Part shown: one piece after another, positions 1 to 64,000 of the stretch
How positions within the stretch are numbered: position 1 is the stretch's first letter
Layout: the number at the start of each line of letters is the position of its first letter
Assembly (NCBI GenBank): GCA_011033025.1
Contig: WFMF01000013.1
Span: 806,001-870,000 of the forward strand
Direction: 5' to 3'
From: Beroe forskalii
Taxonomy: Eukaryota > Ctenophora > Nuda > Beroida > Beroidae
Length of the DNA: 64,000 nt
Notes under the pieces: model-generated
Told to the model about the DNA's origin: nothing
What the model saw: the letters and a program-made list of their open reading frames with translations, nothing else
Databases searched by the model: none
Translations under genes and position numbers: made by a program

Positions 1-735
1 GGGAGGACGGGGGTTTTGGGGAAATGAGGGGCGGGGCCCCCGAGGCAGGGTCTGGGGGCGCAGCCCCATCAGGGGCAGGGGTCAGGGGGCGGAGCCCCGA
101 AAATTTTTTGGGTTTTGAATGCCTGAGAATGAATTTTGGGCAACAGAAATGGGAAGGAATCGTGAAGATTATGAGTGTCAGACAATGGCACTTTGACTAG
201 TCTTGAGCAAGTTTTCATGTTAAAAACCTGTGGAATTGTGTAGAACATACTGTGCCTCATAATCAGCCGTGTCTTACTGATGATCCAAGTTTGCTATCCC
301 AGAGCACTCGTTGGTTTTTAGACGTCAAATTATTATGATCATATTCTACAGTAATCCATTCCAGTACCTATGTCACTTTCATCTATGAACATGTTATGAG
401 CTTATGATCATGATATTTAGTTATTACTTTCTAACTATTTATTATCATTTTGTCAACTAACTATGGAGACATGCCACATGGATTGATTACAGCACTTCTG
501 TACTGTCGTTTGTAGATGAAAAATACCATGATGAACCAACAAAATGGCCTATATGAAGTGTTGATATGATTTTGAAACCTTCATAATTACGAATGATGTA
601 TCAATATCATTCTCTAAAGTTTAAAAAATCAGTTAAGTTGTAAATTTTGATTGGAAGGTATAATTTTTTTCGAGTCAGTTCAAAAATCTTGGGGGGGCTT
701 CAGCCCCCCTAGCCCCCCCGGGAATTACGGCCCTG
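1..735. mobile_element. Right end of a truncated hAT-like DNA transposon
   Basis: The stretch ends at CCCGGGAATTACGGCCCTG (717-735), which read inward is a CAGGGCCGTAATTCC terminus of the kind seen on hAT-type elements. GC-rich blocks such as GGGGGCGGAGCCCC at 87-100 resemble internal blocks of other elements in this window (38343, 31925). The left end lies outside the window, so no target duplication can be checked. The AT-rich middle shows no credible coding frame. The superfamily is an inference from the terminus only. Confidence 0.45.
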
Positions 736-3331
736 GGCACCAATGCTATTTTGAGCCACACTTCGAAAAATACCAAAGTTTGCTTATAATTAGAACTCAT
801 AACCTCAGATAGCTTAAAATAGATATCTTACTCTGGTTTTTTAGTTGCTGAGGGCTGTGCAGTGTACTTTTCATTGGTGTTCTCAACGGTTTTTCTAAGT
901 TTAAAAGGTTGATAAATCAACCTTACTTACCGAAGTTATATGTGAGTCAACGTCCTGGGAGTCATACGACTACGCCCATTTCTAGCGTGGGAAATATTTT
1001 GAAAGCCCATTTCTTACATACTTACATCTATGAACAATAGATTATGGGTGACGATCTTAATTTATTTCAGTTGTTGTATTCATTTCAGTTGTTGTATAAG
1101 GTATACCCTTTTGGTTATTTTTCCTCTTCGTTGCAGGGTGTTCCTAAGACCATTCCGCAGATGATGAGCTCCGTACCAGTGTGTGGGTTCGCTTTACTGT
1201 TAATTATACTCCCGAGCGTTATTATTGGGCATGATATTTCAACCTGTCAACATAATTTTATGGTTCCTTAGGTCCGACACAAAGTTACACAACCACAAAG
1301 TATTCTATCAAATTAATACCCCCTCACTTGTCAAGTTATCAATGCGACTCTCTAAGTGAGAGAATTGGAATTAATTTGTTTCAAGATGAATGAGTGCACA
1401 TACAGTGCTTGAACGAATTAGTTGAGCCGAGAGTCAGCACCTTGTATGGATATTTCATTGGTCAAGCCACCTCAAACGAGAAACTAACACAAAAATCTTG
1501 TTGACTCAGAAATCGATTGCAGATGCCTATTTTTCCCAAAATGGTCCTAAAATGAGATATTCTATACAGCCATGCCTATTATCTTATTATAATCGTGGGA
1601 AAATTGTTCGACTTTTATTTCCAACATCTTCACTGCTTGGGCGAAACTTTGATTTTCGATTGGAATATTTTCGAAAATCGACTTCTAGCAATTTATCAAT
1701 ATTTAACATACTTAAGTACGATTATCATGTTGACCTTTATTATGTTCTGTGTCCTGTTCTCAAGAATCGTTACTAAGCATTTATTTTCCTCTGAGACACT
1801 CGTATTGCCTCCAGCCTCGTCCGCAGAAATCAAGTTTTGCCTTACAACTTTACAATGTGAAAAACTAAAAGGTACATATTATGACTGTGCATGAGAGCAG
1901 GTGTGCAGGCTTACTCAGGCAAGTAGTATCCTGACACACACGAGTCGGACAATTCCTGGCCAAATTTGTTATAGCCCGACAAACCTCGACTGAAATCCAA
2001 CCGAACCCCAACAGAAAGACCCTACCAAAAACCTAAAAAGGTAAAAATTCGAGTTAAAGACGACTGAAGTCCACCCGTAAATCGTCCGTCGGGCTCATGT
2101 GTGCTAGCTTTGGGGGTGTTGGAATAATAAATTGCGATAGCTTTTCATAAGTATGCTCCCATTCGCAGACATTCAACCTCTGGCTGTCTGGCACCTGCCT
2201 CACAGCAGCAGACGCTTCTACTTGTCTGACGTCTGCCTACAGCTGAGCAATAGACTGTGTTTGAATGTTATCTGTCGTGTATGGATGAAAATTTGTTTAA
2301 TTGATTGAAAGCTTCAGTTATTGAGCTATTGCTATTCTTAAATAGAATGGTCATATCTACCTAAGCTAAATAGGGTAATTACAAAATGACAGTCTCCCAG
2401 CAACGATCAAAATTTTTCCGCTAAAAATTGCTTTATTCATGTAAAAAGCAAAATATTTAAGCATTCAGTGTAGCAAAATGTTTCGCGCGCGCGATGCGCG
2501 TAGCAGCTGTGCACAGATTCTGAGCATCTTCGGATTCCTGCAGATGAAAGTCAACTCTCAACGTTAAGCAAAATCATTCTTCATGGGAGAACATCTGGTG
2601 AGATGAATATTCTCAGGACTCCATATGATGTTTCGCCAAAAGTGGAACAAAAATGAGACAATTTGCTGACACGTTTTACCTGCAACTATAGGACCGATTT
2701 TTCGTCCGATATTGCCTTAGAACTACCAATGAAACCTCAAAACAAAACGTTCAATGTGTAACTTCACCAATCAGCAATTTATGCCCTAAGAATATTTCAG
2801 CATTTTGTCTCATTTTCGCAGTATGTCAGCGTTTTGTCTCACTTTCGTTCCAAGCACCAAATATCAGCCAGATTGAAATTTAAAAGCCTCAGGATGGTCA
2901 ATAAGGGTTTTTGCTCGTCTTGATAAACTATTCAGTACCTTAGGAGCTTAGGAGGGCCTCTAGGTATATTTCAGCATTATGTCAGCGTTTTGTCTCATTT
3001 TCGTTCCAAGCACCAAATATCAGCCAGATTGAAATTCAAAAGCCTCAGGATGGTCAATAAGGGTTTTTGCTCGTCTTGATAAACTTTTCAGTACCCTAGG
3101 AGGGCCTCTAGGTAAGTCAGCATTTTGTCTCATTTTTGCCAAGGCCAAATATCTGTAGATTTGAATTTCTGAACCTTAAGAACTGCTGGTTCCATCTCTT
3201 AAAACACATTTGATGTTTTTTTAATCAATTTTGACCATTTCTCACCTATTTGGTATATGTCAGCAATTTGTCTCTTTTTTGTTCTAATTATGTTTCAATT
3301 TTTTCCAATCGCGCGGAAACATCAAATAACT
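736..3331. other. Intergenic stretch with a local tandem duplication, no gene seen
   Basis: No ORF here shows recognisable protein similarity. A block of roughly 150 bases containing TTTTGTCTCATTTTCG and AAATATCAGCCAGATTG occurs at about 2820-2960 and again at about 2965-3110, with weaker related copies at 2640 and 3115. Upstream TRAF3IP1 exons could lie here or outside the window; I could not identify any. Confidence 0.5.
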
Positions 3332-4604
3332 AAACAAACGGCTAAAAAATGGGTGGACTCAACTCCGCGGCGGACCCGCTGCGGACCCGGTGGACCCGCT
3401 GCGGGTCCGCCGCGGACTCCACTAAAGTCCACCATAGAATTTTTTTGGTGGACTTTGGTGGACCCGCAGCGGACTTTTTAAAACTCCGCCGCGGAGTGGT
3501 GGATCCGCTGCGGGTCCGCTCGGGCTCCGCCGCGCACTGGTGGACAGTCCGCCAGAAAAGTCCACCAAAAAAGTCCACCAGGGAAAAAAGTGCGCCGCGG
3601 ATTGGAGTCCACCGCGGAGTTTTTGTCCACAGGTGGACTCCGCAGGTGGACTCCACCAGCGGACTTTGGTCCACCTGCGGAGTCCACAGGTGGAGTCCAC
3701 CAGCGGAGTCCACAGGTGGAGTCCACCAGCGGAGTCCACCTGCGGAGTCCACCGGCGGAGTCCAACTCCATCGGCAGTGGACCCCGCAGGCGGAGTCCAC
3801 CTGCGGAGCTCACTGGCGCACTAGGTATGTATGTTAATGTATGTTTTGGAAATGATGAGCTCATCACTTACGGGCAAAATTTTGTCATCTACCACTCCTT
3901 GTAAAATAAGTGCATTCGCTTATTTGGAGAGGATTTGGAAATGGAAAGGTGGTGGAAAGGATGAGAACGAAATGAGAACGGGGATTTTGAAGGGTTTAAA
4001 GGTGGTAAATGACTCCAAATGCCAAAACTTGTTCAGGGTTGTAGAGGAGATAACTTTTGCAAAGTTTTTGCGACTTTCTGACTTTGGACTTTGGGGATTG
4101 CGGGGCCACGCCCATTTGTCTAAAATTTAAAATTGAGTAAAATGACTCAAAATCAGTTGGAACGTGTTTATATAGTCTAGGAGTGCCCATACAAATTTTT
4201 TCCTTGGCAGACGATTTATAACAACCACAATGGGCCTTTCCTGCTTTCCATAGTAAATTTTCATGGTGAAAGAATGAACCAAAATGAGAACAGGGACTCC
4301 CTGTTCTCATTTGAGGAAGAAACTCAATTTACTTGCATAATCAGTAAGAACACATATCAAGATAAAGGCTGAAGAGGACTCTTTAATTCAAATTAACAAC
4401 ATCTAAAGTTAGATAAATTGAACTTGAATTGCAGTAGTGACGCGTCACTCCAGCCCTTCATATTGAATGAGTGACGTAACATAAATCTTTAAATGATGAG
4501 ATGAGGTTGGGATATTTATATATCTTTTCTAAATGATGAGGTAGTGATGAGGTTGTATGTATGTATGTTCAAAAAAGGCCGATTTTTGATGAGCTCATTT
4601 CTGG

Positions 4605-4800
4605 ATGGCCCCTAGGACTCCTGGGTACTCCCATAGAATTCCTGGGGTACTCCCGTAGGACTCCCAGGGTACTCACGTCGGACTCCCGGGGCACACCCGT
4701 GGTACTCCCGCAGGACTCCCGGGGGACTCCCGGGGTACTCCCGCAGGACTCCTGGGGTACTTTCGCAGTACTCCCGAGGAGTCTCCCGCAGTATTATTCG
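4605..4800. repeat. Minisatellite of about 21-22 bp inside the TIR element
   Basis: Degenerate tandem units of the form GGGGTACTCCCGYAGGACTC repeat about nine times. The long open frames on both strands here are products of the repeat, not genes. Confidence 0.8.
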
Positions 4801-5022
4801 CTCGTATGACTCTAGTTCTAATTGTATTGTTAGCCATCCAGTCAGAAGAAATAGACGGGCAACGTCCGTCCATTTTATTCTTAAACGCAAATGGTTTTAA
4901 ACGCACATGCTCATTACTCCCGAGTTGGTTTTTTTTTAAATATCGACCGAATCTGAGACAGCTTTGTGTACACATGGCACTCCTTTCCAAAAACCAAAAA
5001 TAAAAGCATAAGGTGCATGTAA

Positions 5023-5233
5023 CGTTCGTCGGTCGATCGAATGGAATTGGTCGATCGATCAAATTCATTTGATCGACTGATGTGTTTTTAATAGAAAATC
5101 TTTAAGCTAGTAGGGAAACAATTAAATATTGCTCATTTAAACACGATTCAAGTCAACAGGGAGCATTAAAACACATCATTCATTCAAATGGAGTTGATCG
5201 ATCGACCAATTCCATTCGATCGACCGACGAACG
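5023..5233. mobile_element. Palindromic MITE-like insertion nested in the TIR element
   Basis: The left arm starts CGTTCGTCGGTCGATCG and the right arm is its close inverse, ending CGACCGACGAACG. Roughly 40 bases are inverted on each side. The TCGATCGAATGG motif is shared with the four palindromic elements at 50-52 kb, suggesting a related family. Confidence 0.7.
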
Positions 5234-6356
5234 TAACGGGCGCCTAACTTATAATATTCATAATTGATAATGGCGGAATCCACTGGCGGATTCCGCCAGT
5301 GGAGTCTACTGGTGGACTCTACCAATGAACTCCGCCAGTGGAGTCAATTCGCTGGTGGAGTCCACCAGTGGAGTTCGACGGAGGACTCCGCTGGCGGAGT
5401 CCACTGGTGGAGTCCGCCAGTGGACTCCACTGGTGGACTCGACTCCGCCAGTGGACTCCGCCAGTGGAGTCCACTGACTCCGCGGCGGACTAACCTCCGG
5501 TGGACTAAACTCCACGGTGGACTTTCTTGGTGGACTTTTTCGGTGGACTGTCCACCAGTGCGCGGCGGAGCTCGAGCGGACCCGCAGCGGATCCACTACT
5601 CCGCGGCGGAGTTTCGAAAAGTCCGCTGCGGGTCCACCAAAGTCCACAAAAAAAAATTTATGGTGGACTTTAGTGGAGTCCGCGGCGGACCCGCAGCGGG
5701 TCCACCGGGTCCGCCGCGGAGTTAAGTCCACCCATTTTTTAGCCAAACAAACTATAATGATGTGTTGCACAATGTTGAGAAATACGGGAAATTTGAAAAT
5801 CAACATAGATGGATGCTATATAGGCTATCCCAACGACGAACGTGGTCAATTTAATGGAATATATAGACAAAGCCGTTTCAATTTTCTTTCATAGTATTTT
5901 CTTTTATAGAGCATGACTGTTAATGTTTCATAGAGCATGACTGTTAATGTTTCATACTTTAGTACTTTCATAGAACATGATTGTTCGTACGATTCTTAAA
6001 CCAGATGATTTAATATTCTTTCTATGAACTTATGAAAGGATCTAACACGCTGGAGTCATATTCAGGATAAGAGGATTATTCATTATATTCTTCAAGATTA
6101 TCACTTACTCACTCCATGGCATTGTGTACAGCCAGCTCGAATATCCTCATATTCGATGAATATGAACGGGGTACGGACATTTCACCTCCAACTTTTTCAC
6201 CTACGAAGCTACGATATTTAAAGATTTAACGTCATGATATTCAGAAAACGGTTAGACATCTAAACCAACATTTGAACCCGATCAGGCAAGTGTCTGTGTA
6301 TTATAGACCATGTATATTAACAAATCACCACCATTTCAGATACTCCTCCATTTCAG

Positions 6357-7738
6357 ATAGACGAGTTGCGGTGTGGTATCCAGACGCTGGCAAGCAGTGC
6401 AGCCCCTCTGGGCAAAGTGCTGGACTACCTACAGGAGGACCTTGACAGCATGCAGAAGGAACTTGAGAACTGGCGCTCAGAGAACAAGTACCACGAGACA
6501 GCTATAAAGGCTGAGGAAAGGTATGGTGACCGCACCTATATTGGGATTATTTATGTTAATTATGCATTACAATGATTTTGAATTGAATGGTTTTGAATTT
6601 CCAATGCTCACTGTTTTGGTGTTTTCTCAGAATAACCAAATGACGACCTTGGGTAAGTACTGTTTTGTCGAGATTTCATGATCCATTGACATCATTGTGG
6701 TGGCATAAAATGGTTAAATGGGTTTAATTGATTTTGAGAGTGAATGTCATTTTCAGTCACATGGAGAAAACATTGGAACCGCTGAGAGATCAATTGGAAG
6801 AAACAGAACAACAGATTATCGACATGATAAGGATTTAGGAGTGACATCATGCCCGTTCTCATTGCAACATATTATTTATTTTGACACCACATTTCACACC
6901 ATATTATGACAAACTCTGACACCACATTCCAAATGCTGACACCACATTCCATGCTTTACAAGGATTACAAGGATTGCAAATAATTGCTTTTTATTACATT
7001 GTAATGTCAAAAGAATAAACATATCTAATATCCTAGCCTACTGTTGACATCATATTTTCATTTTCTCCAGATCTGTCAGAATTATAGCTGCACAATTTGT
7101 AATGGCTGCATATATTCGAAAGATAGCTCTTCTGGCGCGCTGTGGTGTGGCAGTTGCTTTGAGGTCACTGATGCCGATTCTCAATTCAATTACTCAGCAT
7201 GATTCAAGTCACGAAGATTACTCACATGTAGAATTGAGCGACTCATTAAACTTTTTGCGACGATTGAAACAAATAGTTATGAAACGCGCGAGTTCTGAAA
7301 AAGTGTGCATTTTCTTCTTCCACAGTTGCGCTTCCTCCTTCCATAATGGCCGGGATCAAATGGATTGTGTTGTTGAGTGCGGTTATGTTTGATTGAGGAG
7401 TAGTGAATAACTTTTGTGATGTAATGGTTCTGTTGACTGCATAGAGATCACACCACATTTGACACTACATTTCACACACTGACACCGCATTCCAAAAACT
7501 GAAACGATATTGCAAACCCAGACAGCTGACACCACATTACACACACTGACACCGCATCTCGCTTATACCAAATTGCACATGAAATGTTCGCAAATCTTAT
7601 AATCATTGTAAGTTGTGACTCGCCCTTCAAACCCCTGTATTTCAGATAAACAAGATCAACTCCACGAAGTGTAACATACACAACAACGACCACAAGATAG
7701 AGCAGATGTTGTCCACGATGAGCTTCAGTGCTGCTTGA
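6357..7738 (+). CDS. TRAF3IP1: TRAF3IP1 / IFT54 (MIP-T3), C-terminal exons
   Basis: Three exons are visible: 6357-6520, 6757-6826 and 7646-7738 (stop TGA at 7736-7738). They join in frame to give a coiled-coil C-terminus. It contains APLGKVLDYLQEDLDSMQ, then MEKTLEPLRDQLEETEQQI, then NKINSTKCNIHNNDHKIEQM. This follows the C-terminal coiled coil of vertebrate TRAF3IP1 (the PLGK..DY.QED.D.MQ.EL pattern) closely. IFT54 is a subunit of the IFT-B complex that moves cargo along cilia; this coiled coil is where the protein contacts IFT20 in the known complex. The N-terminal calponin-homology part must lie upstream of 6357 and was not found. The intron after 6826 lacks a GT donor: the best join uses AT-AG (ATAAGG donor). 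The first acceptor is duplicated 18 bases upstream. Confidence 0.85.
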
Positions 7739-9016
7739 CACTGAGATGTGCAGTGAGGTCGTCTTATCGCCAACGGCTACCTCTTCAGTGTGGCTACGGA
7801 ATTGGAAATATGTGGGTAGCGCAGCGCGTCTTTCCGTCAATGGTGTGACAAGAAACAGGAAAGTGCATGCTCATCGTCCCATAGAAAACCACACACGTAG
7901 GCTTGTCCAAGGTCAGGGTTTTAGGAAATATCCGAACACCCCCTCTCGCATGCGAAGCAGTGCAGTACGAAGTTCTGTGGTGGTGGGACGTTATCATTAT
8001 ACCATGCTGCTGGCAGCTTCCACTCATAGGACTATCAGATTCATCGGGTTTATATTGACAGTCAACAGTGAGAAAGACAGTATAGATACGGGTAGGATAT
8101 TGAGCAGTGATCGGTATTACGAAAAGTGGTTGGGTAGATGATTGGTTATGATAGGAAATGAATAATTTAGAAATAACTAATTTGTGATCAGTGAACGGTC
8201 CTTTACTGAGCAGATATCGATTTCAATAGATTTCCAGCCATCTGCCATGTTTTCAGGTTTGATCTTGATTGATTGATATCTTTTGCTTCCACTGTAAGTG
8301 TATGCCGCATGTCCAGAATTAAAGGTGGAATTAAATTCTATTTTCAAAAGGCACGTTTCTCATTATGATTTGATTTATTTTTAATTTCGATTTTGAACTG
8401 ATGGATTCTTTAACATTTTATTGGCGAGTGATACATTAATAAAAAGGCCAATGATACAAGAGTGTTTCTGTAAAAATGTAACTGATTGGTAATGATAATA
8501 TTTAAGTGTTGTAAATGTAAATTTACGAAACCATCTTGAAAATTATTGACTAACTGTTCGTTTATGTAGTTATCAGTTAAATATATAAGTATTAATATTT
8601 TGAAAAACGATCCTGCTACCAATTGAGCAATGTAGCACTTTACACTGGTAGTTCTGGCTCCCTTATGGCACCTGGTCAGCAGTCTCAAGCCGACGGCATC
8701 TGCCCTTCAGGCAGAAGCCTAAGCGTGTGCGCCAACATGCGTTGTAGGAACTTGCCAGCACTCAGATTAGTAATCAATCGTTGAGTAGCCTCATCGGTAT
8801 GCTAGAGCTCGACTTGTTCGAGGTTGTTGACCGGGTCCCTGACACATCTCGCAGCTTGATCAAATTCTTGACGAACGTGTAAAACCTGCCAGGTTTGAGT
8901 TTTATTAGTCGAAAGACTTGTTCAATTTCTGACAACATAATAAGGGTCAAACTTCACATACTGTTTGCAAAGTATAGCCTTACAGTTACTGAAAGGGTGG
9001 CAGACACGTACGTTAC
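7739..9016. other. Intergenic stretch, nothing convincing
   Basis: It contains the presumed 3' flank of TRAF3IP1. Around 8690-8880 is a GC-richer patch that I could not assign. No coding frame has recognisable similarity. Short ACACCACATT repeats at 6895-6960 and 7450-7560 lie just before it. Confidence 0.4.
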
Positions 9017-10112
9017 CTTCTGTTAGTAAAGGAGTAGATGAATGGGTTGGCTGTCAGGTTCATCTGCATGGTCAGCATTCCCACCGTGATGAGTTGTGGA
9101 GGAACGTGATCCCCTGCTCCCACCAGGCCCCAGTAGCCTAGCCAGGGCCCGTAGCTGGCTACAAAGACCCAGCAGATCAGGGAAACTGTGCGAGTTGCCT
9201 TCTTCGTCACCTCCTCACTGAGCCGCCTTGCCACCCCAGAATAGCCACGTTAGTGAGGAATATCCCAGAGATTACCAGGAAGTGGAAAGAGAGGAAGATG
9301 TAGTTAGCTGTAGGTTTCAGCCAGGGCATGCACAGATTTACTGTGGGGTCGAATATGACCATGTAGCTGGTGAAGGGCCAGGTAGCCACGTAACCAATGG
9401 ACAGCACCCAGATACCAATAACTATCCTAACAACCAGAGTGTGGGTCAGGGAGTGAGAGAGGGGTCGGGACAGGCAGTACAGCTTGCAGACCCCTATCAG
9501 AACTATCAGACAAAACTCTGCCACGAATAGGATGTGCTTCAGGAACCCGCTCATCAGACAGAAATGTGTCCCGAATACCCACCTGGGGGGGGGGGGGGAA
9601 TGTGGCAATATTAAGTGGGACAATATTACTACAAGATAAAAAGAATGCAGGAAGTGGTGCATAAAAAGCTCGATATCAGATCGACCTTACACTTACATTA
9701 CCCATGAACATAGCTGTCATACATACCTTCCAGTGATAAGGCCAGGGAACATTGGAACGTACAGGAAGAGTAGGATAGATAAGTCTGTAGCTGCTATGTT
9801 TTCTATCAAGAAAACTGTCACACTGTCAAGACTCACAGCCTTGTATTTAAGGGACGCGATTAGAACCAAACTGTTACCAGCCAGACCTGAGAACGGTGGC
9901 ATCAGGAAGGCAAAATTGAAATGAGAGGTCGATTTCAACTTTAAGTCGACCTCTCATTTGGCAATCATAAATATCTGATATTCAGAGCCATTAATCGTCT
10001 CACCAATGATGGTGAGGATCATCTGTACTGCGGTGTAGCCATAAACCACCCCTGCTGAAAAACCATTCACTTCTCCAAACGTTGTGTTACTATACGGCAC
10101 TGTATCCAACAT
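9017..10112 (-). pseudogene. Class A (rhodopsin-like) GPCR, three exons, one frame break
   Basis: Exons 10112-10004, 9886-9727 and 9582-9017 join with consistent phases (1, then 2). The N-terminus has a possible N-glycosylation site (NTT). TM1 carries GLAGNSLVLIASL and TM2 carries AATDLSILLFLY. TM3 begins after WVFGTHFC. TM6 has a CWVFVASYGPW motif and TM7 ends NPFIYSFTNRR, matching the NPxxY signature. The DRY position after TM3 reads as CKLYCLSRP, so the canonical triad is absent. The frame shifts between TM5 and TM6 at a GGGG run near 9233-9237. This could be a real lesion or an assembly error, so calling it a pseudogene is tentative. The last exon either stops at TAA (9013-9015) or uses the GTAACG donor at 9016. 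Orphan receptor; ligand not inferable. Confidence 0.6.
9922..9958. repeat. Short perfect hairpin in a GPCR intron
   Basis: GAGAGGTCGA and TCGACCTCTC form inverted arms around a short loop, inside the intron between receptor exons 1 and 2. A regulatory role is not implied. Confidence 0.6.
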
Positions 10113-10266
10113 TTCCTTCTCCCTCTTGGGTTCATGAGTAATGAGTACAAGTTTTAGAAAAGGCAAAAGCTGAGCAAAACTTTGAAGGCAAAACCTTTCA
10201 AATTTGACCCTATTAGCCTATTTGCTATTTCAGCGTGATCTGTACGGATGGCCTTAGCGAAACATA

Positions 10267-10737
10267 CCTTAACCTCCAATATTTTAGTCGGGTAAAAATA
10301 TAGTCGGAATTATTATAGTCGTAAAATGTTAGTCATAGAGGGTCTGGGGGTATGGTCGGCCGAAATTTTAGTCGGCATTTTTGGTGATTTTCAGCCTCAA
10401 ATTTCGATTTTCAAAGCGTTTTTCTTTACATTTCTTCGATTTTCGATTATCGAAAATCATGAATTTTAGTATGGCTGACTGAATCAATCCCTACAACCGT
10501 CTTAATTCTTACAAAATTCATCTTAGATGCTAAAATGACGTCATAAGAATTCATTTTCAGACCATATTGCAAATGCACTCTCATAATATGCTGAATTGCA
10601 AAAACCTACAAAAATTATGCTTGGAAAGCTTAAGTCTGCTGTTTCTATAGTCGGTAATAATTATGGTTTGCCGAATTTATAGTCGAAATTCGAATTTTGA
10701 CTAAAAAATAGGCCGACTATATTTTCGGAGGTTAAGG
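10267..10737. mobile_element. TA-flanked MITE, about 470 bp
   Basis: The terminal inverted repeats start CCTTAACCTCC and continue with a degenerate ATATAGTCGG arm. Both ends abut TA (10265-10266 and 10738-10739), as expected for Tc1/mariner-type insertion. The interior repeats the TAGTCG motif and has no transposase. Confidence 0.75.
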
Positions 10738-11619
10738 TATTCGAATAGAACAGGCACCAGCAGTGACAAAACATTGGCTGATCCTGTTAGTGCAAGTGAT
10801 ATTATTATTATTGGTGCAAGTGTCACGCCTACAGAGCTACAGGATTAGAAAACAGTCTACCTACGGTAGAGCTTTAGTATCTACTGTAGACCACTATGAC
10901 ATGACTAATTCTGGCACTTGGTGGCTCACTGGCAAACAATTGTAAGATTGTCAGATTGCTGCTAAACTGTGTCAGTGCAAGACGGGTATAAAAATGGGGC
11001 TTCTTCAATCTTTCCCGGTACCCTGAACTAGGTGTCAATTCAGGAACTAAATAAAGCAAAGGAAACTTGCTGGCCTAGGACAGGTAATGGATTAAATATT
11101 ACTATTTGAGTTGGCTGCCTCAAGGTCTCAAAGTGAAACGATCAGTAATCAAAAAATGAAACATCTGCTGGAACATCTGCTGCAGTACAGAAGGAGCCTT
11201 ACCATTTCCCAGTAAAATGGTAGTCTTCACTGAAAGTTCTACCGATACTATAACTTCCTAATCCTTAATGATGATTATAAACATGTGCTCAAGTAGGTGA
11301 AAATGTGAGATTATCTTCTCCCTCTTTCGGGGAATGTCGTGCTACTCAAAGATAGATTGTAATAGGAGTACAAAATAATTTGCCGCTATGACAGGTCACA
11401 GGTGCAATCAAAGTACAATTCCATTCTTAGAATTGCTGGATATCTGATCAATATCAGTTATATCGCTTTTTGGATCGCTATTTGCCCTACTCCAAGGAAG
11501 GTTTTCTATTTTCTGTCCATGCCCATCAAATCAATTCCGCAAGAGACCCTGTGTGTATCAGTATGACACATCAGTATAAATAACTGTTTCCTGAAAAAGT
11601 GTTTCCAGCGCAGCAGTGT

Positions 11620-13945
11620 CTCGTACTGTTTTGAACAGTATGGCGTACTGTTGTCAATAGTATGGCGTACTGTTTTCAACAGTATGCCGTACTGTTGTCA
11701 ACAGTATGGCGTACTGTTGTCAACAGTATGACGTACTGTTGTCAACAGTATGGCGTACTGTTGTCAACAGTATGACGTACTGCTGTCAACAGTATGACGT
11801 ACTGTTGTCAAACAGTATGGCGTACTGTTGTCAACAGTATGGCGTACTGTTGTCAACAGTATGGCGTACTGTTGTCAACAGTATGGCGTACTGTTGTCAA
11901 CAGTATGTCGTACTGTTGTCAACAGTATGGCGTACTGTTGTCAACAGTATGACGTACTGTTGTCAACAGTATGGCGTACTGTCAAACAGTATCAACAGTA
12001 TGGCGTACTGTTGTCAAACAGTATGGCGTACTGTTGTCAAACAGTATGGCGTACTGTTGTCGTATGGCGTACTGTTGTCAAACAGTATGGCGTACTGTTG
12101 TCAACAGTTGTCAAAGCGTACTGTTGTCAACAGTATGACGTACTGTTGTCAAACAGTATGGCGTACTGTTGTCAACAGTATGACGTACTGTTGTCAAACA
12201 GTATGGCGTACTGTTGTCAAACAGTATGGCGTACTGTTGTCAAACAGTATGGCGTACTGTTGTCAAACAGTATGGCGTACTGTTGTCAAACAGTATGACG
12301 TACTGTTGTCAACAGTATGACGTACTGTTGTCAACAGTATGACGTACTGCTGTCAACAGTATGGCGTACTGTTGTCAACAGTATGATTGTTGTCAAAATG
12401 ACGTCTGTCAACGCAAACAGTATGACGTACTGTTGTCAACAGTATGGCGTACTGTTGTCAACAGTATGACGTACTGTTGTCAACAGTATGACGTACTGTT
12501 GTCAACAGTACGACGTCCTGTTGACAACAGTACGACATCCTGTTGACAACAGTACGACATCCTGTTGACAACAGCAGTGGCGTACTGTTGTCAACAGTAC
12601 GACATCCTGTTGACAACAGTACGACGTCCTGTTGTCAACAGTACGTTGTATGGTGTACTTTTGTCGCGCAGACGCCGCGCTTGCTCCACGACGGTTGTCA
12701 ACAGTACGACGTCCTGTTGACAACAGTACGACGTCCAACTGTTGTCAACAGTATGACGTACTGTTGTCAACAGTACGGTCAGTACGACGTCCTGTTGACA
12801 ATAGTACGACGTATCCTGTCAACAGTACGACGTCCTGTTGACAACAACAGTACGACGTCCTGTTGACAACAGTACGACGTCCTGCTGACAACAGTACGAC
12901 GTCCTGCTGACAACAGTACGACGTCCTGCTGACAACAGTACGACGTCCTGCTGACAACAGTACGACATCCTGCTGACAACAGTACGACGTCCTGCTGACA
13001 ACAGTACGACGTCCTGTTGACAACAGTACGACATCCTGTTGACAAGTACTGTACGACGTCCTGTTGACAACAGTACGACGTCCTGTTGACAACAGTACGA
13101 CGTGTCCTGCCAACAGTACGACATCCTGCTGACAACAGTACGACGTCCTGTTGACAACAGTACGACGTCCTGTTGACAACAGTACGACGTCCTGTTGACA
13201 ACAGTACGACGTCCTGTTGACAACAGTACGACGTCCTTAAGCTGACAACAGTTTTACGACGTCCTGTTGACAACAGTACGACGTCCTGCTGACAACAGTA
13301 CGACGTCCTGTTGACAACACGTCCTGTAACAGTACGACGTCCTGCTGACAACAGTACGACGTCCTGCTGACAACAGTACGACGTCCTGCTGACAACAGAC
13401 GTCCTGTTGACGTCGACGTCCTGTTGACAACAGTACGACGTCCTGTTGACAACAGTACGACGTCCTGTTGACAACAGTACGACGTCCTGTTGACAACAGT
13501 ACGACGTCCTGTTGACAACAGTACGACGTCCTGTTGACAACAGTACGACGTCCTGCTGACAACAGTACGACGTCCTGCTGACAACAGTACGACGTCCTGC
13601 TGACAACAGTACGACGTCCTGTTGACAACAGTACGACGTCCTGTTGACAACAGTACGACGTCCTGTTGACAACAGTACGACGTCCTTTTGACAACAGTAC
13701 GACGTCCTGTTGACAACAGTATGACGTCCTGTTGACAACAGTACGAAGTCCTGTTGAACACAGTACGTCGTCTAGTTGACAACAGTACGTCGTCCAGTTG
13801 ACAACAGTACGTCGTCCAGTTGACAACAGTACGTCGTCCAGTTGACAACAGTACGTCGTCCAGTTGACAACAGTACGTCGTCCAGTTGACAACAGTACGT
13901 CGTCCAGTTGACAACAGCATCAGCATGACTTCCTGTCAACAACAG
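11620..13945. repeat. 22-bp quasi-palindromic satellite array
   Basis: About 100 tandem units are present. From about 11625 to 12500 the unit is GTACTGTTGTCAACAGTATG plus two bases. From about 12500 to 13745 it becomes TACGACGTCCTGTTGACAAC plus two bases, and the final units to 13915 read ACGTCGTCCAGTTGACAAC. The core CTGTTGWCAACAG is a near-perfect palindrome in every unit. The central base changes from T to A at the block switch, as if the array inverts. All long ORFs in this span are repeat artefacts. Confidence 0.9.
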
Positions 13946-14719
13946 CATGCAGTACGCATGGTTTCTCTAAATTTCAGTCGAAATTAAACCATTTTCACTA
14001 CACAGGAAAACACAGCATCTCATATTTTAGAAAGTTGGTTAAATGACGATCACCATAAGCATAACATTAACAAAAACAATGAACAAGGATAATTACTTGT
14101 CAATGAGCAATTTAAAACATCTATTAAATAAACATTTAGTTCAGCTAAAAAATTTTATGGAATGAGGTACCTTTTATCTGTCATTCATAGTTTTGATACC
14201 TCACACTAATACATCATACAATTACAAGCAAAATACTAAAATATTAATAATATTCTTTCTTACAGCATCGAACCGGAACATGCAATTGCAAACAGTAACT
14301 ATCTTAACTTACAGTCAGTTTATCTGTTTCAATACAAAATGAATGAATAGTTTTCTGAGACTCAAATTTCAATAATTCTACAAATAATATTCTATTTTTT
14401 TAAAGTTTTTAGTTTACGAGAAATTCACCAAGTAACCATAAGCTAACAGTGACTAGAAACAAGCAGTATTTATTATTGATAAGTGAAAGTCATTGTTCAG
14501 ACTGAACATCAGTCATTACATAAGCAAAATATCCCTGAGAATCATTTCAAGGCTATCACGTTCTCTGATTACTTTTTGATTTAAGAAAGTTTAAGAAGTT
14601 TAGGTAGTTTGACCTAGTCAAACTCAATCGACTGCTTTATAGAAATAAATAAGGTAGCGCTATGTTGTCACTCCATATAGTGCATGTTGTAACTTCCCAC
14701 AGGACTCATTGTTGTCACT
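13946..14719. other. 3' flank of FASN
   Basis: This is AT-rich sequence with no coding signal. FASN transcription on the minus strand should end here. No single poly(A) signal could be chosen with confidence. Confidence 0.4.
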
Positions 14720-16923
14720 TCACACGGTGCCGAGTGCGGCAATGCGCTGAGAGATATGCTCTGCAATGTCCTTGTGGTAGACAGCAACACAAGACTCGTG
14801 GTCTCCCAGGACACTGTCTACATGGATAGAGCCTCCACATACCTCCTTCAACTGATAGTCCTCTCCGACCTGGAAGTGGGGTACTGTTAGAGAATAGCTT
14901 ACACAACACAAAGACATGGCACATTGTCAATGTCTAGTGAGATGGGACATTTTCTACTAAAATAAGACATTCTAAAGTGCCATGAGACACTGTCAAAGAC
15001 AGAAGAGATTGTGTGATTGGGAGGGGTGCTGCCAACAATGGGATGATGATTGAGCAAAAGAATTTCCCAAAGTATTAGAAAACTCAAATCCTTTGGAAAA
15101 ATCATTTCAGATACACAAACTTAGAATCTTAGAGCTAGAGGAGTAGAGGAGTACTATGACGTGTCGTTTCTTACCTGGAGACTATCGGTCGCCTTCACAA
15201 GATGCACATCCCCTGAGTAGTTGAGTTTAGGAGTATACTGGTCAGCCAGCACCATTAATTTGGCGAAGTAGGTCAGCTTCTGTTCGGTGTCTGCAAGAAC
15301 CAGACTCGGCCATGTGGTTGTCAGGATACCCATCGCTACCTGGGGATAGGAAACTTATTGGGAGGGGATTATACTGCTGTTTGTTTCCATTTTTAGTGGT
15401 CTGTGAAGAGTGATAAGGTAATTTACGGTAAAAAGTCAGCATCAATGCTTGAAAAGTTGAAAAAAAGAAAATTGGCAGCAGCCAAAAATCCACGTAACTG
15501 GTCTAACAAATTACCTTAATCTGCTTATCAAGGTCCGGGCTGTGACTAGCAATCTTCTCGTAAAGTCCCTCCGGCTCCGACCCGAATGTGCGTCTCACGA
15601 ATCCTAGGATGGCCTCTGTAGGTCTGTCCAGCGCACAGTTTCTCTTGCTGACCACCTCCTCCTTGTAGCGCTCTATCTGCCCCGTCACCCAGTTCGGGGC
15701 CCCGTCTATCAGGACCACATACTCCGGGCCCCGACCCTCCTCCTCTGCCAGCTGTAGCGACATCTCAAAGGCCAGGACAGCTCCAAAGGAGTAGCCCCCG
15801 AGCCTGAAGCCACCTGATGATCCTCCCTGGTGTGATTTTATCTCGGAGAGGTAGTGAGCTGCCACAGCCTCCAGGGATGTGAGGGGCACCTGATCTGTGA
15901 ACTGTACAGCGTAGACCGAGCAAGGTAGGTGCTGGGCGATGTTCAGGAGGGGCTCCACTTCCAGAGTGATGGGATGCACCAGGTACAAGGGGAGGGTGTT
16001 ATCCACTGTCTTCAGCTCCACGATACACGAGCTGCTGTCCTGTCTCACACTTTCAGTTGTTATCTCTTTCCCTGCCCCTTCCTGCAGTTTCCTGATGTCA
16101 GAGAGAGTCAGGGCTCTTATTTCCTTGTTAGAGAGTCTGATATCCGCTCTGTCCAGAGCCTGCTTCACTTCAACTCCCATTAAACTGTCCAGTCCTAGAT
16201 CTCCAAGTGAAATAGTGTGATCTAGTTTAGAAGGATCTGAAGCTCCCAGGATGTTTGATACAATCTCCACCAAGTCACTGCCCTTGTCACAGGACCCGCT
16301 GTTCTCCTTGTCTGCTAGCACAATGGAAGAGACTACAGGACATGCCATCGTCATAGCACGAGACATGGTGCTGAGACAGTCCCATATCCTCTGGGGGTAA
16401 GTGCCCCCAATGTTAGCCTCATTCCCCACCATGCTGTGTGCCATCCCTACATCCCCGATAGCTCCCCACTGGATAGCCACTCCAGGCAGTCCGTCCCTCA
16501 TCCTCCCCTCACAGATGCGTTCCAGCACGCTGTTAGCAGCTGCGTAGTTTGCCTGTCCTGAGTTGCCCCTCCCACTCACGACACTGCTGAAGCACACGAA
16601 GTGCTGCAGTCCGGCACACAGGTCACGTGACACGGCGTCAAGGTGTCTGGCGGTGTCCGCCTTGGCTCGGAACACCTCCTCGAACTGAGCCACTGTCAGG
16701 TTCTCCAGGAGTCCGTCCCTCAAGATGCCCGCCAGGTGGAAGATGGCTGTGACAGGAGCGTCACGTGATGCCTCGCTCAGGAGGTGCGTGACCCCCTCAC
16801 GCGTGGTGGTGTCACGTGTCACGACACGCAGCGTGACCCCCAACGCTCTCAGCCTGTGGACCACCCAGCGCTGGTAGCTCCCTCGCACTCCAGACCTGCT
16901 TGTCACGGTGATGTGCCGCGCAC
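14720..16923 (-). other. FASN: FASN ketoreductase, acyl carrier protein and thioesterase, exons 30-32 (residues about 1813-2386)
   Basis: KR has [14 protein letters not shown], the catalytic serine in [10 protein letters not shown] and the tyrosine in [12 protein letters not shown] carries the phosphopantetheine serine in [12 protein letters not shown] at about residue 2058. TE has YLVHPITLE, the nucleophile in [12 protein letters not shown] at about residue 2191, and the catalytic histidine in GDHES of exon 32. TE releases the finished acid. Exon 30 (1409 bp) is by far the largest. Confidence 0.93.
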
Positions 16924-19900
16924 CTGAGCAGGGGATGTTGGTAAATTGGGGGGTAAATGTGTCAGGTAAACGAGTATTCAATCGTGATACTGCTAGTGCT
17001 AATCAAGGTATCTGGAATTGCTCCCGATTTCCGAGCAATTAACAATAGTTACAATCAATGTTAAATATCGTTCAACTTCAATCAGTAGAAGCCTAGGCTT
17101 GGCAGGCTTGCGATGCACAAGACAAGGCTTCCATACGCTGAATCAATATGCAAGTTGCATATCGACAGATCGTGTGTGAATTTGCTTATGTCTATTAAAA
17201 TTAAAAAAAAGGATTAGCCGACATCACATGAGTGACATCACAATGTAACATGATAAAGCCTGACACGTGTGTATCAGATTTTAAACTTACAGTAGGAGTA
17301 AAAATATATTATTCTACAACGTTGTTAAATAAAACTTTTTCGCCCAAACAATTTAAAACTCACCATGTCATGGACTCGTGCTTAATAACGAAATTTTCTG
17401 ACGGATAAAAAAATAGAAAACTATCGACGTACCATGTTCGGCGAGCCATTGCACGAGCTCCAGTCCGAACCCACCCAGGCCTCCGGTCACCACATAGGAC
17501 CTATCCGCATGACAAGAGAACCTTGGCACCACGGTGTCTGGGGCCCTGCCCTCCTCATCTCGAGTACTGATCACCACTTTACCGATGTGTTTCCCTTGGG
17601 CCATGTAGCGGAATGCTGCCTCCAGGTCGGTACAGTGGAAAAGGGTCGTGGGCAGGGGTCGAACTACTCCTTCCCTCATGCCAGCCTCCATTAGGCTCTT
17701 AACCTGGGGAAGGAGGAGGGGTTATGAGAGGCAGGGGGGGCAGGGGCCGGACTACTCCTTCCCTCATGCCAGCCTCCATCAGGCTTTTTACCTGGGGAAG
17801 GAGAGGGGTTATGAGTGGGGGGGGGAGGGGCAAATGGGGGGGGGGAGCAGGGGCCGGACTACTCCTTCCCTCATGCCAGTCTCCATCAGGCTTTTTACCT
17901 GGGGAAGGAGGAGGGGTTATGAGGGGGCGTGATAAGAGGGGGGGGGGCATGGTGAGGGCGTGATGAGAGGAAACAAAGGGTTCTTCTTCCTCTCCTTGAT
18001 GTGGAAACTGACAACATCACTACACACATTGTCTCGCAGAAATTCATTCCAGTAGTAATTAGTAACCGAGATGGAAGTTATTAAAAATTATTCGTTATTC
18101 ATAATTGCACACGACTGATGAATGATCCATTTGAATCCAATCCACCCTCCACTGACCTCCTCCCACTCAGAGTTGCCCTCCTCGAACAGGGCATCCAGCA
18201 AGATTCCGTGGAAGGAGACGTTCTTCAGGAACAGTGACATCCCCACAGGGTTATTCTCACTCATGTCAAACTTCCCTATTTCCAGGAAACGACCATGTCT
18301 CGCCAGACACCGGAGACTTGCCTGAGGGTAGAAGAAGGGGTTCATTCGAGAGTCTCAATGTTATTGAGGTTTTTCAAAATTATTGGGAAACCACTGCCCC
18401 ACTGGTAGAAGAATTGACGAATTTATCAGCTTTGCATGTGTCATGGAAATTGGAAAATGTTTTAATTTTAGTAAATTAAATCCAAGAAGTAGAACACTTC
18501 GTCATTCATGCGTAAAATGAGTCATGGAAACGAACGCCAAGCTGTCTCGTAAACTGGAACATTTAATTATCAACGTGCATTGAGCTACGTTGTCATAAGA
18601 CATGAATATTAATCAATTTAATAAAAATCACTTTATTTATGCACTTTAAATGTTTTTCTCTGATGACTCTGTCGCCACTGATTTACTTTAAACTTTATAC
18701 ATTAACATAGCAATTAATTTTCTGCGCTACTCAACCAGCTGTTCTTATGACATGCTGATTTTATATTTTATACCATTCCGACCACAATAGTTTAATTTAT
18801 TGAAAAGGTGAATTGCGGTTTAATGTTTAAGTACTTAAGCCTTCCATGGCCCCTCCCTTGATGACACCTTCACCCTTATATGATAATAATGTGGATGACA
18901 TCATTATTAGCGCTTACAGTTGGTAATTGACTTCAGGAATCCAGTTCATATTTTACAGTGTAAGAAATAGAAATACAAATAAATGCACATTCTAATCACA
19001 TCAATAATCCACTGTCAGACCAGTGAAGTACCTGGAGTTTATCGCCGGCCAGTGAGTTGAGTACCACGTGCACCCCACGTGACCCTGTCAGGTTGAGAAT
19101 GTCCTGTTCGAACTGCGTGCTCCGAGAGTGGAGAATGTGATCACGTGACAGGAGAGGAAACTGGGACAGCAGGAAGTCTACCTTCTGCTGTGACCCAACT
19201 GTTGTGAACACCTGTAGTTAAGTCGTGTGAGAGTCGCCAATTCATCATCATCATGTACATGTGGCGTGCTTTAGCGATAGCAACTTGTCCCATTCCCCTG
19301 TCCCACTCCCACTCCCAACTGACCACTCCCCATATCCCACTCCCCTTTCCAACTCCCCCATGTTAGAACTGTGCTACTCACCTCGCAGTTCATGTGGAGT
19401 GCTATAGCGATAGCAGCTTGTCCCACTCCCCACTCTCCTTGCCCCAGTCCCATTGCCCCAGTCCCCAACTCCCGCTGTCCCACTCCCACTCCCCTTTTCC
19501 CACTCCCACACTGCCGCTGTCCAACTCCCCCACTCCCACTCCCCTTGTCCCATTTTCCCACTCCCCTTGTTAGAACTATGCTACTCACCTCGCAGTTCAT
19601 GTGTAGCGCTATAGCAATAGCAGCCTGTCCCACTCCCCCACTCCCGCTGTGTATGAGCACCCGCTCCCCTCGTCTCAGTCTGCCTCGTACTATCAGTGAG
19701 TAATAAGCAGTGCAGTACACCACTGGGACACTTGCTGCTGCCTCCAGCGACCACTCCGAGGGGACCTGGAATAGAGGGGGTATGTCAGGGATGAGGGGAC
19801 CTGCAATAGAGAGGAAGTGATGAAAGGGCAGGGAGGGGGAGATGAAAATGAACGGCCACTGTTGAGGATCTACTCTAACACAGTTAGGGTATGGGACGAG

Positions 19901-22900
19901 CTGAGAGGGAGAAAAAATGAAGAGTTAAGAGAAGATTTAAAAGTGACGATTTAAAAGTGACGAAATTAAAAAAAACAGAAAAAGGAATGATGCTATTATC
20001 ACATTTACCTGCCAAGTGAAGTGTGGACTGGTAGTGACTGTGGTAGCGAGAGCTTTAGCTGGCAGTATTCCCATGACCCTCTTGCCCCTCCTTCCCTCTG
20101 ACGAGGTGACATGACCACTGAACTCGAGGCCCAGAACACAGTCAGTACTGCCCTGCAACTCCAGAGGCAGTGCGTCAGGGGGCAGCTTTCCTGTTGCTAT
20201 CATCACGTCTCTAAAGTTCAGGGATGCAAACGAGACCTGGGGATGAGGGGTCAATCCGTCAATGGCATATTAGCATTTGTCATACTATCATTCGTGATGC
20301 AACTTGGAACGAAACTTTATCTGCAGACTTTATTCTCAATGATCCGAACTTACCTTAGGAGGTGTATTTATGTGGGATTTCGGTGTTTCAAATTTTGGTA
20401 AGTTGAAAATATGGTGATTTTTCAAGTAATTACTTTTCCTAACATATGATAATGACTTCATTTCGAAATGTCATGGTGGGTGAAAAAATGGGAATTTTTC
20501 TGAAAAATCCCAAAATTACGACCTTTATAAATAAACCTCCTAAGGTAGATAATCTGGAATATTTACCTCGCATGTGATGGACTCTTCAGAGACTTTTCCA
20601 ACTGGAGATTGGATCCATGATAGTGAGGAGAGGTCTCCGCGCGTGAGAGTGTCGACATAAGCAGAAACCACGCGTTGCTGTGCTGATGTAACGCATTGCT
20701 CTGACGATGTAACGCGTTGCTCTGGAGACTCATCAACGTTGCTGTGACGGTATGTCCCCCATTTCCCATCAATGTACACATTGCTCACGAGGTCTCTAGC
20801 GACAATAGCTGCCATGATATCTTTATCAAGCTCTGTCGAAGAGAGGATGGATCTGAAATAAAATTAACTAATTAGAATAAAACAAAGTTCGAACTCAACT
20901 ACACAGACAGTACGGTACAGGAATCCCACTGGAAAACGAAATAAACATCTTAAGAACAAATTTCATTTATGTTGAAAGGGATTTCAATTTCAATTTCCAT
21001 AAGGCACCACGCTGTAAGAGGATATTCACCTGATTTTGTGAGCCCCTTCCTCGTGTCGGAGAGCGTTACACAGCCCCTGGACACCTGTGGTGTTGTCTCC
21101 TAGCAACCAGACTCTGTCTACGCTGCTGTCTGCAACTGCTGTCTGCACATTCTCTACCCAGGAGAATTCTTCGCTTGACACCGTGACAAACTTGTGTTGC
21201 AGCTCAGGTGTCTGTGGGAACAATGGAGAATTCAAAATACGTGACAATACTGAACCATCTTGTTAGGTATTTTGAGTGAATTTACGAACTTTTGAACCAT
21301 TGAATGTGATCAATTCAATACACCGTGCGTTTTAAGTAATTTGAATAGAATCGCGCTCACCTTTTCACTTTTGTTCCTAATGAGAGATATAGTTGCTCCA
21401 CCAGTAGTCCTGCTTGCAATACACTCTCCCACATCCCCCACATCCTCCTTCCCACTACTTAGCAACACCAAGCAACCCTCCTCCGGCTTCAGACAACCCA
21501 ACACGTTGTCTAGCAACCCTCCGCACGCAGCCCACGACGTCACGATGATGTCATAGATAGTGTGATCAGGAGATGAGGGTTGCGTGACATCCCAGACGAA
21601 GGATTTAACTTCCTCCTCGTTTGGTGGAAGTTGCTGTTCGTTACTCACTGCTACAGTGTAGGTACAGGTGGGTCGACCAGGGTTACTGTTCAGAACTTCC
21701 TCGGTTTTACTGCAAGGTTATTGTGAGGGTGAGTAGTTGTTAAACTGAGAGTTGAGTAGTGAGTGGCATGGAAGTAAGTTGGTTGTTATGACGGTATACA
21801 GAATACATAGTACACGCGTCACACATACAGTGAGTACCCATGGCAGTGAAATTGAGAAAATGTATGCAACGTCAGAAGTTTTGAGTGTATTGCGAAAACT
21901 TCCGGGGGAAAATCCACGAATTTTCTCAAGTTAAAGAATTTTCCAGTAAAAAGAATTTGATTAATCTATCCACATACCGTTTAAATTCTGTGAGACCTCC
22001 GATTTCAAGAACGGAGATAGAATCGAGCCCATTGAGGTTCTCTTGAGCTATATCGAGTAGCACCCTCAAAGCAGGGCCGCTGATCAACTCCCCAGCCCTG
22101 CTGACTGCCTGCTCATGGGAAGAGCAAGGAGGGGTGACGTTCTGTGTGACGTCATCATCAGGTTCTGTGACGTCATCACAAGACACGTGACTGTGATAGG
22201 GAGAGAAGAGGTAGGTTTCCAGAGTGGCTGCTCTCAGGTTGGATCTCCGTTGGGAGAGGGTGGTGTGTAGACCTGGGGGTGGGTATGGTTAACAGACTAT
22301 TAAACACATCTTCGTATGGACCGGTAACTGGCGTAAAATGTGCAGTGAAGAAACTTACCTTCCAAAAATCCCCTCGGCAGCATATTCAGAAGTCCCCTAG
22401 GTTTCGGACAGCAGTTACCTAGGTTGTGTGTAGCATGAACCTGGTTCTACAGTTGCGATCTGCCATAGTAAGATACATATTACATATTTAGTTCTTACTG
22501 CTAACCTTGTATGGTGACCCCGCCAGCAGTACACTGGTTAGTGGAATGGTTCACTGTAAACCTCACTCTTTCCTCATCTCCAGGACTAGGGTGAGATGCG
22601 GGTTTCACTGACAGTCTTCTGATACGGGTAGGCAGGCGCAGAGCCCGAGATGAGGATCCTATCAGCTGGACCTGGGTGTGATAGAGACTTTAAATCGACA
22701 ATTCAATTTTTTTTGCTTTTTTGGAAGAATGAGGGCAAAAGGGGACACAATAGAGCGGAATAAAGGACATGAGATTCGGTCGAATACGAATTGTCGAACT
22801 ATGATCTGTTGCATTGTTAACCCGAACCTGTAACATGGTATCTAAGAAACTGGTCCAATCACCATTCCACAACAGTTCACCACTTGTTCCCTTGCTGTTT

Positions 22901-25900
22901 GCAGTCACTATTCCTTGGTAGAGTGTGTTGTATTCGTAACCCCGTAGTCTTAACTCCTAGGGCAGGGAAATAGTCAAACACAGGGAAATTATCTTTAATA
23001 CCAATTAGACTTTTCAAACGAATAAGAAGGCAAAGTGGAAGATAAAATTTTGTCCGCATGAACATGTTAACTGTAGGGGACCACAGTATGACGACAGAAA
23101 ATAGTTAGAATTTCCCCGTAAATTCACCTTGTATATCCCCTCTGTCTCCAGCATCAGTTCCCCCTCCTCCTCCTCCTCCCCCTCCTCCCCCTCCTCCTCT
23201 ACACCCTCCTCCTCTTCCTCAGTGCTGTACCCACCGCTCACCACCAATGTCTCATTAGCAGCCACCTCAAACCCCCCTCTCCCCGGACTCAGTACCACCG
23301 TCAGCTCACTGGGTTGCTCTGGTGACAGGATGGTTGCTTGGTGCAGGGTCACATCACTGAAGGTCACGTGACACTTGTCCACGGTGGTGTGGGTTGCTGT
23401 AGCAACACTCTTCCACACCAGGTAGAGGTACCCAGTAGCAGGGAGGAGGTTCCTTCCGTCTATCACGTGATGAGACATGGAGTAGTAGGGCGAGGTGCTG
23501 TCGCCTGTGTCGACCTTGTAGCAGAACGACACCTGACGGACATGGGGTTTGACTTCATCTTGGATGAAATGTTGAGCGAATTCAACCTGTTGCCACTAAT
23601 TTGGTTAGAGTACAATTCATTCTGATTCGGTCTATTTTGAGTTAATCGTTCAGAAAGACAATCACACTTCATGCAAAGTAAAAACTAAGACTATCACCGA
23701 ACTGACCTGGTTCTTTGACCCGGATCCCTTGGTGTAGTCCTCCAGTGTGGGAGTGGTATACTGCACAGAGTGGTCCCAGTTAACGAGCCCAGCCATGGGC
23801 GGCAAGTTAACGAGGGGTAGAGTGGGGGGCTCATAGAACCTCTCGAACTGGGGGTTGACCCCCTCGTTCCACAACCTCCCAATGGAGTTGAGGAAGAACT
23901 CCACGCACTTGGGGTTGTTCCGCTTCATGATGGGCAGGATGGAGCAGGTCGGGAGGGCTCTTTTTAGGATGGGTTGCAGGAGACCGCACGCTGCTATCTC
24001 AACCACTATAGCGCCCTCAGGAACATGCGACAGACTGTCGTGAAACCTGGGGGAGAGAAATCGATTTGACGAGATACTTTGATCTTTCGAAAGCTAGAGC
24101 ATTGGCTCCTAGATCCAAAATATTAATCCACCATTTTGAGTTGACCAATCTGCTCTCGAATATACATGCTTTATATCAAATGAGCGAGAGTATACTCACA
24201 GCACAGGGCTAACAAGGTTGTTAGACAGGTAGGTAGAATCACAGAGGGTTGCTTTGTTCCATTCACCTTCTTTCCTAGACGTACAGATCCACCCTGGGGT
24301 TGGGTAGTCGGAGATAGAAACTAGCAAATAGGGGTAACTCAATTTCATCACTTAGACTTATTAGTCTTTAGACTTTTAGAAAAAATTCCCAGTTTTTATT
24401 GACTATCACCTGCTGATCTGGCTTTAGGTTGGGGTATGATTGGTTTGAGGCAGTTCTCCAGCTTTGGCCCCACTGGAGCCAGGACTGGGGAGTGAAAGGC
24501 CACCCCACATGACTGCACCCCTTTAGCAAACACTCCGTCCGTCTTGAGCTGGTCCACCAGAGCATCCACCGCTGCCTTGTCTCCTGACACCGTCACAGAT
24601 TCCTGGGGACAGAGAGGTGTTACAGAAACTAGGATCAGTTATACCGTTCAAACTTCAATCTCTTAGGATAATTTCGTTTTTCTTGCGAAAGAAAAGTGGC
24701 AGCCGAAGCGCATGACTTTGCAAAGGTCAAAAAGGTACTAGTGGTCTAAGAGTCTCGGTTTAATATGTGCCCAATAAACAGATCATGGTGGAAATTTATT
24801 GCAAAAGTGAAAAGATCAGGTTTATGCAATCTGTTTCATGCAATCTAATGAAACAGGTTCTTTTCCATAATGGGAATAATTTTTTATTCATTCGATTGTG
24901 ACATTTGCATAAATCTATGAACATTTTATAAAAATTATTCCTTTCTTCATCATTTTTTGATTTAAAATACAAATAACAATAATAAAGGTATATAAAACAT
25001 AGTCTTAAATATCGTTAACTTAACAGTTTAACAAATATCCGTGTCCCATGCTGTGATCACATACTTTGGTTTGCAGATAGAAATTTACCTCTGCATTATG
25101 GCAGGCAGGCACTACGCCAGGTGGACAAAGGGCTGAAGTTTCTTCCCAAGTGAGACCTACAGCTGCCATTGCTCCCTCTCCTAGACCTGCGTCACTGATA
25201 CACTTTCCTGGGGAGGGAAGAGGGTTGGGAGGGGACACAAGTGGTGGGGAAGACATTGTGTATGGAGCGTACACTGGACATTGTACAATGTACAACGTAC
25301 AGCTGTACATTGTACAGTGTACACGTTGGGGAGAGACAGGGGAAATGTTTCATTGCTGACCCTAAGTGGGTCACTGGGTCCAACATGCGCACCTCTGAAG
25401 TAGCTGGACAGGATTGTCTGTCTGGCGTCTAGACAGTTGTCTGCGTAAGCACACACCAACTCCCCTACACTGTGCCCAACCATCCCATCAGGCTGCAGGC
25501 CAAAGTCCCTCAACAGATCCACGAGGCCAATCTGATGGGATGAAATTATCACAAGAGGTGAAAAACAGTGACAAACTCTTTACCTCTTTAGATAAGAGCT
25601 AGAGTCTTGATGCTTCTTATTGCCTAGGTCGATAGTGAATCGGTGCCAATTCGAGAATCTATTGAATATAAATGGCCGGCAGTTCATAGACATAAGATCC
25701 CTTGGTTCACCCCACAAGTGTACCTGAATAGCGCAAAGAGAGACGAAGGCGTGTGTTGGAGTTTGCAGATTAGATGTGGGCGATGTTAGGAGATGGTACA
25801 GGTCGATATTACACCCTGGTACACTAGCCAGCGCTCGGGAACACTCGTCAATGGACCTGCGGGGAAACAGTTATCAATCAACGTTCTGGAGGAAGTCATC

Positions 25901-28900
25901 AATTGACAATTAGCCTTATTAAACAGTTCATCAGCAGCGATCGAGTTTGAGTATTAAAATTTAAAAATAAGTTACAATAAATCAACAGCCAACATCAGGA
26001 TATCATAGTTTTGTATCAACAAAATAATCGAACATTTTACCTCCTGAAGGTCGGGTATCTGAGCATGTCACGGCCCATCTCGTTCCACTGAGCTCCCATG
26101 CCGGTCATCACGAACCAGAGTGGGCGTGGCTTGGCGGGGGTCTCAGCTACCACAGGGTCGCTCTTCACTCCGTTCAGAACCACGTAGCCGCGTGTCAGGT
26201 GGGCAGGTGGAGCGTTCTGGGTGGGGGGGCGCAATATGAGTGGGCATGATGTGACAAAGAAGAGTGGAAAATGTATTGAAAACTGTGCAAGTGCTTCACA
26301 TTTCTATATTTCTCGAAAAGATTCGGGTTATTTTCACAGAACCATCCCCAGGACCCAAACTGTGACAGTAACGGCTAGGTTACAGGGTACTTATTACTTA
26401 GGCTAGGTTACAGGGTGGCACAGTACCTGTGCTATCATGTGGAGGTAGCTGAGTTTGTCTGCAGTCACGTGCTCGTCTCTGATGCGACACAGTGCTGACA
26501 ACGTGTTGTCGTAACCCCGAGTGTAGTAGGGAACTAGCATGGGAATCTCCGAGTCTACTCCTCTACTCTCCTCCCCTGACATGCCCTGCAGGGGGAGGCT
26601 GGGTGAGGAGTAAGTAAGGGGTAATGGATTGACTCTACCGTCCCTGGAGGGGGAGGCTGGGTTAGGAGGGGTTTTGGGTCGGGAAGGGTATGCTGTTGCT
26701 TTGAAAAGTGGTATAGATGCGGTGGCTGATGTGAGGGGTAATTCATGGGATGGATATAGAAGTAAGGGTAATTGATTGATTCTAAATCTAAGTGAATTAA
26801 GAAAGTTGACACCAAGTCGTGAGGGGAATATGTAGTACCTGCAGAATGACATGAGCGTTGGCTCCTCCGAATCCGAATGAGTTGACTCCAATGATATCAC
26901 CAGCCCCCAGTTCCAGATGATGAGACGTTACAGAGCAGACTCTACCGTCCACCAGAGGGGTTAACTGAGGACAAATGGGGCTTAGTCACAATGTTACAGA
27001 CACAGATTCAACAGAAATCAATAGAACTCGCTGAGAAGTACAGATCAAGTTGAATCCCAGATGGAAACCATTACCATAGGCACCCATATAAAGAGATAAG
27101 TCCTTAACCTTAGGGTTGGGATTGTTGAAGTTGATGTTAGCTGGTATCTTGTTGTAGTGGTACGCTAGGAGAACTTTAACCAGAGCTGCCACCCCACTGC
27201 CTGCCTCGCTGTGTCCCATGTTGCTCTTCACACTGCCCACATAGAGGGGCGTGCTCCGGGGGGTGGGCGTGTCAGTGAGGAAGAACTTCTCCACTCCCAG
27301 CATCTCCTGGGTGTCTCCTGCCTGCGGGGGAGAGTTTTGGAGAGAGCTTAAACACTAAGTTTGAGGGGAGAGTGGTAAAGTCAGAGGACAGAGGGGAGAA
27401 TTTGAGAAAAAAACTTTGGATGAGCCCCAAGTTCCCAATGTTGAAGGATGGTGGCCTGGGGTTGCAATTGAACTTTAAATATATGCCAGATTTGACTTAT
27501 GAGCATTGACCATGGCTTGAAATTGCAGATTTGCAGCGAACTGCCGCAATCTCCTGCCTGAGTCCCCGTGCCATGCATCTCCAGGTAGTACACATCATTG
27601 GGAGATACCCCAGCTCTACTGTACAGATCTGAGAGCAGCTGACTCTGAATCTCGTGGTTAGGATACGTTATGCCCTCTGTTTTGTACCTGACAAGGATGT
27701 GACCAAATCAGTGCGATATCATGACGGGTGAACAGCGATCAATGCATTATATTTGTGATGATTTTATTTAAGTGCTCCAAAGCTTGGGTAGGAATTGAGA
27801 TATAAATCACGAGGGTGAAGTTCCACCAAATTAATTTGAGTATTGAGTTGAGTAAGGCACTAACCCGTCAGTATTTGTCCGAGTACCGAGGACTCTAGCG
27901 TAGACTCGTCTGGCAACACTCTCCTTGGAGATAACTACAGCAGCAGCAGTCTCAGCCCTAACGTAGCCGTCAGCTCCCTCGTCAAATACCTGCCAGCGGG
28001 AGGGAATGTCGGAATGGGAAAAGATATTTTCAAATGCAGAATACATTCGAGATTCTAACAACTGTCAAAGATGGCTCCACGATTGGGATAAGAGTTCATT
28101 TGTGCAAATTGATAACAAAATTGGTTCTGCCACATCCCCTCCCCCCCCCCTCACGAGTTGGCACATACCTTGCATTTCCCGTCCTGGGAGAGCATAGAAA
28201 GTCTGTGGAAGTCTACTGAAGTGTTAGGTTTGAGGAGGAAGTTCACACCTGCAGCTAGAGCCATGTCACACTCTCCCATCTCTATTGCCTGGCGAAGAGA
28301 GTCCGTGTTAGCAAATAGCAGTGAAACACAAGGAAATAATCAGAGGTCATTGAATTAAGATTTCTATTCCAAATTTTGATACCAACGAATGATTTAGTTT
28401 TCAAATTAGTTTAAAGGGACATCACGTGAAGAAGTTGACATCAGTTTGATAGAAATAAGAGGAAGAAATGCCTCTAAAGATAACAGTTATCAGTACCTAC
28501 CTTGAAAGCAGCATCCAGAGCGAACATGGATGAGCTGCACGCTGTATCGAGGGTATAGCTAGGACCCCGGAAGTCGAATGTGAACGCCACTCTGTTAGCA
28601 AGCATGCATCTGCAACAACCCAGGAGACCGTAGCCAGACTGCTTGTCAGAATCCGTAGTCCTGAGAGTGATTAAGAGCGGTCTATAGACAGGGATTTATT
28701 AGGAGTGAATAATAGATTCATAAGGGGCGACGTCTTAAAAGTATTCTTCTGTGGGCTTTTCATCGAGAGAAATTTATATTTCTTTATTATCAATTCTTCT
28801 CCTTGAATATCCCAATAAATCTAGTTTTGGCTATGTTCCTCAATAAGAGAAAATCACAATAGAACCCACCATGCATCGTAAGCTTCAGAGGAGGAACCAC

Positions 28901-31387
28901 CCACGTAGACACCGATATTCCTTCCTTCCAACTCCTTCGGATGGTATCCTGAGAGTGGCAGTTATTCCTTTTTTTGTTTATAAATTGATGGATGAAACAA
29001 TGGTTTTTTCTCATGAAACTTTCGTAATAGTAGCAGCATTACTGACGCGGGTTGATCACATTGCGGCAATTATATACCATGGCTTACAGTGATATGTATG
29101 TAGATGAAAAAACTGTGTGATATATGAGCGATAGTCTCAGAAAGTCAGAATTTAAATCGAATCTATGACTTTCATTTATCAGACAATATGAATATGATGT
29201 TAAATGCAAATGGTAACATATGGACTGAAGTTAAAACTTGGAAATAGATACAGTTGCACTTTTAATATCATGAATCATGTGAATTTATGAAGATATATTT
29301 TCTTTTCGAAAATGGCAAAGAATTCAAGTTTAAAAGCTTGTGGATGATATCTTGATTATTCCTTTCATGTTCAACAAATATTCACAAAGCGCTCTCGATA
29401 ACTTAGATCTAACTTCGGCAAAAAGCTCTCCGAATTGACCGCAATCTTCACTCTTCATACAAAAGCACATGAGATATAAAATAATAATAGCTCAACACAA
29501 TACCAGCGAGTCATTCGAAACAGATGTCTAACAATATGTCTTACACACAATACCAGTAAATCATTAATTAAAACCCCCACCTGAATCGAGTATAAAACCC
29601 CATATTATCCCACCTGAGTCGAGTATAAACCCCATATTATCCCACCTGAGTCGAGTATAAAAAACCCCATATAAAACCCCATCCCACCTGAGTCATATTA
29701 TCCCACCTGAGTCGAGTATAAACCCCATATTATCCCACCTGAGTCGAGTATAAAACCCCCATATTATCCCACCTGAGTCTAGTATAAAACCCCATATCAT
29801 CCCACCTGAGTCGAGTATAAACCCCCATATTATCCCACCTGAGTCGAGTATAAAACCCCATATTATCCCACCTGAGTCGAGTATAAACCCCCATATTATC
29901 CCACCTGAGTCGAGTATAAAACCCCATATTATCCCACCTGAGTCGAGTATAAAACCCCCATATTATCCCACCTGAGTCGAGTATAAACCCCATATTATCC
30001 CACCTGAGTCGAGTATAAAACCCCCATATTATCCCACCTGAGTCGAGTATAAACCCCCATATTATCCCACCTGAGTCGAGTATAAACCCCCATATTATCC
30101 CACCTGAGTCGAGTATAAAACCCCATATTATCCCACCTGAGTCGAGTATGGCCTCGTAAGCCACCTCCAGCAGCACCCTCAGCTGTGGGTCCATCTGGTG
30201 GGCCTGCTTAGCGCTCACTCCGAAGAAGGGGGCATCGAACGAGGCTATGTCGGGCAGCAGACCACTCCGCTCCGGCAGGCCGAATATACCGGCCGGCCAC
30301 CTCCTACCCTCACTCGTGATCATGTCAGTCCCTGCCGAGACACATCGTATGTTAGGTCCTGTCGAGAAATATCATATGTAAGGTCCTGCCGAGGTCACAT
30401 ATCATATTATGTCAGGTCCTGCCAAGGACACACATCATATGTTAGGTCCTGTCGACACAATCACATTAAACTTGCGTGTGTCTGAGATTATACGCAGTGA
30501 GAGAATAATGCACTTTCTACTAAGTTATTTAATAATAACATGGCGACTTGGTGTTTATATTATTAAAACATGGTTATGATTCTTATTGTCAGGTGTTTCG
30601 CGCTTGCTTTTTGACATAATTTGTGTTGCTTTATCAGTAACCATCACTTTATCAGGCACAGGCCCGCGTTTCAATGGTTCGCATCTTACTTCAAAGGATG
30701 AAAGTTGGAGAGAAACATGACAATCGTAACATAATGTAATTATGCAACATTTTGCCAATTATTTGACACAGGCATTGTGAGTTTTTGACTAATTATATAT
30801 GCTTATGTCTGCTTACTCTGCAGATTTAATGTTTAAAATGTGAGATTATATTCCAAGCTGAGCATGCTGCCAGAGAAGCGGATCAAAACAGTCGATTAAA
30901 AGTGTAATTTTAAAATCAACAGTTCAATAGTTGTGTTACACTACAAAATCATTCATGGTTCCTTTGTCAAATCGTTATTCGCGTGAAATGATTTCCTGAT
31001 TATAATATTGTTACTTTAAGAACAGTTTGTTGTAATGTAGCTGTCACGACGTCGAAAATCATTCTGAAACTCGCGCGCACCATGTATGTAGATATTTTCA
31101 TCCATGTATACCGTAAAATCAGTATCACGTACGTACAAATGGCGCTCGTGTGGAAATTTCAGAATCATTCTCCGAAGTCGCGGCACTTCAGTGTCAACAA
31201 TGGGAACATAATTTTTCGAAAAAATAGCTTTCTTAGAACTGCATATTTTCTAATATTTGTGTAAAAAATCATTATTAATTTTACCTGATACTAAGTTTTC
31301 CCAAAAGTGATCCACATTTTCTGAGTTGGGAAAGCGTCCCGAGAGTCCAGAGATCACTATCATATCATTCTTTTCCGTGCCATCCAT
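14720..31387 (-). CDS. FASN: Fatty acid synthase (FASN), complete coding region in 32 exons
   Basis: Coding exons in transcript order: 31387-31285, 30331-30137, 28948-28870, 28660-28501, 28288-28169, 27989-27865, 27687-27558, 27321-27109, 26964-26839, 26585-26427, 26216-26041, 25856-25724, 25531-25393, 25207-25089, 24602-24410, 24293-24200, 24046-23707, 23532-23128, 22956-22828, 22671-22506, 22272-21978, 21709-21361, 21211-21030, 20852-20567, 20236-20009, 19765-19589, 19211-19032, 18321-18157, 17703-17433, 16923-15515, 15339-15175, 14869-14720. All phases agree and give 2386 residues, against about 2511 in human FASN. The cytosolic enzyme makes long saturated fatty acids, mainly palmitate, from acetyl-CoA, malonyl-CoA and NADPH. 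All catalytic motifs are present, so it should be active. The start ATG precedes [16 protein letters not shown] just upstream suggests a separate 5'-UTR exon. Intron 7 is GC-AG; the rest are GT-AG. Confidence 0.93.
17703..17950 (-). repeat. Triplicated acceptor and 5' end of FASN exon 29
   Basis: Three copies of the intron end plus exon start (CCCAG, then GTWAARAGCCTRATGGAGRC and GGCATGAGGGAAGGAGTAGT) begin at 17703, 17791 and 17898. Only the 17703 copy leads into the full open exon. Frames entering at the outer copies run into a stop at the final junction (GGT TAA). Confidence 0.85.
19271..19640 (-). repeat. Repeated 3' end and donor of FASN exon 26
   Basis: The segment GGAGTGGGACARGCTGCTAT through CACATGAACTGCGAG and its GTGAGTAGCA donor occurs at the real exon end (19589) and again ending at 19382, exactly 207 bases away. 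A decayed third copy lacking the donor lies near 19245-19290. The spacer is made of CCCACTCCC-type units. Confidence 0.85.
19765..19806 (-). repeat. Duplicated acceptor of FASN exon 26
   Basis: CTCTATTSCAG followed by GTCCCCTC occurs with the exon starting at 19765 and again 35 bases upstream at 19800. The 35-base shift would break the frame, so 19765 is taken as the true acceptor. Confidence 0.75.
20353..20545. mobile_element. TA-flanked MITE in FASN intron 24
   Basis: Inverted ends CCTTAGGAGGTKTATTTAT lie next to TA on both sides (20351-20352 and 20546-20547). About 193 bp, no coding capacity. Confidence 0.75.
21361..22272 (-). other. FASN: FASN pseudo-methyltransferase region, exons 21-22 (residues about 1102-1316)
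   Basis: The start [10 protein letters not shown] matches the animal FASN GLHT junction. The S-adenosylmethionine loop is degraded to [12 protein letters not shown], so no methylation is expected, as in known animal FASN. Exon 22 covers the Rossmann remnant ([33 protein letters not shown]). Confidence 0.85.
22506..23532 (-). other. FASN: FASN dehydratase, exons 18-20 (residues about 869-1101)
   Basis: DH removes water from the beta-hydroxyacyl intermediate. The catalytic histidine lies in [15 protein letters not shown] (HxxxGxxxxP), and the second catalytic aspartate in [10 protein letters not shown] of exon 19. Between the two hot-dog halves, exon 18 encodes an unusually acidic stretch: at least 20 glutamates over about 30 residues, encoded by GAG/GAA repeats at about 23145-23220. 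Confidence 0.9.
23707..26585 (-). other. FASN: FASN linker and malonyl/acetyl transferase, exons 10-17 (residues about 418-868)
   Basis: MAT loads acetyl and malonyl groups onto the ACP. Exon 11 has [11 protein letters not shown]. Exon 13 has the nucleophile serine in GHSVGE and the acyl-binding arginine in YFRG. Exon 14 has [12 protein letters not shown] and [11 protein letters not shown]. Exon 15 has the catalytic histidine in VAFHSPV. Exon 17 closes the domain ([18 protein letters not shown]) and starts the dehydratase region (WDHSVQY). Confidence 0.9.
26585..26665 (-). repeat. Duplicated acceptor region of FASN exon 10
   Basis: The polypyrimidine and acceptor segment AACCCAGCCTCCCCCTCCAG resembles the true CACCCAGCCTCCCCCTGCAG about 55 bases downstream. 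Using the upstream copy would give an in-frame stop within three codons (GGA CGG TAG). Confidence 0.6.
29575..30150 (-). repeat. 33-bp array built on the FASN exon 2 donor
   Basis: About 17 tandem copies follow the real exon end. Each contains the last exon bases ATACTCGACTCAG and the donor GTGGGATAATATGGGG, with units of 32-35 bp. The first three extra donors fall at 30104, 30071 and 30038, each exactly 33 bases apart. They remain in frame, reading [11 protein letters not shown] per unit. Confidence 0.92.
30318..30465 (-). repeat. Array built on the FASN exon 2 acceptor
   Basis: Five acceptor-like copies of CGRCAGGRCYTRACATRWGA lie with exon-start positions 30331 (true), 30358, 30385, 30418 and 30448. 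The spacings are 27, 27, 33 and 30, all multiples of three. Entry at 30358 stays open into the exon; entry at 30385 meets TGA. Confidence 0.85.
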
Positions 31388-31715
31388 TAATAACTGGAAC
31401 AGAGCTATGGCGATTAATGTTATCCAAGTGGAATTAATCTTATTCCCTAATTCAATACAGTATACCCCTTCATGCAACAAAAAGCCTTCATTCCTCATAA
31501 ACCGTTAAAAATAAAATTGGACGAAAGGTGATTCTGGGCAAAAACATAGAAGCTCCGTGGTTTGCTCAAATCGTAGAAAATCGCCATTCGCATAGATCCT
31601 CACTGATATGAATTCCATGGACCCCGACCCTGGTAGTTCAGTGATAGTGAGCTACCAGTCATGATTCAGAGTACAGTCAGAGTGGATTTCAAAGCATAAA
31701 GTTGAAACGCGAATA
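31388..31715. promoter_or_regulatory. Presumed 5' region of FASN, no motif resolved
   Basis: The coding start at 31387 follows an acceptor-like CTGTTCCAG six bases upstream, so the promoter probably lies beyond an unseen leader exon. I found no reliable TATA box or sterol response element. Confidence 0.25.
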
Positions 31716-32535
31716 CACTCAGTTTTTTTTATAAGAAACTGTCTATAAGAAACTTAGCCTAGGATTTCCGAAAATTTAAGAAACTTAGCCTAGAATTTCG
31801 GAAAAATTAAGAAACTTCACTGATTTACAATTAAGAAATTAAGAAACTTCTAGCCTAGAATTTAGAAATTTGTGTATAAAATCCTATTGCAACTGAAATT
31901 CTTTTAACATGATATGTTTATTATGGGGGCTGCGCCCCAGACCCCATTTTTTGATTATGAACATTCCGAAACTAATCTAGTACTTCTATTGAACTTCTAT
32001 TACAGTATTACACTGGATATGTGATAATTGATCATAATATAGAATAGAAATTTAGAAAATGAATCTTTCATGATTTTTCGGTTTAAAGTAACACGCCAGA
32101 TACTAAAGCACAAAACAGAAATTTAGAAATTGTTGTTGCAACAGGACACTATTACAGTTCCATATCTATTTCCAAAAGTTCCAAGCATTATAGGATTGAG
32201 ATATTATCTAAATTTCAAAATTTCAAACTTTTTTGGAAGAACATTTGATGAAGATCCCTGAACATTATTGTATACAGCTGCACAAATCTTTTAAGTTAGG
32301 TACATGCTTAAAAGTGTATAATTTAACTGAAAATATCAGAAGGTTCGATTCTAATCCTCAACTACAGTCTACACAGTAGGTTCCTATGTTGGAAATTTCG
32401 TAGACATTTTTCGTACGGTATGTCGGTATGTAGAATTAAGAAACCGATTAAGAAACTTTTAGGCTCAAAATCGTGAAAAAATAAGAAACTTGTAGCCTAG
32501 GATTTCAATAAGTTTCTTATAAAAAAAACTGAGTG
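31716..32535. mobile_element. TA-flanked MITE, 820 bp
   Basis: Ends are CACTCAGTTTTTTTTATAAG and its inverse, next to TA at 31714-31715 and 32536-32537. The interior has repeated TAAGAAACTT motifs and a GGGGGCTGCGCCCC block, but no coding frame. Confidence 0.8.
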
Positions 32536-35500
32536 TACGGTATTGGGAAATTCCGAAATGACAGATATTCTAAAAACTGACGGCACAGTATCAATGACCT
32601 AATAAAGTTAATTCAATTGACTTCAACAAAACTCAGATCACGTATTATTAAAAGTAAAATGCACGTACTGTTTAGTGAATCGATCGTTTGGAAAACACCC
32701 CATTCTGTGTTGCAACTGCTCTTTCAGGGCAAATCATGCCGGCCTCCCATCCCGTAAGAGAAACTGCTGTTCTGTAATAGGACACGGCGTGTTAGAGCAG
32801 CTGCAAATAGTGAGACCGGCGTGATAGCCCTTGGTCGTATGGTAGCACGGCGTGAACACACAATGAGGGCTATTATAGTACAACAATGATGATGTAATGA
32901 TGGTGATAATGTGCAGGCCTTTCGTCTCCCACACAAAGCAGCGTTCTGCAGTACCTATGGTGGGGAATTAACATGAACCGGGCAAATGAAGGGTTGGGTC
33001 ACAGCTTCCAAGTCTAGTTCCGTTCTCGAGAAAACTAACACAAATGAATCAAATTAGATTATTAATTAATTATAGCTATATTATGAAATTTCAAGAGTTG
33101 ATGAGTTAATACTATAATAGACCTTCGTTCTTCAATTGGAGTGGGTGTGGCCATAGGTTCGAAACAAAACAATGATAGGTAAAGAGGTAATAGCGCGAAT
33201 TTTTTGTTGGAAAGCTCTTGATTATCATTTGGCCGTTAAGGACAAACACGACTTTGAGATTTTTGTCCAAAGGGCCGGTTAAAAAAGGGCCAGTTAAAGT
33301 GGGGCCGGTCAAATTAAAGGTCAGTTAATTTCGGTCAAACGTCTTTCCTTATACGTCATTATGTAACATGATAACATCATATTAGATCGGGATTTGGGTT
33401 TTATAATGCAATTTACTAAGTAATAGTGCATTCGGAAAAGATTGTCACTTGCAATTTTCTGGAGAAACGGCTGCCGGGAGTGAATTTTTGATGTCATATT
33501 CGTTTTTTCCCTGACATTTTTGGATTAAGATGATCGTGTTTTACCTACTGTTTTACCGATAACTAAGTTTTCTTAGCCCATTCTACGGCGGATTCAAATT
33601 TCTAATTTTTTGCTCCGCTGTACGAAACTGACCACAAATTCCGTTGTCAAAGAAAACACGCTATCAACGGACCCAGGAAGTGCGAGATAATCAAAATGAG
33701 GCTGTTGCAGCACACGTGGATGCTTACTGGAACAAATGAACTGTTTTTCGTCGAGTTGAAATAATCTTAAGGGGGTGCTTTGACCTCAAAAAGGATATGC
33801 TCCAGATAGGGCAATTGCAACTTTTGCTCTGACAATTGCCCAGAAATATAACATTTAAATAACTTGATACGTTCGGTAATCGTGTTAAGACCCTTCCGTA
33901 CACGGGACAACCATTTTTAAGATTTTGACTTTTTGTCTTAACCTCAGAAACGTGTGTGCAAGATGTGTACTGCATTATCGGCTACTGAACTGTTAAATTT
34001 GCCACATTTAGCTCTAATCTTTATCATACAGGGTTAAATTGTACAGAAATTTGCCCCGAATGTCAACCTATTCTTTAGTTTTTGACCTGAACGCCCTGAA
34101 TATTATCTTATTATGTCCTGAATAGTGAATTCGGACCATAAAAACATGGCCTAGAAGATGTAGAATTCGCCATACAGCGGAGCACCTGAAAACAAGCAAA
34201 AAACTAGCTAGATGACTCACTCAAAAATCTTCGTTAACACTGAAAATTTGCAATTCAGTCTGGTAGGGACCGTTGTACTCGAATATGTCGAAATTTTGAC
34301 ATATTTGGTCATATTTGTCATTTTATGCCTGTAGTGACAATCATTTCCGAACGCCCTAATATAAATGAGTTCTGGTGGCCATTTTAGAGCGTAAAATCCT
34401 TGATAGATCAAGGATTTTACGCTCTGGCAACAAATAGAAACATTTTTTTCCAAGGGGCCAGTTACAAGTTCGGTTCAAAAATCATTCGATTTTTGTCCAT
34501 AGGGTCGTTTAAAAAATCCGGTGAAAAAAGGCCGGCCGAATAAAGGTCAATAAGGTAGTTAATAGATTGGAAAATGAAAAATGAAATGAGTTTTCAGAGA
34601 GTTGATAAATTATAAAATTGTAGAAATTATAACTAAAACCTCATTTGCTGTAAGCTTGCAGGATTCAGCTGTTTTCTCTGGCTCTTTATGGACCGTCACT
34701 GAAATTAAGATAAGATGCAAAATAATGTAAAATCCTGGAAATAAGAAATTTTCAATCGTCTCAAGCAAGGAGCAAAAAGAGGGCTTTTACCAAAAGTCAG
34801 GGTGCAAGATGGTAGCAAATAAATTTGCACAAGGGCACCCTTGGATTAAGCGCACCGTCGACGGTATAGCCAATCACCGGAGTTTCAACCAAAAGTTAAA
34901 ACTTTGCTAGGAAGTACTTAAATTAATTGTACGGTTAAAGAACACTGAGTTCCAGGGCAGGAACAAAAACTGCAACTGCTTGACTATGGATTGTGGAATA
35001 AGTCTTTTTTAACTACTTTAGTAATTCTAATAATATTCTTATTTTGATCAATGACACAATAAATCAATATAATATTGCCAAATAACCCATAATGGATTAT
35101 CTCAAATAATTATCACAGAAAATCACATAATATGCTGCGTTCATACTTGGCATATTTTACAGGTGTAAGTAACATGCTGTTGCCATGGCTCAATTTAGTA
35201 TAAGGAGGTTATAATCCTCAAAAGTATGCACATCATTTCCTAAATTTACCAATCGTTTGTACCTGTAGGACATATGTTTCTAGGTTTAACCAAGGCTCAA
35301 GTTAAACGATATACAAATATTGTTGGCATTGTTGCAGAATTTAGTTTTCTTCATCGTAAAACTACAACCCCTCTTTGAGATCTTTTATAGTATTATGTTT
35401 CTTAATTCGTGCTCCTTAGCTCTGTTTTCAACTCATTCTTATTTCCCTTTTATCTGATTTCATCGAACACAAACTCAGGATAGGATATTCTGCCAGTGTG

Positions 35501-36822
35501 CTCAGTTCTCTTCAAAAGTCTTGATAATTAAATCCGACACATGCTATTATCGGTAAGGTGAAGCCTAAATATGTATGTTCTTATTTGTGTAATTGAAGCG
35601 ATCTTTATTGCAATAACTCAAAAAGGTAACGTATTTTCATAACATAATTACCTAGCCCTATAACAATTATACTTTCTCACTTCTAGAGCTGTGCACCTCC
35701 GAGACGCAGTCGAGGCGGTTGCACAGCTCGAACAGTGAGAAGGTATTAATTAATCACAAATAATTCTAGGTGGGCAGTATAATTCCGAGGAAACTTTATT
35801 CCGTGACAAAAACTCTGTCTTTCTGGCTGAATTCATAATAATTGTTTAATTTGATAACAAATAAATTTGTGATTGCCATCAAAATAAAGCTTGTAAATTT
35901 CGTAGCATGCCAATTTTCATTTAACGCCTGATCGGTAATAAAAGTGAATTCTCGTCTCTCTTTTTTTGATCGTCACAAAAGTTAAAACTTCCGATAATTA
36001 CAAGATATAGATCGGCTGGAAGATGAACTTGCTAAAGACCAAAATCACAAAAGTTAAACGTAGGTAAACGTATGACTATTATGATATTGTAACGTTATAA
36101 AGTATAAACCATCGTAGAATAATATATACCAAGGCTTAGTAAGCTACCTACTAACGTTAGTTTTTAAAACATTTAATTCAGTCCACGTGTTAACCATGCC
36201 CTGTGTTTCTATTCTAGCACTCCGATGCACAATAGAAATGGCTTTTAAACTCGTCTTCTCATCATGGACGAACGGTGGAAATGTAGTGCATCGATTAAAG
36301 GAGTTTAAATTATCAGCATTCGAAAGACCTGATCATAAATTTTCATAAAATTATCATACATATGCGTAATTTGTAAAATGTTTACAATTGATTTGGTCTG
36401 CAATCATAACGTGTAAGAGAGACTATTGTAGAGAATTCTTATATTTGTGATACTTATTTTTTCCGATTCATGTTTGATTTGAGTGCATCATGGGAAACGG
36501 TCGTAAGGTAAGATTTGCCCCGTGTTTTTACGATTTAACCGGCAACTGCGTAAGCATTTGAGCAACGTTAAAACTGAGGCTATCGGCTCTCCAAATAATA
36601 CACTTTGCTCCCTTTGCTTTTTCCGAAAATTGTTTAAAAGATTTTTCGTTGCTACATTTCTTGTAAAAACAAGAAAAATAGGTAGCAATTCTGATAAGGG
36701 AAATTTTACATCACATAATTTGTATCTAAAGACGAAGAAAGTGAGAGAAAATATCACGTAGCGACAGATACAGCTCGTCCAAGGAAACCTTCTGAATCAT
36801 AATTCAGGATTAAATTGTTGTA
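32536..36822. other. Repeat-rich intergenic region, no gene seen
   Basis: No convincing exon was found. A motif group (TTTTTGTCCAWAGGG followed by GGCCGGTTAAAAAA-like blocks) occurs at about 33255-33330 and again at about 34490-34555. A perfect inverted repeat lies at 34389-34428 (AGAGCGTAAAATCCTTGAT and inverse). The FASN promoter or a leader exon could be here. Confidence 0.4.
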
Positions 36823-36976
36823 GGGGATCATTCACATATTACGCGATCAAATTTTTTACCCCCCCCCCCGTTATCATGTTTACAGGTGTATTAATTATTG
36901 TATACGAAGTGTAATCATTTGAAAACCACCTCTCTCTCTCTCCCCCAGCGTGATTGCGTAATATGTGAACCATCCC
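36823..36976. mobile_element. TA-flanked MITE, about 155 bp
   Basis: Ends GGGGATCATTCACATATTAC and GTAATATGTGAACCATCCC are inverted and abut TA (36821-36822, 36977-36978). It lies 31 bases before the acceptor of the first visible coiled-coil exon and contains a run of C. Confidence 0.75.
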
Positions 36977-37007
36977 TATACATGACTCATCAATATATTT
37001 TAATCAG

Positions 37008-40000
37008 GACTTCTGTAATCTGAAAGCGATAAAAGAAAGAAGCAACCGGATCGAGGATGGGGCAAAGAAACAGAACGAATACCAGGAAAGAAGACTTAAC
37101 AAGTACATCACTGGTATTGAAAAGGTAAATTTATATTTTCATTCATTTACTCATTCATTCACGGACCGGTTCAGTTATTTGCTGGTTCAGTTTAATGATT
37201 CGCGTGAAAGAGTCATGTCAATCAGCCGTCAAATTCAGCAGACACGCTAAGAGACATTTTGATCATATTACAGCACTTCCATACTGTAGAATACAGTAGA
37301 TAAAAACATATCCGCGAAAGTTTCGTTCATAAATTTAAAAAAATTTCGATAAGGCGTGTGTCACATGCAATTTGCAGACATTGAAAAAGGTGCTTGTTGT
37401 CGTGCAAGAAGCTCCTTTACTCTCACGTAATCACGTATTAAGTCACACGATCATTTAAAAGAAAACCTCAAATATTTGACCGACGGATCAAATAAAACGT
37501 AATGTAATCTTTAAAATCTATAATCTTTTTCATCTTGACACAAGATTGGGAGTATTGTGACGCGTTTGTATGCTCATCATTCGGAAGCAACTCGTCGAAC
37601 GGGTCGTAAAAAGGGCCGTTAAAAAGAGGTGTGGACCAGGGGCGTAGCCAGGGGGGAGGCGACACAGGCGGTCGCCTCCCCCTTTTCAGATGAGTGGAAA
37701 AAATAACTAATTTTGCCCAATTTTATAAATCTGCTTTTCAACGCAGACAATATATTTCATTTAAATTTAATTAACTACTAGGTTTTCAATTTAGTTCGTC
37801 CAATGATGGGTGAAGTTTGTTTAAATACGTGAGAGCATCAGTGCAAAACAGTTCTGTTTCTTACATTTCTCTGGGGCGAAACTAGTATTGTAAAATCATA
37901 TCACTGCTCGGTAGGTTAAATATTTCGGTTCCAACTTAAAAGAGGTTGAGGTGTAACTCGTTCTGTTGTTCAGCTAAATCATAATATTATGACGATCTAT
38001 CAAAAGATTGAAACATCACATTTTATTAGCTGGGATTATTAGTAAACATAGATGGTAAATTTGCGACTTAATCCGGTGAAATGCCCATCACCCATATAAT
38101 ATCTCATTCGCAGTCTAATCAGTTTAAGATGCTTTTTTCGGCTATTTATTCGGTTATCAACTTATCAGTTGGTTTAATATTATGAATTGGAAAAAAATTT
38201 TCAACATTCACAAGCTATTATCTACCAAAACATAATTTTGACTGCCAATTCTGTGTATATAACTTAACAATCAAATCCTTTATTTTGCTGCCTATTTTGC
38301 TGGAAAATGCTCTAAAACACCTTATTTTTTTCCAAAATTTTCTCGGGGCTCCGCCCCCACCAGGGGCTCTGCCCTGGACCCGCTACAGCCGGCGCCTCGC
38401 GCCGGCACTGTCAAGAATTCTCTGCTGGCGCAGAGCGCCAGCAGCCGCCTCCCCCTTCTGAAAATCCTGGCTACGCCCCTGGTGTGGACCCAAGCCCCAA
38501 GTACTCTAGTAGAAACAGTTTTCCTCCGAGAAAAACTATTAATTGGAGTGGAGGGGACAGAAACAAAGTATCCAAAGAGAACTATAGGCTTCTCCTACTG
38601 GCCGGTGGCCCTTTCTTCTACCCTTCCGACGAGTTGCTATTCAGACACAGAAGTAAGGAGATGAACAAATTCTGATACTGCAATTTAAGACTTCTATTTA
38701 ACAGTTATGTCTGTCATACTTTGACTGATATTTTACTAAATTTCACACTCACCTCAAATAGAGTTGCAGAGTAAGTAAATGATTATGAAAGTTTTTCTGT
38801 TGACATCCTCAAAATAAGCCGTCAATTCCCTCCAAAGCAGCTTCTCATGTAATTCCATTTCACCTATTTATAAATAGAAACGTGAAAAATGGAAAATCAT
38901 TGGAAATATGGTAATATTCACACCAAAAGGAGAAATCATTTATAAGAATCACAATGTACCTTTGGTCTAACTAATTTGAGTAATGCTGCGCTTAATGATT
39001 AATTAGTATCTTGAATGTAATAAAAGTATGTGTATAGAGTAAAGTATGTAGAAATGGAAACATAACATATGAAAACAGACAGTGAAATGATAGTAAGCAG
39101 TACATGTTCTAAAGATAAATGTTACAGGAACATGAGAGTAACATGTTGATGTTACGGGCTCAGGAAAGGGAACTAAGGAAGAGCGAGGGGAGGTTTAATG
39201 AACATCTGAGCAAGAAAAGAAGTGATAACTCCACCGGTGCTTTACCTTCCATAAACAACGGAGAGGTGAGCGACAGATGGGATGATGGCAAGAGGGACAG
39301 GGCCCTGGGGGAAAGAGAAGGAATGAAAGGGATCAGAGAATGTGGGAAGAGAGGGATGGGGTGGCCCGGAAATAAGGACGGAAGGAAAATAGGGAAGAAA
39401 GGACAGTCGACAGAATGGTATTGGTATATTTTGGTGATGGAAGGGGAGTAGGGAACCTGGGAAGAAGGAGGGTAGAAAAGGAAACTGAACAGGAGGGATA
39501 ACTGATAATGCAAATCAATGTAGCTCGGGGAGTGGAAATTTATTTCCGATTACTGGTCTATCGCATATGTCACCAATGAATAAGTCAGCACAAGAAGTGA
39601 TATATCAAATCCGAATTTTCAGAACGATGCGCAGGAAGGACATCCAGAAAAACAGTCGAAGAAAAGTAAACGAAGACAAGAAGCCTGGATCTTGGATGAC
39701 AAAATGAAGGACGCCGTGCTAGAACGCCTTCTCAACATTCCAGCTCCAGTGCTCAAGTATGTCTTTATCAAACCCTCACACCCGGCTGTAAGCTACGTTA
39801 AATTTCTTGTTTTTTACATATGTTCAAATTAGTAGTTGAAGACTTAAACGAATAATGTTTTCAGCGGCAATAAAACAGATGAGGATATTCAACCGAAACC
39901 ATTTCGTAAGCTTCAAAGCATTTTTACAAAGCATTTCTACTTTCAATAAAACCAATTAATGAGAATTTGAAAACAAAATCCCCTTAAATCAAATAAGATT

Positions 40001-40191
40001 AAGAAGGACATATTCTCAGAAAGAAATACTTTAAATTGGTTTGATATGTCAGATCTAAAGATTCATACAATTACAATACCATCCTCTTTTTTCAACAAAT
40101 CGATTTGAGTGCAACTAACGACAGTGTTTCAGAAAATGCAAACGCAGACGCCAAGAAAATCAAGTTTCCTCCGTTACTACAAATGAATTAA
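37008..40191 (+). CDS. Unrecognised coiled-coil protein, last five exons
   Basis: Exons 37008-37124, 39128-39265, 39623-39756, 39865-39905 and 40133-40191 join in one frame ending TAA at 40189-40191. The visible part has about 163 residues. It is highly charged and helical: KERSNRIEDGAKKQNEY, LRAQERELRKSEGRFNEH, then a basic patch (KQSKKSKRRQ), then AWILDDKMKDAVLERLL and a short polar tail. The 41-bp exon 4 is supported only by splice motifs and phase. Skipping it gives a different tail that runs to a TGA at about 40200. I do not recognise the family; the N-terminal exons lie upstream or were missed. It may be a cytoskeletal or ciliary coiled-coil protein, but that is a guess. Confidence 0.6.
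37637..38481. mobile_element. Non-autonomous hAT element, 845 bp
   Basis: Ends CAGGGGCGTAGCCAGG and CCTGGCTACGCCCCTG are inverted. The flanks carry an identical 8-bp duplication, GTGTGGAC (37629-37636 and 38482-38489). Extended arms include GGCGACACAGGCGGTCGCC. It lies in an intron of the coiled-coil gene. Confidence 0.9.
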
Positions 40192-41300
40192 AGGTTCGGT
40201 GACACACTGATTAATGGCATCTGAAAGGAAAACCCGTGATAGTTTTCATGATTGACAAATCACGAGAGACATCACTTCCCTCTCAATGAGACGATATCTG
40301 GTGAATCACTATCAGTGCGGTATAGCACGAGTATAGTATAATGAGACTGTTCGTAGTGACACGTCCACCACGTGACGGATAGCAGGTCAATGAGGATTGA
40401 GGAAACCTGCCTATCGGTTCATAGAGTTCCTCGACTTCGTCAGAATATATCTTTGTCAGAGAAATTTATTTGTCATAGAAGGTAACACCTATCGGAACAC
40501 CAAGAAGACTGATATATCGGTGAACTAGCTTGGCAATCAATCAATCATAGAACAACGATGAGATTGATATAGGTAAAATAGGTTGGTACGAGGACCAGAC
40601 GACCTTGGTCGAGCAGATATTGACTGCTAAAGGTCAATGATGAGAGCCCATAATGATTAGTCTTATCTTAAGATTGGATGATGATACAGGTTAAAACAGG
40701 CGCTACAGTACTGAGCGGCGGCTATCATGTCAGTAAAAAGAAACTGGTTCAATCAATGGACATTGCACAGCTTGAAATGCTCATTGTTCAATGCAGTTGC
40801 AACGGGCAGGAATGCTGAAGGAAGGATAAAATGCAACTGCTTGAATTACAACTTACGTTTCGGATTGTTGAGTAAAATTTAAATGTTGATATGCATTGAA
40901 CACTAATAGGTTTCGTCTTAAAAGCAATTTTTAGGTACTCAATTATCCATTTCAAGTGGTTGAAAAGGTTAAAGTTAGATTTTTCAACCAGATAGCCATT
41001 TTCTTAGAGTTTATCTAAGTATCAAAGAATATAATAACGTATATTTCATATGAAAAATAAACTGTATCAGTTAATTGAATATCAAAATTAAAGCAAGTAA
41101 ATTTAAGAAAGATCATAGATCGTAAAAGCTCAATTCTTTGAATGAGAATTGTTTCATATGTTTCTTTTCCTTTTTTATCGTTTTTCTTTAAAACAGTTTT
41201 ACAGCTGCGTTCAAATAAAATTGCTAGGTACAAGTCCAAAACTTGATCTGTATTCAAAGTCAGTACCTAGTAGTAGTACTTAACGTTCCAAATGACCAAC
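40192..41300. other. Convergent intergenic spacer
   Basis: This lies between the 3' ends of the coiled-coil gene (+) and ERCC6L (-). No ORF or repeat of note was seen. Confidence 0.5.
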
Positions 41301-44300
41301 TCAGCCCTTCAGTTGACGCTTGAGTTTGATGTACGCTTTCTGAACGGTCACGTCTTCATTCCTGAACTGTAAGGCTGCTTTGTAGTACCGGGCAGCTTTT
41401 TCTAGGTTCCCTGTCTTGTGGTGCTCCCTGAGATGACTCGGGTGATTACAGAAACTTTGTAAGATTGAAAAGCTAACCAAAATCGGTGGAAACGCATCTT
41501 GATAACTGTTACCGTACAGTACCAATACCTAGCGTATTAGCAGTCCACCGGCCATGTAACGTCACCAAGCATCGGCGGATTACTAATACGCGAAGTTAAC
41601 AATGGAGTGTTTCAACTTATAGCACCAAATATCATATACAAAACATATTAGGGATGTATTAATATGGTGCTTCAGGACCACCCTACATCAAAAGGACAAT
41701 TGTAGTAAGTAGAGATGTAATAACATGTTGCTACATGACCACCCTTCACTCACAGTCCTCGCTCTAGGTACTTGTTGTACTTACCCCCCAACCCCCCCCC
41801 CCGTTCACTCACGGTCCTCTCTCCAGGTACTTGTTGTACTTATCCCCCCCCTACATGACCACCCCACACTCACAGTCCTCGCTCCAGGTACTTGTTGTAC
41901 TTATCCCCCCCCCCTACATGACCACCCCTACACTCACAGTCCTCTCTCCAGGTACTTGTACTTATCCCCACCCCCTACATGACCACCCCACACTCACAGT
42001 CCTCTCTCCAGGTACTTGTTGTACTTATCCCCCCCCCCCTACAGTTACACTCACAGTCCTCTCTCCAGGTACTTGTACTTATCCCCCCCCCTACACTCAC
42101 AGTCCTCTCTCCAGGTACTTGTACTTATCCCCCCCCCCTTACATGACCACCCCACACTCACAGTCCTCTCTCCAGGTACTTGTTGTACTTACCCCCCCCC
42201 CTACACTCACAGTCCTCGCTCCAGGAACTTGTACTTATCCCCCCACCTACACTCACAGTCTTCTCTCCAGGTACTTGTACTTATCCCCCCCTACATGACC
42301 ACCCCACACTCACAGTCCTCTCTCCAGGTACTTGTTGTACTTATCCCCCCCTACATGACCACCCCAAACTCACAGACCTCTCTCCAGATACTTGTTGTAC
42401 TTATCCCCCCCCCCCTATATGACCACCCTACACTCACAGTCCTCTCTCTAGGTACTTGTTGTACTTATACCCCCCCTACATGACCACCCTACACTCACAG
42501 TCCTCTCTCCAGGTACTTGTTTTACTTATCCCCCCCCCCTACATGACCACCCCACACTCACAGTCCTCTCTCCAGGTACTTGTTGTACTTATCCCCCCTA
42601 CATGACCACCCCACACTCACAGTCCTCTCTCCAGGTACTTGTTGTACTTATCCCCCCCTACATGACCACCCCACACTCACAGTCCTCTCTCCAGGTACTT
42701 GTTGTACTTATTCCCCCTACATGACCACCCCACACTCACAGTCCTCTCTCTAGGTACTTGTTGTACTTATCCCCCCCACATGACCACCCCACACTCACAG
42801 TCCTCTCTCCAGGTACTTGTTGTACTTATCCCCCCCCCCTACATGACCACCCTTCACTCACAGTCCTCTCTCCAGGTACTTGTTGTACTTACCCCCCCTA
42901 CATGACCACCTCACACTCACAGTCCTCTCTCCAGGTACTTGTTGTACTTATACCCCCCTACATGACCAACCCACACTCACAGTCCTCTCTCTAGGTACTT
43001 ATTGTACTTATCCCCCCCCCTACATGACCATTGACCATTTACCACCCCCACACTCACAGTCCTCTCTCCAGGTACTTGTTGTACTTATTCCCCCCCTACA
43101 TGACCACCCCACACTCACAGTCCTCTCTCTAGGTACTTGTTGTACTTATCCCCCCCACATGACCACCCCACACTCACAGTCCTCTCCAGGTACTTGTTGT
43201 ACTTATCCCCCCCCTACATGACCACCCTTCACTCACAGTCCTCTCCAGGTACTTGTTGTACTTACCCCCCCCTACATGACCACCTCACACTCACAGTCCT
43301 CTCTCCAGGTACTTGTTGTACTTATACCCCCCCCCCCTACATGACCAACCCACACTCACAGTCCTCTCTCTAGGTACTTGTTGTACTTATCCCCCCCTAC
43401 ATGACCATTGACCATTTACCACCCCCACACTCACAGTCCTCTCTCTAGGTACTTGTTGTACTTATCCCCCCCTACATGACCACCCCACACTCACAGACCT
43501 CTCTCCAGATACTTGTTGTACTTATCCCCCCTACATGACCACCCTACACTCACAGTCCTCTCTCCAGGTACTTGTTGTACTTATCCCCCCTACATGACCA
43601 CCCCACACTCACAGTCCTCTCTCCAGGTACTTGTTGTACTTATCCCCCCCCTACATGACCACCCTACACTCACAGTCCTCTCCAGGTACTTGTACTTATC
43701 CCCCCTACATGACCACCCTTCACTCACAGTCCTCCCTCCAGGTACTTGTTGTACTTATCCCCCCCCCTACACTCACAGTCCTCTCTCCAGGTACTTGTTT
43801 TACTTATCCCCCCCACACTCACAGTCCTCTCTCCAGGTACTTGTTGTACTTATCCCCCCCCCCCTACATGACCACCCTACACTCACAGTCCTCTCTCCAG
43901 GTACTTGTTGTACTTATCCCCCCCTACAAGACCACCCTACACTCACAGTCCTCTCTCCAGGTACTTGTTGTACTTATCCCCCAGCCCCCCTACATGACCA
44001 CCCCACACTCACAGTCCTCTCTCCAGGTACTTGTTGTACTTATTCCCCCCTACATGACCGTTCCCACACTCACAGTCCTCTAGGTACTTGTTGTACTTAT
44101 CCCCCCCTACATGACCATTGACCATTTACCACCCCACACTCACAGTCCTCTCTAGGTACTTGTTGTACTTATCCCCCCCCTACATGACCACCCCACACTC
44201 ACAGACCTCTCTCCAGATACTTGTTGTACTTATCCCCCCCCCTACATGACCACCCTACACTCACTTTCCTCTCTCCAGGTACTTGTTGTACTTATCCCCC

Positions 44301-47300
44301 CCCTACATGACCACCCCACACTCACAGTCCTCTCTCCAGGTACTTGTACTTATCCCCCCCAACATGACCACCCCACACTCACAGTCCTCTCTCCAGGTAC
44401 TTGTTGTTCTTATCCCCCCCACATGACCACCCCACACTCACAGTCCTCTCTCCAGGTACTTGTACTTATCCCCCCCCCTACATGACCACCCTTCACTCAC
44501 AGTCCTCCCTCCAGGTACTTGTTGTACTTATCCCCCCCCCCTACACTCACAGTCCTCTCTCCAGGTACTTGTTTTACTTATCCCCCCACTCACAGTCCTC
44601 TCCAGGTACTTGTTGTACTTATCTGACCACCCCACACTCACAGTCCCCCCCCAGGTACACTTACGACCACCCCACACTCACAGTCCTCTCTCCAGGTACT
44701 TGTTGTACTTATCCCCCACCTACATATGACCACCCCACACTCACAGTCCTCTCTCAGGTGTACTATTGTTGACCATACCCCACACTCAGTCCTCCTCCTT
44801 GTTGACCTTATCCCCCCCCTATATGACCACCCCACACTCACAGTCCTCTCTCCAGATACTTGTTGTACTTATCCCCCCCTACATGTCCACCCCACACTCA
44901 CAGTCCTCTCTCCAGGTACTTGTTGTGCCTTATCCCCCCTACATGACCACCCTACAATCACAGTCCTCTCTCCGTTCGTTGTACCTTATCCCCCCACATG
45001 ACCACCCCTTCACTCACAGTCCTCTCCAGGTGCTTGTACTTATCCCCCCTACATGACCACCTACACTCAGTCTCTCCAGGTACTTGTTGTACTTATACCC
45101 CCCTACATGACCAACCCACACTCACAGTCCTCTCTCTAGGTACTTGACATGCTTATCCCCCCCCTACATGACCATTGACCATTTACCACCCCACACTCAC
45201 AGTCCTCTCTCTAGGTGCCTTTGTACTTATCCCCCATGACCGCCTCACCCACTCACAGACCCTCTCTCCAGATACTTGTTGTACTTATCCCCCCCCCATG
45301 ACCACCCCACTCACAGTCCTCTCAGGTACTTGTTGTACTTATCCCCCCCCCATGACCACCCCACACTCAGTCCTCTCTCCAGGTGCGTTGTACTTATCCC
45401 CCCTACATTACCCCACACTCTGATCCTCTCTCCAGGGTACTTGTACTTATCCCCCCCACATGACCACCCTTCACTCACAGTCCTCCTCCAGGTACTTGTT
45501 GTACTTATCCCCCCTACACTCACAGTCTCTCTCCAGGTACTTGTTTACTTATCCCCCCACACTCACAGTCCCTCTCCAGGTACTTGTAATTTATCCCCCC
45601 CTACATGACCACCCTACACTCACAGTCCTCTCTCCAGGTACTTTGTTGTACTTATCCCCCATAAGACCACCCTACACTCACAGTCCTCTCCAGGTACTTG
45701 TTGTACTTATCCCCAGCCCCCCACATGACCACCCCACACTCACAGTCCTCTCCAGGTACTTGTTGTTCTTATCCCCCCTACATGACCACCCCACACTCAC
45801 AGTCCTCTCTAGGTACTTGTTGTACTTATCCCCCCTACATGACCATTGACCATTTACCACCCCACACTCACAGTCCTCTCTAGGTACTTGTTGTGTACTT
45901 ATCCCCCCTACATGACCACCCCACACTCACAGACCTCTCCAGATACTTGTTGTACTTATCCCCCCTACATGACCACCTACACTCACTTTCCTCTCTCCAG
46001 GTACTTGTTGTATCCCCCCCCTACATGACCACCCCACACTCACAGTCCCCTCTCTCCAGACTTGTACTTATCCCCCCCCAACATGACCATCCCACACTCA
46101 CAGTCCCTCCAGGTGTTGTTCTTATCCCCCACATGACCACCCCACACTCACAGTCCTTTCTCCAGGTACTTGTACTTATCCCCCCCCCTACATGACCACC
46201 CTTCACTCACAGTCCTCCCTCCAGGTAGCATTTATACTTATCCCCCCCCTACACCTCACAGTCCTCTCCAGGTACTTGTTTTACTTATCCCCCCACACTC
46301 ATGTCCTCTCCAGGTACTTTGTTGTACTTATCAAGCGACCACCCCCCCCCCAGGTACTTGTTGACTTATCCCCCCCCTACACTCACAGTCCTCTCCAGGT
46401 ACTTGTACTTATCCCTTTACAAGACCCTACCTCACAGTCCTCTCCAGGTACTTGTTGTACTTATCCCCCACCCCCCTATATGACCACCCCATAGTCCTCT
46501 CCAGGTACTTGTTGTACTTATTCCCCCCACATGACCACCCCACAGGTACTTGTACTTGTTGTACTTTTATCCCCCTATAAAAACACCCCACACTCACAGT
46601 CCTCTCTCCAGATACTTGTTAACTTGTCCCACTTGTCCCCCATAGTCCCCTCCAGGTACTTGTTGTACTTATCCCCACACTCACAGTCCTCTCTCTCCAG
46701 GTACTTTTTGTACTTATCCCCCCCTACATGACCACCCCACACTCACAGTCCTCTCTCCAGGTACTTGTTGTTCTTATCCCCCCCATATGACCACCCCACA
46801 CTCACAGTCCTCTCTCCAGGTGCTTGTACTTATCCCCCCTACATGACCACCCCACACTCACAGTCCTCTCTCCAGGTACTTGTTGTACTTATCCCCCCCC
46901 TACATGACCACCCTGCACCCACAGTCCTCTCTCCAGGTACTTGTTGTACTTATCCCCTACATGACCACCCCACACTCACAGTCCCTCTCCAGGGTACTTT
47001 CATTGCTTACTTTCATCCCCCCCCCCTACATGACCACCCTTCACTCACAGTCCTCTCCTCTAGGTACTTGTTGTACTTATCCCCCCCTACACATGACCAC
47101 CCCACGCTCATAGTCCTCTCTAGGTACTTGCCCCTTTATCCCCCCCCCTATGACCACCCTTCACACCAGAGTCCTCTCTCCAGGTACTTGTTGTACTTAT
47201 CCCCCCCCCTACATGACCACCCCACACTCACAGTCCTCTCTCCAGGTACTTGTTGTACTTATCCCCCCCCCCCTACATGACCACCCTTCACTCAGAGTCC

Positions 47301-50300
47301 TCTCTCTAGGTACTTGTTGTACCCTATCCCCCCCACATGACCACCCCACGCTCATAGTCCCTCTCCAGGTACTTGTTCCATTTATCCCCCCCTACATGAC
47401 CACCCCACGCTCATAGTCCTCTCACCAGGTACTTGTTGTACTTATCCCCCCCCCCCCCACATGACCACCCCACACTCACAGTCCTCTCCAGGGTACTTGT
47501 TACACTTATCCCCCTCCCTACATGACCACCCCACGCTCATAGTCCTCTCTCCAGGTACTTGTCGACTTATACCCCCCCCCCCCTTCATGACCACCCTACA
47601 CTCACAGTCCTCTCCCCAGGTACTTGATGTACTTATCCCCCCACATGACCACCCCACACTCACAGTCCTCTCCAGGTACTTGTTGTACTTATCCCCCCTC
47701 CCTACATGACCACCCCTTCACTCACAGTCCCTCTCTAGGTACTTGTTGTACTTATCCCCCCCCCTACATGACCATTGACCATTTACCACCCCCACACTCA
47801 CAGTCCTCTCTCTAGGTACTTGTTGTACTTATCCCCCCCCCCTACATGACCACCCCACACTCACAGACCTCTCTCCAGATACTTGTTGTACATGGCCTAT
47901 CCCCATTCCCCCTACATGACCACCCTACACCACAGTCCTGACAGTCTCTCCAGGTACTTGTTGTTGTACTTATCCCCCCTACATGACCACCCCACACTCA
48001 CAGTCCTCTCCAGGTACTTGTTGTACTTATCCCCCCCCCCCAACATGACCACCCCACACTCACAGTCCTCTCCAGGTACTTGTTGTTCTTTATCCCCCCC
48101 CACATGACCACCCCACACTCACAGTCCTCTCCAGGTACTTGTACTTATCCCCCCCTACATGACCACCCTTCACTCACAGTCCTCCCTCCAGGTACTTGTT
48201 GTACTTATCCCCCCCCACACTCACAGTCCTCCAGGTACTTGCTACTTATCCCCCCACATGACCACCCCCACACTCACAGTCCTCTCTCCAGGTACTTGTT
48301 GTACTTTATCCCCCCTACAAGACCACCCTACACTCACAGTCCTCTCCAGGTACTTGTTGTACTTACCCCCCCCACAACCACCCCACACTCACAGTCCTCT
48401 CCAGGTACTTGTTGTACTTACGATCCCCCCCCACATGACCACCCACACTCACAGTCCCTCTCTAGTACTTGTTGTACTTATCCCCCCCCTACATGACCAC
48501 CCTTCACTCACAGTCCTCTCTCCAGGTACTTGTTGTACTTATCCCCCCCTACATGTCCACCCCACACTCACAGTCCTCTCTCCAGGTACTTGTTGTACTT
48601 ATCCCCCCTACATGACCACCCCACACACTACAGTCCTCTCCAGGTACTTTGTTGTACTTATCCCCCCCCTACATGACCACCACCCCCACACTCACAGTCC
48701 TCTCTCCAGGTACTTGTTGTATTTATCCCCCCTACATGACCACCCCTACACTCACAGTCCTCTCTCCAGGTACTTGTTGTACTTATCCCCCCCCCTACAT
48801 GACCACCCCACACTCACAGTCCTCTCTCCAGGTACTTGTTGTACTTATCCCCCCCCCCCTACATGTCCACCCCGCACCCACAGTCCTCTCTCCAGGTACT
48901 TGTTGTACTTACCCCCCCACATGACCACCCCACACTCACAGTCCTCTCTCCAGGTACTTGTTGTACTTATCCCCCCCCCTACATGACCACCCTTCACTCA
49001 CAGTCCTCTCTCTAGGTACTTGTTGTACTTATCCCCCCCCCTACATGACCACCCTACACTCAGAGTCCTCTCTCCAGGTACTTGTTGTACTTATCCCCCC
49101 CCCTACATGACCACCCCACACTCACAGTCCTCTCTCCAGGTACTTGTTGTACTTATCCCCCTACATGACCACCCCACACTCACAGTCCTCTCTAGGTACT
49201 TGTTGTACTTATCCCCTACATGACCACCCCACACCACAGTCCTCTCTCTAGGTACTTGTTGTAATTTATCCCCCCCCCCCACATGACCACCTCCCACACT
49301 CAGGTCCTCTAGGGTACTTGTTGTACCAATCCCCCCCTACATGACCACCCCACACTCACAGTCCTCGCTCCAGGTACTTTGTTGTACTTATCCCCCCTAC
49401 ATGACCACCCCACGCTCACAGTCCTCTCTCTCCAGGTACTTGCTGTACTTATCCCCCCCCCCCATGACCATCCCACACTCACAGTCCTCTCCAGGTACTT
49501 CGTACTTATCCCCCCCCCCCTACATGACCACCCCCACACTCACAGTCCTCTCTCTAGGTACTTGTTGTACTTATCCCCCCTACATGACCACCCCTACACT
49601 CACAGTCCTCTCTCCTGGTACTTGTTGTACTTTATCCCCCCTACATGACCACCCCACCACAGTCCTCCTCCTAGGTACTTGTTGTACTTATCCCCCCCCC
49701 CACATGTCCATTGTCCACCCCACACTCACAGTCCTCTCTCCAGGTACTTGTTGTACTTATCTTATCCCCCCTATATGACCACCCCACGCTCACCAGAGTC
49801 CTCTCTCCAGGTACTTGTTGTACTTATCTACATGATGACCACCCCACACTCACAGTCCTCTCCTCTGACCTTGCCTTTCAAAAGTTGGTAGTCTGAGTAG
49901 TCGTGACTACCGGGAAATTTTTTGATTTACTGGAAATTTTTCGAAAATCAAGATTTTTCGAAAATTTTTATTGGATCTTCCCAGGATTAAGTCTGGTACA
50001 GTTATTTTCCAGTAGTTTTTTTCAGGAATTTTCCCAGTAGTAGGAAATCTCCCCAGTGGGTTTCATTCGTCGATCGAATGGATTGATCAAATGAACAACG
50101 CGCACAATACACTTTTACTTGATTACGTCCGCGCAAAACAGGAATTGTGCGCATTTTTGATCATTTGATCAATTCATTTCTGACGACGCGGAACGATACC
50201 CAGGTGCCTAAGGTGGTTTCATCGTTCCGCGTCGATCGAATGGATTGATCAAATGAACAACGCGCACAATACACTTTACGATTACGTCCGCGCAAAACAG

Positions 50301-53300
50301 GAATTGTGTGCGCATTTTGATCATTTTGATCAATTCATTTGATCCCGGAACATGACCACCCTTCAGAATCTTCCCAGTGGTGGAATCTTCCCAGTGGTAT
50401 GAAATCTTCCAGTGGTAGGAAATCTTCCCAGTGGTGAACTTCTTCCCCTTCCCAGTGACCAGGATATCTTCCCAGTAGTAGGATATCTTCCAAGTGGTTG
50501 GAAATCTTCCCATTGGTAGGAAATCTTCCCAGGTACTTGTTGTACTTATCCCCCCCCCTACATGACCATTGACAACCCCCACACTCACAGTCCTCTCTCC
50601 AGATACTTGCTGTACTTATCCCCCCCCTACATGTCCACCCCACACTCACAGTCCTCTCTCTAGGTACTTGTTGTACTTATCCCCCCCTACATGACCACCC
50701 TACACTCACAGTCCTCTCTCCAGGTACTTGTTGTACTTATCCCCCCCCTACATGACCACCCTTCACTCACAGTCCTCCCTCCAGGTACTTGTTGTACTTA
50801 TCCCCCCCCCTACACTCACAGTCCTCTCTCCAGGTACTTGTTGTACTTTATCCCCCCCCTACATGTCCACCCCACGCTCACAGTCCTCTCCAGGTACTTG
50901 TTGTACTTACCCCCCCCTACATGACAACCCCACACTCACAGTCCTCTCTCCAGGTACTTGTTGTACTTATCCCCCCCCCCCCTAGATGACCACCCTATAC
51001 TCACAGTCCTCTCTCAAGGTACTTGTTGTACTTATCCCCCCCCCTACATGACCATCCCACACTCACAGTCTTCTCTCCAGGTACTTGTTGTACTTATCCC
51101 CCCCCCCCCCTACATGACCACCCCACACTCACAGTCCTCTCTCTAGGTACTTGTTGTACTTATCCCCCCCCCCCTACATTACCACCCCTACACTCACAGT
51201 CCTCTCTCCTGGTACTTGTTGTACTTATCCCCCCTACATGACCACCCCACACTCACAGTCCTCTCTCTAGGTACTTGTTGTACTTATCCCCCCCCCCTAC
51301 ATGTCCACCCCACACTCACAGTCCTCTCTCCAGGTACTTGTTGTACTTATCCCCCCCCCCTATATGACCACCCCACGCTCACAGTCCTCTCTCCAGGTAC
51401 TTGTTGTACTTATCCCCCCCTACATGACCACCCCACACTCACAGTCCTCTCTGACCTTACCTTCCAAAAGTTGGTAGTCTGAGTAGTCGTGACTACCGGG
51501 AAATTTTTTTGATTTACTGGGAAATTTTTCGAAAATCAAGATTTTTCGAAAATTTTTATTGGATCTTCCCAGGATTAAGTCTGGTACTTTTCAGTTATTT
51601 TCCAGTAGTTTTTTTCAGGAATTTTCCCAGTAGTAGGAAATCTCCCCAGTGGTAAGGTGGTTTCATCGTTCCGCGTCGATCGAATGGTTTGATCAAATGA
51701 ACAACGCGCACAATACACTTTTACGATTACGTCCGCGCAAAACAGGAATTGTGCGCATTTTGATCATTTGATCAATTCATTTGATCGACGCGGAACGATG
51801 CAGGTGCCTAAGGTGGTTTCATCGTTCCGCGTCGATCGAATGGATTGATCAAATGAACAACGCGCACAATACACTTTTACGATTACGTCCGCGCAAAACA
51901 GGAATTGTGCGCATTTTGATCATTTGATCAATTCATTTGATCGACGCGGAACGATGCAGGTGCCTTAGGAATCTTCCCAGTGGTAAGGAATCTTCCCAGT
52001 GGTATGAAATCTTCCCAGTGGTAGGAAATCTTCCCAGTGGTAAGGAAATCTTCCCAGTGGTAAGGAATCTTCCCAGTGGTAGGAAATCTTCCCAGTAGTA
52101 GGATATCTTCCCAGTGGTTGGAAATCTTCCCAGTGGTAGGAAATCTTCCCAGTGGTAGGAAATCTTCCCAGTGGTAGGAAATCTTCCCAGTGGTAGGAAA
52201 TCTTCCCAGTGGTAGGAAATCTTGAAAATATTCACCTGCGACAGACTGTTAAATTAAACAGTCTGCCGCAAATTATCAAATTATCATTACCGAATTGAAT
52301 TTACCTGCACATTCAGATGCAAAAAACCCTAAAAGTTTTCGCCTGCGGCGGGCTGTTGTGATCAAATTTGGTTAATTTACTAAGTTGGTCTTATGCCCGA
52401 ATTGACTTTAGAGGCAGATTCAGATGCAAAAATACTAAAAATTTTCGCCTGCGGTGGGCTGTTGTGATCAATTTTTTGATATATTAGTTTTAGACACAGC
52501 CACAGGTGTGAAACGTTGCAAATTTTCTCCCCTGCAGCGGACTATTGTAATCAAATTATAAATACCGAATTGACTTAAGGGGCATATTCAGATACAAAAA
52601 AGCCTAAAAATTTTCGCCTGCGGCGGGCTGTTGTGATCAAATTTGGTTAATTTAATAAGTTTGTCTTATGACCGAATTGACTTTAGAGGCAGATTCTGGC
52701 TGATATGGACCCGAAACACCGAAAATTTTCGCCTGCAGCGGCTGTTGTGATTCATTCGGTGGTTTAATTGGTCCTAGAAGTCTCCAATGTGAAACTTTCA
52801 AAAATTCCACCTGGATGGATTTGGACACATGGGTATTTTCTGCGAGCGAAGCGAGCGGGCCACAGAAAACGTAAAAATGGATTTAGTGGGAAAAATTTTG
52901 ACCACTACCGGGAAGAAAAATGCTTTTGAAAGGTAAGCCTCTCTCCAGGTACTTCTTGTACTTATCCCCCCTACATGACCACCCCCACACTCACAGTCCT
53001 CTCTCCAGGTACTTGTTGTACTTATCCCCCCCCCCACATGACCACCCTACACTCACAGTCCTCTCTCCAGGTACTTGTTGTACTTATCCCCCCCACATGA
53101 CCAGCCACCCCACACTCACAGTCCTCTCTCTAGGTACTTGTTGTACTTATACCCCCCCCCCCTACATGACCACCCTACACTCACAGTCCTCTCTCAAGGT
53201 ACTTGTTGTACTTATCCCCCCCCTACATGACCACCCCACACTCACAGTCCTCTCTCCAGGTACTTGTTGTACTTATCCCCCCCTACATGACCACCCTACA

Positions 53301-56300
53301 CTCACAGTCCTCTCTCCAGGTACTTGTTGTACTTATGCTCCTCCTCAGGACTGCACATGCAGATGCACTTGGTCACGCTGTACCCCTTATCCAGGGCTGC
53401 CTGGGCTCTACCACACGTGCAGCTCCCTCCTCCTGGATGCAGGACAAATATATTAGCACCTAAATTGATTATTGGAAACAGTGCAAAGTATAAAAAAAAC
53501 ACTGGTTAAAAGTAGATGAATTGATACATAGAAAACAGGGCCACTGGTAGGATTCTACTCGATACATTAAGCTCAGAACCGAAACGTTGAAGAATTCCGC
53601 GAAGGAAGTTAAGAATTACGATCGGTAGTTTGGGTCCACAACATACCTGGTAATTTCGTGATTTTCTCCGAACTAGTTGCTTCCTCCTCCTCCTCCTCCT
53701 CCACTTCCTCATTCTCCTCCTCCTCCTCTTCATCCTCCTCCTCCTCTTGATCTTCATATTTGGCAGGTTTGACGAACTTGCCCAGGTCGGGGGTTCTCTC
53801 TACTCCTGTATGATCAGAAGGCACAGGGACAGACTGTGCTTCTTTGGGGACATAAGATGTTTCCGGTTCCTCAAGAGTCCGTTTAATACCATCATTTGTT
53901 TGACCAAGGCTTGGTATTGGCTTTGAGGCTATGCTTTGATCGTCAATTTTACTCATCAGAGGAGATTCAGCGGGTGTCTCGAAGTTTAAGGTGTCAACCA
54001 GTTTGGTGATGTTATCCAATTGTTCACCTTTCTGCTCCACATCTTCATCCTCATGATAACCTTCCCCGCTTCCGTCATGATCCTCGTCATTGCTCGCATC
54101 GTCATCCTCACCATCACTTCGTGCCCTTGCCGTTCTGAATGACTCGTCTCCCCTGAGACCCTCTTCCTCCTCCTCCTTTCCATAGTCTTCTTCTCCCTCT
54201 TGCTCCTCCTCGGAGTCGTCCAAACACGGGGGTTTGTTGAGGTTATCATACCTCGAGTTCTCCAGGTCCTCCCTAACTTCCTCGTCACTGTCATCTGCAT
54301 TCCGTTTGGGGGAACTCAACTGGACGTGGTTGTCAATGATCAGACCTACAGGGTTACACAACGACTTCCGGGGAGTCACCACGTTCTTCTTAATGGAGCG
54401 ACGTGGGCGGACAGGACTCTTCGGGCTGGTCGGTCGGATTGAAGGATGGGGCTGCGCAACAGGGCTGTCAACGTAGTCGTATATCTTCATTTGGCGTTTC
54501 TTGTAGTCTGATAACGAAAGTTTCTTCTTTTCATCTTTCGTTACCGTCCTATCCTCTTCATCACTCACAAGATCTATCACTTCCACTGGTGATTTGCTAG
54601 TCTGAGGCGGACTGTTCTTATTGAAGTAGTGTGACTCTGTGATTTCAACTTTCGCAATATCCTTCCTGACAGTCTCCACATCATGCTGCTTGTTGTTCCA
54701 CATGGAGGTGCCCCTCGTTGGTTCTTGAGGGGCCCTCATTCCCCCTCCGAGTGGTACAGCACTCCCCCTCGCATCGTACCCTTCCCCAGTACCTCTGGGG
54801 CCTTGTTCACGAGGGGCAGTCTGCCGACTTGCTACTCCGGTGTCCAGAGCAAGATTACGCTTCGCTTGCTCAACCTGGAAATGGGGTACTTATTGGGCAG
54901 GGAGCAGGTACGTCACTTTACATGTACACATACACACGACACATGCGCGCATTGATTTAGCGGTTCTTTATTTCAAAAATTCACTTCGCGCAAAGGCAAA
55001 TGCATAAATTTTCCGTTCGGCGGAGCGCCTTCCATAGAAGCTACAAATGACAAAAGGATTTCTCCGCAAAACGTGACTAAATTGAATTCGATATGTAGCC
55101 CAACTTATAAAAAGCGGTGAACGGAAGCAATTGCTGAACGGCATGTTGAACATGGAACTGAAACTGCAGGGTTCCATTCAGGCTTCCCCCTTGGTTTAAT
55201 ACCAGCGAGTGGAAAGAAAGTATCTTTGGGACAAAACAATTACATCCAACCTCTTCACAGTGACTAGGACATTCCAAAAACCTTCAGTAGTTTAATTTAC
55301 AATTTGTTCCAATTTTGCGAAAACGACGAGTAATAAATAGTAAGATATAGTCAATGATCCTGTCTGCAGTCTAGTTTTGAACCCAGACAAGGTGCCAAGC
55401 TTTATATTTTTTGCAAAAACTGGTCACTTTCGGTTACAACACTGGCAATTGCTTAAGACAATTTTCAGCTCTCAATAATGTGAAAACGATAACCAAATTG
55501 AAATGGAAAACCAACCATTTGATCGACATACTGCTTCTCCTCTGCTGTATTCTCAACTTCTTCCTCGTGTGAGAAGAGAAGATCGTGGTCACTGCACCCA
55601 ATGGCTCCTGCAATTGAGATAAGAGCTTTCTGTGCAATCGTTGTTGGTTGAAATGTTGAGCAATATCAAATTGTGCAATATTTCAGGATTCAAAACCAAA
55701 CTACAGGCTGCATCATACATTCATCATCTTCTGTCTCAAAAATAAAATATGATGTTTACACCCTTCCAACTTGCTAGATGGGTACCCCTGACCCCTGTAA
55801 AACCCTGTATTACTGTATTATTACCACCATTAACTATTGCTATAATACCGGGTGCGTCATAATAAACGTTACAAAAGTAACGCGCTGTAACTTCGGTTAT
55901 GATTGGAATTTCTTGATGAAATTTTGGGATGTCATAGGTATGTGCCATACAATTTTGCACCAAAAATTTGAATTGTCTACCTCAAAAAATGTCTGAGTTA
56001 TCAACAAAAAACCGGTTTATTTGTCATATCTCAGCTTCTGAAAGTCAAAAATGTTAGCTACTCCAGGATCATATTGCCCACATATTGCCCGTAATGTCCT
56101 GAAGGTTTCATCGGGATTGCTCGGGAAACCTCGGAGATATGCGCCTTTTTGTATCGCAAAAAGTGTACATAAAGCACAATTAAAGGGTACATTTTCAAGC
56201 TTGCATAGTTTCACATGTCCAAATATGGAGATAAGCACCGTGTTTGTTTACATTTCATCTGCAGAGTGTGTAAAAGCTTGCGTATACACGCTTTTTTGTG

Positions 56301-59300
56301 ATACAAAAAGGCGCATATCTCCGAGGTTTTTTGAGCAATCTTGATGGAACTTTCAGGATATTGCGGGCAATATGTGGGCAATATGATCCTGGAGTGGCTA
56401 ACATTTTTGACTTTCAGAAGCTGAGATATGGCAAATGAACCGGTTTTTTGTTGATAACTCAGACATTTTTTGAGGTAGACACTTCAAATTTTTGGTGCAA
56501 AATTGTATGGCACATACCTGTGACATCCCAAAATTTCATCCAGAAATTCCAATCAGAACCGAAGTTACAGCGCTTTACTTTTGTAACGTTTATTATGACG
56601 CACCCGGTAGTATAATAACATAATGCTACATACCCATTCTGGTGATTTGCTGGACATCTGACTTGATCTGGTCTGAGTGGTTGCGGGCTGCTCCGTGTAA
56701 CTCCTCTAGCTGGTTACACGTTTCACTGTACGTCGTGCTGCCCAGTAGGAACAGCTGGGATATCTCCTGGTTCGTGAAGTACCTGGAACGTTGTTACAAT
56801 AATCGGGGTCGAGGCTTCAGTTATTACCGAGCTTTCATCGAGCCCTTCCACACCTTACAACACTCTTAACTACATCACTAGTATACCTCACATTACCGAC
56901 TACCTCAAAGGTGAAGCTGCCAAGGGAGCAGTCAGGCTCATGGGGTACGGAGATTGGACCCTAGAAACAGCCCCCACCGGCAAAGGAATCATTAAAGCTC
57001 ATAGCACCATATCAAACAACATAATTTCTGAGCTCAAAGTCCCAGGTCACAACCAATGGGACACTATTAAACCCCATCTTATTCTTGACCGTAACTATAA
57101 CATCACATACCCAAAAGACGCTCACTCTGACAACTACACCAACAACCTGGACAATTACATCAAGCTTATCAGCGTCAACAACATTTGCTGCTACACAGAT
57201 GGCTCTAAAACAGACCATCCATGGGGTGGGCGGCGGCTACGTCATCAAGGACCCCCACGACGAGAACACGACCGAGTACCACTTCAAGATGAAAGATCAC
57301 TGCACGGTTTTTCAGGCTGAGATAGCAGCACTTATGCACGTTGCTGACAGACTTAATCACCACAACAACAAGCTAATCATCTTCTGGAGCGACAGCCTAT
57401 CGGTACTTCAAGCTCTTTCCAACAGAATCCACAGGAATAAATCAGTTGCAGACTGTCATAAGTCACTCACCTTTCTAGCTCAGAACAACACAGTCCAAGT
57501 CAGATGGATAAAAGCCCACATCGGACACAGGGGAAACGAGAAAGCAGACCAGCTTGCCAAGGCTGGCACCAAAGACGGTAACCCCGTCACCAGCCTTGTC
57601 CCCATTTCATTCATCAAACACCTTATCAATACCAAGGCAACCAACCTCAGTCACGACAGGTGGATCACCAACAAACATGCTCACACTGACATGATCATAG
57701 GTAACCATCAGAAGAAGGTTTTTCAAACTTAAAACAACAACACGGGCAACCGCCTCCGGTACCGAACTGCTATCTCCATTATTACAGGACACATAGGACT
57801 GAACAAACACTTGCACAGAATAACACGCGCTGACACACCAAACTGCCCTTACTGCACTGACACAGAGGAGACAGTTGCACACTTCATCGGTCAATGCCCT
57901 GCTTTTATGAGAATCAGAGGCAACACACTCGGGACATACTATGACTCCATTAACGACATCATGGACAACAACAGTATGGACGCACTGATCAGTTACACAC
58001 TCCAAACCAAAAGACTTCAACGAACAGAGGAGGAGGCTGACAATACAGGGGTGACATAACATCTACTCATCTCTCCGATAGTTCTGAAGAACCTGGTATT
58101 GTATTGGTAAAGGTATTCTCCCCTCACTAGCCACACCCTCATGCCTCATCTTTCCCACCTCCACCATCATCACCTTTCACCCTCACCCCTCGTCGCCTCG
58201 GCGACTAGAGGCAGGCACAGTCCCACTCCGGGACTATCCTCTTGCGGACCTTCGGGTCCGGCCTCTCGTTTGATGATGATGATCGAGCCCTCGGCCTCGG
58301 TTAAAACAATCATTCCTTGGTTTATCTCGGCCTCGGTAAAAAAATCAATTGAGATTTCTTCGGTCTCAGCCGAGTTTTTCCCCTTTATTTTGCCGAGGAT
58401 TTGACCGAATATTATGTACTGTACAGCAGGGGCGTAGCCAGATTTTTGAAAAGGAGGAGGCGAGTTACATTCAAAACCTTTTGAATGCCTTATTTTGCTT
58501 GGCTCAAAGCTCTCATTAGAATAAAATTAACAAATATTTCACATTTTCTGTCCAAAAAGGGGGAGGCGACCGCCTGTGTCGCCTTCCCCCTGGCTACGCC
58601 CCTGCTGTACAGTGTACACAGACAATAGATATTTCAAGGGTTTTGAAATTGATGAATGATACCACTAACATCAAATTGAATTCTTAATTACATGTTATCT
58701 ACTTTACAAGTATCAAATTGTATTTCACTGCTGAACAGAAGATTCAAATATATTGATTTAAATCAATGAACAGCTCCGACCTGATTGGATCAAAGGAGTC
58801 TCCAGTGGCCTGCCTTGTGATGCTATCTTTGAACACCTGTAGAATATAGCACTGTACAGCTGATTACATGGCTCATAAGCCCTTATTTGCAACCATATAC
58901 ATCGGGTTATTTCAATATTATAGGGTCGGGATGGATCCTATAACCCCATGTTATGTGGTCGTTTCCGACCCTATAAGCTGTGTTTACAGTGATGACTCCG
59001 ACGTAGATTCAATATGAAAGTTTATGACGTGAGTTGCCTACATATTTTTTAGCGTCGTTTGGATCCTATAACCCCATGTTATGGGATTTTCCAAGAGTTG
59101 ATATTTACAATGATGGCATCGTCATGGATTCAATAAGAAAGTTTATGACGTGAGTTACCTACATTTGTTCGCAGACTTAAAACGAGTAACGTTACCTGCC
59201 TCCTTAAGTGCCAATTCAATTTGAATAATTTTGGTGGAACGCAGATATTCGAGTTCTGTGGTATTTGAGACTCCAATGAACAACAGGCTGTTCAAATGAT

Positions 59301-60126
59301 GCCGTTATCTTGCTTCACTGTGGTAAATTGCTACATGGCATAATAATATGCATTCCACCGACACATGTGTACATGTCTTGAGGCCCGAAAAAAATGTAAT
59401 TGCCGGCGAGATCATTCAAACTTTTTCTGCCCATGACGCCTGATACAAGTAAAAGTGTAAAACGCCATGTTTCTTATTTCTAGTGAGTTTCCACCACATA
59501 ATTTATGTTATTTCGCCATGTTATATCACCATAGGTCTCAGGAGTACCTAATACCACATTGTTTTGAACTCGGCTTCGCCTCGTCCAAAACAAACCATTA
59601 TTGACCTCAGCTTCGCTTCGGCCAATAATGCGTCTATATATAGTTCGCGCTTCGCGCTCACTATATATATGTGGTATTAGGTTACTCCTTCGACCTATAG
59701 TTCTATATTACACTCAACCTCTCTTATCAATACGTTGCCTTTTTACGCATTTTATTATCTCATTATTAATTGATAGATAGATGCTCACTAAGTTATTTAA
59801 AAATCTACCGCAAGTCTGCCCAGTGCCCAAACGAATCCAATGCATAATGACAGGAGAAATCAAGTATACAGATGGGTATGTACTATGTAGGTATTATGTT
59901 TGTCCTTGGTATGGACAGATCAAACCACAGCACTTTCGTACTGTGGTTCGTAGATTAAAATACAGAACATTCAGAAAGAAGTGCTACCTAACCTGTTTCC
60001 GGTATATCTTCTCCTCGATGGTCCCACTTGTCAGTAGACGGTACACTATGACAGGCCTCGTCTGCCCGATCCGGTACGCTCTGTCAACTGCCTGCGAATC
60101 CGTTGCAGGGTTCCAGTTCGGATCAT
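41301..60126 (-). CDS. ERCC6L: ERCC6L / PICH DNA translocase, 3' half (seven exons)
   Basis: Exons in transcript order: 60126-59993, 58836-58781, 56782-56634, 55607-55516, 54874-53647, 53432 (or 53459)-53306, 41427-41301 (stop TGA 41301-41303). Phases agree throughout. Exon 1 here is SNF2 helicase motif VI ([30 protein letters not shown]). Next come [13 protein letters not shown], then [14 protein letters not shown] and the [14 protein letters not shown] motif, which are diagnostic of the ERCC6L group. The 1228-bp exon is disordered and acidic, with [16 protein letters not shown] matching the PICH-family region. The last exon ends a TPR ([20 protein letters not shown]) like the C-terminal TPR of human PICH. 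The family acts on ultrafine anaphase DNA bridges. The N-terminal TPR and helicase motifs I-V lie beyond 60126, partly across the gap. Confidence 0.85.
41725..49866. repeat. Main block of a 60-bp minisatellite derived from an ERCC6L exon-intron junction
   Basis: About 135 units fill most of the last ERCC6L intron. On the minus strand each unit holds ATAAGTACAACAAGTACCTG, then GAGAGAGGACT and GTGAGTGTGGGGTGGTCATG, then a G-run. The first 31 bases are the 3' end of the penultimate exon and the rest is the start of the intron with its donor. Unit length varies mainly through the 5-11-base C-run (plus strand). Some units are deleted internally, and a variant with CATTGACCATTTACC recurs. All long ORFs here are repeat artefacts. 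Confidence 0.95.
50063..50345. mobile_element. Two tandem palindromic elements, copies 1 and 2
   Basis: Copy 1 spans about 50063-50198 and copy 2 about 50219-50345. Arms start CATCGTTCCGCGTCGATCGA and run in to GATTGATCAAATGA, with ACGATTACGTCCGCGC in the middle. Copy 1 has a damaged left arm and copy 2 lacks the end of its right arm. They sit inside the minisatellite. Confidence 0.75.
50375..50530. repeat. 19-bp minisatellite, short block
   Basis: Units of TCTTCCCAGTGGTAGGAAA, several with point changes or deletions. The same repeat forms a larger block at 51966-52224. Confidence 0.85.
50530..51460. repeat. Second block of the ERCC6L junction minisatellite
   Basis: About 15 further units carry the same exon-end and donor motif. 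The block is followed at 51455-51655 by a near-copy of the sequence at 49865-50065 (AAAAGTTGGTAGTCTGAGTA). This shows that a larger composite segment was itself duplicated. Confidence 0.93.
51663..51956. mobile_element. Palindromic elements, copies 3 and 4
   Basis: Copy 3 (51663-51800) and copy 4 (51820-51956) are intact, with inverted ends CATCGTTCCGCGTCGATCGA and TTTGATCGACGCGGAACGAT. They are separated by CAGGTGCCTAAGGTGGTTT, also seen between copies 1 and 2. Each is about 138 bp. Confidence 0.85.
51966..52224. repeat. 19-bp minisatellite, main block
   Basis: About 13 tandem units of TCTTCCCAGTGGTAGGAAA. Confidence 0.9.
52230..52780. repeat. Tandem repeat of about 110-130 bp
   Basis: Four to five diverged copies contain AAAATTTTCGCCTGCGGCGG and GGCTGTTGTGATCAAATT, followed by CCGAATTGACTTTAGAGGCA. 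The block still lies inside the last ERCC6L intron. Confidence 0.75.
52935..53336 (-). repeat. Junction-proximal block of the ERCC6L minisatellite, including the parental exon end
   Basis: About six units lead directly into the authentic penultimate exon. The true junction is GAGAGAGGACT followed by GTGAGTGTAGGG at 53306/53305. Only this copy is preceded by the unique coding sequence GAGGAGGAGCATAAG; the others are preceded by a G-run. Confidence 0.95.
55848..56607. mobile_element. Fold-back TA-flanked element, 760 bp, in an ERCC6L intron
   Basis: Inverted arms of over 300 bases start CCGGGTGCGTCATAATAAAC and meet around a loop of about 115 bases. TA flanks both ends (55846-55847, 56608-56609). 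Arms include ACTCAGACATTTTTTGAGG and GGCGCATATCTCCGAGG. No transposase. Confidence 0.9.
56810..58059 (+). mobile_element. 5'-truncated non-LTR retrotransposon with RNase H domain, degraded
   Basis: It is inserted antisense in an ERCC6L intron. The frame around 56940 gives the end of the polymerase region and [15 protein letters not shown], the first RNase H aspartate. It shifts at a G-run near 57220-57228 into GGGYVIKD, continuing with [25 protein letters not shown] and [16 protein letters not shown], which supply the remaining catalytic residues. A TAA at 57730-57732 breaks the frame before [13 protein letters not shown] and the C-terminal zinc-knuckle pattern [18 protein letters not shown]. 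RNase H followed by such a finger fits the Jockey/I/R1 group. The exact 5' end is unclear. Confidence 0.8.
58427..58604. mobile_element. hAT MITE, 178 bp
   Basis: Ends CAGGGGCGTAGCCAG and CTGGCTACGCCCCTG lie between perfect 8-bp duplications CTGTACAG (58419-58426, 58605-58612). Same family as the element at 37637-38481. Confidence 0.92.
58925..59170. repeat. Two-copy tandem repeat of about 120 bp
   Basis: GGATCCTATAACCCCATGTT and AAGTTTATGACGTGAGTT each occur twice in the same order, at about 58932-59045 and 59050-59165. Confidence 0.75.
59534..59695. mobile_element. TA-flanked MITE, about 160 bp
   Basis: Ends GGTCTCAGGAGTACCTAATA and the inverse-like TATTAGGTTACTCCTTCGAC sit between TA dinucleotides. 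Internal GGCTTCGCC and GCTTCGCGCT blocks are themselves small hairpins. Confidence 0.7.
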
Positions 60127-61620
60127 CTGAAGGCATCACGTGACTGCTATTTTAACCATAATACACCAACCCGGGAAGGAAAATGCAGTCAGTAAAAGGC
60201 ATTCAATCAATCAATTATTCCTGTGCTTTAGTTTGGATTGATCACTGGACAACATTGGACTAAACGACACACTGCTTATTCGAAATTTGGCCCCTTAGTT
60301 TTAAAAAGTAAAAAGGCCCGCCTCAAAAAACACAACTGATCTTATGTATCACACTGACCTAGCTTATCAAAATAGATAACATTTGACTGGCACGAATACG
60401 AAATACGAACACGTCGCACAATCAATCATAAAAATAAAATGAAAAGTATAAGAAACAGATAAGATTGATAACATTATTCCTATCTCGCCATATACTGCAG
60501 TAGCTGAGGGCAAGGTCGTTGGCATTTCATTGTCCAGAAGTTTGCTCAACGGTTTTCGGTACTTTAGACAATGCTGAAGAAAACGTACCTGCTGCCCTTC
60601 GATGAATCGACGTCAGGAGGGGTGATATGGCCACGCCCATTTTTGCCCTCAGGCAGTGTTATAAAACCAGATTATTTCGACTTCTGATCGTCATAGAGAC
60701 TTCGGAATTGCTCCAGAGCGTCTATCTCATCGAAAGGAACAACTTTTTCTCTGACAACTTTTTTGTCAGATAATTATTTAATTGACCAATTAGCTAATTG
60801 GGCAATTTTCAAAAATTCGAAAAAACTTTTTTCGACTAAAAATGATCAAAATTGCCTGAAACGAAGAAAAAACTGGTTTTGAAGAATGTTTTGAAAATTT
60901 TTTGACTTAGAAAATTTTCTCGACTTAAAAATTTTGAGCGAAAAAAATCTAAATTTTCATTTTTCATCCTTTTAAATAACTTTGTCCAACAACCTTTGAC
61001 TTCTAAAAGTCACTGTAACTGCTTTTAAATGTTCTGGCAGCATATTTTGACAGCTCCTACTGGAAGGATGCTCTCTTTGGAACTGGTTACAGAGCCAGGA
61101 TCACCACTGTTGATAAGCAGGTAACCACCCCTTTTTCTGACCGCTCCAACCATGACGCTCAGAGAGCTGCCTCTACCGTCTAAACGTGGAAGCAGGAGCT
61201 GGAAAGGAAAGCTATAGCAACTGACCTTATACCCCAAGACAATGTCTGGCTGCTTCAGGCCACTGTTATGGCGTTTTGTTGCTCTCACAGCATATTTTGA
61301 CAGCTCCTGCTGGAAGTGTGCTCTCTTTGGAACTGGTTGCAGAGCTAGGATCACACATATGTGAGCTCATCAGTCAATAGAACCTCGTCAATAGGGAAGT
61401 AAAAAGCGTTGTGATGCAAACCTTAGGCAGTTTTTTACATCAAGAAATCTGTTTGTTACCTATTTCGAGTGTTTATAAACACTCGAAACAGATAACAAAC
61501 AGATTTCTTGATGTAAAAAACTTGATGTAAAGTAGTCTATAAACTACTGCAATTCTAATAATAGAGTCTTAAATCATGATTCCGGGGTTTATTCTCTTTT
61601 AAGCTCCCTTTTTACCATCC

Positions 61621-61651
<31 letters not shown>
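60127..61651. other. ERCC6L intron sequence up to the assembly gap
   Basis: No further SNF2 exon was found. A direct repeat of about 65 bases (CAGCATATTTTGACAGCTCC) occurs at 61039 and 61288. A long perfect hairpin lies at about 61437-61520 (TTACATCAAGAAATCTGTTT and inverse). A poly-T run ends at the gap. Confidence 0.5.
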
Positions 61652-61751
61652 NNNNNNNNNNNNNNNNNNNNNNNNNNNNNNNNNNNNNNNNNNNNNNNNN
61701 NNNNNNNNNNNNNNNNNNNNNNNNNNNNNNNNNNNNNNNNNNNNNNNNNNN
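61652..61751. other. Assembly gap of 100 N
   Basis: Exactly 100 undetermined bases follow a poly-T run of 29. The size is the usual placeholder, so the real distance is unknown. Confidence 0.98.
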
Positions 61752-64000
61752 AACTGGGTTGGGGTTGTTTTTGGATTCCACAGTTTGATTGTTTTTTGGT
61801 TCGGGGTTTTTTTGTTTTTTGCTTTTTAGTTTTTGTTGTTTCAGGGGGTTTTTTGGTTTTTGGGGGGTTTTCGGCCCTTTGGGTTTTTTCGGCGTTTTGG
61901 TGCCCTTTATTTCCCTTGAAAATTGACGATGATCTTAGGGGGCCCCAAAGGGGGTTGGCCCCTCTAATAAATTTGGTTTAAAAAAATGGGGGTCCATAAT
62001 ATATCCATCCTTAAAATGAGCCTTCTAACAGACATAAGCAACCCGAACGCATTATTTTTTTTCCCCTTTCTTTTTTACTTTTTCACTTTTTCCCCGTGTT
62101 CTTACCATGGCAAATCTTGGGGTTTTAAATTTTTGGGAAAAATAAGTTCATAAATAAAGGGTATATTCATATGATATTGACCCCAATGGGGGTTTTTATT
62201 GTATTTTAATATAAATTATAATTTGATGGACTAAAAAGTATACAGCCAAGGTTAAGGAATCCAATTTTTTAAATTTAATCTTTTTTGGTTGGACAAAAAT
62301 CATTGGAAAAAAAATTGGACATAATTGGCAAATTGGGACTTGGCCCCCCTCTTTCAAGCCCCCTTAAAAAATATCCCTGGAAAATTTGTAAAAAGGTAGA
62401 CCCCACAATTGAATTGTTAATTAAACCCTTTTAAAGTTTTTGAAATGACATTTAAAGGGGGAAAATTTTGGGGGTTTTCCAAGCCCAGATTTTAATCCTT
62501 TTTGGGATTTTGAAATTTTTGAATATTTTGATATGATGTTTAATATTTATTGGGCTTTATCAAAAATTAACAAAATTTCAGTATATATTTTAAATTATTA
62601 AAAAATTATACTTTTAATGAAAATCTATTAATAAATATAGAGGCGAACTTTTGAAAGATTTTTGATTATTTTTCTTGGTTTGTTACATTTAAGTTTATTT
62701 CAATATTAATTTTTTTTGTATATAAAAAGCTTTAAAAACATCTTCTTTTTTTAGAAAAAATAGTCTTTTTTAAAAATCAAATCATAGTCTTTTGAAGGAC
62801 CATGAAGGAAAACCTTAGAGATCTGAAATAAAAAAAAGAAAACTAAAAAAATTTTGGGCCAAAAAAAAAGTAAAATGTTTTGGGGGGGGAAAAGGTTTAG
62901 GAAAAGTTATGAAGAAAAAAGGAGTAAAAGGAAAAATTGATTCCCTTTGGGGCTAAAAACCAGTCACCCGTCATTTTTTACCCGCCCAAAAAAATTTCAA
63001 TTTTTGCATTTTACCGACCCTAATGCAGTGAATTGCAATTGGATTTTACGCCCCGGGGGGCCCATGCGGGGTGATTTGAGAGGTTTTCAACGCAAAAAGA
63101 GGAAAAATTTAAAGGGGAAGGGTTTCTTTTTTGGTTTAATGAAAAGACTTTTGTGGTTTTAAACACAGACCCCTTTTTGTTGTGGGTGGGTTTGAAAACA
63201 ATTTTTTTGTTTGAGTTTTCCCCAAAAATCCCAGTTTTAACCCCCCGTTGGGAATGTTTGGGCCCGACGTTGCCCCCCATATACATATTTTTTCTGAGTG
63301 GGGCAACGTCTGGAAGTTTGGGTATTTAATAAAACGCCTAGGGCGTCACAGATCTAAAGTAATTTTCTGGTTTCCAAACCTAAGGGTTTAAAGGGCCCTT
63401 TTTTTAAAAAAAATTTTTAAAAAAAAATTTTATAAAAATTTATGAAAATTTTTATATAGAATTTTGATCCTCTTTGTCAACGTGAGAGATCTGCACACTA
63501 TAAAATTTTCGAAAAAAAACATGAAAAAATTTTTAGGCTCACTTTTTTTTATACATAAAAAGTAAAGCCTCTTTAAATCATGCTACCGTGGCAGAGGCTC
63601 ACTTCAGGCATCACTTTCAATAAAAACTATAAACAAATCCCTTTGTTAAATAACACTGAGAACAGTCAGCGTGTTCATAATTTTAAATTCATGCATTTGA
63701 TGAATAGCAGTAGATGACGTCATTATGACATTTAATATAATTGGGTGATGACCTTTAATAGCCTACTTTAATATTATATGAGCATATAGAGATGTTAATG
63801 GCTCCCACACACTTACATGCGAATTCGACTACGGACAAGGTCAGTCCTGTTCGTGTAATTCAAAGTTTTTCATTTTATTCTCTTTATCGAAACTCAACAG
63901 GAGAGCGGACCATTTGTTATGGCCCACTTCATGCCTAGCTATCAGGTGTCCGAAAACAACAATTAACAATAAATCAATATTCGATCTTGGCGACCGATAC
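61752..64000. other. Sequence after the gap, poor quality until about 63550, no gene seen
   Basis: The first 1.8 kb is dominated by homopolymer runs of 3-8 identical bases and looks unlike the rest of the window. From about 63550 the sequence looks ordinary again. No helicase exon or other coding frame could be recognised. Confidence 0.5.

Follow-up and report, generated by a model that had tools for sequence, protein, structure and literature searches.

The genome of Beroe forskalii has repeatedly gained tandem copies of short DNA stretches that straddle an exon-intron boundary, the copies extending into the intron. This pattern is real; that the splice sites themselves attract the copying is not proved by these data. 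The repeated units hold the end of an exon, its splice site and the start of the intron, with the copies on the intron side, and they were found at donors and acceptors alike. Such arrays are probably "mirages", that is, minisatellites that started from a tandem duplication whose unit by chance crossed an exon-intron boundary, with no splice-site-specific trigger needed. They were examined in a stretch of 64,000 nucleotides (the window; contig WFMF01000013.1, positions 806,001 to 870,000) and elsewhere in the same genome.

Junction-spanning arrays in the window

At least seven junction-spanning duplications had been claimed in the original prediction. Re-examination of the eight listed sites upheld five as strong, whereas two FASN acceptors were short and the TRAF3IP1 acceptor very short. 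The features are given below, with FASN exons numbered as in that prediction.

41731..53336, minus strand: minisatellite in the last intron of ERCC6L, from TRF with a copy count and per-position identity
53306..53432, minus strand: ERCC6L penultimate exon, source of the array, from the gene finder and the sequence (exon end 53306)
29576..30149, minus strand: FASN exon 2 donor array, unit of about 33 bp (..ATACTCGACTCAG|GTGGGATAATATGGGG..), 18 donor copies
30319..30455, minus strand: FASN exon 2 acceptor array, unit of 27-33 bp, 5 acceptor copies, 10-13 exon bp
19255..19638, minus strand: FASN exon 26 donor duplication (exon 19589-19765), with copies lying 207 and 133 bp further on
17643..17938, minus strand: FASN exon 29 acceptor triplication (exon 17433-17703), 88/107-bp spacing, 52-61 exon bp
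26584..26668, minus strand: FASN exon 10 acceptor, 27-bp pyrimidine-rich duplication, 2 copies 58 bp apart
19758..19814, minus strand: FASN exon 26 acceptor, 22-bp duplication, 2 copies 35 bp apart, weak
6331..6359, plus strand: TRAF3IP1 acceptor, 12-bp CCATTTCAGATA, 2 copies 17 bp apart, below the counting thresholds

The first gene is presumably ERCC6L, a name taken from a reading of its sequence; a Pfam search of the putative protein gave no helicase match, only a TPR match below the cut-off (E 0.0098). Its 60-bp unit comprises the last 31-40 bp or so of the penultimate exon, the donor GTGAGT and about 29 bp of intron. The array falls into three TRF blocks (53336-52938, 51452-50529 and 49862-41731), and 163 copies, 138 of them full-length (the exon's own included), were counted between 53340 and 41701, where roughly 150 had been predicted. 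GT is kept in 145 of the 161 copies that cover the donor. Matches to the consensus were equal across the parts of the unit (exon 0.938, donor 0.947, intron 0.945), extra conservation of the donor was sought over the 163 copies and not found, and reading on past the donor meets TGA at once. An exact 38-mer of the unit occurs 32 times in the genome, every time inside the window, and the idea of a unit shared between loci was rejected.

FASN was identified by phmmer against PDB synthases (E 8e-133 and 4e-105). The predicted copy numbers at exon 2, about 18 donors and five acceptors, were recovered. The donor array repeats CAG|GTGG 18 times with a 33-bp period and 13 exon bp per unit, and is open in one frame over much of its length; the true acceptor is the exon-proximal copy, at 30331|30332, the exon 1/2 join having aligned without insertion. 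The two to three copies predicted for the exon 26 donor (exon 28 in the gene-model exon list) were also found, the third without GT, and the conserved FASN protein was obtained with the first donor. Three acceptor copies were likewise present at exon 29 (exon 33 in the gene-model list), where the exon-proximal acceptor yields conserved protein. Taken with the exon-proximal copies, FASN aligns to PDB and mammalian synthases without insertion at joins 1/2, 2/3, 28/29 and 30/33 (numbered by the gene-model exon list, not as in the features above), an indirect hint that splicing may run normally despite the arrays. The exon 10 and exon 26 acceptors do have two copies each, but these are short and make weak cases, that of exon 10 being of low complexity. 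TRAF3IP1 was identified by Pfam MIP-T3_C (E 1.9e-18); its two acceptor copies exist and are too short to count. ERCC6L and TRAF3IP1 were left out of every rate given below.

Frequency and placement of duplications

Junction-spanning duplication recurred in other genes of the genome, in line with the original prediction. Outside the window, 7 of 80 junctions (8.8%) were duplicated with exon bases (5 bp or more to either side of the boundary), compared with 20% of intron and 1.3% of exon positions locally duplicated. Coverage was taken from a diagonal scan, self-BLAST of introns having missed families; terminal exon ends lay outside the counts. In the random block, genes were predicted before repeats were listed, and the exon list for counting was fixed afterwards. 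Four of the seven duplicated junctions belong to one Ig gene, four exons of which were retained on Pfam grounds (one with a low gene-finder score) while other low-scoring predictions were dropped. Because these exons were kept selectively, counts are also given without the Ig gene: 3 of 73 junctions, and 15.7% of intron positions. Of the 28393 "intron" positions, 11576 come from the Ig gene and take in a long stretch with uncertain exons.

Within FASN, 8 of 70 junction 30-mers were duplicated, five of the eight being one triplication, compared with 7.6% of positions in introns and 4.6% in exons. A second scan, with duplicate "exons" 31 and 32 and a 5-bp "exon" 10 taken out, gave 6 of 64 junctions against 13.5% of intron and 2.9% of exon positions, and a total with FASN of 13 of 144. 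Per base, junctions were duplicated no more than expected by chance, and outside the window their coverage lay below that of introns and above that of exons, so that an overlap exceeding that of random intragenic positions, on which the original prediction had staked its case, was largely not seen. Its argument that exons are a minority of the sequence and chance overlap therefore unlikely fails for FASN, where the 64 counted junctions lie within 16.7 kb.

The edges of the repeats were also placed for the 144 junctions: nine lay 3-60 bp inside the intron, eleven 5-60 bp inside the exon, two more than 60 bp inside the exon and one within -2..+4 bp of the junction. With edges spread across the boundary and one at the junction there is no peak at AG|GT, which speaks against the suggestion that junctions are preferred starts through that motif. 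Of 19 junction duplications measured, 18 reached 8-79 bp into the exon and the remaining one 2 bp, in a scan that required at least 2 exon bp, that included one approximate junction coordinate (L040), and for which the edge count is the fairer measure.

Counted per event, with junction-specific founder lengths entered by hand, an excess at junctions does exist. In FASN, 6 of 8 repeat families lay at junctions against 1.33 expected under uniform placement, an excess to be read with the pattern having first been noticed in that gene; outside the window the figure was 7 of 22 against 1.74 (P 0.0007), and with window FASN and outside families pooled, 13 of 30 against 3.07. Outside FASN the excess is fragile, falling to 3 of 16 against 1.07 without the Ig gene (P 0.08) and to 2 of 11 against 0.88 in the subset chosen by protein family (P 0.22). 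The outside excess thus hinges on one Ig gene, and a mild hot spot is unproven.

Outside cases read by eye came from the Ig gene, a CCT gene, a myosin gene and an EF-hand-like gene; junctions were judged real by protein homology in FASN, myosin, CCT and Ig. Two near-identical CCT gene copies on contig C558, which are paralogues or haplotypes, differ at an acceptor 14-mer, present as three exact matches in one and as one in the other. The myosin and CCT acceptor arrays have the 14-mer CCCTCGTGTTTCAG in common; the genome has just 15 exact copies of it, and an introner-like dispersed element was therefore dropped as a candidate. A GAF-domain gene (C358:1171034-1171325) probably carries another donor array, which is uncounted because its exon lacked a prediction.

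Origin of the arrays

As mirages, the arrays would have begun through ordinary slippage or unequal exchange, at places unrelated to the junction. Duplications lying wholly within exons would mostly be purged, whereas those that span a junction would be tolerated, since splicing would keep to the outermost donor or acceptor and the array would merely lengthen the intron. A junction rate between the exon and intron rates is what selection on exons predicts. This reading draws on the junctions inside and outside the window, the even edges, the FASN alignments, the uniform identity of the ERCC6L copies, the CCT copy difference and the matching architecture published for amphioxus; against it stand event counts above uniform placement and the donor 9-mers described below. 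Of the two readings originally offered, the better fit is the survival of those duplications in which a splice site remains functional.

It is unlikely that junctions instead promote tandem duplication, through co-transcriptional breaks, R-loops, pausing or motif-driven slippage. The pooled event excess favors such a hot spot, as do donor 9-mers, which exceed their reversals at tandem distance: AAGGTAAGT at 31 or more loci against 15 (raw counts, unscaled to single sites), and CAGGTAAGT at 11 or more among the matches listed, which run to contig C248, against a full count of 6, with 1734 single sites against 1365 (array copies included). However, seven of 12 CAGGTAAGT clusters read had no exon, junction coverage is below intron coverage, edges do not pile up at the junction, and the excess outside the window rests on the Ig gene, with little seen in the protein-family subset. 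Constraint on one copy may also keep junction duplications visible for longer, and a 2-fold or 3-fold detectability bias brings the event-count P to 0.019 or 0.088. A stronger form, in which junctions are true hot spots here, perhaps outside lancelets, with up to about 1 in 11 arrayed by a transcription- or splicing-coupled process, is improbable; if true, it would provide a standing stock of spare splice sites on which intron sliding and gain could draw.

Chance together with post hoc choice, by a pattern-seeking reader in a repeat-rich genome with junction-dense genes, is quite improbable. The crowding of FASN junctions, the extent of intron duplication, the shortness of three of the eight listed cases and an outside excess carried by one gene are consistent with it, but large arrays taking in 10-79 exon bp turn up repeatedly in independent genes, and FASN alone exceeds its expectation, albeit as the gene of first sighting. 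A role for the extra splice sites in regulating splicing or making it more diverse (alternative donors, recursive or dual-specific splicing) is very improbable: some units retain AG|GT and pyrimidines, much of the FASN exon 2 donor array is open in one frame, and dual-specific site arrays are used in human UBC (PMC10809524, in the sections cited), but functional donor copies were rejected on the lack of extra conservation in the ERCC6L array, TGA follows its donor immediately, and published mirages are reported, in the sections cited, to leave splicing undisturbed (PMC3087553, PMC3902484).

Significance and comparison with known systems

The cited parts of the mirage papers report gene by gene, whereas here exon, intron and junction rates stand side by side with a rough frequency. 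These rates make testable whether splicing-coupled processes trigger the arrays or splicing merely tolerates them, and whether boundary arrays feed intron sliding and gain. Array copies made gene predictors call spurious exons in this analysis, a warning for annotation.

The phenomenon as such is already known from the mirages of amphioxus (lancelets), described, in the sections cited, for Adh3, the globins BflGb6 and BflGb9 and troponin C, with similar repeats in PGBD5 (PMC3087553, PMC3902484). These are minisatellite-like, on the donor or acceptor side, with units of 10-160 bp and unstable copy number; normal splicing is kept, AG/GT is lost in some copies, and somatic length instability is reported for Adh3 (same sources). 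The arrays in Beroe likewise place tandem units across real exon-intron junctions, and copy number differs between gene copies (CCT, 3 versus 1); differences from the amphioxus cases as cited are an array reaching 163 copies and the junction frequency. A search for the GFP family, whose members are numerous in lancelets, gave no match, a result that falls short of proving absence. In the Rogers model of intron gain by tandem genomic duplication (PMC3443670, PMC4974935), as there outlined, duplication also involves AG|GT and produces splice-site copies, but an exonic duplication yields a new intron, whereas the arrays here copy a junction that was already present and lengthen its intron. Internal tandem repeats at human exon-intron boundaries (PMC2812944) are, in the part cited, minisatellites with mean 30-bp units that alter introns, as here, although theirs lie in segmental duplications and frequently come with new introns and alternative transcripts. 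Finally, the dual-specific splice-site arrays of UBC and VCX3A (PMC10809524, as cited) share AG|GT repeated in tandem units; those are coding repeats whose sites are used.

Junction arrays in the window

Tandem duplications spanning an exon end, its splice site and the start of the intron had been proposed at several sites of the window (part of contig C170; the genome totals 216 Mb in 1134 contigs), and the arrays are genuine. The penultimate exon of ERCC6L ends in ..KYLERGL|GTGAGT, and a 60-bp unit containing this exon end is present in 163 copies in an 11.6-kb tract broken by two large interruptions. At the exon 2 donor of FASN there are 18 copies of a unit of ~33 bp including 13 exon bp, and at the exon 2 acceptor 5 copies of a 27-33-bp unit; a later donor has further copies 207 and 133 bp on, and a later acceptor occurs in three copies whose unit includes 52-61 exon bp. 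The original prediction stood for the ERCC6L donor and these four FASN sites; 22-bp and 27-bp duplications at two further FASN acceptors and a 12-bp duplication at the TRAF3IP1 acceptor are weak cases. Separately, a FASN exon holds a 21-bp in-frame repeat at window 20670-20724, a tolerated exonic tandem duplication. Other repeats and open frames of the window are as follows.

3365-3764, 4609-4780, 5288-5549: upstream of the TRAF3IP1 exon, arrays with units of 11-13 bp that are partly self-complementary (GTCCACCGGCGGA and similar)
9016-10217, - strand: receptor-like open frames, judged by eye
11622-13917: 22-bp unit, partly palindromic (CGTACTGTTGTCAACAGTATGG), arrayed over 2.3 kb; lies between TRAF3IP1 and FASN
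50367-50532, 51966-52223: 19-bp minisatellite (TAGGAAATCTTCCCAGTGG), within the ERCC6L array interruptions
51653-51969: 156-bp duplication, 98%, within the ERCC6L array interruptions
56778-58056, + strand: retroelement-like open frame, judged by eye

The FASN model is near-complete; it comes from an HMM gene finder trained on the gene's own reading frames, with exon 1 then hand-corrected. Its first 375 residues (E 8e-133) and a second part of 265 residues (E 4e-105) match solved fatty acid synthases, and the predicted identity is firm. TRAF3IP1 is supported by Pfam MIP-T3_C; the sole Pfam match of the putative ERCC6L, named from our own reading of the sequence, was TPR, below cut-off.

Junction duplications elsewhere in the genome

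Junction duplication is not confined to the window. A repeat-blind sample (one block of 200 kb from contig C358, plus four 10-kb pieces) and a protein-family sample (five stretches selected solely for carrying exons of myosin or of a CCT chaperonin) were used. An Ig-domain gene has two donors and two acceptors duplicated, and a CCT gene one donor; a myosin gene carries several copies of a 34-bp acceptor unit, and an EF-hand-like gene an acceptor in three copies. A further CCT array, at an acceptor, has only 2 exon bp in common with the exon.

A search for CAGGTAAGT repeated at 20-50 bp spacing gave 247 rows versus 20 for the reversed pattern. Twelve clusters were fetched for reading, 11 from this search and one from another; four (L029, L034, L035, L040) coincide with a reading frame that looks exonic and has splice sites, one (L030) has the unit of L029 again 11 kb away, and the remaining seven show no exon. 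L029 matches the Pfam protein kinase family at E 4.8e-7, just under the family cut-off, and clears the cut-off of a related tyrosine/serine kinase model; Pfam support was absent for L034, L035 and L040. Unrelated loci also share a minisatellite with 16-bp units of the CTGACACCACTCTACC kind, or units resembling it.

C248:400078-401127 and 412219-413823: kinase-exon unit of L029/L030, two arrays 11 kb apart on one contig
L043 2249-3167, L044 3388-3660 (gene orientation); C358 block offsets 183622 and 192962; L039: CTGACACCACTCTACC-kind units

Frequency at junctions

A junction was counted as covered when a local duplication reached 5 bp or more beyond it on both sides. Outside the window 7/80 junctions were covered (8.8%), versus 20.3% of positions in introns and 1.3% in exons; four of the seven belong to the Ig gene, and leaving this gene aside the values are 3/73 (4.1%), 15.7% and 0. 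FASN gave 6/64 versus 13.5% and 2.9%, and an earlier FASN scan 8/70 (five from a single triplication) versus 7.6% and 4.6%. Introns are at least as repeat-covered as junctions, and on these per-base rates the proposed enrichment of junctions by overlap with repeats was not borne out.

Because long arrays inflate intron coverage, each family was also cut to one founder unit, with expectation taken from founders placed randomly at junction or intron positions. Of 22 families outside the window, 7 span a junction versus 1.74 expected (P 0.0007); in FASN, the gene in which the pattern had first been seen, the values are 6/8 versus 1.33. The protein-family subset alone gave 2/11 versus 0.88 (P 0.22), and the outside families minus the Ig gene 3/16 versus 1.07 (P 0.08); were junction families to remain detectable for 2x or 3x as much time, P for all outside families would be 0.019 or 0.088. 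In raw counts by locus, AAGGTAAGT recurs at at least 31 places versus 15 for its reversal, and 5 of those 15 are one dispersed sequence. An event-level excess of junction-spanning families is thus possible, and unproven.

Origin and use of the copies

The original prediction held that junctions may be preferred duplication starts, for example via AG|GT microhomology. Measuring the nearest repeat edge approached from the intron side at 144 junctions, nine edges stop 3-60 bp short of the boundary, one lies within -2..+4 bp, eleven lie 5-60 bp into the exon and two deeper. Repeat ends are unmarked by the boundary; this speaks for duplication blind to the junction and against breakpoints at AG|GT.

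Identity to consensus across the ERCC6L array is alike for exon part (0.938), donor (0.947) and intron part (0.945), so the copies appear not to be retained for splicing. When FASN is joined at exon-proximal copies, the four affected joins align to mammalian synthases with zero insertion; this protein conservation suggests that the outermost splice site would suffice. Near-identical, inverted CCT gene copies ~40 kb apart (L041/L046, contig C558), either a recent duplication or two haplotypes within one contig, differ in acceptor-unit number, as expected for ordinary minisatellite turnover. In the simplest account, random slippage or unequal exchange would create duplications, those internal to exons would mostly be removed, and those spanning junctions would be tolerated.

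Comparison with known systems

Minisatellite-like boundary repeats named "mirages" are described in amphioxus Adh3 and globin genes, at donors and acceptors, with 10-160 bp units of unstable length and splicing undisturbed, and a role in intron gain was proposed (PMC3087553); troponin C is a further such gene, and PGBD5 carries similar repeats (PMC3902484). Related descriptions concern tandem genomic duplication as a route of intron gain (PMC3443670, PMC4974935), human segmental duplications with boundary repeats (PMC2812944) and arrays of dual-specific splice sites (PMC10809524). The junction arrays of the window and genome match the amphioxus mirages as described there (PMC3087553), and to these the present case adds scale and a rough frequency.
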